Translations under genes and position numbers: made by a program
Shown here: positions 1-64,000 of the stretch, one piece after another
How positions within the stretch are numbered: the first letter of the stretch is position 1
How the letters are laid out: each line of letters starts with the position of its first letter
From: Salinimicrobium sediminis
Lineage (GTDB): Bacteria; Bacteroidota; Bacteroidia; Flavobacteriales; Flavobacteriaceae
Length of the DNA: 64,000 nucleotides
Assembly: GCF_900215295.1 (NCBI RefSeq)
Contig: NZ_OCMF01000001.1
Coordinates: 1,364,001 to 1,428,000, forward strand
Reading direction: 5' to 3'
Notes under the pieces: generated by a model
Seen by the model: only the letters and a program-made list of their open reading frames with translations
Databases searched by the model: none
What the model was told of the DNA's origin: nothing

Positions 1-2565
1 TTGATCGATGGTTACCGTACCCGTGGGCACTTATTCACAAAGACAAATCCTGTGCGGGAGCGCAGAAAATATAGACCTACCCTTGATATTGAAAATTTCG
101 ATCTTCAGGAATCAGATCTTGATACCGTATTTAATGCGGGGGAGATCCTGGGATTGGGACCTTCGACTTTAAAACAGATCATTGAGCACCTGCGAAGGGT
201 GTATTGTGATTCTATCGGGATCGAGTATATGTATATCCGAAAACCCGAAGAGGTGAAGTGGATACAGGAAAAGCTGAACATTAATGAGAATCAGCCGGCT
301 TTTAATGAAGAGCAGAAAAAGCACATTTTAAAGAAGCTTAACGAAGCAGTATCTTTTGAAAATTTCTTACATACCAAATATGTAGGGCAAAAACGTTTTT
401 CACTGGAAGGTGGGGAAAGTTTGATCCCGGCACTGGATGCTATTATCGAAAAAGCTGCCGATCTTGGCGTGAAGGATTTTGTCATGGGAATGGCTCACCG
501 CGGGCGGTTGAGTACCCTTACCAATATCTTCGGAAAAAGCGCCAAAGATATTTTTACCGAATTTGACGGAAAAGATTACGAAGAAGACATTTTTGACGGG
601 GATGTAAAATATCACCTGGGATGGACTTCCTGCCGCACTACCGACAGCGGAAAAGAGATCAATATCAATATCGCACCTAACCCTTCCCACCTGGAAACAG
701 TGGGTGCGGTGGTAGAAGGTATAACCCGCGGAAAACAGGACCGCCATTATAATAATAAAACAAAGGCAGTATTGCCAATAATCGTGCATGGCGATGCAGC
801 TATTGCGGGTCAGGGGATCGTTTATGAGATCGTGCAAATGGCTCAGCTGGAAGGTTACACTACCGGAGGAACCATTCATATCGTAGTGAACAACCAGGTT
901 GGATTTACCACAAATTATCTTGATGGCCGTTCTTCTACCTATTGTACAGATGTTGCGAAAGTAACCCTGTCACCTGTTTTGCATGTGAATGCTGATGATG
1001 CCGAAGCGGTTGTACATGCAGTTCTGTTCGCACTTGATTTTAGAATGACCTTTGGAAAGGATGTGTTTATTGACCTTTTAGGTTACCGTAAGTATGGTCA
1101 TAACGAAGGTGATGAGCCAAGATTTACACAGCCTAAACTTTATAAGGCTATTAGCACGCATGAAAATCCCCGGGACATCTACTCAAAGAAGTTGAAAGAG
1201 GAGGGAGTGATAGATGACAGCTATGTTCAAAAGCTGGAAGAAGAGTATAAGGCAAAACTGGAGGAGGACCTGGAATCTTCCCGAAAAGAAGAAAAAACAA
1301 GGGTAACTCCTTTTATGCAGGATGAGTGGCAGGGCTTTGATCATGTGGATGAATCCCGCATGATGGAAGACGTGGATACCACCATTGATATGCAGGTGCT
1401 CTCGGAAGTTGCCGAGGCAGTATCAAAACTTCCGGAAGACAAAAAATTCTTAAGAAAGATCAAAAAACTCGTAGAGCTACGCCATACCATGTTTTTTGAA
1501 AATAATAGCCTTGACTGGAGTATGGCCGAACTGCTTGCTTACGGAACACTTCTTAAAGAAGGATATTACGTAAGAATGAGTGGGCAGGACGTGGAAAGGG
1601 GAACTTTCTCTCACCGTCATGCAGTGGTTAAAGTGGAGGACAGTGAAGAGGAGATCATACTTCTAAATCAGATACAGGGAACCATATGTGATACCAAAGA
1701 AGGATCTTCCTGTGATTTTAAAGTATACAACTCTCTCTTATCTGAATATGGAGTGGTAGGATTTGATTATGGTTATGCAATGGCAAGTCCTAACTGTCTT
1801 ACTATATGGGAAGCACAATTCGGGGACTTTAGCAACGGAGCCCAGATCATGATCGACCAGTATATTTCTGCAGCCGAAGATAAGTGGAAGCTTCAGAACG
1901 GTTTGGTGATGTTCCTGCCTCATGGATATGAAGGCCAGGGAGCAGAACATTCTTCAGGGAGAATGGAAAGATATCTTCAGCTTTGTGCAAAAGATAACAT
2001 GTTTGTTGCCGATGTTACAACACCTGCAAATATGTTCCACCTGTTGAGAAGACAGATGAAAGTGAATTATCGTAAGCCTTTAATTATTTTTACTCCCAAG
2101 AGTTTGTTGAGGCATCCAAAGGTGGTTTCCACCAAAGAGGAATTTGCGAATGGAACTTTCCAGCCGCTGCTTGATGATACTACGGCTACAGTAGAAAAAG
2201 TAAAATCTGTGGTATTCTGTACCGGTAAGTTCTACTATGATCTACTGGAGCACCGGGAAGAAAAGGGGCGCGATGACTTGGCACTTGTAAGGATAGAACA
2301 ACTTTTTCCTTTGCCACAAAGACAGATCAAAGAAGTACTGGCTAAATATAAAAATGCGGACGATATTGTTTGGGCGCAGGAAGAACCAAGAAATATGGGA
2401 GCTTACAGCCATCTGTTATTACATCTTGAGGAAGCTAAGAACTTTAGAGTTTCCAGCAGGAAATTCTATGGCTCACCTGCAGCAGGAAGTTCAGTGAGGT
2501 TCAAGAAGCGCCACGAAAAAGTTATAGAATCTGTTTTTGATAAAACTATTGAAGTAGCATATTAA
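1..2565 (+). CDS. sucA: 2-oxoglutarate dehydrogenase E1 component, 5' partial
   Basis: Thiamine-diphosphate E1 of the 2-oxoglutarate dehydrogenase complex. It decarboxylates 2-oxoglutarate and passes the succinyl group to the lipoyl arm of E2 in the TCA cycle. The 854 visible residues hold the family landmarks: HRGRL at about 166-170, NPSHLE at 227-232, the ThDP/Mg motif GDAAIAGQG (264-272) with NNQVGFTT (297-304), and FSHRHAVV in the pyrimidine-binding half. The frame is open at base 1 and the TTG there encodes an internal residue of the conserved segment before YRTRGHLF. The true start therefore lies upstream; full-length homologues are about 900-940 residues, so roughly 70 or more are missing. 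sucB follows after 59 bases, so the two are almost certainly one operon. Identification is firm. Confidence 0.97.
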
Positions 2566-2624
2566 TACTAATAAATTTCCCACGGCTTATTGAGCCTGGA
2601 CTATTAAATAAAAAAGAAGAAATC

Positions 2625-3911
2625 ATGGCTTTAGAAATGAAAGTCCCTTCTCCGGGAGAATCGATTACCGAAGTAGAAATCGCCCAATGGCTGGTTTCTG
2701 ACGGAGATTATGTAGAAAAAGATCAGGCAATTGCCGAAGTAGATAGTGATAAAGCTACGCTGGAGCTTCCGGCAGAAGCAAGTGGGATCATTACGCTTAA
2801 AGCTGAAGAAGGAGATGCTGTAGCTGTTGGGCAAGTGGTATGTTTGATCGATACAGACGCACCAAAACCCGGAGGTGGAGCAAAAGATTCTAAAGAAGTA
2901 GCAAAAGAGGAAAAAGAAGCCACTTCGGCTAAAGAAGAGGAGCTTGAATCTTCAGAAAAAAATAAGGAGAAAGCTGAAGCTAAGACCGAAGCTCCTTCTA
3001 AATCCACTACACCATCTCAAAAACAGGATACCTATGCAACGGGAACTCCTTCTCCTGCAGCTAAGAAGATCCTTGATGAGAAAGGAATGGAAGCAAATTC
3101 TGTTAAAGGTAGTGGCCGTGATGGCAGAATCACAAAAGAGGATGCTGTCAATGCCAGGCCTTCCATGGGTACACCCGGAAAAGGGAAAAGAGGAGAAGAG
3201 CGCAAGAAAATGTCTATGCTTCGCAGAAAAGTAGCAGAACGTCTTGTGAGTGTAAAAAATGACACTGCCATGCTTACTACTTTTAATGAAGTGGATATGT
3301 CTGCCATTTTTTCTCTAAGAAAACAATATAAGGATGAGTTTAAGGACAGGCACGGTGTGAGCCTTGGATTTATGTCTTTCTTTACCCTTGCTGTGGTCAG
3401 GGCTCTGGATCTGTATCCCGGAGTTAACTCTATGATCGATGGAGATTACCAGGTAAAATATGATTATATGGATATTAGTATAGCCGTTTCGGGTCCTAAA
3501 GGATTAATGGTGCCGGTATTGAGAAATGTTGAAAATATGAGCTTTCGCGGGGTAGAGGCAGAGATCAAGCGCCTTGCTTTAAAGGTTCGTGACGGAGAGA
3601 TCACTGTGGATGAAATGACCGGGGGTACTTTTACAATTACCAACGGCGGAGTGTTTGGATCCATGCTTTCCACTCCAATCATTAACCCTCCTCAAAGTGG
3701 TATTTTAGGAATGCATAATATTGTTGACAGGCCTGTAGCTATTGATGGACATGTCGAAATTCGTCCAATAATGTACGTGGCACTGTCTTATGACCACAGG
3801 ATCATAGATGGAAAAGAATCTGTAGGTTTCCTTGTAGCAGTAAAAGAAGCTCTCGAGAATCCTGAAGAGTTGTTAATGGATAACGATGTGAAGCGGGCCC
3901 TGGAACTTTAG
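2625..3911 (+). CDS. sucB: Dihydrolipoyllysine succinyltransferase (E2 of 2-oxoglutarate dehydrogenase)
   Basis: E2 core enzyme, which transfers succinyl from its lipoyl lysine to CoA. The 428 residues show an N-terminal lipoyl domain with the attachment lysine K43 in DSDKATLE. A long Lys/Glu/Ala-rich hinge follows (about 85-145), then a peripheral subunit-binding domain with [12 protein letters not shown], and a C-terminal acyltransferase domain with the catalytic DHRIIDG near residue 390. The gene lies 59 bases after sucA and ends just before a strong hairpin terminator, so the sucAB unit stops here. E3 (lpd) is not in the window. Start ATG at 2625 is the only sensible one, since the lipoyl domain begins directly after it. 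Confidence 0.97.
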
Positions 3912-3929
3912 AATTTTTAGACCCACAAA

Positions 3930-3970
3930 AAAGAGAGGCAATGATTTCGGGATCATTGCCTCTCTTTTTT
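3930..3970. terminator. Bidirectional intrinsic terminator after sucB
   Basis: Inverted repeat: arm AGAGAGGCAATGAT (3932-3945), short loop, complementary arm 3952-3965, then a T run on the plus strand and a matching A run before the stem. It can stop sucAB transcription and also transcription arriving on the minus strand from the small gene at 3975-4079. Confidence 0.9.
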
Positions 3971-3974
3971 GTTG

Positions 3975-4079
3975 CTAGTTAACAAGGAACGAATAAACGT
4001 TCAATACCAGAACAAAAATTATTACTAGTGCCAATAAAGCCGGAAACACCGGCAGGTGTTTGTGGTTATAATGATTCAT
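3975..4079 (-). CDS. Predicted 34-residue single-span membrane protein
   Basis: An ATG-initiated frame on the minus strand encodes 34 residues. It begins MNHYNHKHLP and continues with an uninterrupted hydrophobic stretch of about 20 residues (PALLALVIIFVLVLN) to a stop at 3975. A polar, histidine-containing N-terminus followed by one transmembrane helix is a typical small membrane protein layout. The stop lies five bases from the bidirectional terminator, as expected for a real transcription unit. I do not recognise the family and see no clear ribosome binding site, though many genes of this group lack one. It could be a chance frame; conservation of the peptide next to sucB would decide. Confidence 0.45.
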   Translation of the reverse strand: MNHYNHKHLPVFPALLALVIIFVLVLNVYSFLVN

Positions 4080-4153
4080 AGCGGTAGAATTTTGGTTAAG
4101 GTTAAGATCCAAATTCTACTGCGATTATGAAATAGGGGAAAACCCGTATTTTC

Positions 4154-4591
4154 TTATTTCAAATACAGGTTCATGTTTTTATAATCGATTATCGCCTTGC
4201 CTTTTTTAAGGAGGTCGGCTCCAATAATTCCCTGCACTTTTTCGGCCTTATGCTTTACAAGAGCATCATTTACATGCCTCAGGTCAAAAAGCACCAGGTC
4301 CACCTTCTTTTTTTTCCAGCCTTCGATCTCAATAATATTCTTCTGCGCGATCTGGGTCATCATATTTGTAGCCCCGGCGCCGGCTGCTTTGATGTCGCTG
4401 TCTTCTGCAAGTAATTCGAAATGAGAAACTGCTTCCATGCCTACACAGGTGCTTGAAGCTCCTGTATCAAGAATAAAATTCCCTTCAATTTTGTTGATCT
4501 TTGCCTTTAATTCCAGGTGTTGGGTTGCGGTATAGGTGAGGGGGATTCTTTTATATCCTTTTTCTTTCAGAAACTTTTTTAAAGACGCCAT
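4154..4591 (-). CDS. Retropepsin-like aspartic protease (clan AA)
   Basis: Small soluble protein of about 145 residues with the single-domain aspartic protease signature ILDTGASST, where the D of DTGA is the catalytic aspartate, and a later hydrophobic-Gly motif (VQGIIGADLLKKGKAIIDY) typical of the second half of the fold. Such proteins act as homodimers, each giving one Asp. The frame is open to 4609, but a -7 promoter element (TATCTTTG, minus strand) occupies 4607-4614. The start is therefore placed at the internal ATG at 4591 (protein begins MASLKKFLKEKG), leaving a leader of about ten bases. No signal peptide is seen. Substrate is unknown. Confidence 0.85.
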   Translation of the reverse strand: MASLKKFLKEKGYKRIPLTYTATQHLELKAKINKIEGNFILDTGASSTCVGMEAVSHFELLAEDSDIKAAGAGATNMMTQIAQKNIIEIEGWKKKKVDLVLFDLRHVNDALVKHKAEKVQGIIGADLLKKGKAIIDYKNMNLYLK

Positions 4592-4606
4592 TCTTTTCTT
4601 TTTTGC

Positions 4607-4638
4607 CAAAGATAGGTGTATAAAATAAATTATTTTTG
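4607..4638. promoter_or_regulatory. Divergent promoter pair (protease / TatD)
   Basis: Two perfect TAnnTTTG elements face away from each other: TATCTTTG on the minus strand (4607-4614) for the protease gene and TATTTTTG on the plus strand (4631-4638) for the TatD gene. Assuming transcription starts about five bases after the final G, the plus transcript begins at about 4643, one base before the TatD ATG. Confidence 0.6.
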
Positions 4639-4643
4639 CATTT

Positions 4644-5411
4644 ATGATAATTACAGATACTCACACTCACTTATATAGCGAAGCCTTTGACGAAGACAGG
4701 AATGAAATGATAGCAAGAGCTATCGATGCCGGAATCACCAGGTTTTTCATTCCTGCAATAGATTCAGAACATATCCCTTCAATGTATGCTCTGGAAAAGC
4801 AATTCCCACAGCATATCTTTTTGATGGCGGGGCTTCATCCAACCCATGTAAAGGAAAATTATAAAGAGGAACTGGCTGTGGTTGAAAAGCAGCTTGATGA
4901 AAGAAAATTTTATGCAGTAGGCGAAACCGGCGTAGATCTCTACTGGGATAAATCGACACTAAAGATACAGCAGGATGCTTTTCAATACCAGATACAGCTG
5001 GCAAAAAAGTATAAATTACCGATAGTTATTCATTGCCGGGATGCTTTTGATGAGGTTTTTGAAGTGCTGGAGCGGGAAAAGGGAGAGGATCTCTTCGGAA
5101 TTTTCCATTGCTTCACCGGCACCTATGAACAAGCGCTAAAGGCATTATCCTACAACATGAAACTTGGCATAGGAGGAGTAGTGACCTTTAAAAATGGTAA
5201 AATTGATCAATTTCTAAACCAGATTCCGCTAGATGAAATCGTGCTGGAAACAGATGCGCCTTATCTCGCTCCTGCACCTTACCGCGGAAAACGCAATGAA
5301 AGTTTGTATCTTGTAGAAGTGCTGAAGAAGATGGCAGAAATCTTTCATACCACCCCGGAAGAAATTGCAGAGATCACCACCAGGAATTCAAAAGATATTT
5401 TTGGGATATGA
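4644..5411 (+). CDS. TatD family metal-dependent hydrolase
   Basis: A 255-residue TIM-barrel hydrolase of the TatD/YcfH family, cytoplasmic, generally a metal-dependent 3'-5' deoxyribonuclease; the substrate here is inferred only from family. Metal-binding residues are visible in order: THTHL (H7, H9), GETGVDL with the bridging Glu, IHCRDAFDE, FHCFTG, and ETDAPYL near the C-terminus. Length is normal. Its -7 element ends six bases before the ATG, so the mRNA may be leaderless. The following acyltransferase gene begins 49 bases after the stop. Confidence 0.93.
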   Translation: MIITDTHTHLYSEAFDEDRNEMIARAIDAGITRFFIPAIDSEHIPSMYALEKQFPQHIFLMAGLHPTHVKENYKEELAVVEKQLDERKFYAVGETGVDLYWDKSTLKIQQDAFQYQIQLAKKYKLPIVIHCRDAFDEVFEVLEREKGEDLFGIFHCFTGTYEQALKALSYNMKLGIGGVVTFKNGKIDQFLNQIPLDEIVLETDAPYLAPAPYRGKRNESLYLVEVLKKMAEIFHTTPEEIAEITTRNSKDIFGI

Positions 5412-5460
5412 TCCATGGAATTACTTATTATTTTGTTTTTTTGCTAACCCTAATGCTGAA

Positions 5461-6606
5461 ATGGTGACAAATTACGATGATATTCGGTTTTATAATGATG
5501 TAGAAGTACAGGATGCTCTTAAGGAGTATGTGAAGCATCCTATGATTAAAGGCCTTTTGCATTACACATTTCCGAATGTTGCCTTTCAAAAAATAGAGGA
5601 AAAGGTACTGGCCTGTAGATCCATAAGGGATTTCCAGACCCAGATCATCTATCACACCGTACAGAAAGTACTGAGTAAAAGTTCAGAAGGTCTTTTCTAC
5701 TCCGGTTTTGAAAGGCTTCAAAAAGAGGAATCTTACCTCTATATTTCCAATCACAGGGATATAGTTCTTGATACTTCCCTCCTTAATGTAGTGCTGTATG
5801 AGTCTGACCTGAAAATGACAGCTTCAGCCATTGGGGATAACCTGGTAAAAAAGCCATTTTTGCTCGCCCTTTCAAAACTCAACAGAAACTTTCTGGTAAA
5901 GAGAGGCCTGGGACCACGGGAAATGCTGCAGAGTTCCCAAAAACTTTCAGAATATATCAAACAGCTGTTAGTTGAGGAAAAACGTTCGGTATGGATGGCT
6001 CAACGCGAAGGCCGCACCAAAGATGGGAACGACCGAACCCAGCAAGGGGTTCTAAAAATGTTGGCGATGGCCAAAGGAAATGATAGCCTGGCCGAATATT
6101 TTGGAAAACTAAAAATTGTTCCGGTGGCCATTTCCTACGAATTTGATCCTACAGATGTTCTAAAATTACCGGAGATCCTTGCCAAAAGGATGGAGACGAT
6201 CTATATAAAATCGGCCAATGAGGATTTTAAATCTATTCTCAAAGGAGCTTTGGGTAATAAAGGAAGGATACATATTGCGGCAGGGGAACCGGTGAGTGTG
6301 GAGGCGCTAAGAGAGATCGAGGCAAAATCCGGATCGGTGAACGAACAGCTCCAGAATTTAACTGCCAGTATTGATCACAGAATCCACAGCAACTACACTT
6401 TATGGCCTGCAAATTATATTGCTTTTGACCTGCTTAACAGCAGCAGTATGTTTGAAGAACATTATACAATCAAAGAAAAAAGGCAATTCGAAAGACGCCT
6501 CACAAGGAGAGTAGACTTTAAAAACGCCCTGGAGGTAAACAGCTATTTGCTTATGTATGCTAATCCTGTAATCAACCAGAAGAACCTGCATGAACAACAG
6601 CGCTAA
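5461..6606 (+). CDS. 1-acyl-glycerol-3-phosphate acyltransferase-like protein
   Basis: PlsC/GPAT-type acyltransferase of 381 residues, expected at the membrane face in phospholipid synthesis. The acyltransferase block is SNHRDIVLD (H and D catalytic; the H-to-D spacing is five residues instead of the canonical four), followed by FLVKRGLG and a WMAQREGRTKDG block that corresponds to the EGTR-like motif. The reading frame stays open upstream to 5365, inside the TatD gene, but those residues are not protein-like. The ATG at 5461 (MVTNYDDIRF) gives the natural N-terminus. The 3' end overlaps ansA by 17 bases, suggesting translational coupling. Exact substrate (glycerol-3-phosphate, lysophosphatidate or other) cannot be told. 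Confidence 0.85.
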   Translation: MVTNYDDIRFYNDVEVQDALKEYVKHPMIKGLLHYTFPNVAFQKIEEKVLACRSIRDFQTQIIYHTVQKVLSKSSEGLFYSGFERLQKEESYLYISNHRDIVLDTSLLNVVLYESDLKMTASAIGDNLVKKPFLLALSKLNRNFLVKRGLGPREMLQSSQKLSEYIKQLLVEEKRSVWMAQREGRTKDGNDRTQQGVLKMLAMAKGNDSLAEYFGKLKIVPVAISYEFDPTDVLKLPEILAKRMETIYIKSANEDFKSILKGALGNKGRIHIAAGEPVSVEALREIEAKSGSVNEQLQNLTASIDHRIHSNYTLWPANYIAFDLLNSSSMFEEHYTIKEKRQFERRLTRRVDFKNALEVNSYLLMYANPVINQKNLHEQQR

Positions 6607-7618
6607 AATTCTCTTACTCTATACCGGGGGAACCATTGGTATGGTTAAAGATTTTGAAACCGGAGCGTTAAAGGCCTTTAATTTTGATGAATTACTACAG
6701 AATATTCCCGAGCTAAAGCTGCTGGAACATCGCATTGATACGGTAAGTTTTGAAAGGCCTATCGACTCTTCAAATATGAAACCTGCATTTTGGCTTCAGA
6801 TTGCAGAAATAATTGAAAATAAATACGAAGATTATGATGGCTTTGTAGTATTGCACGGCAGTGATACCATGTCCTACAGTGCTTCAGCTTTGAGCTTCAT
6901 GTTCGAAAACCTCTCCAAACCAATTATTTTTACAGGTTCGCAGCTCCCGATTGGTGATTTGAGAACAGATGCCAAGGAGAACCTGATTACCAGTATACAA
7001 ATAGCCGGGTTGCAGAAACATGGCAAACCTTTAATTACCGAAGTAGGTCTCTATTTTGAATACAAATTATACCGGGGGAACAGAACTTCTAAGATCAACG
7101 CAGAACATTTCCAGGCTTTTGCTTCTCCAAATTATCCGCCGCTGGTGAATTCCGGGGTGCATTTGGCGGTAAATGATTCCGCTTTGTGGCGGGCGACGAA
7201 CAGAAGAAAGATGAAGTTGCACCGCGGTCTTAATGATGAGATCGCGCTTATCAAAATTTTTCCCGGCATCAACAGGAGTCTTTTGGAGCATATTCTTAGC
7301 AAGGAAGGATTGCAGGGAGTAATCCTTGAAACCTATGGAAGTGGTAATGCACCTACAGAAGACTGGTTTGTAAACCTGTTGAAAAATACTATTTCCAGGG
7401 GAGTAGTCATAGTTAACGTTACCCAGTGTATAGGAGGAAGTGTTGCGATGGGTCAGTATGAAACCAGCACTCAGCTTAAGAAAATCGGGGTTGTTTCGGG
7501 CAAAGACATTACAACAGAGGCAGCTGTGGCTAAAATGATGTACCTGCTTGCAAAGGATCTTTCTCCAAAAGTTTTTAAAACAATTTTCGAAACTTCTTTA
7601 AGAGGGGAAATGTCGTAA
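6590..7618 (+). CDS. ansA: Type I (cytoplasmic) L-asparaginase
   Basis: Hydrolyses asparagine to aspartate and ammonia. The 342-residue protein has the two asparaginase signatures: TGGTIG (residues 12-17, with nucleophile Thr) and LHGSDTMSYSASALSF (about 88-103, with the second catalytic Thr and Asp). There is no signal peptide, which fits the cytoplasmic type I enzyme. The start overlaps the upstream acyltransferase by 17 bases. The function is confident; affinity for glutamine is not predictable. Confidence 0.94.
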   Translation: MNNSAKILLLYTGGTIGMVKDFETGALKAFNFDELLQNIPELKLLEHRIDTVSFERPIDSSNMKPAFWLQIAEIIENKYEDYDGFVVLHGSDTMSYSASALSFMFENLSKPIIFTGSQLPIGDLRTDAKENLITSIQIAGLQKHGKPLITEVGLYFEYKLYRGNRTSKINAEHFQAFASPNYPPLVNSGVHLAVNDSALWRATNRRKMKLHRGLNDEIALIKIFPGINRSLLEHILSKEGLQGVILETYGSGNAPTEDWFVNLLKNTISRGVVIVNVTQCIGGSVAMGQYETSTQLKKIGVVSGKDITTEAAVAKMMYLLAKDLSPKVFKTIFETSLRGEMS

Positions 7619-7702
7619 AAAATAAGGCAGTTTCTTGACCGACTCAGGAATTTTTTCGTTATTTGGCGAACTGTTTCAAAAGCAGCAGTAGTTTAACATT
7701 TT

Positions 7703-7790
7703 AGAGAGGTGGCCGAGTGGTCGAAGGCGCACGCCTGGAAAGTGTGTATACCCCACAAGGGTATCGAGGGTTCGAATCCCTTCCTCTCTG
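7703..7790 (+). tRNA. tRNA-Ser (anticodon GGA)
   Basis: 88-base tRNA with long variable arm. Acceptor stem AGAGAGG (7703-7709) pairs with CCTCTCT (7783-7789), the discriminator base is G, the anticodon loop reads CTGGAAA giving GGA, and the T-loop is GGTTCGAATCC. CCA is not encoded. The long variable arm and the anticodon both identify serine. Confidence 0.96.
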
Positions 7791-7853
7791 CGATTTTATT
7801 AATAAATATTTATATCTTTAACCCGTTAACTAATTAAATTAAGACAAAAAGTA

Positions 7854-8654
7854 ATGAAAAGATTATTTTCAATTTTGGTAATCGCTACAATTATGGTGTT
7901 CGGAGCCGTAGATGTTAATGCGACAAATAACGTAAATGCTTTGCCGGCTGCCATGGTGAACTTCGTTCAGGATGAAGATCAGGCCGTTGCTGAAGAAGCA
8001 GAAACCGAAGATGCTGGTTTTCACCAGGAGCTAAAAAGGCGATTTATTGAAGGTGGTCCCGGATTCATGGGGATTGTACTTCTTTGTTTGATCCTTGGTT
8101 TAGCGATTGCAATTGAAAGAATTATATATCTTAACATGGCTACTACCAACACTAAGAAGTTGGCGCAGGATGTTGAGGACGCTCTTAATACAGGCGGGAT
8201 TGAAGCTGCAAAAGAAGTTTGTCGTAACACAAAAGGACCTGTTGCCTCTATTTATTACCAGGGACTTGACCGTGCAGATGAAGGAACTGAAGCTGCTGAA
8301 AAAGCGGTTGTGGCTTACGGTGGAGTTCAAATGGGACTTTTAGAGAAAAACGTATCCTGGGTTTCTTTATTCATTGCTTTGGCACCGATGCTTGGGTTCA
8401 TGGGTACAGTAATTGGTATGATCGAGGCCTTCGATAGAATTGAAGCTGCCGGAGATATGCAGCCATCTCTTGTTGCAGGGGGTATTAAAATCGCACTTCT
8501 TACAACAGTATTTGGTTTGATCGTAGCTATTATTCTTCAAATCTTTTACAACTATATCATTGCGAAGATCGATCGTATTGTAAATGATATGGAAGATGCT
8601 TCTATCACTTTGATGGATATTCTTGTAGCTTACAAGAACAAAAGAAGAGTATAA
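7854..8654 (+). CDS. exbB: ExbB/TolQ/MotA family proton channel
   Basis: Inner-membrane channel subunit that uses the proton gradient to energise TonB-dependent outer-membrane transport. It has 266 residues, with an N-terminal signal-like helix (about 5-24), an acidic periplasmic stretch, one membrane span at about 52-72, a cytoplasmic loop, and two further spans. The spans are around LFIALAPMLGFMGTVIGMI (the conserved channel block) and IALLTTVFGLIVAIILQIF. It is the first gene of a four-gene unit ending at the terminator at 10252. No TonB gene is present in the cluster. Confidence 0.93.
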   Translation: MKRLFSILVIATIMVFGAVDVNATNNVNALPAAMVNFVQDEDQAVAEEAETEDAGFHQELKRRFIEGGPGFMGIVLLCLILGLAIAIERIIYLNMATTNTKKLAQDVEDALNTGGIEAAKEVCRNTKGPVASIYYQGLDRADEGTEAAEKAVVAYGGVQMGLLEKNVSWVSLFIALAPMLGFMGTVIGMIEAFDRIEAAGDMQPSLVAGGIKIALLTTVFGLIVAIILQIFYNYIIAKIDRIVNDMEDASITLMDILVAYKNKRRV

Positions 8655-8672
8655 CAATACCAATAAACTATT

Positions 8673-9110
8673 ATGACCTTACATAAAATTTTAAAATATA
8701 TAGCGCTAGTCATTGGTGTTGTAGGCCTTATCCTCTGGGCAAGGGTTCTTATGGCCGGTGATGATGCTATAGAAAATTCTGCCGATGTACAGGCAAGTGT
8801 GGTAACACCTTTCCTTTATGTGGCATACCTTGTGTTTGCTATTATCGTACTCCTGGTACTGTTCTTTGTTATTAAAGGATTGTTTTCAGGAGATATTAAG
8901 CGAACTCTGATTGCCGTAGGAGCATTTATTGTAGTTGTTGGAATTGCATATGTGCTTACAGACGGTACCGAGAAACAACTTAGTGACGGGACCATGCTTT
9001 CTGCAAGTGGTGATCATTGGGTAGGAGCAGGTTTAGTAACCTTCTACATCCTTGCATGTATCGCAATCTTGTTGATGGTGGTTTCGGGAATAAGAAAACT
9101 TATAAAATAA
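8673..9110 (+). CDS. Small polytopic membrane protein between exbB and exbD
   Basis: 145 residues with about four predicted membrane spans (approximately 8-28, 45-68, 76-96 and 118-140) and short polar loops. I recognise no catalytic motif. It lies 18 bases after exbB and 7 before exbD, so it is co-transcribed and probably part of, or an accessory to, the proton-channel complex. That role is inferred from position only. Confidence 0.85.
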   Translation: MTLHKILKYIALVIGVVGLILWARVLMAGDDAIENSADVQASVVTPFLYVAYLVFAIIVLLVLFFVIKGLFSGDIKRTLIAVGAFIVVVGIAYVLTDGTEKQLSDGTMLSASGDHWVGAGLVTFYILACIAILLMVVSGIRKLIK

Positions 9111-9117
9111 CTTTATT

Positions 9118-9726
9118 ATGGCCAGACGATCCACACCCGAAGTTAATGCCGGTTCCTTGGCCGACATCGCTTTCCTGCTTTTGATCTTCTTCCTGGTAAC
9201 TACTACTATTGAAACCGATAGTGGTATTAGCAGAAAGTTGCCTCCAATGCAAGATGAGGAAGTGGTGCCTCCTGTTATTAAGGAAAAGAATATTTTCCAG
9301 GTAATTGTTAACCGCAATAATGATCTGCTTGTTGAAGATGAACTCATGGAATTGAGTGAACTGAGAGAAGCTGCCAAAGCCTTTTTAGATAATGGCGGTG
9401 GAGTAGGTCCTGAGGCCTGCGATTATTGTGAAGGAGCAGGTGACCCTACATCTTCAGATAACCCGGTTAAAGCGGTTATTATGTTGGTGAATGACAGACA
9501 AACTGAATATGGTACCTATATCGCTGTTCAAAATGAGCTTGTTGGAGCATACAATGAACTTCGCGACCGTACTGCTCAAAGAATGTTTGGAAAATCTTTC
9601 CAACAAATGGAAGCAGATTTCAATGATGTGAGGTACACGGGGAACAAGGATAGACTTAAAGAGCAAATAGAGCAGGTGAGGGACATGTGGCCTCAAAAAC
9701 TCTCTGAAGCAGATCCAAAAAATTAA
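9118..9726 (+). CDS. exbD: ExbD/TolR family protein with periplasmic CxxC insertion
   Basis: ExbD subunit, 202 residues. The N-terminal cytoplasmic tail leads into one span, LADIAFLLLIFFLVTT, containing the essential proton-carrying aspartate (D16), followed by a periplasmic domain. Unlike classic ExbD of about 140 residues, this domain carries an insertion around residues 93-115 with two cysteines (CDYC, C101 and C104) in a Gly-rich loop. The second ExbD of the operon lacks it. The cysteines could form a disulfide in the periplasm; this is inference. Tandem different ExbD proteins are usual in Bacteroidetes clusters. Confidence 0.92.
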   Translation: MARRSTPEVNAGSLADIAFLLLIFFLVTTTIETDSGISRKLPPMQDEEVVPPVIKEKNIFQVIVNRNNDLLVEDELMELSELREAAKAFLDNGGGVGPEACDYCEGAGDPTSSDNPVKAVIMLVNDRQTEYGTYIAVQNELVGAYNELRDRTAQRMFGKSFQQMEADFNDVRYTGNKDRLKEQIEQVRDMWPQKLSEADPKN

Positions 9727-9746
9727 TCGCGAAAATTTAAAAGATT

Positions 9747-10229
9747 ATGGCAAAATTCAATAAGAAAAAGAGTAGTGAACTGCCCGCGATCAATACTTCG
9801 GCATTACCTGATATTGTATTTATGTTGCTTTTCTTCTTCATGGTTGCTACTGTAATGCGTGAGAATACTTTAAAGATTCAAAACGTACTTCCTTATGCAG
9901 ACCAGGTAGAAAAGCTGGATAAAAAAGATCTTGTAATGTATATCTACGCAGGTAAACCCAGCGAAAGATATCGCCAGAGCTTTGGTACCGAGGCGCGTAT
10001 TCAGCTGAATGACAATTTTGCTGATGTTTCCGAAATCCAACAGTTCATTTATTCTGAAAGAGAGTCTAAAAGAGAGGAGCTTGTTCCTTTTCTTACCACT
10101 GCACTTAAAGTAGACCACGAAACCAATATGGGGCTTGTATCCGATATCAAGATGGAATTGAGAAAAGCGGAAGCGCTTAAGATCAATTATACCACCCGTA
10201 CCGGTGAAGCGAGTCAAAACTTCGACTAA
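9747..10229 (+). CDS. exbD: ExbD/TolR family protein, second copy
   Basis: 160 residues: a basic N-terminus, a single span ALPDIVFMLLFFFMVATVM with the conserved Asp (D22), and a periplasmic domain. It lies 20 bases after the first exbD and shares only the transmembrane motif closely with it, so this is an old paralogue and not a recent duplication. Last gene of the exbB unit; a terminator follows 22 bases after the stop. Confidence 0.92.
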   Translation: MAKFNKKKSSELPAINTSALPDIVFMLLFFFMVATVMRENTLKIQNVLPYADQVEKLDKKDLVMYIYAGKPSERYRQSFGTEARIQLNDNFADVSEIQQFIYSERESKREELVPFLTTALKVDHETNMGLVSDIKMELRKAEALKINYTTRTGEASQNFD

Positions 10230-10251
10230 ATCGATTCATTATTTTTGAAGG

Positions 10252-10287
10252 ATCCCCTTTCAGCTAAGTTGAAAGGGGATTTTTTTT
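10252..10287 (+). terminator. Intrinsic terminator of the exbB-exbD operon
   Basis: Perfect 11-base arms ATCCCCTTTCA (10252-10262) and TGAAAGGGGAT (10270-10280), loop of seven, then seven T. Confidence 0.92.
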
Positions 10288-10330
10288 GAGGTGTATTTGC
10301 TATACACTTATCTTTGTTTAAACGCTGCAT

Positions 10331-11038
10331 ATGAACCTGCTCCAAAAATGGCTTTTTTGCCTGTTCCTTATTTATCCAATCTGTGTCTGGGCGCAGGAGG
10401 ATAATGATATTCCCCCTGTATTAGACAGCTTGTATAGAGAAGACCAGGTTTACTTTGGTATTACTTATAATATTATAACCGGGCAACCTTCGGGAATTGA
10501 AAGCTCGCAATTTTCAGGTGGTTTTCATGCAGGGTTTATTCGTGATATGCCCATCAATGAACAGCGTAATATTGCAATAGGAGTTGGCCTGGGTTGGTCT
10601 GTTGACACCTATGGGCACAATGTTTTTATAGGAAAGGAACTAGATTCAGACAACAGCCTTTTTCAAATCATGGACAGGGGGCGAATTGACTTTGATACTA
10701 ACAGGTTTACCACCCAGTCTGTCGATATTCCTATTCAATTTAGGTGGAGAACCTCTACGGTAGAAAGCTATAAATTCTGGAGGATCTATGCGGGGTTAAG
10801 ACCGGCATACGCCTACTACTTTCAAACCAGATTTGACCAGGCAGGACAAACCTATAAGGAATCAGACATTCCCGAATTCCAGAGGTTTAGACTGGGCGCA
10901 ACTTTTACCTTTGGATACAATACCTTTAATTTCAACTTCTATTATAGCCTTAATTCCTTTTTAGACGGTGCTACCGTTGAGAATGAAACGCTCGATCTGC
11001 GCACTTTCCAGGTGGGTCTTATGTTCTACTTGTTATAG
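10331..11038 (+). CDS. Outer-membrane beta-barrel protein, PorT-like
   Basis: 235 residues with a Sec signal peptide (hydrophobic 4-19, cleavage after CVWAQ) and alternating aromatic strands ending in a C-terminal aromatic/hydrophobic strand (FQVGLMFYLL), typical of a small outer-membrane barrel. Overall pattern resembles PorT/SprT-family barrels, some of which belong to the type IX secretion system. No other secretion gene lies nearby, so a secretion role is only possible. The last six bases overlap the convergent gene at 11033. Confidence 0.7.
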   Translation: MNLLQKWLFCLFLIYPICVWAQEDNDIPPVLDSLYREDQVYFGITYNIITGQPSGIESSQFSGGFHAGFIRDMPINEQRNIAIGVGLGWSVDTYGHNVFIGKELDSDNSLFQIMDRGRIDFDTNRFTTQSVDIPIQFRWRTSTVESYKFWRIYAGLRPAYAYYFQTRFDQAGQTYKESDIPEFQRFRLGATFTFGYNTFNFNFYYSLNSFLDGATVENETLDLRTFQVGLMFYLL

Positions 11039-11638
11039 CCAGTAAAAGGCAAGTGCAACCTGCGGAATAAAACCTACCAATAAGCCTATTGCCAGTTCGT
11101 TTAGATTATGTGCTTCATAGTATAGACGGGAAGACGCCGTTAGTCCTGTTATAGCCACTAAAAAACTTATGGTATAGATAAGATTGAGATTAAAATGAAT
11201 ACTGAGGAAGATCAGGAAAAGCATAAGTCCGCCTAATCCTGTCATGTGGAGGCTGGCCTTCAGCTTCAGAAATAAAAGAAGGAGGTTCAGAAGCACAGAG
11301 ATCATGATCCCGAAGAAAAAATAATAGAGTTCGGGATAATCAAAAACATTCAGCACATATTTAAGCACTACAAAGTCAAGGCCCGCGTAAAATAGCAACG
11401 GCCACTTCCTTTCCCGGATCTCCCTCATATAATGATCAGTAACTTTTCCAAGCGTTTTCAGCATGAAAAAATAGACTACAGGAATGAAGATGGTCATGAT
11501 GGAAATCGCCAGGATCTTTGCTTTTACCACTTCTTCAGGAAAAAAGCGGGGAGACACAAGGAAATAGATCAAAGTGCCTGCAAACGGCATCCAAAGAGGG
11601 TGAAAAAGGTAAGAAGCACTCTTAAGGAGAACCTTCAT
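11033..11638 (-). CDS. PAP2-like integral membrane protein
   Basis: 201 residues, mostly hydrophobic, about six or seven spans. The block HMTGLGG at about 131-137 and the later SRLYYEAHNLNELAIG resemble the second and third motifs of PAP2/lipid phosphatases (H near GG; SRxY...H). The acidic residue of the third motif is altered, so activity is uncertain. Its ATG overlaps the rpoN stop codon by one base, so it is translated with rpoN. Confidence 0.7.
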   Translation of the reverse strand: MKVLLKSASYLFHPLWMPFAGTLIYFLVSPRFFPEEVVKAKILAISIMTIFIPVVYFFMLKTLGKVTDHYMREIRERKWPLLFYAGLDFVVLKYVLNVFDYPELYYFFFGIMISVLLNLLLLFLKLKASLHMTGLGGLMLFLIFLSIHFNLNLIYTISFLVAITGLTASSRLYYEAHNLNELAIGLLVGFIPQVALAFYWL

Positions 11639-13098
11639 TAGATCTGTTTTCGAAGCCGGGCTACCGGTATGTCAAGTTGTTCCCGGTATTTGGCCACAGT
11701 ACGGCGGGCAATAGGATAACCTTTTTCCTTAAGGATCTTCGCCAGCCGGTCATCTGTAAGTGGTTTGCGCTTGTTCTCATCTTCAATGGTCATCTCCAGG
11801 ATCTTTTTGATCTCCTTGGTTGAGACATCTTCTCCCTGATCATTTTTCATGGATTCTGAAAAGAAATCCTTGATAAGCTTTGTGCCGTACGGTGTATCAA
11901 CATATTTGCTGTTGGCAACCCTTGATACTGTAGAAACGTCCATTCCTATTTCGTCGGCAATGTCTTTTAGGATCATAGGCCGCAGGTTCCGTTCATCACC
12001 GGTGAGGAAGTATTCTGTCTGGTAATTCATGATCGCACTCATCGTTACAAAAAGTGTGGTTTGCCGTTGCTTGATGGCCTCTATGAACCATTTAGCGGCA
12101 TCCAGTTTTTGTTTGATGAACATCACTGCATCTTTTTGCGCTTTAGATTTCTCTTTGGATTCCTTATAGCCCTTGAGCATTTCACTGTAATCTTTCGATA
12201 CATGCATCTCCGGAGCATTACGGCCGTTGAGGCTTAGTTCCAATTCTCCATCTACGATCTTTATCGTAAAATCGGGGATTACATGTTCTACGGCGCGGGT
12301 ATTTCCCGCATAGGCGCCACCGGGTTTAGGATTTAAATGTTCAATGACCTCAATGGCGTCACGAAGTTCATCTTCGGTAATATCATGCTTGGAAAGCAAT
12401 TTTTGGTAATGCTTTTTGCTGAACTGGTCGAAGGAGCTTTCGATAATATCTTTGGCAAGGCTCACCTGCCTTGTTTGTTCCTTACGGCCCAATTGTATCA
12501 GTAAACACTCCTGAAGGTTTCTTGCTCCCACTCCCGCAGGATCCAGTTCATGAACATGCTTCAGGACCTTTTCTACTGTAGGTTCGTCTGTGTACACATT
12601 TTGGGTAAAGGCCAGATCATCTACAATATCCTGAATGGATCTGCGTATATATCCACTTTCATCCACACTACCTACCAGGAATTCTGCGATCTCCTTTTCA
12701 GATTCGTTAAGGCGTAGGGTGCTGAGCTGGGTTTTTAAATATTGGGTAAAAGAGGTGCCAGAGGCATAGGGTACCTGCCTGTCTTCATCATCTGCACTGT
12801 AGTTGTTTGCCTGGAGGCGATAATTGGGGATCTCATCGTCACTCAGATATTCATCTACATCAATATCTGCTTCGATAGTTTCATTTCCCGGATCATCATC
12901 CTGGTATTCGTCCTGGTTATAATCCTCTTCGTATTCGTCTTTTTCTTCTTTCCCGCCTTCCAGGGCAGGATTCTCCTCCATCTCTTGTTTAAGCCGCTGC
13001 TCAAAAGCCTGCGTAGGCAGCTGGATAAGCTTCATCAACTGAATTTGCTGAGGGGAGAGCTTTTGAGAAAGTTTAAAATTTAATTGCTGTTTTAGCAT
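11638..13098 (-). CDS. rpoN: RNA polymerase sigma-54 factor
   Basis: 486 residues. Region I is Gln/Leu-rich (LSQKLSPQQIQLMKLIQLP) for contact with AAA+ activators. A strongly acidic region II spans about 48-105. The core-binding domain and a helix-turn-helix around residues 370-400 follow, and the RpoN box ARRTVAKYRE (464-473) recognises the -24 promoter element. Sigma-54 needs an AAA+ enhancer-binding protein, none of which is encoded in this window. Upstream of it lies the asnS terminator. Confidence 0.97.
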   Translation of the reverse strand: MLKQQLNFKLSQKLSPQQIQLMKLIQLPTQAFEQRLKQEMEENPALEGGKEEKDEYEEDYNQDEYQDDDPGNETIEADIDVDEYLSDDEIPNYRLQANNYSADDEDRQVPYASGTSFTQYLKTQLSTLRLNESEKEIAEFLVGSVDESGYIRRSIQDIVDDLAFTQNVYTDEPTVEKVLKHVHELDPAGVGARNLQECLLIQLGRKEQTRQVSLAKDIIESSFDQFSKKHYQKLLSKHDITEDELRDAIEVIEHLNPKPGGAYAGNTRAVEHVIPDFTIKIVDGELELSLNGRNAPEMHVSKDYSEMLKGYKESKEKSKAQKDAVMFIKQKLDAAKWFIEAIKQRQTTLFVTMSAIMNYQTEYFLTGDERNLRPMILKDIADEIGMDVSTVSRVANSKYVDTPYGTKLIKDFFSESMKNDQGEDVSTKEIKKILEMTIEDENKRKPLTDDRLAKILKEKGYPIARRTVAKYREQLDIPVARLRKQI

Positions 13099-13123
13099 AG
13101 GGTTTTTGGGCTTTTTATAAAAA

Positions 13124-13164
13124 TAAAAAAAACAATCTACAAACGTAAACGAAGGCAGATTGTT
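13124..13164 (-). terminator. Intrinsic terminator after asnS
   Basis: Arms AACAATCT (13131-13138) and AGATTGTT (13157-13164), with a U-rich tail on the minus strand from the A-rich tract 13121-13132. Ends the asnS transcript before rpoN. Confidence 0.75.
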
Positions 13165-13191
13165 TTATGACTACTTTAGGACGAGAGGCGT

Positions 13192-14634
13192 TTAGAACTC
13201 TGCGTTAAGAGGAGTTCTTGGAAAAGGAATAACATCTCTAATGTTGCCCATCCCGGTGGCGAACTGCACCAGTCTCTCAAAACCTAATCCAAAGCCGCTG
13301 TGTACACAAGTACCAAATCTGCGGGTATCCAGGTACCACCAAAGCTCTTTTTCATCTATCCCCAGCGCCTGCATTTTCTTTGTAAGCACATCAAGGCGTT
13401 CTTCTCTCTGTGAACCTCCAACGATCTCTCCAATCCCAGGGAAGAGAATATCCATGGCGCGTACCGTTTTTCCGTCTTCATTTAAACGCATATAAAATGC
13501 TTTTATGTTGGCAGGATAATCAAAAAGGATCACTGGGCATTTAAAATGCTTCTCCACCAGGTAACGTTCATGTTCACTCTGAAGGTCTGCACCCCATTCT
13601 TCGATGATATAATTAAATTTCTTTTTCTTGTTGGGTTTCGAATCTTTAAGAATGTCAATAGCTTCTGTATAGCTCACTCTTTTGAAGTTGTTGTCGATCA
13701 CGAACCTTAGCTTATCTGTAAGTCCCATTGGGCTTCTTTCTGCTTCAGGTTTTGCCTTGTCTTCATTTGCCAAACGTTCTTCAAGGAAAGCAAGGTCATC
13801 CTTGCAGTGCTCTAAAATGTACTTAAGAACGTACTTTATAAAATCTTCGGCGATATCCATATTTCCCGCAAGATCGCAGAAAGCCATTTCGGGTTCTACC
13901 ATCCAGAATTCGGCAAGGTGGCGGGAGGTATTTGAATTTTCGGCTCTAAAAGTTGGCCCAAAAGTATAGATCTGTCCCAGACCAAGAGCGTAAGTTTCCC
14001 CTTCGAGCTGACCGGAGACGGTAAGATTGGTTTCCTTTCCGAAGAAATCTTCTTTAAAATCAACTTTTCCATCCTCTGTTCGCGGAATATTATCCAGATC
14101 AAAAGAAGTCACTCTAAACATTTCTCCTGCACCTTCGGCGTCGCTTCCGGTGATGATAGGGGTGTTTACATAGTGGAAGTTATTCTGCTGGAAGTAGCTG
14201 TGTACCGCAAATGCAAGTTTGGAGCGCAATCTCATGACCGCCCCAAAGGTATTGGTGCGTACCCTCAAATGGGCCTGTTCCCTGAGTTTCTCCAGCGTAT
14301 GCCTTTTTGGAGAGAGAATAGTGTATTTCACTTCCTCGGGATCTGCATCTCCAAGGATCTCCACATTTGTCACCTGAATTTCAACTTTTTGACCACTCCC
14401 AAGACTTTCGGTAAGTGTGCCGGTAACCTTAATGGCAGCACCTACAGTGATACGCTTAAGCAGCGCCTCATTCATCTTTTCGTAATCAACCACACATTGC
14501 ATGTTGTTGATGGTCGAACCGTCATTAAGGGCAATAAACCTGTTGCTCCTAAAGGACCTTACCCAACCTTTAACTTCGACTTCCTGTAAATATTTGGTAC
14601 TTTCTAAAAGTTCAGCGACTTTTCCTGTGATCAT
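13192..14634 (-). CDS. asnS: Asparaginyl-tRNA synthetase
   Basis: Class IIb synthetase charging tRNA-Asn. The N-terminal OB-fold anticodon-binding domain (VKGWVRSFRSNRFIALNDGS) precedes the class II catalytic core, with motif 2 (FRAENSNTSRHLAEFWMVEPE) and motif 3 (GFGLGFERLVQF). The frame is open to 14673, but the ATG at 14634 gives a proper N-terminus (MITGKVAELL) and is preceded by GAAGAG at good spacing. This start gives 480 residues, the usual length. Confidence 0.96.
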   Translation of the reverse strand: MITGKVAELLESTKYLQEVEVKGWVRSFRSNRFIALNDGSTINNMQCVVDYEKMNEALLKRITVGAAIKVTGTLTESLGSGQKVEIQVTNVEILGDADPEEVKYTILSPKRHTLEKLREQAHLRVRTNTFGAVMRLRSKLAFAVHSYFQQNNFHYVNTPIITGSDAEGAGEMFRVTSFDLDNIPRTEDGKVDFKEDFFGKETNLTVSGQLEGETYALGLGQIYTFGPTFRAENSNTSRHLAEFWMVEPEMAFCDLAGNMDIAEDFIKYVLKYILEHCKDDLAFLEERLANEDKAKPEAERSPMGLTDKLRFVIDNNFKRVSYTEAIDILKDSKPNKKKKFNYIIEEWGADLQSEHERYLVEKHFKCPVILFDYPANIKAFYMRLNEDGKTVRAMDILFPGIGEIVGGSQREERLDVLTKKMQALGIDEKELWWYLDTRRFGTCVHSGFGLGFERLVQFATGMGNIRDVIPFPRTPLNAEF

Positions 14635-14727
14635 CTCTTCAAAATTTGAATGGCAAAGATAAATTTTTGGCACATGCCTTACAAGTAAATAGCTATGGGC
14701 TTACTGCGGAAAAATAGCTTCCAAAAA

Positions 14728-17148
14728 TCACATTTTTGAATAGGCTTCTTCCTCATTTTCTTCGGAATCATCTTCTGCCGGAATGATATCTATTGCAGGC
14801 TCCCGCAGCACATCCTTGTTGGCGATCTCTTTTTGCAGGGACAGCAGCAAGGCCGGAAGCAATAGTAGATTCGACAGCATTGCGAATAAAAGTGTAGCCG
14901 AAACCAATCCGCCAAGTGCAACCGTTCCTCCAAAACTACTGATCATGAAGACCGAAAAGCCGAAGAAAAGCACAATAGAGGTATAGAACATGCTCACCCC
15001 GGTTTCTCTTAGCGCTGCATATACCGATCTTTTGATCTTCCAGTTGTTCGCTTTTAGCTCCTGCCTGTATTTGGCAAGAAAATGAATAGTGTCATCTACA
15101 GAGATCCCAAAGGCAATACTAAAGACCAGAATTGTAGAAGGTTTTATAGGCACTCCCAAAAAGCCCATCATTCCTGCGGTGACCAGCAAAGGCAAAATAT
15201 TGGGAATCAATGAGACCAGGATCATCTTAAATGATCTGAACATCCAGGCCATCAACAGGGCAATGAGGAAGATCGCCAGTCCCAGGGAGATGATAAGATT
15301 TCTCACCAGGTAGGTCGTACCCTTCTGGAAAATGAGGGCTTTGCCTGTCATTTCTATAGAGTATCTGTCTTCCGGAAAGATCTCGTTAATCTTTGGCCAC
15401 AGGTCTTCCTCGATCTCTTCCATTTCCCTGGTGCCAATGTCTTTCATAAAAGTAGTCATCCTTGCATATTGTCCGGTACTGTCAACAAAAGATGTTAAAA
15501 GATTATTCCCGGATGTTTCCAATCCCTGGGCATAGGGTAAAATGAAATTCCGCTCCTGGGAGGTGGGGAGCTGGTAATATTTGGGGTTTCCGTTGTAGTA
15601 GGCCTGCTTGGAATATTTTACCAGGTTCACAATAGAAATGGGAGGGGAGAGCTGCTCTTCTTCTGCAATAAGGTTTTGTAACTCTTCCATTTTTTTTAGT
15701 GTAGGAAGCTTCATCACTCCCTGTTCCCTTTTTGTATCGATTAGGATCTCCAGGGGCATCACTCCGTCAAATTCTTCCTCAAAGAATTCAATGTCTTTGA
15801 AGAAGTCGGCATTTTGCGGCATATCTTCAAGTAAACTTCCCGAGATCTTGATCTGGTATATTCCTATAATGCTCGCTGCCAGGAGAATCACAGAAATTAT
15901 AAAAATACTGATGCGGTGGTGTTTCACCATTTTTTCCATCCAATTCACAAAGCCGTTGATCCATCTCTTATTCAAATGCTTCAGGTGTTTTTCCCGCGGC
16001 ACATTCATATAGCTGTAGATGATGGGAATGATGAGCAAACTCAAAATAAAGATGAGGATGATATTGATGGAGGCAACGATCCCGAATTCCGTAAGCAAGG
16101 TGCTTTCGGTAAGTATAAAAGTGGCAAATCCTGAAGCCGTGGTAAGATTGGTAAGCAGGGTTGCATTCCCGACTTTGGTGATCACCCGCTGCAGTGATTT
16201 CGCCTGGTTCCCGTGCTTTTTGATCTCCTGCTGATATTTATTGATGAGGAATATGCAGTTGGGGATCCCTATGACAATGATCAACGGCGGAATGATCGCA
16301 GTGAGCACCGTGATCTCGTAATGTAGTAATCCCAGCACCCCAAAAGCCCACATAACACCTACAATCACGGTGATCATTGAGATCACTGTCGCACGAAAAC
16401 TTCTGAAAAAGAAGAAAAAGATTAGCGAGGTTACAAGAAGGGCGGCACCAATAAAAAGTCCTATCTCATCGATAATAGTCTGAGCATTAAGAGTACGGAT
16501 GTAGGGCATGCCGGAAACATACACGTTCATCCCCGTCTCCTCTTCAAAATTTTCTACAAGCGGAATAAGGTCTTCTACGACAAAACTCTTTCTTTTGCCG
16601 GTGTTGACGATCTTTTTGTCAAGATAGACTGCAGTTTGTACCGTATTGGAATGCCGGCTGTAGACCAAACCTTCGTAAAATGGCAAATTATTGAAGAGTT
16701 CGTCCCGGTAAGCCCCCACCTGTAAACTATCCGGATCCTTTACCTGGATAAAAGGCACCATCTCAAAACGGCCCGGGTCTTCAAATTTCTGAAGCTTCAT
16801 CAGGTCGCCAACCGCCACGGTAAATTCAACTTCGGGAGAAGAACGCAGCTCACGGGACAGATTATTCCAGGCGGTAAAATTTTCGGGAGTAAAAAGTTTG
16901 GGATCATTTACTGCCAGGACGATGACATTTCCTTCTTCCCCAAATTTATCCAGAAATGCATGGTATTGTACGTTTATAGGGTCATCATCGGGTAGAAGAT
17001 TAGCTTCGGTAAAGGAAAATTTCATGTTTTTCCACTGCAGACCGAGAAAGACGGTACAGGCGGCGATGAGGATAAGAATAAGGATCCTGTTACGCAAAAT
17101 GATGCGTGCAACTGTGTTCCAGAATTCAAAGCCGAGAAATTTAGACAT
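14728..17148 (-). CDS. RND superfamily exporter (MMPL/HAE3-like)
   Basis: 806-residue inner-membrane transporter with the two-fold RND layout: one span, a large periplasmic domain (about 45-235), five or six spans, then a second periplasmic domain (about 430-610) and a second block of spans. The intracellular repeats GIPNCIFLINKYQQE and GISVDDTIHFLAKYRQE mark the SSD/MMPL group, with the proton-relay acidic residues in the second. It belongs to the predicted-exporter family often linked to lipids or hopanoids; substrate unknown. No partner adaptor or TolC gene is adjacent. Confidence 0.88.
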   Translation of the reverse strand: MSKFLGFEFWNTVARIILRNRILILILIAACTVFLGLQWKNMKFSFTEANLLPDDDPINVQYHAFLDKFGEEGNVIVLAVNDPKLFTPENFTAWNNLSRELRSSPEVEFTVAVGDLMKLQKFEDPGRFEMVPFIQVKDPDSLQVGAYRDELFNNLPFYEGLVYSRHSNTVQTAVYLDKKIVNTGKRKSFVVEDLIPLVENFEEETGMNVYVSGMPYIRTLNAQTIIDEIGLFIGAALLVTSLIFFFFFRSFRATVISMITVIVGVMWAFGVLGLLHYEITVLTAIIPPLIIVIGIPNCIFLINKYQQEIKKHGNQAKSLQRVITKVGNATLLTNLTTASGFATFILTESTLLTEFGIVASINIILIFILSLLIIPIIYSYMNVPREKHLKHLNKRWINGFVNWMEKMVKHHRISIFIISVILLAASIIGIYQIKISGSLLEDMPQNADFFKDIEFFEEEFDGVMPLEILIDTKREQGVMKLPTLKKMEELQNLIAEEEQLSPPISIVNLVKYSKQAYYNGNPKYYQLPTSQERNFILPYAQGLETSGNNLLTSFVDSTGQYARMTTFMKDIGTREMEEIEEDLWPKINEIFPEDRYSIEMTGKALIFQKGTTYLVRNLIISLGLAIFLIALLMAWMFRSFKMILVSLIPNILPLLVTAGMMGFLGVPIKPSTILVFSIAFGISVDDTIHFLAKYRQELKANNWKIKRSVYAALRETGVSMFYTSIVLFFGFSVFMISSFGGTVALGGLVSATLLFAMLSNLLLLPALLLSLQKEIANKDVLREPAIDIIPAEDDSEENEEEAYSKM

Positions 17149-17221
17149 GGAAGAAAATTGTCTTGCAAAGGTAAGAAAGCATCTCTACTTAACCATTTAG
17201 CAGCTGGGGAATAAGACACAA

Positions 17222-17247
17222 AAAAAGCAGCTGTAAAGCTGCTTTTT
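17222..17247. terminator. Intrinsic terminator after frr
   Basis: AAAAAGCAGC (17222-17231), six-base loop, GCTGCTTTTT (17238-17247). A and T runs on both sides make it usable in either direction; it ends the pyrH-frr transcript on the minus strand. Confidence 0.85.
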
Positions 17248-17268
17248 GGAAGTATTTATATTTAAAGT

Positions 17269-17823
17269 CTAAACCGTCATAATCTCTTTCTCCTTTATGG
17301 CAAAGATCTTTTCGATTTTTTCAATGTAAGTATCGGTAAGCTTCTGAATATCGGCTTCAGCAGATTTCTGAAGATCTTCAGAAATATCAAGTTTTTTGAT
17401 CTCCTGATTGGCATTTTTTCGGTCATTACGCACCCCGATCTTTGCATCTTCAGCTTCGGCTTTTGCCTGTTTTGCCAGTTCCCGACGACGTTCTTCAGTC
17501 AAAGGAGGAACGTTGATGATCACACTGTCCCCATTGTTCATGGGGTTAAAACCAAGATTTGCCTGCATAATACCTTTTTCAATGGCGGTGATCATGTTCT
17601 TTTCGAACGGCTGAATGGTTAATGTACGGGCATCAGGCGTGTTTACGTTCGCAACCTGGTTAAGCGGAGTCTGGCTACCGTAATAGTCTACTCTTACACT
17701 TCCCAGCATGGCAGGAGTGGCTTTTCCAGCCCTGATATTTAAAAGTTGTTTTTCAAGGTGCAAAATGGCAGAATCCATCGCTTCTTTTGCACTGTCAATA
17801 ATAAAATCTAACTCGTCGTCCAT
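17269..17823 (-). CDS. frr: Ribosome recycling factor
   Basis: 184-residue RRF, which with EF-G splits post-termination ribosomes. Family landmarks are the N-terminal helix with LEKQLLNIRAGKATPAML, the beta domain with YYGSQTPLNQVANV, and the coiled C-terminal LTEERRRELAKQAK region. It lies 37 bases downstream of pyrH on the same strand, a widely conserved pair. Confidence 0.97.
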   Translation of the reverse strand: MDDELDFIIDSAKEAMDSAILHLEKQLLNIRAGKATPAMLGSVRVDYYGSQTPLNQVANVNTPDARTLTIQPFEKNMITAIEKGIMQANLGFNPMNNGDSVIINVPPLTEERRRELAKQAKAEAEDAKIGVRNDRKNANQEIKKLDISEDLQKSAEADIQKLTDTYIEKIEKIFAIKEKEIMTV

Positions 17824-17860
17824 TTTATAAGTTTAAATTTTAGAACCTGTTTATCTCTGC

Positions 17861-18565
17861 TTAATTTACTTTGGTACCCACTTTTTCTCCTGTTACCACT
17901 TTTTCCAGATTTCCCGGCCTGTTCATGTCAAAAACTATGATAGGCAGCTTGTTTTCCTGGCTAAGGGTGAAAGCTGTGGTGTCCATTACTTTAAGGCCTT
18001 TTAGAAGCACATCTTCAAAACTGATAAAGTCAAATTTTGTCGCTGCCTTGTCGATTTCAGGATCGGCTGTGTAAATTCCGTCCACACGGGTTCCTTTTAA
18101 AATGACATCGGCATGAATTTCAATAGCTCTTAGCACGGCTGCTGAATCTGTTGTAAAATAAGGATTCCCGGTGCCTCCTCCAAAGATCACTACGCGGCCT
18201 TTTTCAAGATGTCGCATTGCTTTCCTTCTTATAAAAGGTTCTGCTACCTCATTGATTTTAATGGCCGACTGAAGCCTAGTCTGAATTCCTGCATCTTCCA
18301 AAGCCGATTGTAAAGCGAGCCCGTTGATCACAGTTGCCAGCATTCCCATATGATCCCCGGTAACGCGATCCATTCCTCTACTGGCTCCTGCCACACCTCT
18401 AAAGATGTTACCGCCACCAATGACTATGGCTACTTCAACGCCTTTGTCGGTTACTGCTTTGATCTCCTGTGCATATTCGGCTAAACGTTCGGGATCGATC
18501 CCATATTGGCGGTTGCCCATTAAAGCTTCACCCGAAAGTTTAAGTAAAATTCTTTTGTAATGCAT
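17861..18565 (-). CDS. pyrH: UMP kinase
   Basis: Amino-acid-kinase-fold enzyme phosphorylating UMP to UDP. The 234 residues carry KLSGEALMG at the N-terminus, the glycine-rich [10 protein letters not shown], the [13 protein letters not shown] segment, and [15 protein letters not shown]. It heads the pyrH-frr unit; a TAgtTTTG -7 element is found at 18588-18595 on the minus strand, giving a leader of about 18 bases. Confidence 0.97.
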
Positions 18566-18587
18566 CTATGTGATTTGATGGGTTGTG

Positions 18588-18610
18588 CAAAACTAAGGAA
18601 ATTATCTTTG
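18588..18610. promoter_or_regulatory. Divergent -7 elements, pyrH and lipoprotein
   Basis: TAGTTTTG on the minus strand (18588-18595) is well placed for pyrH. TATCTTTG on the plus strand (18603-18610) could serve the lipoprotein gene at 18716 with a leader of about 100 bases. No convincing -33 TTTG was seen for either. Confidence 0.45.
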
Positions 18611-18715
18611 TCATGTATAGCGGGAAAAATCAAAATAAAACTAAAACGGGGTTAAAGAAGAATAATATTGGCTTTGGGAATTCCGTTTATTGAATAAATT
18701 TACCTGTAAGAAAAA

Positions 18716-19090
18716 ATGAAGATGAAAAATTACATTTTTAGAAGTGGATTGGTCTTGCTGCTTTGCATTATAAGTATCGCATGTTCGAAAGACATAGATG
18801 ATGAACGTTCCATTTTAGGAACATGGATAGAATCATCCCCGGTACCGGAGAGAACTACCCTTCATTTTGGAGAGAACAACCGCCTCACCCGGATTGACGG
18901 TGACGGGAATTCTGAAGAATATATCTATCGCATTGAAGACAATACTTTGTTCCTGAGCCTTGCATCCGGTCAGGAAGGTTCTTCTGAACTCTTCTTCGAG
19001 CAGATCAACGAGAACCGGATCAAGGTAGAAAACCTTTATGTATCCATTCCTGAAGCAGAGCCTACTTTTATCATTTTCGACAGGTATTAA
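18716..19090 (+). CDS. Small lipoprotein, possibly lipocalin-like
   Basis: 124 residues. The N-terminal signal ends in a lipobox (IISIAC, lipidated C23), so it is predicted to be a membrane-anchored periplasmic or outer-membrane lipoprotein. The mature part (LGTWIESSPVPERTTLHFGENN, then repeated beta-strand-like stretches) resembles lipocalin-like domains of Bacteroidetes, beginning with the typical xGTW. Function unknown. It interrupts the usual tsf-pyrH-frr neighbourhood on the opposite strand. Start could be 18716 or the second Met at 18722. Confidence 0.75.
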   Translation: MKMKNYIFRSGLVLLLCIISIACSKDIDDERSILGTWIESSPVPERTTLHFGENNRLTRIDGDGNSEEYIYRIEDNTLFLSLASGQEGSSELFFEQINENRIKVENLYVSIPEAEPTFIIFDRY

Positions 19091-19140
19091 ATAGGGGCAA
19101 GAGCCAAGAATATTGAGTCAAGACTATATAGAAACAAATA

Positions 19141-19173
19141 AACCCTTCCAGGGTTTGGAACCCTGAAAGGGTT
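19141..19173. repeat. Nested palindromic intergenic element
   Basis: Two 15-base arms (19141-19155 and 19159-19173) separated by TGG pair with one mismatch. Each arm is itself near-palindromic (AACCCT..AGGGTT), so the RNA can fold in two ways. It has no T run, so it is not a normal terminator, and a proper terminator follows at once. It resembles a dispersed repeat. Confidence 0.7.
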
Positions 19174-19186
19174 GTGTAATTAAAAT

Positions 19187-19220
19187 AAAAAACCCGCTTC
19201 TCTTTAGAAGCGGGTTTTTT
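19187..19220. terminator. Bidirectional terminator between lipoprotein gene and tsf
   Basis: Perfect 14-base arms AAAAAACCCGCTTC (19187-19200) and GAAGCGGGTTTTTT (19207-19220) with a six-base loop. Serves both the plus-strand lipoprotein gene and the minus-strand rpsB-tsf transcript. Confidence 0.95.
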
Positions 19221-19237
19221 GAATTATGAGTAAGTGC

Positions 19238-20062
19238 TTATCCTAAAGCAACTCTTTCAAAAGCTACAACCTTAAGGTTAGCATCCTGAGATTTTACATA
19301 TTCAGAAACAGACATTTTGCTGTCTTTGATGTAATCCTGGTTTACTAAAGTGTTGTCTTTAAAGAAACGCTTGATCTTACCTTTTGCGATATTGTCAAGC
19401 ATATCTTCCGGCTTACCTTCCTGTCTTAGTTGATCTTTAGCGATCTCGATCTCTTTTTCGATCACAGACTGGTCAACACCTTCTTCGTTAAGGGCAACAG
19501 GGTTCATGGCAGCTGCCTGCATAGAAACGTTCTTTGCGATCTCTTCGGCATTTTCGCTTTTTCCTGAAAGGCCTGTAAGAACAGCGATCTTGTTTCCTGC
19601 GTGAATGTAAGAACCTACGAAAGGAGCTTCAAGAGTCCTGAAATCTCCAATCTCGATCTTCTCACCAATTACTCCGGTTTGCTCAGTCAATTTCTCCTGA
19701 ACAGTGATGCCTTTGTAATCTTTAGAAAGTAACTCTTCCTTAGAATTTACGTTCATTGCAAGATCTGCGAAATCTTCGGCCAACTTGATGAAAGATTCAT
19801 TTTTAGCAACAAAGTCTGTCTCACAGTTAAGAGAGATGATCACCCCTCTTGAATTGTCTGCATTTACCTTTGCGATAGCAACACCTTCAGCTGATTCTCT
19901 GTCGGCACGGTTTGCAGCTACTTTTTGACCTTTTTTACGAAGAACTTCAATAGCTTTATCGTAATCTCCTTCAGCTTCAACAAGTGCCTTTTTGCAATCC
20001 ATCATTCCGGCACCGGTAGCTTGTCTCAGTTTGTTTACTTCTGCGGCGGTTATATTAGCCAT
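19238..20062 (-). CDS. tsf: Elongation factor Ts
   Basis: 274 residues; nucleotide exchange factor for EF-Tu. The N-terminal UBA-like domain contains KLRQATGAGMMDCKKAL, followed by the core with CETDFVAKNESF and the C-terminal module (QEGKPEDMLDNIAKGKIKRFF). It lies 91 bases after rpsB; the spacer contains a long stem-loop. Confidence 0.98.
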   Translation of the reverse strand: MANITAAEVNKLRQATGAGMMDCKKALVEAEGDYDKAIEVLRKKGQKVAANRADRESAEGVAIAKVNADNSRGVIISLNCETDFVAKNESFIKLAEDFADLAMNVNSKEELLSKDYKGITVQEKLTEQTGVIGEKIEIGDFRTLEAPFVGSYIHAGNKIAVLTGLSGKSENAEEIAKNVSMQAAAMNPVALNEEGVDQSVIEKEIEIAKDQLRQEGKPEDMLDNIAKGKIKRFFKDNTLVNQDYIKDSKMSVSEYVKSQDANLKVVAFERVALG

Positions 20063-20091
20063 AGTCTTTAGTATTTTTATTAAAATGAATA

Positions 20092-20131
20092 AGTCGTTTA
20101 GCTAAATTCGAAAGAATGCAACCAAACGACT
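20092..20131 (-). other. Stem-loop in the rpsB-tsf spacer
   Basis: AGTCGTTT (20092-20099) and AAACGACT (20124-20131) pair perfectly around a 24-base loop. No U run follows on the minus strand. It could be a processing or attenuation structure setting the S2 to EF-Ts ratio; this is inference. Confidence 0.5.
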
Positions 20132-20153
20132 CATAGATTAATTATATGAACTT

Positions 20154-21050
20154 CTATTCTTCCTCGTCGTTAGAGCGTGCATCGGCCAAAGTCTCTTTTT
20201 TGGACTCCAGTCTTACATCTTCCTGAGCTTCTTTCATATCTTTCTTATCCTGTGGATCTGAAGATACAGCCTCGGTCTCTAATTTTGGCTTTCTTGCTCT
20301 TGGAGCTTTTGCCGGTTTCTCTTCTGCAGAGTCTTCTTCTTTACCTTCTTTACCAGAAGCTTTTCTTTCAGAAAGACCTTCTACGATTGAGTCAGCAACG
20401 TAAGAAACAACTTTGTTGATTGATTTTGAAGCATCATCATTTGCAGGGATCACATAATCCACATCTCTTGGATCTGAATTGGTATCGACCATTGCAAAAA
20501 TTGGAATGTTTAATTTTTGAGCTTCTTTAACCGCGATGTGTTCACGAGTGATATCTACAACGAAAAGAGCACCGGGAAGGCGGCTCATTTCAGAAATAGA
20601 ACCTAAGTTCTTTTCTAACTTAGCTCTCAAACGATCTACTTGTAAGCGTTCTTTTTTAGAAAGCGTGTTGAAAGTACCGTCTTTCTTCATTCTGTCGATA
20701 GAAGCCATTTTCTTAACAGCTTTACGAATAGTAACGAAGTTGGTCAACATACCACCTGGCCATCTTTCAGTGATGTAAGGCATATTGGCTCTTTCGGCTT
20801 GTTCAGCAACGATTTCCTTTGCTTGTTTCTTGGTAGCTACGAAGAGTATTTTTCTACCGCTGGCTGCGATTTTGCTAAGAGCCTCACCGGCTTCCTGCAT
20901 TTTAGCAGCACTCTTGTATAGGTTGATGATGTGAATCCCGTTGCGCTCCATGTATATGTAAGGCGCCATGTTTGGATTCCATCTTCTTGTGAGGTGACCA
21001 AAGTGTACACCTGCATCAAGTAATTCTTTTACTTCTACTTTGTTTGCCAT
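20154..21050 (-). CDS. rpsB: 30S ribosomal protein S2 with charged C-terminal tail
   Basis: 298 residues. The S2 core (about 1-228) is clear: LLDAGVHFGHLTRRWNPNM, the IDRMKKDGTF segment and the LPGALFVVDITREHIAV block. Typical S2 is about 230-250 residues; this one carries a tail of about 65 Lys/Glu/Ala/Pro-rich residues predicted to be disordered. Upstream, 21051-21226 holds no gene. It contains a hairpin (TTTGGTG 21201-21207 with CACCAAA 21215-21221) just after the rpsI stop and presumably the rpsB promoter/leader. Confidence 0.97.
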   Translation of the reverse strand: MANKVEVKELLDAGVHFGHLTRRWNPNMAPYIYMERNGIHIINLYKSAAKMQEAGEALSKIAASGRKILFVATKKQAKEIVAEQAERANMPYITERWPGGMLTNFVTIRKAVKKMASIDRMKKDGTFNTLSKKERLQVDRLRAKLEKNLGSISEMSRLPGALFVVDITREHIAVKEAQKLNIPIFAMVDTNSDPRDVDYVIPANDDASKSINKVVSYVADSIVEGLSERKASGKEGKEEDSAEEKPAKAPRARKPKLETEAVSSDPQDKKDMKEAQEDVRLESKKETLADARSNDEEE

Positions 21051-21226
21051 TTTTGTAATAGTTTACGTTCTGTTGAATTAGCAACAATCAGGTGGCGATA
21101 TACGGCCCTGACCGTTTAGATGCTAAACTAACCACCGGCACTTCGACAAGCGGAGTGAATTCCGGAGTAACAACAAAAATCTTATGATTTAAATGAACTT
21201 TTTGGTGCTTTGAACACCAAATAATA

Positions 21227-21613
21227 TTAACGTTTAGAGAACTGGAATTTCTTACGGGCTTTCTTCTGACCGAATTTCTTACGTTCAACCATTCTTGGGT
21301 CTCTTGTAAGTAGTCCTTCAGGCTTAAGCGTGCTTCTGTTCTCAGCATCCAACTCTACCATAGCTCTGGAAAGGGCAAGGCGAATAGCTTCTGCCTGTCC
21401 TGTGATCCCACCACCGTAAACGTTAACTTTGATATCAAAGCTCTCGTTGTTTCCGGTCATGTTAAGCGGCTGTCTTACTTTATACTGTAAGGTGCTTGTA
21501 GAGAAGTAATCCTTAACGTCTTTTTTGTTTACAGTGATGTTCCCGCTTCCAGAAGAAACGTACACACGTGCAACTGCCGTTTTTCTACGGCCAATTTTGT
21601 GAATAACTTCCAT
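21227..21613 (-). CDS. rpsI: 30S ribosomal protein S9
   Basis: 128 residues with GRRKTAVARVYV near the N-terminus, the GGGITGQAEAIRLALSRAM block, and the basic C-terminal tail KKARKKFQFSKR that reaches the ribosomal P site. Its ATG overlaps the rplM stop by one base, so translation is coupled. Confidence 0.98.
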   Translation of the reverse strand: MEVIHKIGRRKTAVARVYVSSGSGNITVNKKDVKDYFSTSTLQYKVRQPLNMTGNNESFDIKVNVYGGGITGQAEAIRLALSRAMVELDAENRSTLKPEGLLTRDPRMVERKKFGQKKARKKFQFSKR

Positions 21614-22068
21614 TACTTAAGATCGTTTAAGTTAATAGTTTTTGGCTTTTGCGCCTGAACGTCATGCTCGGATCCTGCAAAAACTCTTAGGTTACGGAAA
21701 AGATCTGCTCCAAGTTTGTTCTTTGGTAGCATTCCTTTTACTGCATTTTCCACAAGTCTCTCAGGACCTTTTGTGAATAATTCCGATGCAGTTAAACTTC
21801 TTTGACCCCCAGGATAGCCGGTGTGGCGAATGTACTCTTTAGAGTCCCATTTCTTTCCTGTTAAGTTGATCTTCTCGGCATTGATAACAACTACGTTATC
21901 ACCGCAATCAACGTGTGGGGTGAAATTAGCTTTGTACTTTCCTCTTAGCAGCTTTGCCACTATAGAAGAAAGGCGGCCAAGGGCCTGTCCTTCGGCGTCT
22001 ACAACAACCCACTCCTTATTGACAGTGGCTTTGTTGGCAGAAACCGTTTTGTAGCTTAATGTGTCCAC
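21613..22068 (-). CDS. rplM: 50S ribosomal protein L13
   Basis: 151 residues with the L13 signature region (VDAEGQALGRLSSIVAKLLRG, KYKANFTPHVDCGDNVVVIN, RHTGYPGG). First gene of the rplM-rpsI pair. A perfect -7 element lies 57 bases upstream, leaving a leader of about 52 bases with a small hairpin. Confidence 0.98.
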   Translation of the reverse strand: MDTLSYKTVSANKATVNKEWVVVDAEGQALGRLSSIVAKLLRGKYKANFTPHVDCGDNVVVINAEKINLTGKKWDSKEYIRHTGYPGGQRSLTASELFTKGPERLVENAVKGMLPKNKLGADLFRNLRVFAGSEHDVQAQKPKTINLNDLK

Positions 22069-22095
22069 ACTAATTAAATTTACTTAATAATTAAA

Positions 22096-22132
22096 CATTC
22101 CATTCCCTGCATAAAACAGGGGTGCAAATGTA
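22096..22132 (-). promoter_or_regulatory. rplM promoter and short structured leader
   Basis: TACATTTG on the minus strand (22125-22132) is a perfect -7 element, with start near 22120. The leader contains CCCTG / CAGGG arms around a seven-base loop (about 22105-22121), which could form an L13 autoregulatory hairpin. That role is speculative. The rest of the spacer up to 22339 shows only a weak hairpin (about 22269-22292) after the AI-2E family gene. Confidence 0.5.
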
Positions 22133-22339
22133 CAATTAAAAACTAATTATTCAAATGCCCGATAATTAATTTGTTGGAGTGGAAGATTTTGATTTTCAGA
22201 AGGCTCCAAAGAGCTGCTGAAAATACCTTTTTTGGTAATCCATTCTTCCTGAAGATAAACATAAACTTTCGAAGAAGATTTCTTCCGAAGTATTCCGTTT
22301 AACGATCATTCATGTGTTAAATGTATAATGAGATAAGAA

Positions 22340-23401
22340 TTACGGCCGATTTTCTTTTAAGTATTCCTGATGTTTCTTTTCCATAGGTTTTACATGCAGC
22401 TCCTGCACCAGGATCATAACCACCAGAATTATCGGAGTGGCCAGAGTTATTCCCCAGAACCCAGCAAAACTGGCCACAATTAACTGTGAGGTTATAATGA
22501 GGGCGGGAGGGACGCTGGTCAACCGCTGCTGGATCTTAGGAGTTATTATGTTGCTTTCCAGGAACTGCACCAGAATGTAGAGTCCAACTACTATAAAAGC
22601 GGTCTGTGGATCCATTGATAACGCCACCAATACCGCTGGTATCATGGCAAGAAGAGGACCAAAGTTGGGAATGAAATTTAAAAAACCTGCAATAATCGAA
22701 AGTGCGAGCCACATAGGCATCCCCAAAATGTTCAAACCTACTGCCGTAAGCACAAATACCACGAACATGGCGAATAGTTTACCCAGGATCCACTGTTTCA
22801 TGCTCCGTCCCAGGTGGTCCAGGACGTCATCGGCCTTACCTCTGCCTTTTGGCGGCACCAGTTTTTTAATCCCTTTTGTATAAAGATAAGGAGAGGCGGT
22901 AAGGTAAGCTCCCACTAACAGGATGACATACATATCGCCCAGGATTCCAAAAGTAGTTCTGAAAAAGCTTGAGAAAGCGGAGGTCATTTTTTCTCCGCTC
23001 CCGCTATCCTGGATCTTCTCTATGGCTTCCCTGCCCAACCAGGTGTCATTTAAATATTCCCTGGCATTCTCGTATGTCTCGGGTAAGGTTTCGCTGAGTT
23101 GAGACATTTGATTTTGTGCTTCACTGCCAATAAGCCATATAATTCCCGCGGCAAAAAGCAAGGTTCCTGCAACCGAGATGGTCATGGCAATCCACTTCTT
23201 CCAGTTTGTCTTCTTCTCTATGAGTTGAGCTAAGCCCCGAAAATATACTGCGATAAGGGCGCCGCCCAATACCAGGATAAATACGCTGAAAGTGGATTTA
23301 AACAGTAGGAGGATGGAAGTGATCAGGGCAAAGATGCCTGCCGTGATCCAAATTTTTTGTACAAATGAATATTTTTTGTCCTGACTGAATTCTTCGGTCA
23401 T
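22340..23401 (-). CDS. AI-2E family transporter (YdiK/PerM type)
   Basis: 353-residue polytopic membrane protein with about seven or eight spans. It has paired N-terminal spans, a soluble segment (about 88-150), and the family's C-terminal block including GLNILGMPMWLALSIIAGFLNFIPNFGP and VGLYILVQFLESNIITPKI. Members transport varied or unknown substrates; the name does not prove autoinducer transport. A basic C-terminal tail (HVKPMEKKHQEYLKE) is cytoplasmic. It lies 273 bases from polA, separated by tandem repeats. Confidence 0.9.
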   Translation of the reverse strand: MTEEFSQDKKYSFVQKIWITAGIFALITSILLLFKSTFSVFILVLGGALIAVYFRGLAQLIEKKTNWKKWIAMTISVAGTLLFAAGIIWLIGSEAQNQMSQLSETLPETYENAREYLNDTWLGREAIEKIQDSGSGEKMTSAFSSFFRTTFGILGDMYVILLVGAYLTASPYLYTKGIKKLVPPKGRGKADDVLDHLGRSMKQWILGKLFAMFVVFVLTAVGLNILGMPMWLALSIIAGFLNFIPNFGPLLAMIPAVLVALSMDPQTAFIVVGLYILVQFLESNIITPKIQQRLTSVPPALIITSQLIVASFAGFWGITLATPIILVVMILVQELHVKPMEKKHQEYLKENRP

Positions 23402-23524
23402 TAACAGGGGTTTTTGGTTGGAAAATCAGTGTTTTTCAAAAGGTACTAAAATTCCTCTTTTTTGCCGCTGCTGTTAACAGAGTCTTCCGAAAATGACATT
23501 TTTGGAGGGATGAAAGGTGAATGT

Positions 23525-23670
23525 TTAAGGTCTATTGATTAAGGTCTATTGATTAAGGTCTAATAATTTAAAGAAGAAGCTTTTTTGTTCTGATGTTGAT
23601 CCTCAAATTTTGAATCTTGAATCTTGAATCTTAAATTTTGAACCTTAAACCTTAAACCTTGAACCTCCAA
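23525..23670. repeat. Short tandem repeats downstream of polA
   Basis: Two blocks. 23525-23564: a 14-base unit (TTAAGGTCTATTGA) in two exact copies and a partial third. 23602-23670: degenerate seven- and eight-base units (TTGAATC and AACCTTAA types). The whole 23402-23674 spacer holds no gene and no clear terminator. Confidence 0.75.
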
Positions 23671-23674
23671 CCTG

Positions 23675-26500
23675 CTAGTGCGCTTCCAGCCAGTTTTCGC
23701 CCACACCCAGTTCCACCTCCAGCGGCACATCCATTTTAAAAGCATTTTCCATTTCATGCTTCACCATCTCCTTGATCTTCTCAAGTTCGGGGCGGTAAAC
23801 ATCAAATACAAGTTCATCATGTACCTGCAACAGCATTTTAGTGCGATAATTTCCTTCTGTAAGCTTCCTGTGGATATTGATCATGGCCAGCTTAATAATA
23901 TCTGCCGCGCTACCCTGGATTGGAGCATTTACTGCGTTTCTTTCCGCGGCACTGCGCACCATTTGATTTCGGGAAGTTATATCCCGTAAATATCGTCTCC
24001 TTCCCAGCACGGTTTGTACATATCCGTGCTCCCGGGCAAACTCCACCTGTTCACTAATGAAATTGCGAAGTTTTGGATAGGTTTTATAATAAGTGTCAAT
24101 AAGATCTTTTGCTTCCCCTCTTGAAAGGTTGGTTTGATTGCTCAATCCAAAAGCCGAAACGCCATAAACAATACCAAAGTTCACTGTTTTTGCATTGCTT
24201 CGCTGTTCCCGCGTAACTTCTTCAATGGGTACATTAAAGACTTTTGCAGCTGTAGAAGCATGGATATCCTGGTTTTGCTGAAATGCCGAGATCATATTGT
24301 CCTCTTTGCTTAGAGACGCGATAATTCGCAATTCGATCTGGGAGTAATCGGCAGCCAGCAGGATATGATCTGCATCGCGGGGAACAAAGGCCTGCCTTAC
24401 CTGCCTTCCTCTTTCGGTCCTGATGGGAATATTCTGGAGATTAGGATTTGTGGAACTTAACCTTCCGGTTGCAGCCACGGTTTGTACGTAATCTGTATGC
24501 ACGCGGCCAGTCGCTTCTTCCACCTGCAGGGGTAAGGCATCAATATAGGTGTTCTTTAATTTTACAAGCCCCCGGTAATCCAATACCTGCTGTACGATCT
24601 TGTGCTGCGGCGCCAGGACAGAAAGGATCTCTTCCCCCGTAGAATACTGCCCCGATTTTGTCTTTTTTGGCTTGTCTACCAGCTTTAATTTTTCAAAAAG
24701 TACGATTCCCAATTGTTTTGGGGAACCAATATTGAATTCTTCTCCCGCCGTCTCATAAATTTCTTTTTCCAGTTGGGAAATATCTTTCTCCATTTCTTCT
24801 GAAAGGCCTCCAAGAAAATCCTTGTCCAATTTTATTCCTTCGAGCTCCATATCTGCCAGTACTTTGACCAGCGGAATTTCGATCTCCCTGAAAAGTTTTT
24901 CAGTATTTGCCTCTTTTAACTCCGGAGTGAAATGTTGCTTAAGCTGCAGGATAACGTCGGCATCCTCGACGCTGAATTCAGTCTGTTTTTCCAAGGAGAT
25001 GTCCCGCATATTTTTCTGGTTCTTTCCTTTTCCTAAAAGGTCTTCAACAAAGACGGGGGAGTAATTAAGGTAGGTTTCAGAAAGCACATCCAGACTGTGG
25101 CGCATATCGGGGTTGATAAGATAGTGCGCGATCATGGTATCGAAAAGCGGACCTTTAAAACTGATGTTGTATTTTGCCAGTACCTTAATATCATGCTTCA
25201 GGTTTTGACCGACTTTCTCAATATCTTCGGCTTCGAAAAACGGGCGCAATTTTTCCAGTACCGCCTGGGCTTCGGCTCTTTCTTCGGGCACCGGAATATA
25301 AAAACCTTTACCGGCTTCCCAGGAAAATGCCACTCCTATTATTTCCGAAGAAAAAGGATTAAGGCCGGTAGTTGTAAATTCAAAACAGGCACATTTCTGC
25401 TTCATTAAATTCTGAAGAAAAAGCTCCAATGCCATACCTGTTGCCACACTTTGATATACGTGAGGCATTTCTTTAATGGTCTTCCTGCCCGAAAAATTCT
25501 CTATCCCTTCTGAAGCTTCGGCTCCAAAAAGGGAAAATTGCCCTGCTCCTGCAGGTTGAGCCTGGGCCTTCCCGGTTTCTGTGCTTGTCACCTGGGTGGG
25601 TCTTGGCGTTTCCTCCCCGGAAAATAATTTTAAAAATTGCTCTTTTAGGCGCCGGAATTCCAGCTCCTCAAAAATCTCCTGTACCTTTTCTGCATCGGGC
25701 ACCGAAAGTTCATAATCTTCTGCATGGAATTTAACATCACAGTCGACCTGAATTGCTGCGAGTTTCTTGGAGATACGACCCAGTTCTGCATTGGCTTCGA
25801 CCTTTTCGCGCATCTTACCTTTCAACTTGTGGGTGTTTTCCAACAAAGCCTCCATGCTCCCGAATTCCTTCAGGAATTTTTTGGCAGTCTTTTCACCAAC
25901 TCCCGGAAGACCGGGAATATTATCTACGGCATCTCCCATCATTCCGAGGAAATCGATCACCTGATCGGGTCGCTCCACTTCAAATTTCTTCAAGACTTCA
26001 GGGATTCCCCAGATCTCAATGCCGTTCCCCATTCTGGCAGGGCGGTACATGAAAATATTTTCAGAAACCAATTGCGCAAAATCCTTGTCGGGAGTCACCA
26101 TAAATACTTTATAGCCTTCAGCTTCGGCCTGTTTGGCAAGGGTTCCAATAATATCATCGGCTTCACACCCGGGAAGAACAACTACCGGGATATGCATGGC
26201 TTTTAAGATATCCTGGATAAAGGGAATGGCCTGTAAAATAGGTTCCGGGGTGGCATCCCGATGGGCTTTGTAAGCTTCAAACATTTCTGTACGCGCCACA
26301 CTTCCTTCCTTGTCGAAACACACCGCCAAATGATCCGGCCGTTCTCTTCTGATCACATCAAAAAGTGAATTCATAAAGCCCATAATGGCCGAAGTATCCT
26401 GGCCTTTGGAGTTGACGATGGGATTGTTGATAAATGCGTAATATCCCCTAAAGATAAGGGCGTATGCGTCAAGAAGGAATAAGCGTTTCTGTTCGGCCAT
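23675..26500 (-). CDS. polA: DNA polymerase I, altered proofreading motif
   Basis: 941-residue family A polymerase for Okazaki fragment maturation and repair. The 5'-3' nuclease domain (about 1-290) is intact (CFDKEG; GCEADDIIGTLA; VTPDKDFAQLV; GDAVDNIPGLPGVGEKTA). The polymerase domain keeps motif A (DYSQIELRI), the O-helix (RSNAKTVNFGIVYG) and motif C (VHDELVF). In the 3'-5' exonuclease domain, motif Exo I should read FDTET. Here it reads FEFTT (373-377), so both carboxylates of DxE are changed (D to E374, E to T376), and the Exo III tyrosine is F. Exo II (GQNLKHDIKVL) retains its Asp. Proofreading is probably weak or lost. Confidence 0.95.
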   Translation of the reverse strand: MAEQKRLFLLDAYALIFRGYYAFINNPIVNSKGQDTSAIMGFMNSLFDVIRRERPDHLAVCFDKEGSVARTEMFEAYKAHRDATPEPILQAIPFIQDILKAMHIPVVVLPGCEADDIIGTLAKQAEAEGYKVFMVTPDKDFAQLVSENIFMYRPARMGNGIEIWGIPEVLKKFEVERPDQVIDFLGMMGDAVDNIPGLPGVGEKTAKKFLKEFGSMEALLENTHKLKGKMREKVEANAELGRISKKLAAIQVDCDVKFHAEDYELSVPDAEKVQEIFEELEFRRLKEQFLKLFSGEETPRPTQVTSTETGKAQAQPAGAGQFSLFGAEASEGIENFSGRKTIKEMPHVYQSVATGMALELFLQNLMKQKCACFEFTTTGLNPFSSEIIGVAFSWEAGKGFYIPVPEERAEAQAVLEKLRPFFEAEDIEKVGQNLKHDIKVLAKYNISFKGPLFDTMIAHYLINPDMRHSLDVLSETYLNYSPVFVEDLLGKGKNQKNMRDISLEKQTEFSVEDADVILQLKQHFTPELKEANTEKLFREIEIPLVKVLADMELEGIKLDKDFLGGLSEEMEKDISQLEKEIYETAGEEFNIGSPKQLGIVLFEKLKLVDKPKKTKSGQYSTGEEILSVLAPQHKIVQQVLDYRGLVKLKNTYIDALPLQVEEATGRVHTDYVQTVAATGRLSSTNPNLQNIPIRTERGRQVRQAFVPRDADHILLAADYSQIELRIIASLSKEDNMISAFQQNQDIHASTAAKVFNVPIEEVTREQRSNAKTVNFGIVYGVSAFGLSNQTNLSRGEAKDLIDTYYKTYPKLRNFISEQVEFAREHGYVQTVLGRRRYLRDITSRNQMVRSAAERNAVNAPIQGSAADIIKLAMINIHRKLTEGNYRTKMLLQVHDELVFDVYRPELEKIKEMVKHEMENAFKMDVPLEVELGVGENWLEAH

Positions 26501-26636
26501 GGATTAAAATTTTGGAAGGCTAAAATTACGAAACTCAAATCAGTATTGAGTAATGAGAAGTTAGAAATGAAATTTATGGAACCCCATATTCACAATCGGA
26601 AACACCAGGCAAGCACCAAATTCCCAATTCCAAAAC

Positions 26637-26673
26637 AAAATAAAAAAAGTGAATGGGCTTTATGGGCCCATTC
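26637..26673 (-). terminator. Terminator after the sugar MFS gene
   Basis: Arms GAATGGGC (26651-26658) and GCCCATTC (26666-26673); on the minus strand the stem is followed by a U-rich run from 26650 down to 26637. Lies 34 bases after the MFS stop. Confidence 0.8.
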
Positions 26674-26706
26674 ATACTCAGTACTTCAGCTTTACCTGTA
26701 TTAGAA

Positions 26707-28020
26707 CTACACTGCTATTTCCGCTCTTTTATGCTTAAAGCCAAAGAACATGATATACCCGTAGCAAAGCATCACCAATACAAGGGCGAGGCTAAAGCCA
26801 TAAGAATCGGTAAGGAAACCAAAGGCCGGTGGAATAATAGCACCACCAACGATCATGGTACATAAAACTCCCGATCCCTGCGGTTTGTTGTCTCCCAATC
26901 CTTCAAGTGCAAGGCTGAAAATTGTTGGGAACATGATCGAATTAAATAAGCCTACAGCGATAAGGGTCCACATAGCGACGAGTCCGGTGGAAAGGTTGGA
27001 GATAAGCACGAGCCCAATTGCACAGGCGGCAAATACACCCAGGACTGTACCTGGATTAATTATTTTCGTAAGGTAAGAGCCTATAAACCTTCCTATCATA
27101 GCACCTGTCCAATAAAAAGTCACAAATACTCCCACCACAGCCATATCTGTAGAAGTGGTTACTCCTGAAGAAAGTATCCATTCTGCCAGAGTGCGCATAA
27201 AAGGGGTTTCTCTTACCACATCTGGGAGGTTCAGGCTAAGGAAATAGTTGACCATATAGGAGCCAATAGCAACCTCGGCCCCCACATAGAAGAAGATCCC
27301 GAATGCTCCCATAATAAGATTCTTATTCTTCAGAACAACGCCGTAATCATTCGAGGCTTCAGTATCAGAAACCTTTGGAAGGTTCACAAAGAAGAAAACC
27401 AGCCCGATCAGGATGATAAAAATTGCAATTCCCACAAAGGGAGTTTGTACTGCGGCAGCTTCAGAAGCATAATATTTTACCCTTTCGGCTTCGGTCATAA
27501 AAGCGATCTCATCTTTGGTCATCACTTTATCGCTAAGAATAAAAAGAGCTCCTATTGCCGGTGCGATGGCAGTTCCGAGGGAATTAAATGCCTGCGACAG
27601 GTTAAGTCGGCTTGAAGCGGTACTGGCGGGACCCAGAATGGTCACGTATGGATTGGCAGCGACCTGCAGGATAGTTATTCCGCCTGCCAGGATAAAATAT
27701 CCCAGCATAAAGACTCCAAAGACCCTGTATGAGGCAGCAGGCCAAAACAGGAGACATCCGGTAGCCATGGTAAAAAGACCCAGGACAATTCCTTTTTTAT
27801 AACCAATTTTGGAGAGCAGCCAACCGGCGGGAATCGATAACAGAAAATAAGCGCCGAAAAAGGCAAATTGCACCATACCTGCCTCGAAATAGGAAAGGGT
27901 GAATACCTCCCTTAGTCTTGGAATGAGCGAATCTACAAGTACAGTTATAAATCCCCATAAAAAGAAGAGGACGGTTAGGAAAATAAAGGCGGTGCGATAA
28001 GATTTTTTCTGTTGTTCCAT
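26707..28020 (-). CDS. Sugar MFS transporter, FucP/GlcP-like
   Basis: 437 residues, twelve predicted spans, major facilitator of the fucose/glucose-galactose proton symporter group. It has an N-terminal span with FFLWGFITVLVDSLIPRLREVF, the GYFILAGGITILQVAANPYV block in the third/fourth spans that is diagnostic for FucP-like carriers, and the LNLSQAFNSLGTAIAP segment. It follows the glycosylasparaginase gene after three bases, in one operon. That pairing suggests uptake of a sugar released from glycoproteins, such as GlcNAc; substrate is inferred. Confidence 0.88.
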   Translation of the reverse strand: MEQQKKSYRTAFIFLTVLFFLWGFITVLVDSLIPRLREVFTLSYFEAGMVQFAFFGAYFLLSIPAGWLLSKIGYKKGIVLGLFTMATGCLLFWPAASYRVFGVFMLGYFILAGGITILQVAANPYVTILGPASTASSRLNLSQAFNSLGTAIAPAIGALFILSDKVMTKDEIAFMTEAERVKYYASEAAAVQTPFVGIAIFIILIGLVFFFVNLPKVSDTEASNDYGVVLKNKNLIMGAFGIFFYVGAEVAIGSYMVNYFLSLNLPDVVRETPFMRTLAEWILSSGVTTSTDMAVVGVFVTFYWTGAMIGRFIGSYLTKIINPGTVLGVFAACAIGLVLISNLSTGLVAMWTLIAVGLFNSIMFPTIFSLALEGLGDNKPQGSGVLCTMIVGGAIIPPAFGFLTDSYGFSLALVLVMLCYGYIMFFGFKHKRAEIAV

Positions 28021-28023
28021 TGT

Positions 28024-28989
28024 TTAAAAATAATATTTACTGGGGAAGTTCCTATTCTCTCCTGCACGGTATTCCACGTATGAAAAACCTTTTTGAATGC
28101 AATAAGAGCCTACTTCTCCTTTTTTATTAAGGGCGATAAAGGCCGCCTGAAAATCTTTATAGTTCGGGTTTTGGTTAATGATGCGCAATATAGCAGTTTC
28201 ACATGCTTCCTGCGGAGATTTCCCCTGCCGCATTAGCTCTACTATTAGAAAAGAACCTACACTTTTTAGAATAGCTTCTCCCATTCCTGTAGCCACTGCA
28301 CCTCCCACTTCGTTATCAAGATAAAGCCCGGCACCAATAATTGGAGAGTCTCCCACGCGCCCGTTCATTTTGTAGGAGAGTCCACTGCTGGTGCAGGCAC
28401 CTGCGATATCTCCTTTTTCATCGATACAAAGCATGCCAATGGTATCGTGGTTCTCAATATTGATGAGGGGTTTGTACTCCTTCTTAATAAGCCACTCCTT
28501 ATATGCCTTTTCTGAAGCTTCAGTGAGCAACTCTTCTTTTTCGAAACCCATTTCCCGGGCAAATTGATCGGCACCTTCTCCGGCTAATATCACATGCGGC
28601 GTCTCTTCCATTACCTTTCTGGCAACAGAAACTGCATGAGTGTTATTTTTTAGATAGACTACTGCTCCTGCATTGCCTGATGGATCCATGATGCAGGCGT
28701 CAAGGGTGACATTTCCCTCTCGATCTGGCGCGCCACCGCGCCCAACAGTGGTGTTTCGAATATCGGCTTCTTCCACCATTACGCCCTGCTCAACGGCATC
28801 AAGAGCCGAAGCTCCCTGCTTTAGCATTTCTCCAGCCTTTAAGCTGGCATTGGGAAAATTCCAGGTCGCAATACAAACAGGTTGAAAATTTGCCATTTTA
28901 GACAGGTTTAGGTACTCTAATAAAGGTGAAGCTGCCGCCACTCCTAATCCGCTAAGGGAGGTATTCTTAATAAAATGGCGTCTTTTCAA
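28024..28989 (-). CDS. Glycosylasparaginase (N4-(beta-N-acetylglucosaminyl)-L-asparaginase)
   Basis: Ntn-hydrolase that cleaves the GlcNAc-Asn bond after glycoprotein degradation. 321 residues; the autoprocessing site and nucleophile is T183 in HDTIGMLCID, and the downstream substrate-binding blocks (GRVGDSPIIGAGLY, GGAVATGMGE) are intact. The N-terminus RRHFIKNTSLSGLGVAAA looks like a twin-arginine signal, as in the periplasmic flavobacterial enzyme. Cotranscribed with the sugar transporter that follows. Confidence 0.92.
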   Translation of the reverse strand: MKRRHFIKNTSLSGLGVAAASPLLEYLNLSKMANFQPVCIATWNFPNASLKAGEMLKQGASALDAVEQGVMVEEADIRNTTVGRGGAPDREGNVTLDACIMDPSGNAGAVVYLKNNTHAVSVARKVMEETPHVILAGEGADQFAREMGFEKEELLTEASEKAYKEWLIKKEYKPLINIENHDTIGMLCIDEKGDIAGACTSSGLSYKMNGRVGDSPIIGAGLYLDNEVGGAVATGMGEAILKSVGSFLIVELMRQGKSPQEACETAILRIINQNPNYKDFQAAFIALNKKGEVGSYCIQKGFSYVEYRAGENRNFPSKYYF

Positions 28990-29235
28990 ATCTTAGCGGG
29001 CAAAAATCGGAGGTAAATGTATGAAATGTGATTCAGAAATTGAATGGTAGAGGACCGCAGCTTGGTTAAAAGTGACGCAAATCATTAAAAAGTTAAAACG
29101 GGTCAGGAAGAAACGTGGTTCCTTTGCTGCGCCTTAAAAATGATCTTTGGTGTCTATATGGCTATAGATGAAAGATTTGATCCCGGGATATTTTGGCAAG
29201 GCTTTAGCAGTATCTTTGCAGCTTAAATTTTTTAC

Positions 29236-30456
29236 ATGCGCTGGATCTTTTTTGTTGTTATTTATATTATTCTGGATATCTATGCCTATCAGGCCTTTAA
29301 GACTGTTACCCGGCATAGCTGGATCTACTGGATCTATCTCGCGCTTTCTTTAGGAGTGCTGGGTTATCTTTTATATCAATTCAACGTACCCGATAAACAG
29401 GGACTAACAGGCGCCCGAAGTTATGCCATTGGCTTCTTCCTTGCTTTTTTTGTGCCTAAACTCATTCTTTTCATTCTGCTTTTTGGAGAGGATTTGGTAA
29501 GAGTGGTGGTAAGTGGTCTTCAAAAAATATTTAATTCGAATGAGGCCTATGCTCTGCCGTCAAGGCGGAAATTCATTAGCCAGATCGCGCTGGGTATTGC
29601 AGCCATTCCGTTCGCTTCTCTTCTTTACGGAATGTACCAGGGTAGATACAATTATAAGGTTCTAAAGTATGTATTGCATTTTGATGATCTTCCTGAAACC
29701 TTCGATGGTTACAGGATCACCCAGATCAGTGATGTGCACTCCGGAAGTTTTGACAATCCCGAAAAGATCAAATATGGGATAGATCTTATCAACGAACAAC
29801 AAAGCGATGCCATCATGTTTACAGGGGATCTGGTAAATAACACAGCTTCAGAAATGGATACCTGGAAGCAGTTTTTCGGGCAGCTTACAGCTAAAGATGG
29901 AGTTTATTCTGTCCTGGGGAATCACGATTATGGAGATTATGTGAACTGGGACTCTGCGGCGGCAAAAAAGGCAAATTTAGATGCGCTTAAGGAGGTGCAC
30001 CGGGAAATGGGTTGGAATCTTTTATTGGATGAACACAGGAAGATCAGCCGTGGGAATGACACTATTTCCGTAGTAGGAGTAGAGAACTGGGGAGCCGGAT
30101 TTAAACAGGTGGGAGATCTCGACAGAGCTTCTGCGGGACTATCAGAAAATGAATTTAAGGTCTTGCTTTCTCATGACCCTTCGCACTGGCAGGAGAAAGT
30201 GAAAAAGGACAACAAAAAATTCCATTTAACCCTTAGCGGACATACCCACGGAATGCAGTTCGGGATAGAAATTCCCGGCTGGTTTAAATGGAGTCCCGTG
30301 CAATACCGCTACGAACATTGGGCCGGAATCTACGAAGAAGCCGGGCGCTTTCTTAACGTAAACCGCGGCTTTGGCTTCTTAGCATACCCGGGAAGAGTAG
30401 GAATCTGGCCCGAAGTAACTGTGATAGAACTGCGGAAGGGTCCTAAGCCTGTATAA
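29236..30456 (+). CDS. Membrane-anchored metallophosphoesterase (YaeI/YkuE-like)
   Basis: 406 residues. Several N-terminal spans (about 1-100) are followed by a calcineurin-like domain with all metal motifs: QISDVHSG, FTGDLVNN, VLGNHDYGDY, LSHDP and SGHTHGMQFG. Related enzymes hydrolyse phosphodiester or lipid substrates such as UDP-diacylglucosamine at the membrane; the substrate here is not known. The 246-base spacer before it (28990-29235) holds no gene. Confidence 0.9.
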   Translation: MRWIFFVVIYIILDIYAYQAFKTVTRHSWIYWIYLALSLGVLGYLLYQFNVPDKQGLTGARSYAIGFFLAFFVPKLILFILLFGEDLVRVVVSGLQKIFNSNEAYALPSRRKFISQIALGIAAIPFASLLYGMYQGRYNYKVLKYVLHFDDLPETFDGYRITQISDVHSGSFDNPEKIKYGIDLINEQQSDAIMFTGDLVNNTASEMDTWKQFFGQLTAKDGVYSVLGNHDYGDYVNWDSAAAKKANLDALKEVHREMGWNLLLDEHRKISRGNDTISVVGVENWGAGFKQVGDLDRASAGLSENEFKVLLSHDPSHWQEKVKKDNKKFHLTLSGHTHGMQFGIEIPGWFKWSPVQYRYEHWAGIYEEAGRFLNVNRGFGFLAYPGRVGIWPEVTVIELRKGPKPV

Positions 30457-30536
30457 ATTTGATGCCGCTATATTTTCTGCATAACTTCTGCCAGAAAGAG
30501 ACGACTTCTGTCAATCTAGTGATAGCTTCTTCAGAA

Positions 30537-31703
30537 TTACGAACCCTGTAATTTTCTCCTGGTTCTGTTTATTTTAAATTGTAAAAGTACCGCCATAGCT
30601 GTAAAGGTGATAACTGTGATAAGGATCAACACTTTTAATTCCGGAAGTATATCAAACATGTCTCCTCCATAAAATGCTAATTTTCGGAAGCCGCCCAGGT
30701 AGTGTGTCACCGGGATAGATTGAGAAAATGCATTAATAGCTTTAGGCATTGCCAGGCTTGGCCAGGTGAATCCGCTCAATACGTATGCCGGAGTGGAGAT
30801 CACCATTAATAATTCTGTAGCCTTCAACTGATTTGGGATCAAAACCGAAAACAGCATCCCAATTCCCATAGACGCCAACGTTAGGAAGGCAGTAAGGATA
30901 AGCATAGGAATATTAAAAATATCCGCTTCCACATTAAAGAACACAAAGAACTGGCTAATAATGAACCACATTACCGGCAGCATCAGTAAAAACGGAGTTG
31001 CTTTAAGCCCTATGTGATAAATGGACCATTTTTTCATCTTTACCAGCTCTTTAAAATATCCATCCTCAAAATCCCTTGCAAAAACCAGGGCCATAGCCAG
31101 AAAGATCACCTGTTGCATAATGGCTCCCAAGAGTCCGGGGAGCATGAAGCTCAGATAATTTCCGGCGGAATTGTAGAGCTTATTGAAACTAATTTGAAAA
31201 CTTTCATATGATTCCAGCGCCTGAGATTGAGACATCCCCTGTTTCTGAAGACCTTCAATTTCTATCCCTGCGTTCACGGTCATCAATACCTGCTGTATAT
31301 TCTTACTGGCAATATTGGCGTTAAGTATATTGGCCATGTTGAGGTCCACTCTCACTTCCGGATGTCTTTTCTGAAGTATATCGGCTTCGAAGCCTGAGGG
31401 CAGGGTTATTACTGCAGCATACTGCTCCCCGGGCATTTCTTCAGCTATGGTTCCAGGGGTATATCTTAGATCCTTCAGCAGCAGCGCTTCATTGATCTCA
31501 AACGCATCAATGATCTTATCCGATAAAGGACTAACATCCTGATCAACAATGACAATGGGAAGGTCTATCACCTTTGCCTGTTGATAGACAAATCCAAATA
31601 AGATTCCGTACAGAATCGGAGCTCCAAAGAAGATAGCTGAGAGCACATTATTGGAGAATATTCTTTTAAATTCTATCCTGAGTAATTTCAGAAATTCCTT
31701 CAT
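30537..31703 (-). CDS. ABC-2 type exporter permease
   Basis: About 388 residues: one N-terminal span, a large extracytoplasmic domain (about 45-165), then five C-terminal spans including the ABC-2 block SGFTWPSLAMPKAINAFSQ. This is the YhhJ/YbhR layout. The start is placed at the ATG at 31703 (MKEFLKLLRIEF), two bases past the end of the hlyD-like frame. The usual ATP-binding subunit is not encoded in the operon, so it must borrow one or be unusual. Last gene of the exporter operon. Confidence 0.88.
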   Translation of the reverse strand: MKEFLKLLRIEFKRIFSNNVLSAIFFGAPILYGILFGFVYQQAKVIDLPIVIVDQDVSPLSDKIIDAFEINEALLLKDLRYTPGTIAEEMPGEQYAAVITLPSGFEADILQKRHPEVRVDLNMANILNANIASKNIQQVLMTVNAGIEIEGLQKQGMSQSQALESYESFQISFNKLYNSAGNYLSFMLPGLLGAIMQQVIFLAMALVFARDFEDGYFKELVKMKKWSIYHIGLKATPFLLMLPVMWFIISQFFVFFNVEADIFNIPMLILTAFLTLASMGIGMLFSVLIPNQLKATELLMVISTPAYVLSGFTWPSLAMPKAINAFSQSIPVTHYLGGFRKLAFYGGDMFDILPELKVLILITVITFTAMAVLLQFKINRTRRKLQGS

Positions 31704-31707
31704 AATG

Positions 31708-32670
31708 TTACTTTTTAAGAAGTATGGTTGCATTGGTGTAGAACTGAAGCTCAGAAATATCAGAGGTAGGCACCACTTTTAATTCATAAACAGATTCTGA
31801 CAGGTCATAAAGCGGGGCGGTACTGGTAATATCTGCATAATGTGCAAGCTGCTTTATTGCTAAAATCTTTCCTTCGATCGCTTCTTCAGTATAAGGATTG
31901 ACCATTACCAATTCCTTTCCTTCTTTAAAATCATAAATATTCGATTCGTTTATGGTAAACCTGAAGTAAAGACTGCTTTTCTTGTATCCGTTGAATAGGG
32001 AATATCCCGGAGTGAGCAATTCGCCCTCTTCAAGGCTTACGGTTTCAATAGACATATCTGCAGGAGCAAGCAGGAAGACCTCATTAGATGCAGTTAGCAC
32101 TTCTTCTTTAGCTCCCCGCGCACGGTCCAACTGCCCTTTCGCCTGTTCGATCTGTTCAGATCTCGCCCCATTCTTTGCCTCATGACGTTTTGCCTCAATA
32201 GCCGAAACCTGAGCTTTGGCCATATTCAATTTCATTTTCACCTCGTCTAATTGCTGCCGGGTTACTAAGGAATCCTTATACATATTGTTAAGCCTGTTAT
32301 ACGATTCCTGTGCGAAATCCAATTGCGCCCTTGCAGATTCAAGTTGTCCGTCGATCTGCATCAATTGTTCTGTTGTAGCTCCATTATGGGCCATATTGAG
32401 TTGACCCTGGGCAGCCGTAACCGCGCCTTCTGCCTGGATCATTTTCGCATAGATCTCGGGAATATCCAATTGAGCCAGAGTATCTCCTTTTTTGACCTCC
32501 TGTCCTTCCTCTACATATATTTTTTCTATTCTCCCCGCCAGTTTACTGCTCACAGCGATGGTTTCAAATTTCACCTTGCCTCTAAAAGGGGTGATTTCCT
32601 CTTCATTACTACATGAACTTAGCGACAGTAGGGCGATCAAGCCGAATCCTATATTCTTTATTGTTATCAT
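31708..32670 (-). CDS. HlyD family periplasmic adaptor lipoprotein
   Basis: 320 residues; signal with lipobox LSLSSC (lipidated C20). A biotinyl-lipoyl-like half (IEKIYVEEGQEVKKGDTLAQL), a long alpha-hairpin coiled coil (about 80-190, Ala/Gln/Glu-rich heptads) and a beta-barrel half follow. It links the inner-membrane permease to the TolC protein of the same operon. Confidence 0.92.
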   Translation of the reverse strand: MITIKNIGFGLIALLSLSSCSNEEEITPFRGKVKFETIAVSSKLAGRIEKIYVEEGQEVKKGDTLAQLDIPEIYAKMIQAEGAVTAAQGQLNMAHNGATTEQLMQIDGQLESARAQLDFAQESYNRLNNMYKDSLVTRQQLDEVKMKLNMAKAQVSAIEAKRHEAKNGARSEQIEQAKGQLDRARGAKEEVLTASNEVFLLAPADMSIETVSLEEGELLTPGYSLFNGYKKSSLYFRFTINESNIYDFKEGKELVMVNPYTEEAIEGKILAIKQLAHYADITSTAPLYDLSESVYELKVVPTSDISELQFYTNATILLKK

Positions 32671-32688
32671 ATTTCTTTAAATCCTGGT

Positions 32689-34062
32689 TTAATAATTAAG
32701 TAATCCTTTTGCATGAAGTAGAGCGATAATGGCTCTTCGCTGATCGAAGTAAGATTCCTGCAATTGAAATTTTGCTTTTTCCAGATCTTTTAATGCATCA
32801 AGCACCTCGTTGACAGATGCCAGATCATTCCTGTATTGCTTATCAATCATTTCATAAGTGGCTTCCGCCAGTTCTATCTCTTTCTGAGAAATACGTGTGT
32901 TTTGGAGAGAAGACTCATAGGACAATTCAGCTTTAACAAGGCTTAGGACGATCATTTCCTGAGCTTCCTCACGTTGTTCCTGATATTTCCTGCTTTCGAG
33001 TGTTGTTTGGATGCTTTTTAACCTTGACTGGTTTCCGTCAAAAAGATTCCAGCGTATCCCTACACCAACATACCATTGAGGATCTAATAGAGAAAGGTCG
33101 TCCTCCATGAATTCATAATGTCCTTTTACGGCTACTTTTGGAATGAAATGACTTCTTTCCATTTTCGCTTTGTAATCGGTAGCTTTTTCTGCCTCTTCCA
33201 ATGCCTTGATTTCATTGCGTTTTTCAGCATACATCAGCGTGTCCGGCATTATGGAGGTTAGCTCCGGCTGTAGTAATCTTAAATTTTCTTTGTTTTCACC
33301 GGTTAGCTGATGTAATACCTCAATTAGTAAAGTTTTGTTATGGCTGAATTCAAGTTGTTTCGCAGCAAGTTGTTGCCGGGCAAGTTCAATTTTCTTTCTG
33401 CTAATAGGGGTTGCCAGGCCATTCTCGATAGCTTTCCGAACATAATATTCCTGTTCCATCAGGTATTCTTCTGAAGCTGATATCACCCTTTTCGAAGCAT
33501 TTACAAGAGCAAGTTTGTCATAGGTTTCAATGATCTTCAGGGCGACCCTGTCCTTCTCGGCCATCCCTGCGTATTTTACAGAGGCTTCCTTATGTTTCCC
33601 TGCTTTTAGGGCATTGGTAGCTTCAAATCCACTGAACAATACCCAGTCTACATCGACAGAGGATTTTAAAATGTTCTTGTCCTGAAGATTTGGAGCTTCC
33701 TTAAGGGGAATATTTTCCGGAAAAGGAGCGTTGAAAGGCATGTCCATAGCTTCCTTAATAAGAAGCTTTTGTGTAGACATTAGAAGATTTTTGGTGTCAT
33801 CATCAAAGGTGATATCATCATTAAGCCGGGTGTAACTTCCGTTTAAAGTGATCTTTGGAAGAAATACCGATTTAGCTAATTTTTGATCTACCTGTGCTTT
33901 TTCAGCATCCAGATCATACACATTTACTGTATGACTTTGGTTTAGGCCTTTGTTGATAAGGATTTTAAGTGCGGGATCTAACTGCTGTGCCAGCGAAGTC
34001 GTGGGAATTATGCCCACTATTAAGAGGCAACTAAGAATGATCCTCTGGAAAGTTAATTTCAT
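32689..34062 (-). CDS. TolC family outer-membrane efflux protein
   Basis: 457 residues with a signal peptide (cleavage after SLAQ) and two OEP repeats of long amphipathic helices (around 155-255 and 350-450) with short beta segments such as WNLFDGNQSRLKS. First gene of the exporter operon, with its own promoter containing a Crp/Fnr-type palindrome centred at about -41.5 (34116-34129). The leader is about 19 bases. Confidence 0.92.
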   Translation of the reverse strand: MKLTFQRIILSCLLIVGIIPTTSLAQQLDPALKILINKGLNQSHTVNVYDLDAEKAQVDQKLAKSVFLPKITLNGSYTRLNDDITFDDDTKNLLMSTQKLLIKEAMDMPFNAPFPENIPLKEAPNLQDKNILKSSVDVDWVLFSGFEATNALKAGKHKEASVKYAGMAEKDRVALKIIETYDKLALVNASKRVISASEEYLMEQEYYVRKAIENGLATPISRKKIELARQQLAAKQLEFSHNKTLLIEVLHQLTGENKENLRLLQPELTSIMPDTLMYAEKRNEIKALEEAEKATDYKAKMERSHFIPKVAVKGHYEFMEDDLSLLDPQWYVGVGIRWNLFDGNQSRLKSIQTTLESRKYQEQREEAQEMIVLSLVKAELSYESSLQNTRISQKEIELAEATYEMIDKQYRNDLASVNEVLDALKDLEKAKFQLQESYFDQRRAIIALLHAKGLLNY

Positions 34063-34085
34063 TGCAACTGTTTTTTAAAGCAGTG

Positions 34086-34129
34086 CAAAGTTCTTCACTA
34101 AGTAGAGTGTATCCTTTGACCTATGTCAA
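34086..34129 (-). promoter_or_regulatory. Class II Fnr-type site and -7 element of the TolC operon
   Basis: TTGA-CCTATG-TCAA (34116-34129) is a textbook FNR-type palindrome. Its centre is 36.5 bases from the last base of GAacTTTG (34086-34093, minus strand), a degenerate -7 element, so the site sits at about -41.5. It lies between the Crp/Fnr gene and tolC. Confidence 0.75.
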
Positions 34130-34139
34130 AAAGTAAAGA

Positions 34140-34715
34140 TCAGGATTTTTTGGAGTCATTCCGGCGAATACGACTCAGGGTTTCTTGTGTCATTCCGAGA
34201 TAGGAAGCGATAAACCCTAAAGATACTCGGGTCGAAATATCGGGAAACTCTTTTAGCATGTATTCATAGCGTTCTCTGGCAGTCTGGAATTGTAAAGCGT
34301 TTAATTTATTGACCACCCGGGTGAGCATCTCAGTAGAAAGTAGCCTTCCGAATTTTTCCATGTTGTGGTACCGGGCAAACAGCATATCTAATCTCTCCCG
34401 GGTGATACTGTAAATCACTGAATCCTCAAGCATTTCCAGGTAATATATACTGGGAACCTGTTGAAAAAAACTTTCTATACTGGACATGATTTTTCCATCT
34501 ATAAAAAACCACTGGGTAATTTCCATCCCGTCTTCTTTGAGGTAATAACTCCTGCCAACGCCTTTCTCTATGAAGTATAATTTGCTGCAAATCTGTCCTT
34601 CCCTCACCAGGATCTCATTTTTCTGAACACTTTCCTTTTCAAAATGAGATACAATATCCTCCAGTTCTTCTGACGAGAAATCGACAACCTGCTTTAAAAA
34701 AATGGAGAGATTCAT
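34140..34715 (-). CDS. Crp/Fnr family regulator, ETLSR recognition helix
   Basis: 191 residues: an N-terminal cyclic-nucleotide-like beta-roll (about 15-110), a dimer helix, and a C-terminal helix-turn-helix with GFIASYLGMTQETLSRI. The recognition helix has E178-T-L-S-R182, matching E209-T-I-S-R213 of E. coli FNR, which reads TTGA half-sites. It has a single cysteine (C43), so it cannot bind an FNR 4Fe-4S cluster. It lies directly upstream of the exporter operon, whose promoter carries a TTGA-N6-TCAA site, and is the obvious candidate regulator. Confidence 0.9.
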   Translation of the reverse strand: MNLSIFLKQVVDFSSEELEDIVSHFEKESVQKNEILVREGQICSKLYFIEKGVGRSYYLKEDGMEITQWFFIDGKIMSSIESFFQQVPSIYYLEMLEDSVIYSITRERLDMLFARYHNMEKFGRLLSTEMLTRVVNKLNALQFQTARERYEYMLKEFPDISTRVSLGFIASYLGMTQETLSRIRRNDSKKS

Positions 34716-34895
34716 ATTGTAACTGGCCCTGTTTATCTATACAAAGGTATTTAATTGAGAAGGAAGTGAGTTTTTCTTATTCAGGATTGACTTTAGAATT
34801 GATGCCATTATTATTAGTCTCCGGAATTCGGTCTTCTTATTTGTATTCCAAAAAGCGTGAAAAGAACCTGGTTCACATTAAATCAAACTTTTGAT

Positions 34896-34903
34896 TATAT
34901 TTG
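34896..34903 (+). promoter_or_regulatory. -7 element for the thioredoxin-like gene
   Basis: TATATTTG, a perfect match, with start near 34908 and a leader of about 47 bases. The remaining spacer (34716-34895) holds no gene; a loose inverted repeat GTGAA-N10-TTCAC lies at 34857-34876. Confidence 0.5.
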
Positions 34904-34954
34904 AAATAAGCTGCTAAAGAAGCACACTTCCGCAGCATCTCAAATATCAGGATT

Positions 34955-35251
34955 ATGTCAAAATTTGGGGAATTAATTGACTTGCAGATTCCGGTACTTC
35001 TGGAATTCTACACAGACTGGAATGAGGCTTCGGAAGCTATGCATCCGGTACTTAAAGATGTGGCAGCCGCACTTGGGGACAAGGCGAAGGTGATCAAGAT
35101 CGATGTCGACAAGAACTCTGAACTTGCTGAAGCCTTACGGGTAAAAGGTCTGCCCACTCTCATGATCTACAAGGAAGGGGAGATGAAATGGCGTCAAAGC
35201 GGCGAACAGGACGCTAATACATTAATTGGGTTGATGCAGGAGTATCTTTAA
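34955..35251 (+). CDS. Thioredoxin-fold protein without active-site cysteines
   Basis: 98 residues, clearly a thioredoxin by alignment to the trxA product encoded at 52406-52705. Shared features are the DW after strand beta-1, KVxKIDVDKN, the cis-proline segment GLPTLMIYKEGE and WRQSG. The active site WCGPC is replaced by WNEAS (22-26), and no cysteine remains in the protein. It cannot do thiol-disulfide exchange, so a binding or chaperone-like role is likely. Start ATG at 34955 fits the fold. Followed after 103 bases by a lipoprotein gene. Confidence 0.9.
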   Translation: MSKFGELIDLQIPVLLEFYTDWNEASEAMHPVLKDVAAALGDKAKVIKIDVDKNSELAEALRVKGLPTLMIYKEGEMKWRQSGEQDANTLIGLMQEYL

Positions 35252-35354
35252 CATCTCCGGGAAATTTTTCAAGTCATTTTAGAATATTAAGAAGAACTTA
35301 AGGAGCAGCAGCCTTTTTTCCTACTTTTGATCTGAAAAATTAACCTGTATCGTC

Positions 35355-36539
35355 GTGAAAAAAATATCACTTCTCCTTATTAGTCTTTTGATACTTTCTG
35401 CCTGCAGCAGTGTTAAACGTGGCAAGCAGGCCGTCAACCAGGGGAATTATCATGAGGCTATCGACATTGCTGTGGAGAAACTTCAGAAGGATAAAGACAA
35501 AAAAGGAAACCAGGAGCATATTCTTATTCTGGAAGACGCTTTTAAGAAGCTGACTGAAGCTCGTAAAAAAAGAATCGTCTTTTTAGAGAAGGAGGGAAAT
35601 CCTGCAAATCTAAAGGATATCTACCTGCTTTACAGGGAACTCGACGGGGTACAGAAACAGATATCACCATTGCTGCCTTTGGCCCTGCATAGTAATAACA
35701 GGGAGGCGCGATTCAGGTTTACAGATTATACAGATGCATTGATAGCCTCCAGGAACCGGTATGTAGATTTTCTATATGAAGAAGCCAAGAGCCTGATGCA
35801 ACAACAGGAGAAAATGACCTATCGCCAAGCCCATAATCAACTTTTGGAACTTCAAAGGCTATCTCCCGGTTATAAGGACGTTTCGCAATTGCTGGAGGAA
35901 AGCCATAACAGAGGATCAGATTTTGTTTTGGTGGAACTTAAGAATCAGACTCCGTTTGTAATTCCGGTAAGGCTGGAAGACGAACTGTTGAACTTCAATA
36001 CCTACGGTCTGGATGACTTTTGGACTGAGTATCATGCAGAGCGAAAAAGAAATTACGAGTATGATTTTGCTGTTCAGCTCGGTTTCAGGGAGATCCTCAT
36101 ATCTCCTGAAAGGCTGCTTGAGAGGGAGATTCCGCTGGAGGCGGAAGTTTCCGATGGATATACCTACAAAAAGGACAGGAAGGGAGAGCTGGTACTGGAC
36201 AGTTTAGGCAACAAGATCAAGGTCGAAAATTTCGTAAAGGTAAAAGGTGTCTTGTACAAGACTGTGCAGACAAAAAATTTAGCACTCCAGGGGAAGGTGG
36301 ATTACCTGGACCTGAGAAATGGCCGAATTATGAATAGTTATCCTTTAAATACGGAATTTGTTTTTGAGAACGTCTTTGCTTCCTATGAAGGAGACAAAAG
36401 ACTGCTGACCAAAGAAGATAAGCTGCTTTTGCAGAATCGTTTTGTGCCCTTTCCTTCTAATGAGCAAATGCTTCTGGATGCTTCCGACGATATAAAGAGC
36501 CGTCTGGGACCCATCCTGAAAAGGTACAGGTTCAGGTAA
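35355..36539 (+). CDS. Lipoprotein of unknown function with helical repeat N-half
   Basis: 394 residues. The signal ends in lipobox LILSAC (C17). Residues 20-170 are helical and Lys/Glu-rich, with a TPR-like start (QAVNQGNYHEAIDIAVEKL), and the C-terminal half is mixed beta. The start codon is GTG at 35355. I do not recognise a family beyond conserved flavobacterial lipoprotein. The spacer after it (36540-36704) holds no gene, only an imperfect inverted repeat at about 36626-36665. Confidence 0.8.
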   Translation: MKKISLLLISLLILSACSSVKRGKQAVNQGNYHEAIDIAVEKLQKDKDKKGNQEHILILEDAFKKLTEARKKRIVFLEKEGNPANLKDIYLLYRELDGVQKQISPLLPLALHSNNREARFRFTDYTDALIASRNRYVDFLYEEAKSLMQQQEKMTYRQAHNQLLELQRLSPGYKDVSQLLEESHNRGSDFVLVELKNQTPFVIPVRLEDELLNFNTYGLDDFWTEYHAERKRNYEYDFAVQLGFREILISPERLLEREIPLEAEVSDGYTYKKDRKGELVLDSLGNKIKVENFVKVKGVLYKTVQTKNLALQGKVDYLDLRNGRIMNSYPLNTEFVFENVFASYEGDKRLLTKEDKLLLQNRFVPFPSNEQMLLDASDDIKSRLGPILKRYRFR

Positions 36540-36704
36540 TTTTATTAGCTCCGCCGCCTTCCAAACCTCCTGGTGCTTTGTAATATGCTATTGTTTCGGA
36601 TAAAAAAGTCAATGGCCAACCCATACCCGGACAGGAGGTAGGGGAACGAATTTTTCCTGCCCGGGATTTCTAACATTCAGGTGCTCCAGGTACTAACCCT
36701 TTGG

Positions 36705-36932
36705 TTAATGAGCTGCAGGCTTTTTATGTTTCCTGACTCCGCAGGTATTCAGTCCGATCATTGTATAGAGAGGACAGAAGCTAACAAGGCTTGTTAGAAC
36801 AAACACACCTGCAAGTATTAAAAGGACTATCCCAATGGTGCCGGAGATTACATTAGTATAAAAAAGCGCTACAATCACCGCAGCAATTATCAACCTGACA
36901 ATACGATCTGCTGTTCCCATGTTTCTTTTCAT
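36705..36932 (-). CDS. DUF2892 (YgaP-like) small membrane protein
   Basis: 75 residues: RNMGTADRIVRLIIAAVIV, two membrane spans, and the family ending FCPLYTMIGLNTCG with two conserved cysteines. Such proteins often accompany rhodanese or sulfur-handling proteins; here it stands alone. Its promoter carries a TGA-N6-TCA palindrome at -41.5, which links it to the cbb3/nirK group of promoters. Confidence 0.9.
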   Translation of the reverse strand: MKRNMGTADRIVRLIIAAVIVALFYTNVISGTIGIVLLILAGVFVLTSLVSFCPLYTMIGLNTCGVRKHKKPAAH

Positions 36933-37015
36933 GATGTAAGAATTTTTAAGGTGTTCAATTTTGTGTGGTTGAAGAAAGGTTGTATGCCAGTCCCGGTACC
37001 ATCATCTCTTCTTCG

Positions 37016-37059
37016 TAAAACTAAACAGGAAATTTGATCTGTGCAGTGACCAAAGTCAC
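37016..37059 (-). promoter_or_regulatory. Class II Crp/Fnr-type site and -7 element of the DUF2892 gene
   Basis: GTGA-CCAAAG-TCAC (37046-37059), centre 36.5 bases from the end of TAgtTTTA (37016-37023, minus strand). Start near 37011, leader of about 79 bases. The rest of the 36933-37285 spacer holds no supported gene; it ends in the terminator at 37254. Confidence 0.7.
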
Positions 37060-37253
37060 CATTACCTATATTTATGCTATAAGTGTGCTGCTTTATTTTT
37101 TCCTTTTAATAAATCCTTTATTTACAACAGGAATAACAGATATGAATATTCTTTCCTTATGATCTCTTTATTCAGAGGGAGTTCTTTAACTATTGCAGCA
37201 ACAAGATGTGCAAGCAATTTGGATGGATCCATTTTTATTTCATATTTCCGGCA

Positions 37254-37287
37254 AAACGAAAAAGGGGGCGTGAGCCCCTTTTCGTTT
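37254..37287 (-). terminator. Terminator after the S41 protease gene
   Basis: Long stem: AAACGAAAAA plus a G run (37254-37268) with GCCCC-TTTT-CGTTT (37274-37287). It overlaps the protease stop codon and ends with a U-rich run on the minus strand. Confidence 0.85.
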
Positions 37288-40200
37288 AATTTTTGGCTTT
37301 AATCGGGTATGGCGGACGCTCTAACTGTTTAGGCGGATTTTCCTTTAGCTGTTGCATTACCACTTCAATTGCTTTTTGAAGTTGAGGATCCTTTCCATTA
37401 ATTACTTCTTTAGGATATTGCTCTACTTCAATATCGGGAGCAACTCCTTCATTTTCCACTTTAAATCCTTCTTCAGTATAGAATGCCACATTAGGAGCCG
37501 TTACAATACCCCCATCAATGAATTCGGGATAACCTAAGACGCCTACAAGTCCGCCCCATGTCCTTTTTCCAATAATAGTCCCCATATCAAATTTTCTAAA
37601 CATCCAGGGCAGGTAATCTCCTCCGGAACCCGCGGTTTCATTAATAAGCATCACCTTGGGCCCCTGGATCGAAGCACTTGGGGATTTGAGATCTTCCCCA
37701 TATCTGAAGTTCCAGTTGGCCTGGTGGGGTCTCTTTAACAGGTCAATATAATAATCTGCGAGTTGTCCGCCACCATTGAATCTCTCATCAATTATAACGG
37801 CCTCTTTATTGGCCTGGGGAAAAAAATATCGCTTGAAATATTCGTGGCCCTGGTCGGCAGTGTTGGGTACATAAATATAGGCCACTCTACCGTTGGTAGC
37901 TTCATTCACCTTTTTAATATTTCCTTCTACCCAATCCCTGTTTCTAAGCGCCCATTCTGAATCAATTGGAGTGACCTTTTCTGTTCTGGAATTTTCCATA
38001 GAAGGTGATGAGCTAACGGTAATGTTCACCAGTTTACCGGCTGTATTTTCAAAAAAGCGGAAAAGATTGTCCTTTGCTGTTATTTCTTCGCCGTTTACTG
38101 CAAGAATATAATCTCCTTGCTTAATGTTTACCCCCGGCTCAGTAAGAGGCGATCGCATATCGGGATTCCAGTTGAGACCTCCATAGATCTTTTTAATTCT
38201 GTATCTTCCATTCTCCACAACATAGTCAGCACCCAATAATCCGCCTTTGATATTATCAGGTTTTTCAAAATCATCTCCCCTGCTGGAGAAGCGGTGGTGA
38301 CCTACTCCCAATTCACTGAACATCCATTCCATGACCTGGTAAAGATCATCACGCGTGGTAAGATGAGGCAGGAACTGGCTGTACTTTTCTTTCATAGCTA
38401 CCCAGTCCACCCCGTGCATTCCCGGGTCATAGAAATAATCCCTGTTCACTCTCCAGGCTTCATTGAAGATATTCTGCCATTCGTCTTGTGGAACTATCTT
38501 TACCTGAACTTCTCCTAAGGCCAGAGCCGGCTTATCAGGTTTTTGACCTAAAGTGGCAATTCCGAATTTATTGTCTAGTTGGTATAGCAGCTTTTCACCA
38601 TTGGCAGAGATTTCATAGCCGGATGCAGGCATAATTAGTGTATCCTTCTTTTCCATCAGGTCATATTTTCTTAGGTTCCCGGGGCTATCCTCATGATAGG
38701 GAAATCTCAGGTAGTACAATTGACCTTCGGCAGGGGACTCCAAACTGGTGTAGGCTCCCGCAGGCACGGGAATATCTACCATACGGAATTCCAGGTTCTC
38801 AAAATCTATTTTTAAAGGTTTGATCTCCGGCTTCTTATTTTCTTCTTTATCTTTTTTCTTCTTCTCTTCTTCCTTTTCCTGTTGCTGAATGACCTCCACG
38901 TCATTTTCCTTAAAGAACGGAGAAACCACGTCTTTCTGAAGCGTGACCAGATACATGGAACTGCTCAATTCCATATCCTGATTGGATTGATCGAACCAGT
39001 TCACTACCGGTCCTGCATCTGTAGAAGCAAGCATGTATAAATATTTCCCGCTTGGATCGAATTCGGGACTGGTCACATTGGAATATCCATCTGATATGGC
39101 CCACGACTTCTTTTCTGAAAGTGAATAGACAAAAGCTTGTTCAAATTGAGTGTTTGTTATTATAGTATAGGTAATCCAGTTGGAGTCGTGCGCCCAGTCC
39201 CCAAAAAGATCCCGGAATACGCCGGGGGTATAAAGAACATCAGATGCTATTTTTTCTACCCGGTCTTTGTCACGGTCATATACGTAGAGACTGCGACTGT
39301 TATCTACAAATGCTATCTTCCTGCTGTCTGGTGACCAATGTGGATACGCATAAAATCCTGCTCCATCGGGCTTTACTTTTTTTAAGATCTTGTTCTCGCT
39401 TTGGTCGTAGAGGTGTAAAGCGTATTCTCCCGACTCATCAGAGAAGTAAGCAATGGTCTTACCATCCGGCGACCAGGCGGGAAACTTTTCATGAACTCCT
39501 GTGGTATTGGTAAGATTCATTGGATCACCCTTTTCAGCCGGAACTGTTATAATATCTCCCCTGTAGTCCATAACCACTCTTGCAGCCGAGGGAGAAACAG
39601 AGGCACTGCGAACATATTCCTCGCCACTCACAAACCGGGGCCGCAATTCCAGCAGGTCTGTAGCAATTCCAATTTTGATCTTTTGTGTCTGCCCGTTCTG
39701 CGGATTCAGTCGGTGAAGGTAACCTGCCTGCTCAAAAATGATCTCATCATCTCCTGCTGAAAGATCTATGACAGGAAAGTCTGTAAAATTTGTATGTTTT
39801 GAAACGGTGCCTTGTGCAGGATCATAGCTGTAGATGTTGAATTCCCCGTCTCGATCACTTCTAAAATATAGTCTTCCCTGTAGCCATTGAGGCTTTGTGT
39901 CATTACTTCCTCCCTCGGGTTTTGGTACTTCTGTTACCTCAAATGTTTGCGGGTCATAGATCCAGATCCTGGTAGTGGTCCCGCCGCGATAATGCTTCCA
40001 CTGTTCAAAACGGTCCCCCAAAGGAGTATAGGCAATTTTGCTGCCGTCGCTATTATAGCTGGCCCAATAGGCATTAGGGATCTTCAAAGGTGTTACATTG
40101 CCATTTTCTATATTCACCTCAAATAAGCTGCTGTAGCGGTTGGTGAAAACATCCCGTTGAGAGGCGAAGAGTACCTTTGAACCATCTGGTGTAAAATCAC

Positions 40201-40546
40201 GTACCGCATCGGGATAAGGATGCCAGGTTAATCTTTTTGGAACCCCACCTTCTGAAGGAACTACATAAACATCAATATTACCATCATATTCCGCACTAAA
40301 GGCAATAGTCTTTCCATCGGGAGAAAAAATGGGGCTTCGTTCTACTCCTTCATCTACCGTTAACCGTTTTGGATTTGAACCATCCCTGTTTGCCACCCAC
40401 AGATCCTCTGCATAAATGAAAGCAATCTTGTTCCCGCTAATGGCGGGTTGGGAAAGGAGGCGAGTATCCTGAGTGTTAATCTGTGCATTTACAACTATTG
40501 ACAGGAAAAGGAAGAAATAGAACGTAAATTTGTAATACCGTTTCAT
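37286..40546 (-). CDS. Tricorn-type S41 protease, secreted
   Basis: 1086 residues with a signal peptide (cleavage after VVNAQ). The first half contains two beta-propeller domains made of WD40/TolB-like repeats (repeated SPDGKTIAF, SPDSRKIAF motifs). A Lys/Glu-rich linker follows (about 555-575), then a core with a PDZ domain (GDYILAVNGEEI) and the S41 catalytic domain with VIIDERFNGGGQ and the nucleophile serine in NETAGSGGD. This is the Tricorn protease homologue layout, degrading peptides, here probably periplasmic. It stands alone between a terminator and its own leader. Confidence 0.93.
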   Translation of the reverse strand: MKRYYKFTFYFFLFLSIVVNAQINTQDTRLLSQPAISGNKIAFIYAEDLWVANRDGSNPKRLTVDEGVERSPIFSPDGKTIAFSAEYDGNIDVYVVPSEGGVPKRLTWHPYPDAVRDFTPDGSKVLFASQRDVFTNRYSSLFEVNIENGNVTPLKIPNAYWASYNSDGSKIAYTPLGDRFEQWKHYRGGTTTRIWIYDPQTFEVTEVPKPEGGSNDTKPQWLQGRLYFRSDRDGEFNIYSYDPAQGTVSKHTNFTDFPVIDLSAGDDEIIFEQAGYLHRLNPQNGQTQKIKIGIATDLLELRPRFVSGEEYVRSASVSPSAARVVMDYRGDIITVPAEKGDPMNLTNTTGVHEKFPAWSPDGKTIAYFSDESGEYALHLYDQSENKILKKVKPDGAGFYAYPHWSPDSRKIAFVDNSRSLYVYDRDKDRVEKIASDVLYTPGVFRDLFGDWAHDSNWITYTIITNTQFEQAFVYSLSEKKSWAISDGYSNVTSPEFDPSGKYLYMLASTDAGPVVNWFDQSNQDMELSSSMYLVTLQKDVVSPFFKENDVEVIQQQEKEEEKKKKDKEENKKPEIKPLKIDFENLEFRMVDIPVPAGAYTSLESPAEGQLYYLRFPYHEDSPGNLRKYDLMEKKDTLIMPASGYEISANGEKLLYQLDNKFGIATLGQKPDKPALALGEVQVKIVPQDEWQNIFNEAWRVNRDYFYDPGMHGVDWVAMKEKYSQFLPHLTTRDDLYQVMEWMFSELGVGHHRFSSRGDDFEKPDNIKGGLLGADYVVENGRYRIKKIYGGLNWNPDMRSPLTEPGVNIKQGDYILAVNGEEITAKDNLFRFFENTAGKLVNITVSSSPSMENSRTEKVTPIDSEWALRNRDWVEGNIKKVNEATNGRVAYIYVPNTADQGHEYFKRYFFPQANKEAVIIDERFNGGGQLADYYIDLLKRPHQANWNFRYGEDLKSPSASIQGPKVMLINETAGSGGDYLPWMFRKFDMGTIIGKRTWGGLVGVLGYPEFIDGGIVTAPNVAFYTEEGFKVENEGVAPDIEVEQYPKEVINGKDPQLQKAIEVVMQQLKENPPKQLERPPYPIKAKN

Positions 40547-40582
40547 AGGTGCAGGATTTTTAATGGATGAATAGATGCACCT
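40547..40582. other. Inverted repeat in the S41 protease leader
   Basis: AGGTGCA (40547-40553) and TGCACCT (40576-40582), 22 bases apart, immediately before the start codon. It could pair in the leader and mask the start, or be an operator; no family is recognised. Confidence 0.4.
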
Positions 40583-40659
40583 GAAGATAGGAAATTCTGT
40601 AGGAAAAGAGTTGGGGGAAATAGCTTTTTTAACAGCCTGTGCTGGAGCATGAGCTTTGT

Positions 40660-41295
40660 TTACAGCGATTTAAAGCTGTAGCCCAGGACGGAGAAGTGTT
40701 CAAGAACTCTGGGTAAAACTTTAGTGAGATTCTTCTGTGCTTTAAAGCTGTCGTGGAAAACAATTACACTGCCGGGCCTGGCGTGATCAATTACATTCTG
40801 AAAACATTTTTCGGGCGTTATTCCCTTGTAATCCATACTCAGTATACTCCACATGATTATTCTGAAATCTCTTTTTTGAAGCTCCCTTACCTGTTTGCTT
40901 TTGATCCTTCCATAAGGGGGTCGAAAAAGGGCATTTTTGGCAGGTTCTTTACCCGGAATATTCTTTTCTATAATCTGCCGGGCCTTAAGAGTATTAAGTA
41001 CATATTCCGGAGTTGAGGTTTTCCAGCCGTTGAGGTGGTTGAAGGTGTGATTTCCAACTTTATGACCTTCAGCAATGATCTTTTTAAAGATTTCCGGGTG
41101 TTTTTGTACATTCTCTCCAATACAAAAGAAGGTAGCTTTTGCATTAAAAGATTTTAGCTGGTCCAGTACCCATGGTGTGACTTCCGGAATTGGGCCGTCG
41201 TCAAAAGTTAGATAAATAGCCTTTTCATCAGCAGGCCCTTCCCAGATCCTATTTTTAAAGATCCATTTCACGAATCCGGGAACGGTCGCTATCAT
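40660..41295 (-). CDS. Polysaccharide deacetylase (NodB domain)
   Basis: 211 residues. NodB motifs in order: LTFDDGPIPE (catalytic Asp and metal Asp), EGHKVGNHTFNH (metal His pair), FRPPYGRI, and VIVFHDS. There is no signal peptide. It removes N- or O-acetyl groups from a polysaccharide or peptidoglycan; substrate unknown. It lies 12 bases after the DUF2723 gene on the same strand, so the two form an operon probably concerned with cell-surface glycans. Confidence 0.9.
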   Translation of the reverse strand: MIATVPGFVKWIFKNRIWEGPADEKAIYLTFDDGPIPEVTPWVLDQLKSFNAKATFFCIGENVQKHPEIFKKIIAEGHKVGNHTFNHLNGWKTSTPEYVLNTLKARQIIEKNIPGKEPAKNALFRPPYGRIKSKQVRELQKRDFRIIMWSILSMDYKGITPEKCFQNVIDHARPGSVIVFHDSFKAQKNLTKVLPRVLEHFSVLGYSFKSL

Positions 41296-41307
41296 ATTTA
41301 CTTAAAC

Positions 41308-44300
41308 TTAGAGAGAATCCCTAATTTCCTGTGGCAACAGTTCCAGGTCTGACTGCGGGAGCTCTTCCGGTTCTTCTGAGCTTCCGTAGAAATGTTTAAA
41401 GAGCATGAGGTACTGGTTAAACTCATCTGCTTCTTCCCGGGCGATCTCTTCAGAATCATTAAGGATTAAAAGATCTACAAGACTGCGGTAACGCTCAATA
41501 TCTGTCACTATTTCATTACCACGATTGAACTGCCTGTCAAGATCCAGAGAGCTGTAGTAGGTAAGATTTTCCTGGTATTTTCTTGCCACCTCTTGCCAGA
41601 TCTCCCTGGCTTTTTCTTTTTGCCCAACTTCATAATAGCCCTGGATGAAGGGTTCGAGTAAGGTGTAATATTCAAAATGCTCCACCGGCATCTTCTCCAT
41701 AGCGAGGTCGAGAATATCTTCGGCTTTTGCCATTTTACCTTCATTTATGAGAACTTCCGTTAATCGGGCAAGATTACTGCGATAGGTGATGGCGTTTTTG
41801 CGGGTCTCAGGGTCGTAATAAATATCCGGATCTCCTGAATTTCCCCAGTACCATTTCATCACGATGTCATACATTTTATCTGCGTCGATCCTTCCCATAT
41901 CAAAAGGATTTTGCGGATTGACGGGAGTTTCTATGGGCACCAGTTTATAGGCAACCCCGTCCAGCTGCAGGTAATCTTTCATCCACAGGTAATCGTCATC
42001 TCCAAAACTGCCGCCTGTAAAATATATGGGACGTTTCCAGTCATTATTGGCAATGATGTCAAGCATGAGCAGCCTGTTCTTGTATAGTATATCCCCGGAA
42101 AGTTCTATGTCGATATGATCTACGATCTCATCTGCATTTTGAGGTTTTACTATATCATATTTCAGAACGTTTTCTTTATTTACCGGAATCCTTATGTTCT
42201 TGGTAGGAAAGGTGCTCACAGTTTGACCACTCATGAGTTCTGCAGTAGTTCGCGGGTCATCGCTCGCGATCCAGCTCATCCAGGTCTTAATGTTCATGGT
42301 ATCCTGGGTAACGGGTTGATACCATATGGCGTCATTGGTGCCGTAGCTGTATTGCTCATGCACCAGTTGCCCGGGAATAGGATCGCTCTCCCATGCTTTT
42401 CTCTTCATTTGATCTATATACCAATCGGTGGCAAACAGACTTGTGTTGACTACCCTAACATCTGTCCTGTAGCCTTCTATTTGCTGCGCATACCACAGAG
42501 CAAACGTATCGTTGTCCCCAATAGTGAAAATAATTGCATTTTCATCAAGACTGTCCAGGTACATTTTGGCCATGGCAAGGGCGGTATATCTATCAGCCCG
42601 ATTGTGGTCATCCCAGTTTTCTGAAGCTAAAACTGTAGGAACTGCCAGTAATGATGCGACTACAGCAACCGGAACGGCAATTTTTGGTTTTAGATAATCC
42701 TTTAGTATATCAAACAGTGCATATACTCCAAAGCCTATCCATATGGCGAAGACATAAAAGGAGCCAACCAACGCATAATCTCTTTCCCGTGGTTCAAAAG
42801 GCCTTTCATTGAGATAAATTTTAAGGGCTATTCCTGTAAAGAGGAAAAATACCAGTAAAACCCAAAAATTCTTTTTATCTCTTGAGAACTGGAAGACCAA
42901 TCCTAAAAGTCCCAGGATTAGCGGGAGGAAAAAATAGGTATTTCGTGCGCGGTTGTTTTTAGCGTCAGAAGGTAACTGGTCCTGATTTCCAAGCCGGGCT
43001 TCATCTATAAAATCAATGCCGCTAAGCCAGTTCCCGTTCTGGTCTGTATATTTTCCCTGAATATCATCCTGTCTCCCTACAAAATTCCACATGAAGTATC
43101 TCCAGTACATGTAACCAAACTGGTATTCGAACAAGTAGCCAATATTAGAGCCAAATGAGGGTTTGTCTACATTGATGTATTCCCTAAACTGTTTTAAAAA
43201 GGCATCATATTGCTGGTTATCAATATTTCCCTGATTGTAATTTCTTTTGAACTCATTCACCGCAGCGATTAGCTGCTCTTCTTGTTGATATTCCGGTTTT
43301 ATGGTAAAATCCAGAGGTCCGGTGAAATCAAGATAATTCGCAGCATGTTCTGTACTCCACATACGTGGGAGGATTGCCTTATGGTCATCATTTGTATTTT
43401 GTTTGGCATTCTTATAATCATTGACGATCACGTATTTTCCTGCTGCTTCGTCTTTTTCATATTTTGGCTTATCATCAACATATGGATTGTTTTCATCCAG
43501 TCCGCTATAGAGCTCTGTAAATTGAGGTCCGTAGAAAAGATGCGTTTCGGGATACTGTTCCCTGTTGTAATAGGCTAACAATTCCCGGGCGTTGTTGGGA
43601 TTGTTTTCGTTGATCACGGTATTTGCATTCGCCCTTATGGGGAGCATCACCCAGGAGGAAAAACCAATGAAGATAAACAGGATGCATAGCAGCAAAGTAT
43701 TCAGCTGGTAATATTGTTTCCTGCGGGTATATTTGATTCCGAAGTAGAAGGCAGCGATAAGGGCAAGGCCGGTAAAAATGGTTCCCGAGTTGAAGGGAAG
43801 TCCCAGGGTGTTAACGAAGAAAACTTCCGTAGCCGAAAATAATTCAAGGGAATAGGGGAGCAGCAGCTTGAAAATAAACATCAAAACAGCGACTACAACC
43901 AAGGTAGCTACAATAAAATTTTTGACAGTAACCTTAGAAAAGTTCTTAAAGAAGTAGAGAAAGCCAATAGCGGGAATAGTGAGCAGGGCCATAAAATGGA
44001 CACCAAAGGAAAGACCGATAATAAAGGAGATAAGGATCACCCACCGGTTACCCCGAGGTTCAAACATGTCTCTTTCCCATAGCAGGCCAAGGTAAAAAAG
44101 GATAGCCATTAGAAAAGTAGCCATGGCGTAAACTTCGGCTTCTCCCGCATTAAACCAAAAGCTATCGGTAAAAGTGAAAGCAAGGGATCCTACTGCAGCA
44201 CTTCCAAGGACTGCCATCTTTTTAGCTCCGGAAATTTCAGAAACAGGCCCGGCAATCTTTAGCAGAAGCAATACCAGGGACCAGAACATAAATAAAATCG

Positions 44301-44580
44301 TAAAAGCACTGGCAAAAACCGACATGAGGTTTACCATATAGGCGATCTGCGAGGCTTCACTGGCAAAGACCGAAAAGAATGCGCCCATCATTTGGTAAAG
44401 AGGTGCTCCCGGAGGGTGGCCTACTTCAAGTTTGGAGGAAGTGGCAATATATTCCCCCGCATCCCAAAAACTTACTGTGGGTTCAACTGTTAACCAAAAA
44501 GTGATAAGGGCTATAAGAAAAACAAACCAGCCCAGAATTCTATTCCACCTGGTAAAGTTGAGATCGGTCATAAGGGTCAT
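41308..44580 (-). CDS. DUF2723 membrane protein, protein O-mannosyltransferase-like (TMEM260 family)
   Basis: 1090 residues. The N-terminal half has about a dozen spans in the GT-C manner, starting with WFVFLIALITFWLTVEPTVSFWDAGEYI; the acidic FWDAGEY just after the first span is in the place of the GT-C catalytic Asp/Glu. A long C-terminal extracytoplasmic part includes TPR-like helices (about 970-1060). The human relative TMEM260 is a protein O-mannosyltransferase, so periplasmic glycosylation of proteins is likely, by inference. Start is either 44580 or the second ATG at 44571. Confidence 0.85.
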   Translation of the reverse strand: MTLMTDLNFTRWNRILGWFVFLIALITFWLTVEPTVSFWDAGEYIATSSKLEVGHPPGAPLYQMMGAFFSVFASEASQIAYMVNLMSVFASAFTILFMFWSLVLLLLKIAGPVSEISGAKKMAVLGSAAVGSLAFTFTDSFWFNAGEAEVYAMATFLMAILFYLGLLWERDMFEPRGNRWVILISFIIGLSFGVHFMALLTIPAIGFLYFFKNFSKVTVKNFIVATLVVVAVLMFIFKLLLPYSLELFSATEVFFVNTLGLPFNSGTIFTGLALIAAFYFGIKYTRRKQYYQLNTLLLCILFIFIGFSSWVMLPIRANANTVINENNPNNARELLAYYNREQYPETHLFYGPQFTELYSGLDENNPYVDDKPKYEKDEAAGKYVIVNDYKNAKQNTNDDHKAILPRMWSTEHAANYLDFTGPLDFTIKPEYQQEEQLIAAVNEFKRNYNQGNIDNQQYDAFLKQFREYINVDKPSFGSNIGYLFEYQFGYMYWRYFMWNFVGRQDDIQGKYTDQNGNWLSGIDFIDEARLGNQDQLPSDAKNNRARNTYFFLPLILGLLGLVFQFSRDKKNFWVLLVFFLFTGIALKIYLNERPFEPRERDYALVGSFYVFAIWIGFGVYALFDILKDYLKPKIAVPVAVVASLLAVPTVLASENWDDHNRADRYTALAMAKMYLDSLDENAIIFTIGDNDTFALWYAQQIEGYRTDVRVVNTSLFATDWYIDQMKRKAWESDPIPGQLVHEQYSYGTNDAIWYQPVTQDTMNIKTWMSWIASDDPRTTAELMSGQTVSTFPTKNIRIPVNKENVLKYDIVKPQNADEIVDHIDIELSGDILYKNRLLMLDIIANNDWKRPIYFTGGSFGDDDYLWMKDYLQLDGVAYKLVPIETPVNPQNPFDMGRIDADKMYDIVMKWYWGNSGDPDIYYDPETRKNAITYRSNLARLTEVLINEGKMAKAEDILDLAMEKMPVEHFEYYTLLEPFIQGYYEVGQKEKAREIWQEVARKYQENLTYYSSLDLDRQFNRGNEIVTDIERYRSLVDLLILNDSEEIAREEADEFNQYLMLFKHFYGSSEEPEELPQSDLELLPQEIRDSL

Positions 44581-44799
44581 TTTGAGAACTGTGGCGAATT
44601 TAAGAATAAATAGGAAATTGTAAGGAAAACGAAATTTAAATCGGGTTATTTTGCATTATGGGTCTTCTTAGGGTAGATTGATAACGAAGGATAAGTAAAA
44701 ATCCTTGCAGCTTCCTACAATCTCCTTCCGGGGAAAAAGGGTTTAAAAAATGACCTTTTTAAAGCGGAAGGAAAAATTTTAATTAAATCCTGAAAAATA

Positions 44800-44830
44800 T
44801 TTGTACAAGAGAAACTTTGTTTTAAATTTG
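44800..44830 (+). promoter_or_regulatory. Promoter of tRNA-Gln
   Basis: -33 TTTG (44800-44803) and -7 TAAATTTG (44823-44830) separated by 19 bases, a full Bacteroidetes promoter. Start near 44835, 13 bases before the tRNA. The rest of 44581-44799 holds nothing I can name. Confidence 0.75.
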
Positions 44831-44847
44831 CATCCGCATTACAGCAA

Positions 44848-44920
44848 TGGCCCATGGTGTAACTGGCAACACGTCTGGTTTTGGTCCAGAAGAGTCTAGG
44901 TTCGAGCCCTAGTGGGCCAA
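44848..44920 (+). tRNA. tRNA-Gln (anticodon TTG)
   Basis: 73 bases. Acceptor TGGCCCA (44848-44854) pairs with TGGGCCA (44913-44919), discriminator A. Anticodon stem TCTGG/CCAGA encloses the loop TTTTGGT, giving TTG. T-arm CTAGG-TTCGAGC-CCTAG. CCA is not encoded. Confidence 0.96.
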
Positions 44921-44929
44921 CTGAAATGA

Positions 44930-44963
44930 AAAACCCCGAACGAGAGTTCGGGGTTTTGTTTTT
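44930..44963 (+). terminator. Terminator of tRNA-Gln
   Basis: Arms AAAACCCCGAA (44930-44940) and TTCGGGGTTTT (44947-44957), loop CGAGAG, followed by GTTTTTT. Confidence 0.93.
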
Positions 44964-45028
44964 TACAAAATACACAAGGGCCACCAAATTGTGATATCAG
45001 TTCGGGTTTTTGTTTCTGAAAAGGAGAC

Positions 45029-45054
45029 AAAAAAAGCTCCGGAAAGCCAGAGCT
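45029..45054 (-). terminator. Terminator after the 45089-45433 gene
   Basis: AGCTC..GG / CC..GAGCT stem (45035-45054) with a U run on the minus strand from the A tract 45029-45034; 35 bases after the stop codon. Confidence 0.8.
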
Positions 45055-45088
45055 GTATATATTTTAACCTGGATGACAACAATTAACC

Positions 45089-45433
45089 CTAAGCAACCTG
45101 CGAAAGTGCTCCGGGGACGTGGTTATAATAACTTAAAGCGCTTTGATAAAAATTGAGGCTGCGTTTATCGCTCTTCACACAGGAAGACAGGAACCTGTCA
45201 AGATCCTGGCATTCAAAATTTACAGTAGTATACTCATAATCTGAAACCGGTATTTCTGCTTTAACCGTATGATTTGTGTAGTCAATTTCTACCTTACGGG
45301 CAGCAAAATACATTTTAATGATACCTTTATGTAAAGAGCTGTATTTGCTTATATCCTGGTCAGAACTAGCACAACTACTATGAATGAAGTTTTTAAATTC
45401 TTCTATAATTTGGGAGGGTTGAAATGTGGTCAT
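45089..45433 (-). CDS. Hypothetical protein, 114 residues
   Basis: Soluble, mixed-charge protein without signal or membrane span (begins MTTFQPSQIIEEF, contains four cysteines). I recognise no motif. A proper terminator follows and the coding frame has the same codon character as its neighbours, so it is probably real. Its 5' spacer (45434-45692) is A/T-rich and holds no gene. Confidence 0.65.
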   Translation of the reverse strand: MTTFQPSQIIEEFKNFIHSSCASSDQDISKYSSLHKGIIKMYFAARKVEIDYTNHTVKAEIPVSDYEYTTVNFECQDLDRFLSSCVKSDKRSLNFYQSALSYYNHVPGALSQVA

Positions 45434-45692
45434 TAGGTTGATTTTAGGGGATTATTTTTATTTTCCTACAGGCCTAAATTAAGATATGAGGTGTTAAAAA
45501 TGTTTTAACAAGATGTTGATTAGTAAAGAATTAACAACTGGGACCCGGCGGTGTGAAAAATTTAGGAGCTTTTAGAAAAAATCCGGACAGATTGTATCAT
45601 TCGAATTAACAAATAGAGTTTGTTTTTAGCTGTTTAAGAGATAATTTTGAAGGGACTATTTTTTTAATTCTTACCTTAAAACAAAATTTCCT

Positions 45693-47162
45693 TTGAAGAA
45701 AAAGAAAGTGCTCCTTACTATTTTAGCTATTATAGCGGGGGTAGTACTCCTTATTTCCCTGTTGAATTTTTACGCAAAACAGAGAGTGGAAGATCAGCTT
45801 TCAAAGCTCGAAGCACCTGTTGAATACACCAGCCTGGGAGTAAATGTAATTACCAATAATTTTAGTCTTTCTGACTTAAAAACCCGGCAGGCAACTTTTG
45901 CACTTTCCGCTCGAAAAATGAATTTCCGCGGGCTGTCTTATTATAAATTTCTTTTTAAAGATCAATTGGTCATTGATGAAATTGAGATGGAAGAACCCAG
46001 CATAAGGTATTTTTCCAAGGATAGTGTTTCTAAAGACACCTCTCAAAAACGAAATTTTACGGTAAAATCCTTTTTGCTGAAGAACGGGGATTTTAGCCGA
46101 AGCAATTCTGATACTTCGGAAGTTACTTTTTTTGTCAGTTTTCCGGAAATTGAGGTGAAAGGCGTGGAAAATTTCAGGACTCCGGATTTTAAGAGCTATC
46201 GTGCAGATATTGATTCGGTTTACCTTAAAATGAATGCACAACATTACATCCAAATTGGAAATATTGAAGCTAAAAATGGAAGGGTACAGCTTCTGGACTT
46301 TGGGATTTTGCCTTTTTATTCAAAAGAGGTGTTCGATCAAAAGATTGAGATCGAAAAGGACAGGATCTCCCTGGAAGTGGATTCAATTTTTATGGAGAAT
46401 TTTGCCGTTGAAAAGCTTCGGGATACTTTGCTTCTTTCAGATTCTAAAATGACAGTTTCACATGCTATTCTTGAGATCTACAGGAATAAACTGGTGAAGG
46501 ATGATGTGCGACGAAAACCCCTTTATAATGAGCTTCTGCGGAAAGCCCCGGTTAAACTGAATTTTAAGCAGGTATTGGTGGAGAATAGTGAGATAATTTA
46601 TGAAGAGCAGGTGCAGGAGAGCAGGCAACCTGCAATTATTCGGTTTACTGATGTTTCAGCAGAAATAAATAATTTGAACAACCTTAGTTCTATAGAAATT
46701 CCGCAGCCAAAGATCACGGCAAGAGCTAATTTTATGAGGGGAACGCCAGTGAACCTTAGCTGGACCTTTCCTGTTTTTGACATGGACAACAGCTTTAGTA
46801 TTTCCGGAAGCTTTGGCAGCCTGGAGGGAGAGGCGCTGGATCCATTTTTAGTACCCGCCCTGGATTTACAGGCACGGGGAGAGATCAATGACATTCACTT
46901 CAATTTTTCCGGAAATGAAAACATACTCTCCGGCGACTTTAAAATGAATTATGATGATCTTAAAGTAGAATTGCTCAAAAAGGAAGGCAAAGAAAAAAAA
47001 GGATTTTTTAGTGCCATAGCTAACCTGTTCGTTGAGAATAAAGGAGAAGCACGTGCTGAGGAGAAGCAAATAGAAGTTGAGCGTAATAAAGAAAGATCAT
47101 TTTGGAATTTTGTATGGCTGGGTCTGCGACAAGGCTTTCTGAATACGGTAAGTCAACTTTAA
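45693..47162 (+). CDS. AsmA/DUF748-like membrane-anchored protein
   Basis: 489 residues starting at a TTG codon (KKKKVLLTILAIIAG), the only start in front of a clear N-terminal membrane anchor (about 5-22). The rest is a long run of beta-strand-like repeats without cysteines, as in AsmA/TamB/DUF748 lipid-transfer or envelope-integrity proteins. A basic Lys/Glu-rich stretch (about 430-475) lies near the C-terminus. Function is only inferred from the architecture. Confidence 0.75.
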   Translation: MKKKKVLLTILAIIAGVVLLISLLNFYAKQRVEDQLSKLEAPVEYTSLGVNVITNNFSLSDLKTRQATFALSARKMNFRGLSYYKFLFKDQLVIDEIEMEEPSIRYFSKDSVSKDTSQKRNFTVKSFLLKNGDFSRSNSDTSEVTFFVSFPEIEVKGVENFRTPDFKSYRADIDSVYLKMNAQHYIQIGNIEAKNGRVQLLDFGILPFYSKEVFDQKIEIEKDRISLEVDSIFMENFAVEKLRDTLLLSDSKMTVSHAILEIYRNKLVKDDVRRKPLYNELLRKAPVKLNFKQVLVENSEIIYEEQVQESRQPAIIRFTDVSAEINNLNNLSSIEIPQPKITARANFMRGTPVNLSWTFPVFDMDNSFSISGSFGSLEGEALDPFLVPALDLQARGEINDIHFNFSGNENILSGDFKMNYDDLKVELLKKEGKEKKGFFSAIANLFVENKGEARAEEKQIEVERNKERSFWNFVWLGLRQGFLNTVSQL

Positions 47163-47219
47163 CCTTGGAAAAATTCCATTGAATAGGAAAAATTCCTATT
47201 TTTGCTGAAATTCAGCAAA

Positions 47220-48479
47220 ATGGATTATGAAAGGATAAAGGAGAAATTAAGTATCCTTGCCGATGCCGCCAAATATGATGTTTCCTGTTCTTCCAGCGGA
47301 AGCAAAAGAAAGAACACCAGCAATGGGTTGGGAGATTCTTCGGGAATGGGTATTTGCCATTCGTATACCGAGGACGGGCGCTGTGTTTCACTGCTTAAGA
47401 TCCTGCTCACCAATCACTGTATCTTCGACTGTGCCTACTGCGTTACGCGCAAGAGCAATGATATCAAAAGGGCTGCTTTTAAAGTACAGGAGGTGGTAGA
47501 TCTCACCATTAATTTCTACCGGCGAAATTATATTGAAGGACTCTTTCTAAGCTCCGGGATCTTTAAAGATGCCGATTACACTATGGAACGATTAATTCAG
47601 GTGGCAAAAAAGCTACGACTGGAGGAAAATTTCAATGGCTACATTCATCTTAAATCCATTCCCGGGGCAAGTGACGAACTCATGCGGGAGGCGGGATTAT
47701 ATGCCGACAGGTTAAGCGTGAACATCGAAATCCCCACCAAATCGGGATTGAAGCTTTTGGCACCCGACAAGAAGCATGAAGATTTTATTAAACCTATGGA
47801 AAAGGTGAAAAATGAGATCATTCAATATAAGCAGGAAAGCAAGCTCATTAAAAGCACTCCCAAATACGCACCTGCAGGGCAGAGCACCCAGATGATCGTG
47901 GGTGCCTCTGGTGAGAGTGACCGAGATATCATGTATTCGGCAACCTTTTTCTACAAGAAATACAACATGAAGCGGGTTTACTACTCGGGATATGTGCCGG
48001 TGACCAATGATTCAAGACTGCCGGCCATGGGCAGCCAGGTGCCGCTGCTAAGAGAGAACAGGTTGTATCAAACAGACTGGCTGTTGCGGTTCTATGATTT
48101 TGATGTCCGTGAATTGCTGAATGAAGATCATCTTAACCTTGACCTGGAAGTAGATCCTAAACTAAGCTGGGCGTTAAGGAACAGGCATTTATTTCCCGTA
48201 GATGTCAACAGGGTGGATAAACATTTGCTGCTAAGGGTGCCGGGAATTGGTCTTAAGTCGGTAAACAAGATCCTGCTTGCGAGGAAATTCAGGAAACTCA
48301 ATTGGGAGCACTTAAAGAACATTGGGATCGCCATGAACCGGGCAAAATATTTTATCACCTGTGATTCCCGGGAGTTTGAGGTAATTGAACCTTCCAGTGA
48401 GTATCTCAAAAATGTCATTTTAAGTACCTCTTCCGGAAAATTCAGGAAAGATATCAGTTCCCAGTTAAGCCTTTTCTAA
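47220..48479 (+). CDS. Radical SAM protein, putative DNA modification/repair (SPL-like)
   Basis: About 419 residues. Radical SAM cluster CIFDCAYCV (Cx3Cx2C) binds the 4Fe-4S; the C-terminus has a helix-hairpin-helix stretch (LLRVPGIGLKSVNKILLARKF) for DNA binding. This is the family annotated as putative DNA modification/repair radical SAM protein, related in name to spore photoproduct lyase, always beside a TIGR03915 protein, as here. Start placed at ATG 47220 (MDYERIKEKLS). The next gene begins one base after the stop. Confidence 0.9.
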   Translation: MDYERIKEKLSILADAAKYDVSCSSSGSKRKNTSNGLGDSSGMGICHSYTEDGRCVSLLKILLTNHCIFDCAYCVTRKSNDIKRAAFKVQEVVDLTINFYRRNYIEGLFLSSGIFKDADYTMERLIQVAKKLRLEENFNGYIHLKSIPGASDELMREAGLYADRLSVNIEIPTKSGLKLLAPDKKHEDFIKPMEKVKNEIIQYKQESKLIKSTPKYAPAGQSTQMIVGASGESDRDIMYSATFFYKKYNMKRVYYSGYVPVTNDSRLPAMGSQVPLLRENRLYQTDWLLRFYDFDVRELLNEDHLNLDLEVDPKLSWALRNRHLFPVDVNRVDKHLLLRVPGIGLKSVNKILLARKFRKLNWEHLKNIGIAMNRAKYFITCDSREFEVIEPSSEYLKNVILSTSSGKFRKDISSQLSLF

Positions 48480-48480
48480 T

Positions 48481-49263
48481 ATGGAACAGCAGGTGGTTTT
48501 ATCATACGACGGCAGTCTGGAAGGTTTTCTTAGCTGCGTTTTCGCCACTTATGAAGAAAAGCTGAAGGTGGCAGAAATTCTTCCGCCGGGAAAAAATATG
48601 CAGGAGCTTTTCAGTGAGGCCCGAGAGATCATTACAGATCCAGAAAAAGCAAAAAGAGTATGGAGTTCTTTGAAGAAGAAAACTTCTGCTGCCGGCCTAA
48701 GGGATGTGAAATATGCATTCTTAAGCGAGATCGATGGTATTGAAAAGCAGCTGCTGGCAATGATTAGATATATCATTGCTGAAGATGCCCCTGTAGACAG
48801 GGATTTTTCTCATCCCTCGGTGTTGAAGGTCGCACAGGCAGCAAAAAAGGTAGGGAGGGAGAAGCACAGGATGGAAGCCTTTGTGCGTTTCAGGCTTACC
48901 CGCGATGCCATTTATTTTGCTGCCATAGAACCCGATTTTAATGTGCTGCCGCTAATAAAAAATCATTTTAGGAGTAGGTATGCAGATCAAAAATGGATCA
49001 TTTATGATCTGAAAAGAAATTTCGGGCTGGCTTATGACCTTCAGAATGTGAATTTCATTACCATGGATCTTGATCCTGCTATTGGTATTTCTGGTGCTCC
49101 CGAAGCCTATTTTCATACTTCAGAAATCTCTTTTCAGAAGCTGTGGAACCAGTACTTTAGCAGTACCAACATTAAAAGCAGGGCCAATGAAAAGCTCCAT
49201 GTGCAGCACCTGCCAAAGCGCTACTGGAAATACCTTACCGAAAAGAACCTTCCAGAGAAATAA
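48481..49263 (+). CDS. TIGR03915 family putative DNA repair protein
   Basis: 260 residues, partner of the preceding radical SAM protein (one-base spacing). Begins VLSYDGSLEGFLSCVF, a family hallmark, with the DUF4130-like region REKHRMEAFVRFRLTRD that resembles uracil-DNA-glycosylase-associated domains. The exact lesion is unknown; the pair is inferred to act on DNA because of the HhH element of the partner. Confidence 0.88.
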   Translation: MEQQVVLSYDGSLEGFLSCVFATYEEKLKVAEILPPGKNMQELFSEAREIITDPEKAKRVWSSLKKKTSAAGLRDVKYAFLSEIDGIEKQLLAMIRYIIAEDAPVDRDFSHPSVLKVAQAAKKVGREKHRMEAFVRFRLTRDAIYFAAIEPDFNVLPLIKNHFRSRYADQKWIIYDLKRNFGLAYDLQNVNFITMDLDPAIGISGAPEAYFHTSEISFQKLWNQYFSSTNIKSRANEKLHVQHLPKRYWKYLTEKNLPEK

Positions 49264-49280
49264 TCTCGGATAATTTTGAC

Positions 49281-49324
49281 CTGATTAAGGTCATATTATA
49301 GTTTGAGCTAGCCCGGTATTTTTG
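49281..49324 (+). promoter_or_regulatory. Class II Crp/Fnr-type site and -7 element of hemN
   Basis: CTGA-TTAAGG-TCAT (49281-49294) inside a longer palindrome (TGACCT-N5-AGGTCA, 49277-49293). Centre is 36.5 bases before the end of the perfect -7 element TATTTTTG (49317-49324). Leader of about 15 bases. Confidence 0.8.
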
Positions 49325-49343
49325 TATTTTAAATGAGAGAGGT

Positions 49344-50705
49344 ATGAGCAATTTGATACAGAAATATAATGTCCCGGGGCCAAGGTATACCAGTTACCCC
49401 ACTGTGCCCTACTGGAACGAAGCAGCATTTACGGTTGAAAGATATAAAGAGAGCCTGAAAAAATCCTTTTTGGAAAGCAACACTGAGGAAGGGATAAGTC
49501 TGTACATTCACCTGCCTTTTTGTGAGAGCCTTTGTACATTTTGCGGCTGTAACAAACGCATTACTAAACGGCATGAAGTTGAGTCACCATATATTGCCGC
49601 AGTGCTTGAGGAATGGGACATGTACGTGAAAATGCTGGAGAAACGTCCGGTGATCAAAGAAATACATCTTGGCGGCGGAACCCCGACTTTTTTCTCTCCT
49701 GCTAATTTGAGAATCCTGCTCGACGGACTCTTTGAAAAGGCTGACAGAGCAGAGGAAACCGATTTCAGTTTTGAAGGACATCCCAATAATACCAAACAGG
49801 AACACCTGCAGTTGCTTTATGATCTTGGATTTCGCCGGGTGAGCTATGGGGTGCAGGATTATAATTTTGAAGTGCAGCGGGCAATTCACCGCTTTCAGCC
49901 ATTCGTGAATGTGAAAAATGCTACAGATGGTGCCAGGGAAATCGGATATACTTCTGTAGGTCATGATCTTATTTTTGGCCTGCCTTTTCAAACGGTTGAA
50001 CATATCAAGGCTACCATTGAAAAGACCAAAGAATTAATGCCGGACAGGATCGCCTTCTATAGCTATGCACATGTGCCCTGGATCAAAGGAAACGGGCAAC
50101 GCGGATTTAAAGAAGAAGATCTTCCAACGGCCGATGTAAAGCGGGAAATGTATGAGATTGGAAAGCAAATGCTTGCCGATGCCGGCTACGTGGAAATAGG
50201 CATGGACCATTTTGCATTAAAAAGCGACACCCTGTACAAATCCATGGAAAATAAAAAGCTACATCGCAATTTTATGGGCTACACCTCTTCAAAGACCAAA
50301 GTAATGATAGGTTTGGGAGTATCGGCCATAAGTGATAGCTGGACAGGATTTGCCCAGAATGTGAAGACCATTGAAGAATATTATGAGATGCTTGAAAAGG
50401 GAGAGCTGCCATTATATAGAGGACATATATTGACCGATGAAGATGAGACGGTGCGCAGACACATTCTCAATATTATGTGTAACCTGGAAACCTCCTGGAA
50501 AGACGATCGAATGAAATTTGCGGAGCTTCCGGAAGTGCTAATGAACCTGAAGGAAATGGAAGCCGATGGCCTGCTTGAGTTCGGCAAAGAAGAATTGATC
50601 GTGAATGAGAGCGGGAGGCCGTTTGTGAGAAATATTTGTATGGCATTTGATGTCCTGCTGCAAAGGAGCAAGCCGGAGACCCAGTTGTTTTCAATGACAA
50701 TTTGA
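49344..50705 (+). CDS. hemN: Oxygen-independent coproporphyrinogen III oxidase
   Basis: 453-residue radical SAM enzyme making protoporphyrinogen IX without O2 in haem synthesis. Cluster CESLCTFCGC (Cx3Cx2C plus the extra C of true HemN), the GGGTPTFF motif for SAM, and the C-terminal HemN domain (MGLGVSAISD-like region, LPLYRGHILTDEDE). The N-terminal YNVPGPRYTSYPTVPYW also marks true HemN over HemW. The promoter has an Fnr-type site, consistent with use under low oxygen. Confidence 0.95.
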   Translation: MSNLIQKYNVPGPRYTSYPTVPYWNEAAFTVERYKESLKKSFLESNTEEGISLYIHLPFCESLCTFCGCNKRITKRHEVESPYIAAVLEEWDMYVKMLEKRPVIKEIHLGGGTPTFFSPANLRILLDGLFEKADRAEETDFSFEGHPNNTKQEHLQLLYDLGFRRVSYGVQDYNFEVQRAIHRFQPFVNVKNATDGAREIGYTSVGHDLIFGLPFQTVEHIKATIEKTKELMPDRIAFYSYAHVPWIKGNGQRGFKEEDLPTADVKREMYEIGKQMLADAGYVEIGMDHFALKSDTLYKSMENKKLHRNFMGYTSSKTKVMIGLGVSAISDSWTGFAQNVKTIEEYYEMLEKGELPLYRGHILTDEDETVRRHILNIMCNLETSWKDDRMKFAELPEVLMNLKEMEADGLLEFGKEELIVNESGRPFVRNICMAFDVLLQRSKPETQLFSMTI

Positions 50706-50991
50706 TTCAGGATTTACGATTCAAAATTTAAAATTGGGTGGGGGAGAATTTCTCTGCCTCGAATTCACGAATATTCTTTGGGAGCTGCGGAATTTGGGCT
50801 AAAGCCCTTTCTCATGTTGATCACTGACCAAGGCCTGTAGGCCGTGGCAATTCACAAGATAGCTTGGATTAGTGAAGGTAATTTTGACTTGATTGCCCTT
50901 CTATATGGAGAAAACAGAACTTAGAAAATAATTTCTGAACACTGAGCACTGAGCACTGAGCATTAACTGAAGACTACCTACTGGTCATCAC
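50706..50991. repeat. Intergenic region with palindromes and a tandem heptamer
   Basis: No gene. GGGCTAAAGCCC (50796-50807) and GGCCTGTAGGCC (50832-50843) are two short palindromes within about 50 bases, a pattern I associate with dispersed Bacteroidetes intergenic repeats. ACTGAGC is repeated three times exactly at 50941-50961. Confidence 0.6.
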
Positions 50992-51411
50992 CTATTTATT
51001 TTCCCGGCTCATATACATATTCATGAACAGGTTATGGGCCATGTTTCTTGCTCTGTTCTTTGCAATGTTCGCGCGTTCGCCTTCAAAGAGTTCATCTATA
51101 GTCTGATACCACATGGTAAGCCACTCCCCAAAATGCTTTTGCTCTATACTATGGTCGAAATTCTCATCAACCTCCTTATGCGCGCGCATAGGATTACCTC
51201 TGAATTTACTGACCATAAATAGATTGGTTTCCCAGAAATCTGTCAGTTTTTCCAGATGGGAAGGCCAGTCCTTAACAGTTTCATTAAAGAAGTGACCAAT
51301 CTTTTTGTTGGTTCTTACCTTCGTATAAAAAGAAGAAACCAGGAGAAAAACATCCTCCCGGTTCTGAATATCATTTTTCATTAAGGATTCTATTTTTAAT
51401 ATCGCATCCAA
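50992..51411 (-). CDS. Group III truncated haemoglobin
   Basis: About 139 residues (or 129 from the ATG at 51381). Pattern of group III truncated globins: FYTKVRTNKKIGHFFNETV, WPSHLEKLTDFWETNLF and HFGEWLTMWYQTIDELF with a candidate proximal His. Proteins of this group bind O2 or NO; role in nitrogen-oxide stress is inferred from the regulatory context. The longer start overlaps the preceding membrane-protein gene by 16 bases, so the two are in one unit driven by the site at 51738. Confidence 0.88.
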   Translation of the reverse strand: MDAILKIESLMKNDIQNREDVFLLVSSFYTKVRTNKKIGHFFNETVKDWPSHLEKLTDFWETNLFMVSKFRGNPMRAHKEVDENFDHSIEQKHFGEWLTMWYQTIDELFEGERANIAKNRARNMAHNLFMNMYMSRENK

Positions 51412-51686
51412 ACATTGATGAGAAGCAGAATACTGCTTAGTGCAAGGCTTAAAATTAAAGCATTAAAAACGAATTTTGCTTTCATTTGAGATAAAACTGA
51501 AACCAGGTAAGCCATAGCACCCACAAGAACAATAAAAAGTTGTGCCATTTGAATGAAATCATGACCATTCATAAGGATCACCATCGCGGCCGCAGCTCCC
51601 AAACATGCTGTTAGAATAACTGCTACTGCAGAATATCCCACATAAAGTCCCTCAAAATCTTTGTAAAGTGTGTTGTAAAGTCTCAT
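51396..51686 (-). CDS. Small membrane protein upstream of the globin gene
   Basis: 96 residues from the ATG at 51686 (MRLYNTLYKDFEGLYVGYSA), with three predicted spans (about 17-37, 47-64 and 70-92). The frame is open to 51785, but that stretch holds the promoter and palindrome, so the internal start is used. No motif recognised. Overlaps the globin start, which suggests translational coupling and a shared role. Confidence 0.75.
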   Translation of the reverse strand: MRLYNTLYKDFEGLYVGYSAVAVILTACLGAAAAMVILMNGHDFIQMAQLFIVLVGAMAYLVSVLSQMKAKFVFNALILSLALSSILLLINVWMRY

Positions 51687-51707
51687 ACCTGTTTTTTTAT
51701 TATAATG

Positions 51708-51751
51708 TAAAATTAAAGGTATGAGCAGGGGCATCATATGATTTGAGTCAT
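51708..51751 (-). promoter_or_regulatory. Class II Crp/Fnr-type site and -7 element of the globin unit
   Basis: ATGA-TTTGAG-TCAT (51738-51751), perfect outer halves, centre 36.5 bases from the end of TAatTTTA (51708-51715, minus strand). Leader of about 17 bases to the 51686 start. Confidence 0.75.
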
Positions 51752-51805
51752 AAAAGCGGACATTTCTATCCATGATGAAAATCATAACCTGCTTAAAATG
51801 AGATT

Positions 51806-52402
51806 TTAGCGGTAAACTTTTCTCTTCTTGATCTGCAATTCGCCTTTTTTCTCGAGAGATTTAGTGGCGCGAATCACTGTTTCTACCCGAAGGCCGGTAA
51901 GATCGGCAAGTTGCTGGCGGGTGAGATCCAGACGGTAACCGTATTTCTCTTCTACTTTTCCCACATGTTGCTTGAGATAATCGATAATGCGCAGAATTCG
52001 GTGTTCGGGTTCCTGGCTGGAAATTTCGGAAACCATAATGGCTTTGTAATACAGCCGTTTGGCAAGGGTTTCGGTTATCTTAAGATGGACTTTTGGATTG
52101 GAGGAGAGCAGGTCTAAAAATTGCTCTTTTGACAGCTGAAAAACCTCGGCATCTGAGATCGCTTCAGCATTTGCCGGATATTTTACCCGGGCGAGCAGGG
52201 GAGGTTCTCCAAAACTCTGTCCTATAGAAAAAATTCCCTGGATGAACTCTTTTCCGTCCTCGTTATAATTGTTCATTTTGATCTCTCCCGAAGCTACCTG
52301 GTAAAAATTAACCGCCGATTCTCCTTCACGAAAGAGTTGGTCTCCTTTAGAATAGGCTACTCTTTTGGCTCCATGGTTGAGCAACAGGTTCTCATCTATC
52401 AT
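51806..52402 (-). CDS. Crp/Fnr family regulator, ETVIR recognition helix, cysteine-free
   Basis: 198 residues: beta-roll domain (about 10-105, with GEIKMNNYNEDGKEFIQGIF), dimer helix and a winged helix with TRQQLADLTGLRVETVIRATKSL. The recognition helix E174-T-V-I-R178 keeps the Glu and Arg that read TGA, but has Ile where FNR has Ser212. The protein has no cysteine at all, so it holds no Fe-S cluster. trxA lies three bases upstream in the same operon. It is the better candidate for the six non-TTGA sites in the window. Confidence 0.92.
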   Translation of the reverse strand: MIDENLLLNHGAKRVAYSKGDQLFREGESAVNFYQVASGEIKMNNYNEDGKEFIQGIFSIGQSFGEPPLLARVKYPANAEAISDAEVFQLSKEQFLDLLSSNPKVHLKITETLAKRLYYKAIMVSEISSQEPEHRILRIIDYLKQHVGKVEEKYGYRLDLTRQQLADLTGLRVETVIRATKSLEKKGELQIKKRKVYR

Positions 52403-52405
52403 GAA

Positions 52406-52705
52406 TTACTGGTGTGATTTTACGAGTTGAACCAGTTCATGTTTTTGAAGTACTCCGGATTGCCTCCACAGCTGTTGGCCTTTCTTGAAAAGTATGAGCG
52501 TGGGAACACCACGCACCTGGTATTTTTCTGCCAAAGGTTGATTTTTATCCACATCGATCTTGACGATCTTCACCTTATCCCCAAGTTCGGCTTTTGCATC
52601 TTTTAAAATTGGAGCGAGCATTTTGCATGGGCCACACCAATCGGCAAAGAAATCTACCAAAACAGGTTTTTCATCATTGATGATTTCGCTAAAACTACTT
52701 TTCAT
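52406..52705 (-). CDS. trxA: Thioredoxin
   Basis: 99 residues with an intact active site WCGPC (23-27), cis-Pro segment GVPTLILF and the KIDVDKN strand. Cytoplasmic thiol-disulfide reductant. Co-transcribed with the Crp/Fnr gene (gap of three bases), which suggests redox coupling of the regulator or its regulon. A TAccTTTA element near 52725 may be its -7. Confidence 0.95.
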
Positions 52706-52770
52706 AACTTGAAATTTTATGCAGTTTAAAGGTAGTCAAAAATGGCAGAATTGCGAAGTATTAGGAAGAG

Positions 52771-54045
52771 CTATCTGGTTTTGTTCATTCGGGTGTGAGC
52801 TTCTTTTTCCAGCATCTCCCGGTGATCAGGATGTGCTATGGAGATAAGTGCCTTAGCTCTTTGTTTCAGGTTCTTTCCGTAGAGATTTACCACTCCATAT
52901 TCAGTAGCGATATAATGCACATGGGCACGCGTGGTGGTTACACCTGCACCTTCCCTGAGGTAAGGGACAATCTTTGAAAGCCCTTTATTTGTGACTGAAG
53001 GCATGGCTATTATGGCTTTTCCGCCTTCAGAAAGAGAAGCGCCGCGAATAAAATCCATTTGCCCCCCTACACCTGAATACTGATAATTCCCGATCGTATC
53101 TGCACAAACCTGGCCTGTGAGGTCGATCTCTATGGCGCTGTTGATGGCAGTAACTTTCGGATTTTTTCTAATGACTGCGGTGTCATTGGTGTAAGCAGCT
53201 TCTTTGAAATGCACCACAGGATTGTCATCAATAAAATCATACAACTTTTGTGACCCCAGGGCGAAGCAGGTAACGATCTTTCCGGTCTTTACTTCTTTCT
53301 CTTCCCCGGTAATAATTCCTTTTTCAATGAGTGGCAAAATTCCGTCAGAAAACATTTCGGTATGAATTCCCAGACGTTTGTGGTTCATTAGATTGTTCAA
53401 TACCACATTCGGGATTCCGCCGATGCCCATTTGAAGAGTGGCGCCATCTTCAATAAGTTCGGCTACATGCTTTCCAATCTGCTTTTCGATCTCTGAAGGA
53501 GCTTCGGGATCATGAGAATGAATGGGTGTATCTACTTCAATGGCGGCAAAGATCCTGCTCATGTGGATGATTCCATCTCCGTGTGTTCGGGGTACCCGGG
53601 GATTGATTTGCGCAATGACTTTCCTGGCAGTTTGAATTGCAGGTAAAGTTATATCGACAGATACTCCAAGAGAGCAATACCCATGTTTATCTGGAGGGGA
53701 AACCTGGATAAAGGCTACATCTAGTGGTAAAATATTCTTACGGAACAATAAATGGATCTCGCTAAGAAAAATGGGAATGTAGGCTCCATATTCAGAATTT
53801 ATGGTATCTCTTACATTACCCGCCGCGAAACAGCTGTTTACATAAAACGATTTGCGGTAAGGTTCATGAGTATATCGGGCAGGACCCTCTGTGTGAATTT
53901 GAAATATCTCTACCTTTTCCAGTTCAGTATACCTGTCTACCAGGGCTTCGATTAGAATTTTAGGGGTCATTGCAGCACCCTGGAAAAATACCCGGTCTCC
54001 GGACTTTACATGTGAGACCGCTTCTGCAGCCGAAACTATATCCAT
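52771..54045 (-). CDS. Acetyl-CoA hydrolase / CoA-transferase family (4-hydroxybutyrate CoA-transferase-like)
   Basis: 424 residues, two Rossmann-like CoA-transferase domains. Catalytic Glu is in IHTEMFSDG (about residue 240), and the GVGGQMDFIRGA block binds CoA. Members move CoA between acetate and other acids (4-hydroxybutyrate, succinate, butyrate) or hydrolyse acetyl-CoA. It lies five bases after the yceI gene, in the cluster governed by the 56722 site, which suggests a role in acetate or fermentation balance at low oxygen. Confidence 0.88.
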   Translation of the reverse strand: MDIVSAAEAVSHVKSGDRVFFQGAAMTPKILIEALVDRYTELEKVEIFQIHTEGPARYTHEPYRKSFYVNSCFAAGNVRDTINSEYGAYIPIFLSEIHLLFRKNILPLDVAFIQVSPPDKHGYCSLGVSVDITLPAIQTARKVIAQINPRVPRTHGDGIIHMSRIFAAIEVDTPIHSHDPEAPSEIEKQIGKHVAELIEDGATLQMGIGGIPNVVLNNLMNHKRLGIHTEMFSDGILPLIEKGIITGEEKEVKTGKIVTCFALGSQKLYDFIDDNPVVHFKEAAYTNDTAVIRKNPKVTAINSAIEIDLTGQVCADTIGNYQYSGVGGQMDFIRGASLSEGGKAIIAMPSVTNKGLSKIVPYLREGAGVTTTRAHVHYIATEYGVVNLYGKNLKQRAKALISIAHPDHREMLEKEAHTRMNKTR

Positions 54046-54050
54046 AGAAA

Positions 54051-54623
54051 TTATTTTTTTACGTGGAGATCAAATTCAATTTCGATATTATCTTTTACTA
54101 CGATCATTCCAAAGAGCTTTTTAGGAGGCTCCAGGTCGTAATTCTTGATGTTTACTTCAAGTTTTCCCTTAAATTCTGCGATAGTCCCGGTTTTGATCTT
54201 TACCGGTACGTTGTAGGTCCTGTGTTTGCCTGCTATGGTGATGATCACATGAGCGGAACCCAGGGTAGGAGAAGAGAGGTCAATTTTATTTACCTCCAGT
54301 CTTATTTTCGGGTACTCGTCAGATCTTAAGAGGTCATGGAAATCCCGGTTGATGCCTTTGCTGCCACAGTCGAACCCCCGGTTATTAAGGGAGAGAACGG
54401 CCCCATTAAAGTTAATTGTATTCCCTGTTTTCCTGTACTTTACAATTTGTGCTCCTTCCAGATAGGAGTTATCAAATTCGCATTGAAAAGCAGCAATGTT
54501 GGAATCTCCAATGATGGTAAGTTGACTCGATGGTAAGACAGTAGCTTTTATATTTTGAAAATCCTGTGCGTGAATCATCGCACTATGGAAAAGCACTAAT
54601 AAAACAAACGCAATTTTTTTCAT
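54051..54623 (-). CDS. YceI-like periplasmic lipocalin-type protein, second copy
   Basis: 190 residues from ATG 54623 (MKKIAFVLLVLFHSAMIHAQ, signal peptide), because residues before it overlap a terminator stem. The YceI fold binds long isoprenoid/quinone-like lipids. The sequence is well diverged from the copy at 56078-56668 (shared core features: the KIKTGTI..FKGKLEVNI and DxIEIEFDLHV endings). Lies between the porin and the CoA-transferase. Confidence 0.75.
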   Translation of the reverse strand: MKKIAFVLLVLFHSAMIHAQDFQNIKATVLPSSQLTIIGDSNIAAFQCEFDNSYLEGAQIVKYRKTGNTINFNGAVLSLNNRGFDCGSKGINRDFHDLLRSDEYPKIRLEVNKIDLSSPTLGSAHVIITIAGKHRTYNVPVKIKTGTIAEFKGKLEVNIKNYDLEPPKKLFGMIVVKDNIEIEFDLHVKK

Positions 54624-54635
54624 TTTGTCTAAAGT

Positions 54636-54668
54636 TAAAAAAAAATGGGGGAATTTTAGTTCCCCCAT
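54636..54668 (-). terminator. Terminator or attenuator between porin and yceI genes
   Basis: ATGGGGGAA (54645-54653) and TTCCCCCAT (54660-54668) form a stem. On the minus strand it is followed by a run of nine U (54636-54644). It comes 32 bases after the porin stop and 13 bases before the yceI start, leaving no room for a separate promoter, so downstream genes depend on readthrough. Confidence 0.85.
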
Positions 54669-54699
54669 TTTCGGGCTAGTTCAAACGAATCTCTTGAGA

Positions 54700-56022
54700 T
54701 TAGAAGCCAATTGTTGCTTCGATCATAAATCCGTTGAAGTTTCCTTCATTGTGGATGTCAGTTGTAGGGTATCCACTGTAGTCCTGGTTCACGTATTCAA
54801 CTTTTGCAAGAACGTTTTTGGTTAAGAACCAGCCTGCTCCAAGTTGGAATCTGTCAACATCAAGATCATTACCGTTGATATCCTCACCACCTGCGGTGTT
54901 GTAACGTCCTCCGATGTAGAAGTCTTCATCAGCTCCAAATCTGTAAAGAAGTTCACCTGAGTATTGGTTGTAAGATCTGGTTTCAGAGTTTGCTTCATTC
55001 TTTTTTCTACCAGTTACATTTTCGATGATTCCGAAGAATTCAAGGCCTCCAAGTTTAAAGAATGGGTTGATTTGGAAGGCAGTCATGTCGTTGTTGATAT
55101 CTGGAACTAACATACCTCCTCTAAATCCATCTCCACCACCGTCTACGTCGCTAAGAACAGAGTAGTAACGAGATCCTGCACGGTCACCACTGTAAAGATA
55201 TACACCTCTTCCATAGTTGTGTGGAGCATGAAGTACAGATCCTGTTAATCTAAATCTGAAGTTTTCAGAAATTTGGTCGTCATATCCAATTTTAGCTAAC
55301 CAAGATGGGCTGGTAGAATTTTTATCTGTAACATTTTGGTTCAATTTACCGTTAGTGAATCCAACCATTCCTAACCATGGTCCGTTGAAGTAATAAACTT
55401 CAGCACCAACTTCTGTAGTGAAAGCATCCATTACATAGTTTCCAACAAATGGGTTGTGGATAGCCTCTGCGTTGTCAGATCTTCTGAAGTGACCGTCACC
55501 ATAGTTGTTTTCCATGTGACCAATTTTGATCCTTAGGTGCTCCATAAGACCTGAAGCTAATCCTTCACTGATGAAGTCAAGACCGTCGATCTGGATATAC
55601 CCACCTTTTACGTAAGCTTCAGGGTGGTGTTGAGAAGAAAGGTAAGTTCTCAAGTGCATTCTTAATCCTGGTGCTAAAAGAACGTCAAGATCAAGGTTGG
55701 CAGTTGCAAGGTTAAAGTTGCTTCCAAGATCAACCAGTTCAACTGGTCCTTCAGATTCCTGGCTTAATCCCTGGAACTGGATTGTAGATGCACCACCTAC
55801 TCTTACCTGCACTCCTTCAAATTCGCCTAATGTAATGTCTTTTTTTGGTTCAAAAACATTTACACCGCGTTGATCAGGATACTGGAAATTGGGAAGACTT
55901 CTGTCCAAAAGGGTTTTATTTCCTTCCTCTTCTACGACTAAGACGTCTACATCTTGTGCTTGTGCCTGAAAGCCTAAGGCCATCATTAAAGCAATACCGG
56001 AAAATTTAATTAAGTTTTTCAT
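54700..56022 (-). CDS. Outer-membrane porin-like beta-barrel
   Basis: 440 residues with a signal peptide (LMMALGFQAQAQ), a short acidic N-terminal segment, and then a series of amphipathic strands ending in an aromatic-terminated strand (FNGFMIEATIGF). The overall look is that of phosphate-selective-porin-like OprO/P barrels in Bacteroidetes. Substrate is unknown. Sits between two yceI genes; strand order suggests a single regulated unit starting at the 56722 site. Confidence 0.75.
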   Translation of the reverse strand: MKNLIKFSGIALMMALGFQAQAQDVDVLVVEEEGNKTLLDRSLPNFQYPDQRGVNVFEPKKDITLGEFEGVQVRVGGASTIQFQGLSQESEGPVELVDLGSNFNLATANLDLDVLLAPGLRMHLRTYLSSQHHPEAYVKGGYIQIDGLDFISEGLASGLMEHLRIKIGHMENNYGDGHFRRSDNAEAIHNPFVGNYVMDAFTTEVGAEVYYFNGPWLGMVGFTNGKLNQNVTDKNSTSPSWLAKIGYDDQISENFRFRLTGSVLHAPHNYGRGVYLYSGDRAGSRYYSVLSDVDGGGDGFRGGMLVPDINNDMTAFQINPFFKLGGLEFFGIIENVTGRKKNEANSETRSYNQYSGELLYRFGADEDFYIGGRYNTAGGEDINGNDLDVDRFQLGAGWFLTKNVLAKVEYVNQDYSGYPTTDIHNEGNFNGFMIEATIGF

Positions 56023-56077
56023 TTTGATAGAAATAATGGTGATAGTTGATAATTATTAAATTGTTTGATTTTAAAGA

Positions 56078-56668
56078 TTATTTATTGAATGTTACCTGAA
56101 ATTTGATATCTAAGTCATCTCCTGTAGTAATGGTTCCAAACATTGCTGTTGGAGGATCTACTTTGAATTCGGTCATTTTGATCTTCTTGTTGCCGCTAAG
56201 AACTACTTTGTCTCCGCTTACTTTAGCATCAAAAACTATTTCCACATTTTTCTTAGTTCCTGCAATAGTAAGGGCTCCGGTAGTTGTAACTTTACAGCTG
56301 CTTTTTGAGGTGCAGTCCAGGTTGTTAACTTTTTGAAGCTGATAAGTGATGGTTTTGTGCTTATCTGTGTTAAGAGCTTTGTAAGTGTTTTTGTCCATTC
56401 CTCCTTTTCCACTCTTCAAACTTTCGGCAACCACTGTAAACTTAATGTCATCGATCTGCACCAATTGCCCGTCTTCCATCTGGACCTTCATTGATCCCTG
56501 AAGATCTTTGGCAGTGATCTCCCAGTCGTGGACGTTTGAAGTTCCTTCTACTTTTAAACTGGAAGCTGCATTATTTACATTATATGTTTGTGCAAATATT
56601 GTATTGGCAGAAAATACCATTACCAGAAAGCTTCCAATTACTAACCAAAGGTTCTTTTTTGTGTTCAT
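56078..56668 (-). CDS. YceI-like periplasmic protein, first copy
   Basis: 196 residues: signal peptide (MVFSANTIFAQ) then YceI core (SSLKVEGTSNVHDWEITAK, GALTIAGTKKNVEIVFDA, PPTAMFGTITTGDDL). First gene of the cluster yceI - porin - yceI - CoA-transferase. Its promoter carries the palindrome at 56722-56735. Confidence 0.88.
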   Translation of the reverse strand: MNTKKNLWLVIGSFLVMVFSANTIFAQTYNVNNAASSLKVEGTSNVHDWEITAKDLQGSMKVQMEDGQLVQIDDIKFTVVAESLKSGKGGMDKNTYKALNTDKHKTITYQLQKVNNLDCTSKSSCKVTTTGALTIAGTKKNVEIVFDAKVSGDKVVLSGNKKIKMTEFKVDPPTAMFGTITTGDDLDIKFQVTFNK

Positions 56669-56691
56669 GATTTTTGTTTTTAATTATGATA

Positions 56692-56735
56692 CAAAGATGG
56701 GACAGAAATCGAGGGTATAGTATGACGCGGGTCAG
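56692..56735 (-). promoter_or_regulatory. Class II Crp/Fnr-type site and -7 element of the YceI-porin cluster
   Basis: ATGA-CGCGGG-TCAG (56722-56735), centre 36.5 bases from the end of CAtcTTTG (56692-56699, minus strand). Leader of about 19 bases to the ATG at 56668. Confidence 0.7.
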
Positions 56736-57037
56736 CTTTCGGGCAGTTTATTAGCGGTGCATAATATTTTTTTAAGTTCTCTTTCACAGTTAGGGTAAGC
56801 CTTTTAAAATAAGCATTTTAAGATTTTTCTGCTCTGGAAGCTGCCCAAAAAGATGATCCTGCTCATACTTTTTTATCCTTTTCTTAAAAAAAGTTCCAAA
56901 AGAAAACTAATGAAAGCAAGGCTTTAAGAGAACTTTGCCTAAATTTTAAACTTTAGGTGCAAAAAACTGGATAAAAATGTCCAATTTGTGAAAGTCATCC
57001 TACCTTAAAAGAAATGACGATAACAAATTTTTAAGAT
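56736..57037. other. Gene-free spacer between the YceI cluster and the cbb3 operon
   Basis: About 300 A/T-rich bases downstream of the cbb3 operon. No open frame of note. CCTAAA (56938-56943) with TTTAGG (56950-56955) makes a weak hairpin; no clear terminator for the long operon was found. Confidence 0.4.
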
Positions 57038-57739
57038 TTAGTGACAGGAAGCTGAAGCTGTTACCTGGGGAGTAACTTCGGCAGGTGAAAGATATGGAAT
57101 GCCAAGTCCCAGGCCTCTGACTATAAAAAGAAGACCTATAATCACAACAAAAGCAGGAATGAGTTTTTGAACCTTATTCCTCATCCTGCCGCTAAGTAAA
57201 CTGCTGAAATAAACTGCTGAGGTCATTAAGGGAATAGTGCCAATTCCAAACAATAACATATATAATCCACCCTGAAGCAAACCTCCCGCCGCTATAGATC
57301 CAAATACGGCCATATAGACCAGTCCGCAGGGAAGAAAGCCGTTGAGAAAGCCAATGGTAAAGAAGGTGTCGGGAGTTTTTTTCTTCAATGCTGCTCCGAG
57401 AGAAAATTTCACCTTTCCAATGAGGTGGTATATAGGTTGTGAAAAATTGAATTTTTGGAACTGTTTTGTAGGTACAAGGATCACTGTGATCATAAGGATA
57501 CCGATTCCTATTGAAAGCTGTTGCTGAAGTCCGAATAGATTCAGGCTTTTTCCCAGTAAGCCAAAGGCAAGACCAATGAGGCTGTAGGAGAGTAATCTGC
57601 CAAAGTGATAGAGGAAGATCTGAAGGAATTTTTTCACCTTATTATCCCGGGATACCGGAAGCATAAAGGCAATAGGCCCACACATGCCAATACAGTGGAA
57701 ACTTCCTAATATTCCTAATATTAAAGCAGAATAGAGCAC
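57038..57739 (-). CDS. TauE/SafE-like (UreH-type) membrane protein of the cbb3 cluster
   Basis: 233 residues, six or seven spans. N-terminal GSFHCIGMCGPIAFML is the HCxxMCGP motif of the sulfite-exporter/UreH_2 group that handles metals, and the C-terminus ends in SASCH, a further potential copper ligand. Directly abuts fixH (spacing 0). The position at the end of the cco operon points to copper or haem handling for the oxidase; that role is inferred. Confidence 0.85.
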   Translation of the reverse strand: MLYSALILGILGSFHCIGMCGPIAFMLPVSRDNKVKKFLQIFLYHFGRLLSYSLIGLAFGLLGKSLNLFGLQQQLSIGIGILMITVILVPTKQFQKFNFSQPIYHLIGKVKFSLGAALKKKTPDTFFTIGFLNGFLPCGLVYMAVFGSIAAGGLLQGGLYMLLFGIGTIPLMTSAVYFSSLLSGRMRNKVQKLIPAFVVIIGLLFIVRGLGLGIPYLSPAEVTPQVTASASCH

Positions 57740-58186
57740 TTAATAGTTGATATCTTCTTTGAAATAATAAGCTTCTTCCCCGTAGGTCCAGTCTATAATT
57801 ATGTTCCAGCGGCCGCCTAACAAGTTCTTATCAGGTACGAGCAATTGATTAGAGGACAATGAAAGAGGAATCTCAAAGTCCAGTTGCTTGTTTGACGGCC
57901 GGTATAGGAACACATTTCCTTTTATTTTAGAAAACTCCAGTTCTTCGGGAAAGGTAATAACCATCCCTTCTGAAGTTTTTTCAAGTTGTATGTTTTCTGA
58001 AAGCAGGGTGGCATTCTGGGTTTTATCCAGTTGGTCCTGAAATGTTATCTCTGTCTTATAGTATTCTTCAACTACAAGATCATGGCTGTATGCTTCATCT
58101 GTGCTCATGGTGATTACAAAGAACATGATGAAACTAATAAAGCTCACGATAGCCATTACAATGGCTGTTCCCCAGGAAATTTTCAT
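57740..58186 (-). CDS. fixH: FixH family cbb3 assembly protein
   Basis: 148 residues: N-terminal span (about 7-27), then a periplasmic beta domain beginning EEYYKTEITFQDQLDKTQNA, the FixH hallmark of a tyrosine-containing helix after the membrane, and a WTYGEEAYYF C-terminus. It assists assembly of the cbb3 oxidase, probably with copper delivery. Confidence 0.9.
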   Translation of the reverse strand: MKISWGTAIVMAIVSFISFIMFFVITMSTDEAYSHDLVVEEYYKTEITFQDQLDKTQNATLLSENIQLEKTSEGMVITFPEELEFSKIKGNVFLYRPSNKQLDFEIPLSLSSNQLLVPDKNLLGGRWNIIIDWTYGEEAYYFKEDINY

Positions 58187-58190
58187 ATTC

Positions 58191-58487
58191 TTACTTTTTA
58201 ATTACCAAAAAAATGCTGTCTTCATGAGGTTGTACCGCATGATATTCTCCCACCGGAATGATATGTTCATCAAATAGTTCCAGCCGGGTTCTTTTTTCTC
58301 CTGCTATATAAGTAACAGCTCCTTTAATCACCAGGATCCTTGCCGGAATATCACTCTTATGCTCTTTCAGGATAACATCTTTATTAAGACCGATGGCCAA
58401 TACATGCGACCCGGCTTCCTGCTCGAATTTCCTAACCAGGATCTTTGTCGCGGTGGGTAATTCTGAAATTATTTCCTTCACTAGCAT
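58191..58487 (-). CDS. Small cupin-like protein inside the cco operon
   Basis: 98 residues of beta-rich sequence with the cupin pattern (HVLAIGLNKDVILKEHKSD, ARILVIKGAVTYIAG, HIIPVGEYHAVQPHEDSIFLVIKK). Only some of the metal-ligand histidines are present (EHKS, EYHAVQPHE). It lies 33 bases after ccoG and four before fixH. Role unknown; it may sense or bind a metal or small ligand. Confidence 0.75.
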   Translation of the reverse strand: MLVKEIISELPTATKILVRKFEQEAGSHVLAIGLNKDVILKEHKSDIPARILVIKGAVTYIAGEKRTRLELFDEHIIPVGEYHAVQPHEDSIFLVIKK

Positions 58488-58520
58488 AGCAATTTTTTTT
58501 CCCTTATTAAGAGTTTATCT

Positions 58521-59939
58521 TTATCTGAAACTTCTTGGTCCCATGAAATTGGTCGTAGTGGTTTCAATCAATTTATTCCCGCTGTAGATTCCGATTTCCA
58601 CCGAACTTTTTTCGTCTTTCAAGACTGCCTTGGGAATTTCGATAAAGAGAGTTCCCTCGGCCAGACCTTTTTCGGGCACTGTAATATTTTCGTGAGTGAC
58701 CGACTCTATTGTACCGTTGTGAGACAGTAATTTGAAATGAACATCCTCGAAGCTTCCAGTAGTCTTATTGATGAGCTTAAATGTATATACGTTGCTTATT
58801 ACGTCATTAGCCCGGGTTTCATACAACTGCCCGGGGAGCCTTAGAATAGTGGCCTCCACATCAGATCTTATAAATAACATTCCGGAGAGTATTCCCACCA
58901 ATACAAGCAGAATAGCTGCAAAACCTTTCATGCGAGGATTAAAAGTGAATTTCTCCTCTTTCTCTATATTCTCTTCAGAATAGAACCCGATGAGCCCTTT
59001 TGGAAGATCTACTTTTTCCATCATGGCATCACAGGCATCGATACAGGCGGTACAGTTGATACATTCCAGCTGAGTTCCATTCCTGATATCAATTCCGGTA
59101 GGGCAAACATTCACACACTGGAAGCAGTCGATACAATCTCCTTTTCCCAAAGCCGCACGATTTTCATTCTTTTTAAACTTCGACCGTCCCTGAGTTCTTT
59201 CTCCTCGTTTCCTGTCATAGGCGACGACCACAGATTTTTTATCGAGCAGTACGCTCTGCAATCTTCCGTAGGGGCAGGCAATGGTACAAACCTGTTCCCT
59301 AAACCAGGAAAAAATGAAATAAAAGACACCGGTAAAGATGAGCAGGGCTGTGAAAGTGCTAATATTCTCCAGCGGCCCTTGTGTAACATACTGCAGTAAT
59401 CTTTTGCTTCCCACGAGGTAGGCTAAAAATACATTGGCAATACCAAAGGAGATAAGGAAAAACAGAAACCATTTAAAACCTTTTTTTCTGATCTTTTCAT
59501 TATTCCATTCCTGCTTATCAAGGCGCATTTGGGCTCCCCGATCTCCTTCGATCCAGTATTCGATCTTCCGGAAGACCATCTCCATAAAAATGGTCTGGGG
59601 ACAGATCCACCCACAAAAGATCCTTCCAAAGGCAGAGGTGAACAAGGTGATGAAAAGCACCCCGATGATCATTGCAGTTACGCCCAGATAAAAATCCTGT
59701 GGCCAGAATGGTTGTGCAAAAATGTAAAACTCCCTTCCTATTACATTGAACAGCATGAATTGATTGCCGTTAATGTGAATAAACGGGGAAAGGATAAGGA
59801 AAGCCAGCAGCACCCAGGTTAGTTGAGTACGATATCTGTAAAATCGTCCCTCAGGTTTTTTAGGATAGACCCAGGCTCTTTTGCCTTCGGCATTCATGGT
59901 GCCTATCCTGTCCCTGAAGTTGTTTGTTTCTTTATCCAA
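58521..59939 (-). CDS. ccoG: CcoG (FixG) iron-sulfur assembly protein
   Basis: 472 residues. About five N-terminal spans with the conserved FCGWICPQ motif (C109, C113). A ferredoxin region follows with two 4Fe-4S sets, CIDCFQCVNVCP (C269, 272, 275, 279) and CINCTACIDAC (C293, 296, 299, 303), then a last span and a periplasmic domain. CcoG is thought to reduce copper for cbb3 assembly. It lies 22 bases after ccoP. Confidence 0.95.
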   Translation of the reverse strand: MDKETNNFRDRIGTMNAEGKRAWVYPKKPEGRFYRYRTQLTWVLLAFLILSPFIHINGNQFMLFNVIGREFYIFAQPFWPQDFYLGVTAMIIGVLFITLFTSAFGRIFCGWICPQTIFMEMVFRKIEYWIEGDRGAQMRLDKQEWNNEKIRKKGFKWFLFFLISFGIANVFLAYLVGSKRLLQYVTQGPLENISTFTALLIFTGVFYFIFSWFREQVCTIACPYGRLQSVLLDKKSVVVAYDRKRGERTQGRSKFKKNENRAALGKGDCIDCFQCVNVCPTGIDIRNGTQLECINCTACIDACDAMMEKVDLPKGLIGFYSEENIEKEEKFTFNPRMKGFAAILLVLVGILSGMLFIRSDVEATILRLPGQLYETRANDVISNVYTFKLINKTTGSFEDVHFKLLSHNGTIESVTHENITVPEKGLAEGTLFIEIPKAVLKDEKSSVEIGIYSGNKLIETTTTNFMGPRSFR

Positions 59940-59961
59940 AGCTTTTAATTCTTTTTTCTGT

Positions 59962-60837
59962 TTATTCTTCTGCCCAAACTTCGCCTTCGGCTTCTTTGGG
60001 GTTTGCAGGAGTAGTTCCCTGAAGGCTCAAAACATAACTTGCAACCTGCTGGATTTCGGTAGGCTTTAGTGAGGATTTCCAAGCGATCATTCCTTTTCCT
60101 GCACGTCCTCCTTCACTTATAGTATGGAATACATTTTTTATTCCGCCACCAAGGATCCAGTGTTCGTCTGCCAGGTTGGGACCTATACCTCCACCACCGT
60201 CAGCGGCATGGCAAGCCATACAATTGGTTTGATAAATAGCAGCTCCTTTTTCTATGTCTCCTGTTTCAGTAAGCAGCACTACAGACTCTGCATCAACTAG
60301 ATCTGGAGCATTCTTTTTGTATTCCTCCACTGCAAGTTTTGCCGCCAGCATTTCAGTTTCATATTCTGCCACCTGGTTCTCTCCGTCAAAAATGTGATAG
60401 TAAGCCATATATCCTGCTGCGAAAATTATAGAGGCGTAGAAGGAATAGAGCCACCAAGGGGGTAATTTGTTATCCAGTTCTTTTATTCCGTCGTAGTTGT
60501 GATCGAGCACCAGGTCTCTTTCTTCAGAAATCGGACGGGTTCCCATAGCTTTTCTGTAAAGCTCCTTCAGGTCATATTTCTTCATACGCTCCTGTTGGGC
60601 TGCCATGTATTTCTCTTTAGCTTCGGGAGAAAGTGCCTGAAACATGATATTTTCAAAAGCATCAAGAATAAATTCCGCAGCGATCAAAAGCAGAAGGAAG
60701 ACCAGAAGGACAACAGCCAGCAAAGGGTGTTCTACAAAAGCATAATTATCGCCAGAATCAACTAGGAATTCAAGGGCTCCTGCGATGATCAAAAAGAAAA
60801 CAGGAATTCTTATCCAGGCCGGGATTGCGTGTCTCAT
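59962..60837 (-). CDS. ccoP: cbb3 oxidase subunit III, single-haem CcoP
   Basis: 291 residues: two N-terminal spans (about 10-28 and 37-60), a third span at about 128-146, and a periplasmic cytochrome c domain with one CMACH (206-210) and a later Met-containing segment (GKGMIAWK). Proteobacterial CcoP has two c-haems; a single one, as here, is usual in Bacteroidetes. Start overlaps ccoQ by four bases. Confidence 0.93.
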   Translation of the reverse strand: MRHAIPAWIRIPVFFLIIAGALEFLVDSGDNYAFVEHPLLAVVLLVFLLLLIAAEFILDAFENIMFQALSPEAKEKYMAAQQERMKKYDLKELYRKAMGTRPISEERDLVLDHNYDGIKELDNKLPPWWLYSFYASIIFAAGYMAYYHIFDGENQVAEYETEMLAAKLAVEEYKKNAPDLVDAESVVLLTETGDIEKGAAIYQTNCMACHAADGGGGIGPNLADEHWILGGGIKNVFHTISEGGRAGKGMIAWKSSLKPTEIQQVASYVLSLQGTTPANPKEAEGEVWAEE

Positions 60838-61019
60838 GAGTTTTGGTCGTTATCTTGTTCTAATGGAATTTGTTCTACAGTATGTATGTAATCTTTTTTG
60901 GCAGTAAAGACCCACCAGAAAAGCGCTACAAAAAAGAGGAAGAAAATGAGCAGGGAGATGATGGGATAAACCTCGATCCCGTCAATTGTCTCCATATGTC
61001 CTTTTATAAATTTTAGCAT
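60834..61019 (-). CDS. ccoQ: cbb3 oxidase subunit CcoQ
   Basis: 61 residues: one span (ISLLIFFLFFVALFWWVFTAKKDY) followed by a polar tail. This is the CcoQ/FixQ layout. The ATG overlaps the ccoP start region by four bases and lies five bases after ccoNO. Confidence 0.88.
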   Translation of the reverse strand: MLKFIKGHMETIDGIEVYPIISLLIFFLFFVALFWWVFTAKKDYIHTVEQIPLEQDNDQNS

Positions 61020-61024
61020 GATAA

Positions 61025-63214
61025 TTATTTTGAGGTTGTTGAATTCACCATTTTAATATCTGTGCCCAAACGTTGGATGTAAGCGATCAAAGCGACGATC
61101 TCGCGGTCTTTCATTTCCACAAAGTCAAGTCCGTTCTCTTCTGCATACTTTTTGTCTGCTTCATAAGTAGCAACAAAGTCCGGATCGTTGTAGAGATTCT
61201 GCTGAATTTTGGTAGCCTGCTCCTCCATCAATGCCTGTGCATTCGCAATTTCGGCTTCGGTATAGGGTACTCCTAACTTAACCATGGCTTCCATTTTTGC
61301 TTCGGTGTTAGATCGGTCATGTTTATCAGTGATCAGCCATTTATATCCCGGCATTATAGATCCTGCAGAGGTGCTTTGCGGGTCATACATATGGTTAAAG
61401 TGCCAGTTGTCTGAATATTTTCCGCCTATCCTCATGAGATCGGGTCCGGTACGTTTACTTCCCCACAGGAATGGGTGATCGTAGACGTATTCTCCAGCCT
61501 TGGAATATTCTCCATAACGTTCTACCTCACTTCTAAAAGGGCGAATCATTTGAGAGTGACAGGAGACACAGCTTTCTCTAATATAAATATCTCTTCCTTC
61601 CAATTCCAGCGGAGTGTAAGGCTTTACGCTGGTAATTGTTGGGATATTTGATTTCACCAGCAGGGTAGGAACGATTTGAATTATTCCTCCAATCAAGATG
61701 GCAATAGTTGCAAGAATTGTCAACTGCACCGGTTTGCGTTCCAGCCAGGTGTGGAAACCTTCCCCCACAAGTCTTCTGTTGCTGATCTTTTGAAGTGGTG
61801 CTGCTTCAGCCAGTTCGTCAGTAACTTCAGAACCACTTCTAATTGTTTTATAAACGTTGTACAGGAGAATAAACATTCCGCAGATGTACATGCTTCCGCC
61901 TATTGCTCTAAACCAGTACATCGGCATGATCTCTGTCACTGTTTCGAGGAAGTTTCCATAGACAAGCGTTCCATCAGGGTTAAACTGTTTCCACATAGAG
62001 GCCTGTACAAATCCTGCAACATACATTGGCAGGGCATAAAGAATGATCCCTAAGGTGCCTGTCCAGAAATGTGCGTTTGCAAGTTTGATAGAATATAATT
62101 TTGTCTTGAACATTCTGGGAACAAGCCAGTACACCATTCCAAAAGTTAAGAACCCGTTCCAGGCAAGAGCGCCCACGTGAACGTGTGCAATAACCCAGTC
62201 GCTAAAATGTGCTATGGCATTCACATTTTTGAGGGACAGCATGGGGCCTTCAAAAGTTGCCATTCCGTATCCGGTAATAGCTACTACCATAAATTTAAGT
62301 ACAGGATCTGCTTTTACTTTATCCCAGGCACCGCGTAGGGTTAGCAATCCGTTGATCATTCCACCCCATGATGGCATTAACAGCATTACAGAAAATGCTA
62401 CCCCCAGGTTCTGTGCCCAGTCGGGCAAAGAAGAATATAAGAGGTGGTGTGGTCCTGCCCAGATGTATATAAATATTAAGGACCAGAAGTGGATGATGGA
62501 TAATTTATAAGAATACACGGGTCTGTTCGCAGCCTTGGGAACAAAATAATACATAAGGCCAAGGAAAGGAGTAGTAAGGAAGAATGCCACGGCATTGTGA
62601 CCATACCACCATTGAACAAGTGCATCCTGCACCCCTGCGTAAACCGAATAACTTTTAAACAAACCTACAGGAATTGCAAGGCTGTTAAAAATGTGAAGTA
62701 CGGCAACGGTGACAAAAGTTGCAATGTAAAACCAGATGGCAACATACAGGTGTCGTTGTCTTCTTTTAAAAATTGTAGCGATTAGGTTCCAGCCAAAAAC
62801 CACCCAAACAACAGCAATGGCAATGTCAAAAGGCCATTCCAGCTCTGCATATTCTTTTGAGCTGGTGAATCCCATGGGTAGGGTAATAGCGGCACCTACA
62901 ATGATCGCCTGCCAACCCCAAAAGTTGATCTTGCTCAGGATGTTGCTGTACATTCTCGCTTTTAGCAATCGCTGGGTGGAGTAATAGACTCCTGCGAAGA
63001 TGGCGTTACCTACAAAGGCAAAAATTACTGCATTGGTATGCAGGGGACGAAGGCGTCCAAAACTCAGCCAGGAAATCCCGTCTGTAAGGTTTGGAAATAA
63101 AAATAAGAAAGCCAGTAGTAGCCCGACTGACATTCCAATGACGCCCCAGAACAGGGTGGCGTAGAGGAAGTTTTTTACGATTTTGTTGTCGTAGTAGAAC
63201 TGTTGCAATTCCAT
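61025..63214 (-). CDS. ccoN: Fused cbb3 oxidase subunits I and II (CcoN-CcoO)
   Basis: 729 residues. Residues 1-480 are CcoN, with about twelve spans, haem/copper ligands in RPLHTNAVIF, WWYGHNAVAFF, IWAGPHHLLY and HVHVGALAWNG. Then a span and the CcoO cytochrome c domain with CVSCH (549-553) and a Met ligand in MPG (about 621). The N-O fusion is typical of Bacteroidetes. It is the catalytic core of a high-affinity terminal oxidase for low oxygen. ccoS starts three bases upstream. Confidence 0.97.
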   Translation of the reverse strand: MELQQFYYDNKIVKNFLYATLFWGVIGMSVGLLLAFLFLFPNLTDGISWLSFGRLRPLHTNAVIFAFVGNAIFAGVYYSTQRLLKARMYSNILSKINFWGWQAIIVGAAITLPMGFTSSKEYAELEWPFDIAIAVVWVVFGWNLIATIFKRRQRHLYVAIWFYIATFVTVAVLHIFNSLAIPVGLFKSYSVYAGVQDALVQWWYGHNAVAFFLTTPFLGLMYYFVPKAANRPVYSYKLSIIHFWSLIFIYIWAGPHHLLYSSLPDWAQNLGVAFSVMLLMPSWGGMINGLLTLRGAWDKVKADPVLKFMVVAITGYGMATFEGPMLSLKNVNAIAHFSDWVIAHVHVGALAWNGFLTFGMVYWLVPRMFKTKLYSIKLANAHFWTGTLGIILYALPMYVAGFVQASMWKQFNPDGTLVYGNFLETVTEIMPMYWFRAIGGSMYICGMFILLYNVYKTIRSGSEVTDELAEAAPLQKISNRRLVGEGFHTWLERKPVQLTILATIAILIGGIIQIVPTLLVKSNIPTITSVKPYTPLELEGRDIYIRESCVSCHSQMIRPFRSEVERYGEYSKAGEYVYDHPFLWGSKRTGPDLMRIGGKYSDNWHFNHMYDPQSTSAGSIMPGYKWLITDKHDRSNTEAKMEAMVKLGVPYTEAEIANAQALMEEQATKIQQNLYNDPDFVATYEADKKYAEENGLDFVEMKDREIVALIAYIQRLGTDIKMVNSTTSK

Positions 63215-63216
63215 AC

Positions 63217-63405
63217 TTAATTGTCTTGTTTAATTTTTACGGGTTTTGTTGATTTCTCTTTTACAAGCTCATCCTCAAAAAGAATACGCACAGACGGAGT
63301 GTAGTCATCATCAAACTGACCATTACGAACAGCTATGATGAAAACAATGAAAAAGACTACCGCTACAATAATGCTTATCGTAAGGAGTAAATAGATGACG
63401 CTCAT
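63217..63405 (-). CDS. ccoS: cbb3 assembly protein CcoS
   Basis: 62 residues: one N-terminal span (LLLTISIIVAVVFFIVFIIAV), then the family motif NGQFDDDYTPSVRIL. First gene of the operon. In related genomes a copper P-type ATPase (ccoI) usually precedes it, but here nirK stands divergently in that place and ccoI is not seen in the window. Confidence 0.93.
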   Translation of the reverse strand: MSVIYLLLTISIIVAVVFFIVFIIAVRNGQFDDDYTPSVRILFEDELVKEKSTKPVKIKQDN

Positions 63406-63422
63406 ACCTATTTAATTAGGTG

Positions 63423-63466
63423 CAAATCTAAAGGCATTCATTTTTTGGAAATATGATTTCGATCAG
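63423..63466 (-). promoter_or_regulatory. Class II Crp/Fnr-type site and -7 element of the cbb3 operon
   Basis: ATGA-TTTCGA-TCAG (63453-63466), centre 36.5 bases from the end of a perfect -7 element, TAGATTTG (63423-63430, minus strand). Start near 63418, leader of about 13 bases. Confidence 0.85.
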
Positions 63467-63505
63467 GTTTAGGGACAAAAACATCCTGAAAAAAATTCAG
63501 CATAT

Positions 63506-63549
63506 ATGATTACGCTCATATCTCGGGCTGAACTTAATTAGGACATTTG
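63506..63549 (+). promoter_or_regulatory. Class II Crp/Fnr-type site and -7 element of nirK
   Basis: ATGA-TTACGC-TCAT (63506-63519), centre 36.5 bases before the end of GAcaTTTG (63542-63549). Start near 63554, leader of about 27 bases. Separate from the cco site, with 53 bases between centres. Confidence 0.8.
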
Positions 63550-63580
63550 TATCTGAAATTAAAATCAAATACATCTGATC

Positions 63581-64000
63581 ATGAAAAATTCTAAAAAAAC
63601 CAAAAAAGGATTAATAGTAGGTTTCTTTTTCGCGGCCCTCTTTGCCGGGCTGTTCAGCTCTTGTGAAAAAGCGGTAGCGGCAAAGGAAGATCCCGAATCA
63701 ATGAAAGTATATGGTGAAAGCGAGGCAGAGATGACCGCTCCTCCTTTCGTGCCCAGACCTGTTGGGAAAAGAGCTGCCACCAAGCTTATCGTTAACATGG
63801 AAGTTATCGAAAAAGAGATGGAAATGAGCGACGGCGTAACTTACGTGTATTGGACCTTTGACGGTACAGTTCCCGGAAGTTTCATTCGTACCAGAGTGGG
63901 AGATGAGATCGAATTCCACTTTAAAAACCACCCCGACTCAAAATTACCTCACAACATTGACCTTCACGCAGTGACCGGTCCCGGAGGTGGAGCCGAGTCT
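63581..64000 (+). CDS. nirK: Copper-containing nitrite reductase (NO-forming), 3' partial
   Basis: The frame runs from ATG 63581 to the window end (140 residues visible). The signal has a lipobox-like FSSC (C28), so it is probably a lipoprotein in the periplasm. The cupredoxin domain 1 shows [11 protein letters not shown], then [12 protein letters not shown] with H124 (type 1 copper) and H129 (type 2 copper), as in AcNiR MPHNVDFH. It reduces nitrite to NO in denitrification. The remainder with the Cys and Met copper ligands is outside. It is divergent from the cbb3 operon and has its own Fnr-type site. Confidence 0.93.

Follow-up and report, generated by a model that had tools for sequence, protein, structure and literature searches.

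Fixed-distance TGA-N6-TCA palindromes as candidate class II activator sites of a low-oxygen regulon in Salinimicrobium and other Flavobacteriaceae

Seven promoters within the window, by which we mean the whole 64-kb stretch of DNA analysed here from the marine bacterium Salinimicrobium sediminis, carry a TGA-N6-TCA palindrome at one and the same distance from a -7-like element, and this spacing forms a sharp peak across the genome. We consider it rather probable that these palindromes are the class II sites of a low-oxygen regulon of roughly 35–50 promoters, driven mainly by a kinase-controlled fusion of a receiver to a Crp-type activator. What emerges is a promoter code, open to experiment, for activators at the unusual TAnnTTTG promoter of Bacteroidota, together with a predicted low-oxygen/denitrification regulon for a widespread family.

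Palindrome spacing, placement and gene content

All seven palindromes of a preliminary description of this DNA were found where it had placed them, each with an identical gap of 23 bases between the final TCA base and the 8-base -7-like element and, as had been claimed, with 36.5 bases between the palindrome centre and the last base of the element. When TGA-N6-TCA was paired with.A..TTT[AG] at gaps of 5–59 bases, the window yielded 24 pairs, eight of them at gap 23 (the eighth at 10205) and the remaining 16 scattered across the other 54 gaps with at most two per gap. The proposed consensus NTGAY-N4-RTCA holds for six of the seven sites, which carry the Crp/Fnr-type inverted repeat TGAYN4RTCA, and fails for the nirK site, TGATTACGCTCA. 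Five of the seven -7 elements differ from TAnnTTTG, by one base each, rather than four by one or two bases as first counted. The features are as follows (coordinates in the window, strand, description):

34117..34128, -, palindrome TGACATAGGTCA, TolC-type efflux promoter; gap 23; genome-scan match C8:1398086
34086..34093, -, -7-like element GAACTTTG, TolC-type efflux promoter
32689-34062, -, TolC-type outer membrane efflux gene (OEP Pfam match)
34140..34715, -, short cNMP-fold protein, 191 aa, adjoining the TolC site
37047..37058, -, palindrome TGACTTTGGTCA, YgaP-like gene promoter; in genome scan
37016..37023, -, -7-like element TAGTTTTA, YgaP-like promoter
36708-36932, -, YgaP-like membrane protein gene, 75 aa (PF11127)
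49282..49293, +, palindrome TGATTAAGGTCA, hemN promoter; in genome scan
49317..49324, +, -7 element TATTTTTG, hemN promoter
49344-50705, +, hemN (TIGR00538 HemN, above cut-off)
51739..51750, -, palindrome TGACTCAAATCA, promoter ahead of the 96-aa protein and truncated haemoglobin genes; in genome scan
51708..51715, -, -7-like element TAATTTTA, same promoter
51399-51686, -, 96-aa protein gene (no Pfam match)
50992-51411, -, group III truncated haemoglobin gene (matches the globin 2ig3 at E 2.6e-11)
51806..52402, -, Crp/Fnr-family protein, 198 aa, E-x-x-x-R recognition helix (Pfam)
56723..56734, -, palindrome TGACCCGCGTCA, YceI cluster promoter; in genome scan
56692..56699, -, -7-like element CATCTTTG, YceI promoter
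56078-56668, -, YceI gene, first of the cluster (Pfam)
after the first YceI, genes for a porin-like protein (match below cut-off), a second YceI and an acetyl-CoA hydrolase/transferase (Pfam)
63454..63465, -, palindrome TGATCGAAATCA, cbb3 oxidase operon promoter; in genome scan
63423..63430, -, -7 element TAGATTTG, cbb3 promoter
61025-63214, 59962-60837 and 58521-59939, all -, ccoNO, ccoP and ccoG of the cbb3 operon (Pfam)
from about 63405, short frame in the cbb3 operon, presumably ccoS-like
63507..63518, +, palindrome TGATTACGCTCA, nirK promoter; gap 23
63542..63549, +, -7-like element GACATTTG, nirK promoter
from 63581 past the window end, +, nirK (copper nitrite reductase by TIGR02376, which the full gene at L302:182-1633 passes)
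10205..10216, +, eighth palindrome TGAAGCGAGTCA, outer membrane beta-barrel gene promoter; differs from TGAY
10240-10247, +, -7 element TATTTTTG of the eighth site
10331-11038, +, outer membrane beta-barrel gene after the eighth site

Read on the - strand, the nirK palindrome has a further partner at gap 23, TGTTTTTG.

In the complete Salinimicrobium genome, 55 strict TGA-N6-TCA/TAnnTTTG pairs were counted at gaps of 12–42 bases, 18 of them at gap 23 against a mean of 1.2 and a maximum of 3 at the 30 other spacings. The peak is one base wide (1, 18 and 2 pairs at gaps 22, 23 and 24), so the possibility that other spacings are equally common does not hold in this genome. Searches for TGAYN4RTCA-N23-nAnnTTTR returned 34 matches versus 0 in the backward control, and for TGAYN4RTCA-N23-TAnnTTTG with one mismatch permitted, 51 versus 6; a pattern restricted to the window was rejected on the basis of the 34 genome-wide sites.

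Placement was evaluated for those 34 of the 55 strict matches with a fetched locus (16 of 18 at gap 23 and 18 of 37 at other gaps). All 16 gap-23 sites examined are intergenic with an ATG open reading frame starting within 200 nt, compared to 1 of the 18 at other spacings. Among a relaxed set of 30 sites, the site at 51739 was flagged as lying within an open reading frame, and two (L048 and L052) had no start within 200 nt. The 51739..51750 palindrome falls inside the mechanical frame 51396-51785 if the first ATG is taken as the start.

Chance coincidence of common words would draw on the frequency of TGA-N6-TCA, which occurs 35 times in the 64-kb window (22.4 in shuffles), or about once per 1.8 kb, and is thus commoner than the one per 4 kb estimated earlier. 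The genome-wide peak, the placement of the sites and their conservation across genera contradict this explanation, to which we assign a negligible probability.

The gap-23 gene set includes hemN, cbb3, nirK, a metal-transporting ATPase, hemerythrins, Usp, POR/ferredoxin, MoeA and a molybdopterin oxidoreductase (Pfam was run on 30 proteins, 24 of which matched at E ≤ 0.001), and is mainly a low-oxygen/denitrification regulon. Induction of cbb3 and haem genes by oxygen limitation is described for F. psychrophilum in PMC9723704.

Conservation in relatives and class II geometry

Gap-23 sites precede cco in 44 of 48 Flavobacteriaceae genomes (missing in G154, G142, G120 and G157) and hemN in 31 of 42 (missing in 11). 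Three relatives were scanned for TGAY-RTCA sites at gap 24 versus gap 23, giving 6 versus 7 in G057, 6 versus 10 in G095 and 2 versus 10 in G124. In G057 the unrestricted palindrome gave 8 sites at gap 23, 8 at gap 24 and 7 at gap 21, with no clear peak. A scan of 118 genomes of the phylum, with totals tallied by hand from the result table, returned 15 matches in the Salinimicrobium genome itself, 150 in 28 other genomes of the same class (5 in the backward control) and 35 in 89 genomes of other classes (versus 3). The backward control is weak, and the scan is read within the class alone.

Mapped flavobacterial transcription starts, as given in PMC9723704, put TAnnTTTG at -12 to -5. Combined with the fixed gap, this position sets the palindrome centre at -41.5, where class II Crp/Fnr sites lie. 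The original proposal of class II sites near -41.5 thereby gains backing from the spacing peak, intergenic placement, ortholog conservation and a published start map, and the reading of the seven sequences as class II activator sites is well supported. Furthermore, the family site profile has a T tract at the place of -33; profiles were built from 34 own and 71 family sites, and their core letters are set by the way the sites were selected.

A Crp/Fnr-type site at such a position could also block polymerase, and the palindromes might then be repressor operators that overlap the promoter by happenstance. Repression, however, needs no exact distance to the -7 element, whereas the observed peak is one base wide, and the five imperfect -7 elements together with the T tract at -33 are as expected for activator-dependent promoters; we regard repressor operators as very improbable.

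Candidate activators

The most likely main activator in the Salinimicrobium lineage is encoded outside the window: a response regulator (G000:C8:566419-567471) in which a phosphorylatable receiver is fused to cNMP_binding and HTH_Crp_2 domains, adjoined by a gene for a FixL-like PAS histidine kinase. The kinase gene precedes that of the fusion in 78 of 80 loci; the other two lie at contig ends. Of the 80 loci, 59 have a relaxed gap-23 site in the 450 bases on the 3′ side of the regulator gene (57 have a strict one) and 21 have none just 3′; a Usp relative follows the regulator gene in 74. Receiver residues D9/D10/D52/S82/K104 and HTH residues E316/R320 are invariant in 32 sequences. The best PDB match of the kinase PAS domain is FixL, and in alignments with FixL chains 1d06/1dp6 the haem-His position is H in 78 of 78 kinases and the FG-loop Arg is kept in 74 of 78; we take these residues to have the roles of the haem ligand His and the FG-loop Arg of FixL. 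The kinase is accordingly named here a putative haem oxygen sensor, a FixL-type PAS histidine being no proof of haem binding. A second receiver-Crp fusion is encoded on contig 4, with no kinase among the neighbouring frames scanned, which were part of that locus.

Under the proposed mechanism, oxygen on the kinase haem would halt phosphorylation, by analogy with FixL, and at low oxygen the fusion would become phosphorylated, form dimers and bind the predicted sites. The dimeric Crp/Fnr-fold activator would occupy ATGAYN4RTCAT centred at -41.5 and stimulate the sigma-A form of RNA polymerase on TAnnTTTG promoters with the T tract at -33. As the phosphorylated fusion itself would bind DNA, a single protein would do the work of FixJ plus FixK.

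Relatives without the fusion would have the identical sites read by a stand-alone FNR-like protein, usually encoded beside ccoI. Regulator classes were assigned by hand from length and E-value (open frames of at least 345 aa as receiver fusions, shorter matches at E ≤ 1e-15 as FNR-like), leaving out a 199-aa match in G000 (the 51806-52402 protein) and its 211-aa counterpart in G144. So defined, genomes with FNR-like matches alone carry the gap-23 site at cco in 21 of 22 and at hemN in 12 of 18 cases, those with a fusion and without an FNR-like match in 9 of 10 and 6 of 8, and 15 of the 60 family genomes gave matches to both classes. G165 (82% complete) has the cco site, and the search found neither a fusion nor an FNR-like regulator there. 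Eighteen FNR-like proteins were fetched, 15 with an N-terminal CxxC and 15 with ccoI in the locus. The first ccoI and cysteine tests covered 13 of these; among the five added later, ccoI was present in L162 and L163 and absent in L157, L158 and L161, and the CxxC was present in G101 and G111 and absent in G088b, G095 and G012. The Salinimicrobium genome lacks this protein and still carries the sites: among its ten cNMP-fold proteins, including both receiver fusions and the 51806-52402 protein, not one has an N-terminal CxxC or adjoins its ccoI. FNR itself is a [4Fe-4S] oxygen sensor with an N-terminal Cys cluster.

An alternative main activator is the stand-alone 51806-52402 Crp/Fnr protein, acting at class II sites as an NO- or redox-responsive, DNR/NnrR-like regulator. 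Its gene adjoins the globin promoter site, its recognition helix reads E-T-V-I-R, and proteins of similar length (205 aa, likened by length) lie near gap-23 sites in G012 and G095. Matches at E ≤ 1e-20 were nevertheless found in 15 of 60 family genomes versus cco sites in 44 of 48, and G173 has both hemN and cco sites with no match to this protein or to an FNR-like one. Since the sites are far more widespread than the protein, it was rejected as sole regulator and is improbable as the main one; it may be a co-reader of the sites.

Pseudomonas ANR and DNR illustrate how paralogues can read sites jointly while answering separate signals. Several Crp/Fnr paralogues (the two receiver fusions and the 51806-52402 protein) might similarly share these sites with no single master, each under its own signal, an arrangement we think unlikely, if slightly less so than control by the 51806-52402 protein. 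Several of the ten cNMP-fold proteins have similar ExxxR recognition helices, so cross-binding is possible, and the 15 genomes holding both regulator classes fit joint reading; the sites showed no separate subclass, a weak argument against it.

Relation to known systems

The kinase-controlled fusion favoured above resembles the FixL-FixJ-FixK cascade in its PAS kinase with aligned haem His/Arg, its Crp/Fnr-fold output and its respiratory low-oxygen targets. It differs in that receiver and activator form one polypeptide, and there is thus no FixJ-to-fixK transcription step. FixJ itself has a LuxR-type output domain; no such LuxR/NarL HTH was found in the fusion, where cNMP_binding and HTH_Crp_2 come after the receiver. 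Low-oxygen respiratory targets and a Crp/Fnr-fold output are described for the cascade in Rhizobiales and Caulobacterales in PMC4999443.

Compared to the fusion, the stand-alone Flavobacteriaceae FNR-like protein has a related recognition helix and identical sites but no receiver. We tentatively suggest, at slightly less than even odds, that in part of the family the ccoI-adjacent, cysteine-bearing FNR-like protein was lost and the FixL-like kinase and receiver-Crp fusion took over unmoved class II sites. Oxygen sensing, until then the task of a putative Fe-S regulator, would have passed to a haem two-component system, likewise putative. Basal support in a tree of 26 regulators is weak, and ancestry is not argued from it. 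Sister genera offer a natural experiment here, since regulators that differ in their sensors apparently read a single set of binding sites. Literal matching in open-licence PMC titles and abstracts, which is weak evidence of absence, returned no description of the promoter layout, the Flavobacteriaceae regulon or the receiver-Crp fusion.

Class II promoters of E. coli FNR and Pseudomonas ANR/DNR likewise place the palindrome at -41.5 and serve low-oxygen genes (hemN, cbb3, nitrite reduction). Unlike those promoters, the ones described here have the Bacteroidota TAnnTTTG in place of TATAAT, with a T tract at -33, and the half-site is (A/C)TGAY versus the TTGAT of FNR.

Spacing between palindrome and −7 element

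At all seven promoters of the preliminary description (TolC exporter, DUF2892, hemN, membrane protein-globin, YceI-porin, cbb3 (cco) and nirK), exactly 23 bases (gap 23) separate the 12-mer TGA-N6-TCA from the −7-like element downstream of it (GAACTTTG, TAGTTTTA, TATTTTTG, TAATTTTA, CATCTTTG, TAGATTTG and GACATTTG, read from the sequence), bearing out the fixed distance claimed there. Pairs of this palindrome with.A..TTT[AG] number 24 across the window (gaps 5–59), with eight at gap 23 and at most two at any other gap. The eighth site precedes an outer membrane barrel gene, which falls outside the low-oxygen theme:

10205-10247, palindrome TGAAGCGAGTCA (A at the Y position of TGAYN4RTCA), perfect −7 element

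The nirK palindrome (63507-63518) also pairs, on the other strand, with TGTTTTTG at the same gap of 23, so it may serve a second cbb3 promoter as well as nirK. Relative to mapped starts of F. psychrophilum, the sigma-A TAnnTTTG box covers positions −12 to −5 (PMC9723704); with the last base of the −7 element therefore at −5, the palindrome centre falls at −41.5, and this start map supports the position of about −41.5 proposed earlier.

Across the whole 3.48 Mb genome, in which the window occupies G000:C8:1364001-1428000, the strict pattern (TGA-N6-TCA with TAnnTTTG, gaps 12–42) matched 55 times, 18 of them at gap 23, with a mean of 1.23 and a maximum of 3 at the remaining 30 gaps. Placement was evaluated for the 34 strict matches with a fetched locus, any ATG within 200 nt that opens an ORF of 70 aa or more counting as a start: all 16 gap-23 matches lie outside ORFs and have such a start, while 15 of the 18 other-gap matches lie inside ORFs and a single one (1/18) combines both features. 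TGAYN4RTCA with a relaxed −7 form (nAnnTTTR) at gap 23 gave 34 genome matches versus none for the backward-read pattern. An ATG ORF start lies within 200 nt in 28 of the 30 relaxed-form matches with a locus, and one of these 30, the window's 51739 site, is flagged as intra-ORF, the ORF beginning at an upstream ATG. The strict TGAY form with one mismatch allowed gave 51 matches genome-wide versus 6 backward. On these counts, the outcome named in advance as refuting the signal, other spacings being equally common, is therefore not what this genome shows.

Genes downstream of the sites

Further genes with a site upstream (beyond the window; location where specified)
Pyruvate/2-oxoacid:ferredoxin oxidoreductase subunit
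Ferredoxin-type protein
Formate-THF ligase and multicopper oxidase, divergent, each with its own gap-23 site ~130 bases apart (loci L021/L022, G000:C7:115970 and 116143)
Malic enzyme
Glu/Leu/Phe/Val dehydrogenase
Two hemerythrin-like proteins
Three universal stress proteins (Usp)
MoeA
Molybdopterin oxidoreductase
NADH dehydrogenase chain 3
Citrate synthase
Rrf2 regulator and LysR regulator
OsmC
Cation-transporting ATPase (~7 kb from the cbb3 site)

Together with the genes of the window, this set is mainly that of a low-oxygen and nitrogen-oxide response; genes for a glycosyltransferase, an esterase, a TonB-like protein, an Asp/Glu racemase and an HlyD-type protein also carry sites and have no evident place in the theme. 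Within the window, HemN and NirK score above NCBIfam cut-offs and ccoNO, ccoP and ccoG have clear identities. A Pfam scan of 30 site-associated proteins returned no match for six, including the window globin, which matches group III truncated haemoglobin with no Pfam family over cut-off. Oxygen limitation strongly raises the cbb3 oxidase and haem biosynthesis enzymes in F. psychrophilum, in a study whose main text nowhere mentions FNR or CRP (PMC9723704).

Conservation of the sites in relatives

Orthologous promoters, which are not independent of one another, were scanned for gap-23 TGA-N6-TCA with.A..TTT[AG]. Such a site lies upstream of cco in 44 of 48 cases (29/30 loci and 15/18 further genomes) and of hemN in 31 of 42 (25/30 and 6/12), with any other gap occurring at most twice for either gene in the first batch (30 + 30 loci). 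The hemN misses include a single-mismatch site (L173) and a gap-24 site (L196). Spacer bases vary freely among conserved sites; in a profile of 71 sites (60 cco/hemN loci, any position), the strongest features outside the letters fixed by selection are T −35, A −51/−50, T −33 to −30 and T −9.

In 80 loci around receiver-Crp genes, gap 23 accounts for 90 occurrences of the strict pair, gap 24 for 13 and no other gap for more than six. In whole-genome scans of three relatives, TGAY-RTCA sites at gap 24 versus gap 23 number 6 versus 7 (G057), 6 versus 10 (G095) and 2 versus 10 (G124); the unrestricted palindrome peaks at gap 23 in G095 (13 vs 7) and G124 (10 vs 5) and has no distinct peak in G057 (8 at 23, 8 at 24, 7 at 21). 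The spacing rule is strict in the own genome and looser by one base in relatives, where gap 24 is also used. These common gap-24 sites could reflect tolerance or a different paralogue.

Candidate regulators and a proposed exchange

Ten proteins of the own genome match the cNMP fold. Contigs 8 and 4 each encode one that is fused as receiver-cNMP-HTH_Crp. The contig 8 fusion, our candidate activator, is 97% identical to its nearest named match (Salinimicrobium nanhaiense), which puts the organism within or close to that genus, and falls below cut-off for all of the best 25 of 100 NCBIfam matches. A PAS histidine kinase gene lies directly 5′ of it, the next gene (Usp) has a perfect site, and a weaker site (two mismatches) nearby precedes a ScdA_N/hemerythrin gene followed by a norB-like gene. 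FixL is the best solved-structure match of the kinase PAS domain, with the FixL haem His and FG-loop Arg aligned; across the kinases of the fusion loci this His is kept in 78/78 and the Arg in 74/78. The pairing is widespread: an upstream kinase ORF was found in 78 of 80 fusion loci (the other two at contig ends), a Usp relative follows in 74, and 59 (57 strict) have a gap-23 site no more than 450 bases 3′ of the fusion gene, the 21 loci without one being mostly Christiangramia/Gramella and Gillisia. Invariant in 32 fusion sequences are receiver D9, D10, D52, S82 and K104 and HTH E316 and R320. For the second fusion (L062:6616-7653), no kinase was found among the neighbours scanned; 3′ of it lie an Hsp20 gene (site 7692, one mismatch), a Usp gene (site 8294) and three ORFs of similar length.

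Alongside the observed geometry, conservation, gene set and gene pairing, we infer that low O2, presumably sensed by haem, would lead the FixL-like kinase to phosphorylate the receiver of the fusion, which may be the Crp/Fnr protein that binds at −41.5 and would there contact polymerase, activating promoters with weak −7 boxes.

Among 18 stand-alone Crp/Fnr proteins of relatives, 15 share a locus with ccoI and 15 carry an N-terminal CxxC; among the ten cNMP-fold proteins of the own genome, none adjoins ccoI and none has this motif. In 13 Flavobacteriaceae stand-alone proteins, Cys is invariant at the equivalents of C20, C23 and C122 of E. coli FNR, together with one further Cys, and C29 is not kept. 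With regulator classes set by length and E-value, 60 family genomes divide into 10 with fusions only (sites at cco 9/10, hemN 6/8), 27 with shorter FNR-like proteins only (21/22, 12/18), 15 with both (13/15, 13/15) and eight with neither (1/1, in the 82% complete G165; 0/1). The cco genes are missing from 7/8 neither-regulator versus 5/52 regulator-bearing genomes (Fisher p 1.5e-5, a value that ignores kinship and genome reduction). In three of the fusion-only genomes, the window's stand-alone Crp/Fnr protein (51806-52402) has no match either: G157 has a hemN site and no cco site, G139 a cco site (hemN gene not matched) and G173 both.

The proposed swap of regulators would parallel that in Caulobacterales, where FnrN was lost and fixLJ-fixK gained, FixL sensing O2 by haem and FixJ acting on fixK (PMC4999443). 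Unlike FixJ/FixK, receiver and Crp/Fnr activator here form one chain.

Genomes G095 and G012 of a neighbouring family (L162, L163) encode, near ccoI, a stand-alone Crp/Fnr protein whose helix is similar but which lacks the N-terminal CxxC and so may respond to a different signal; both genomes contain gap-23 sites.
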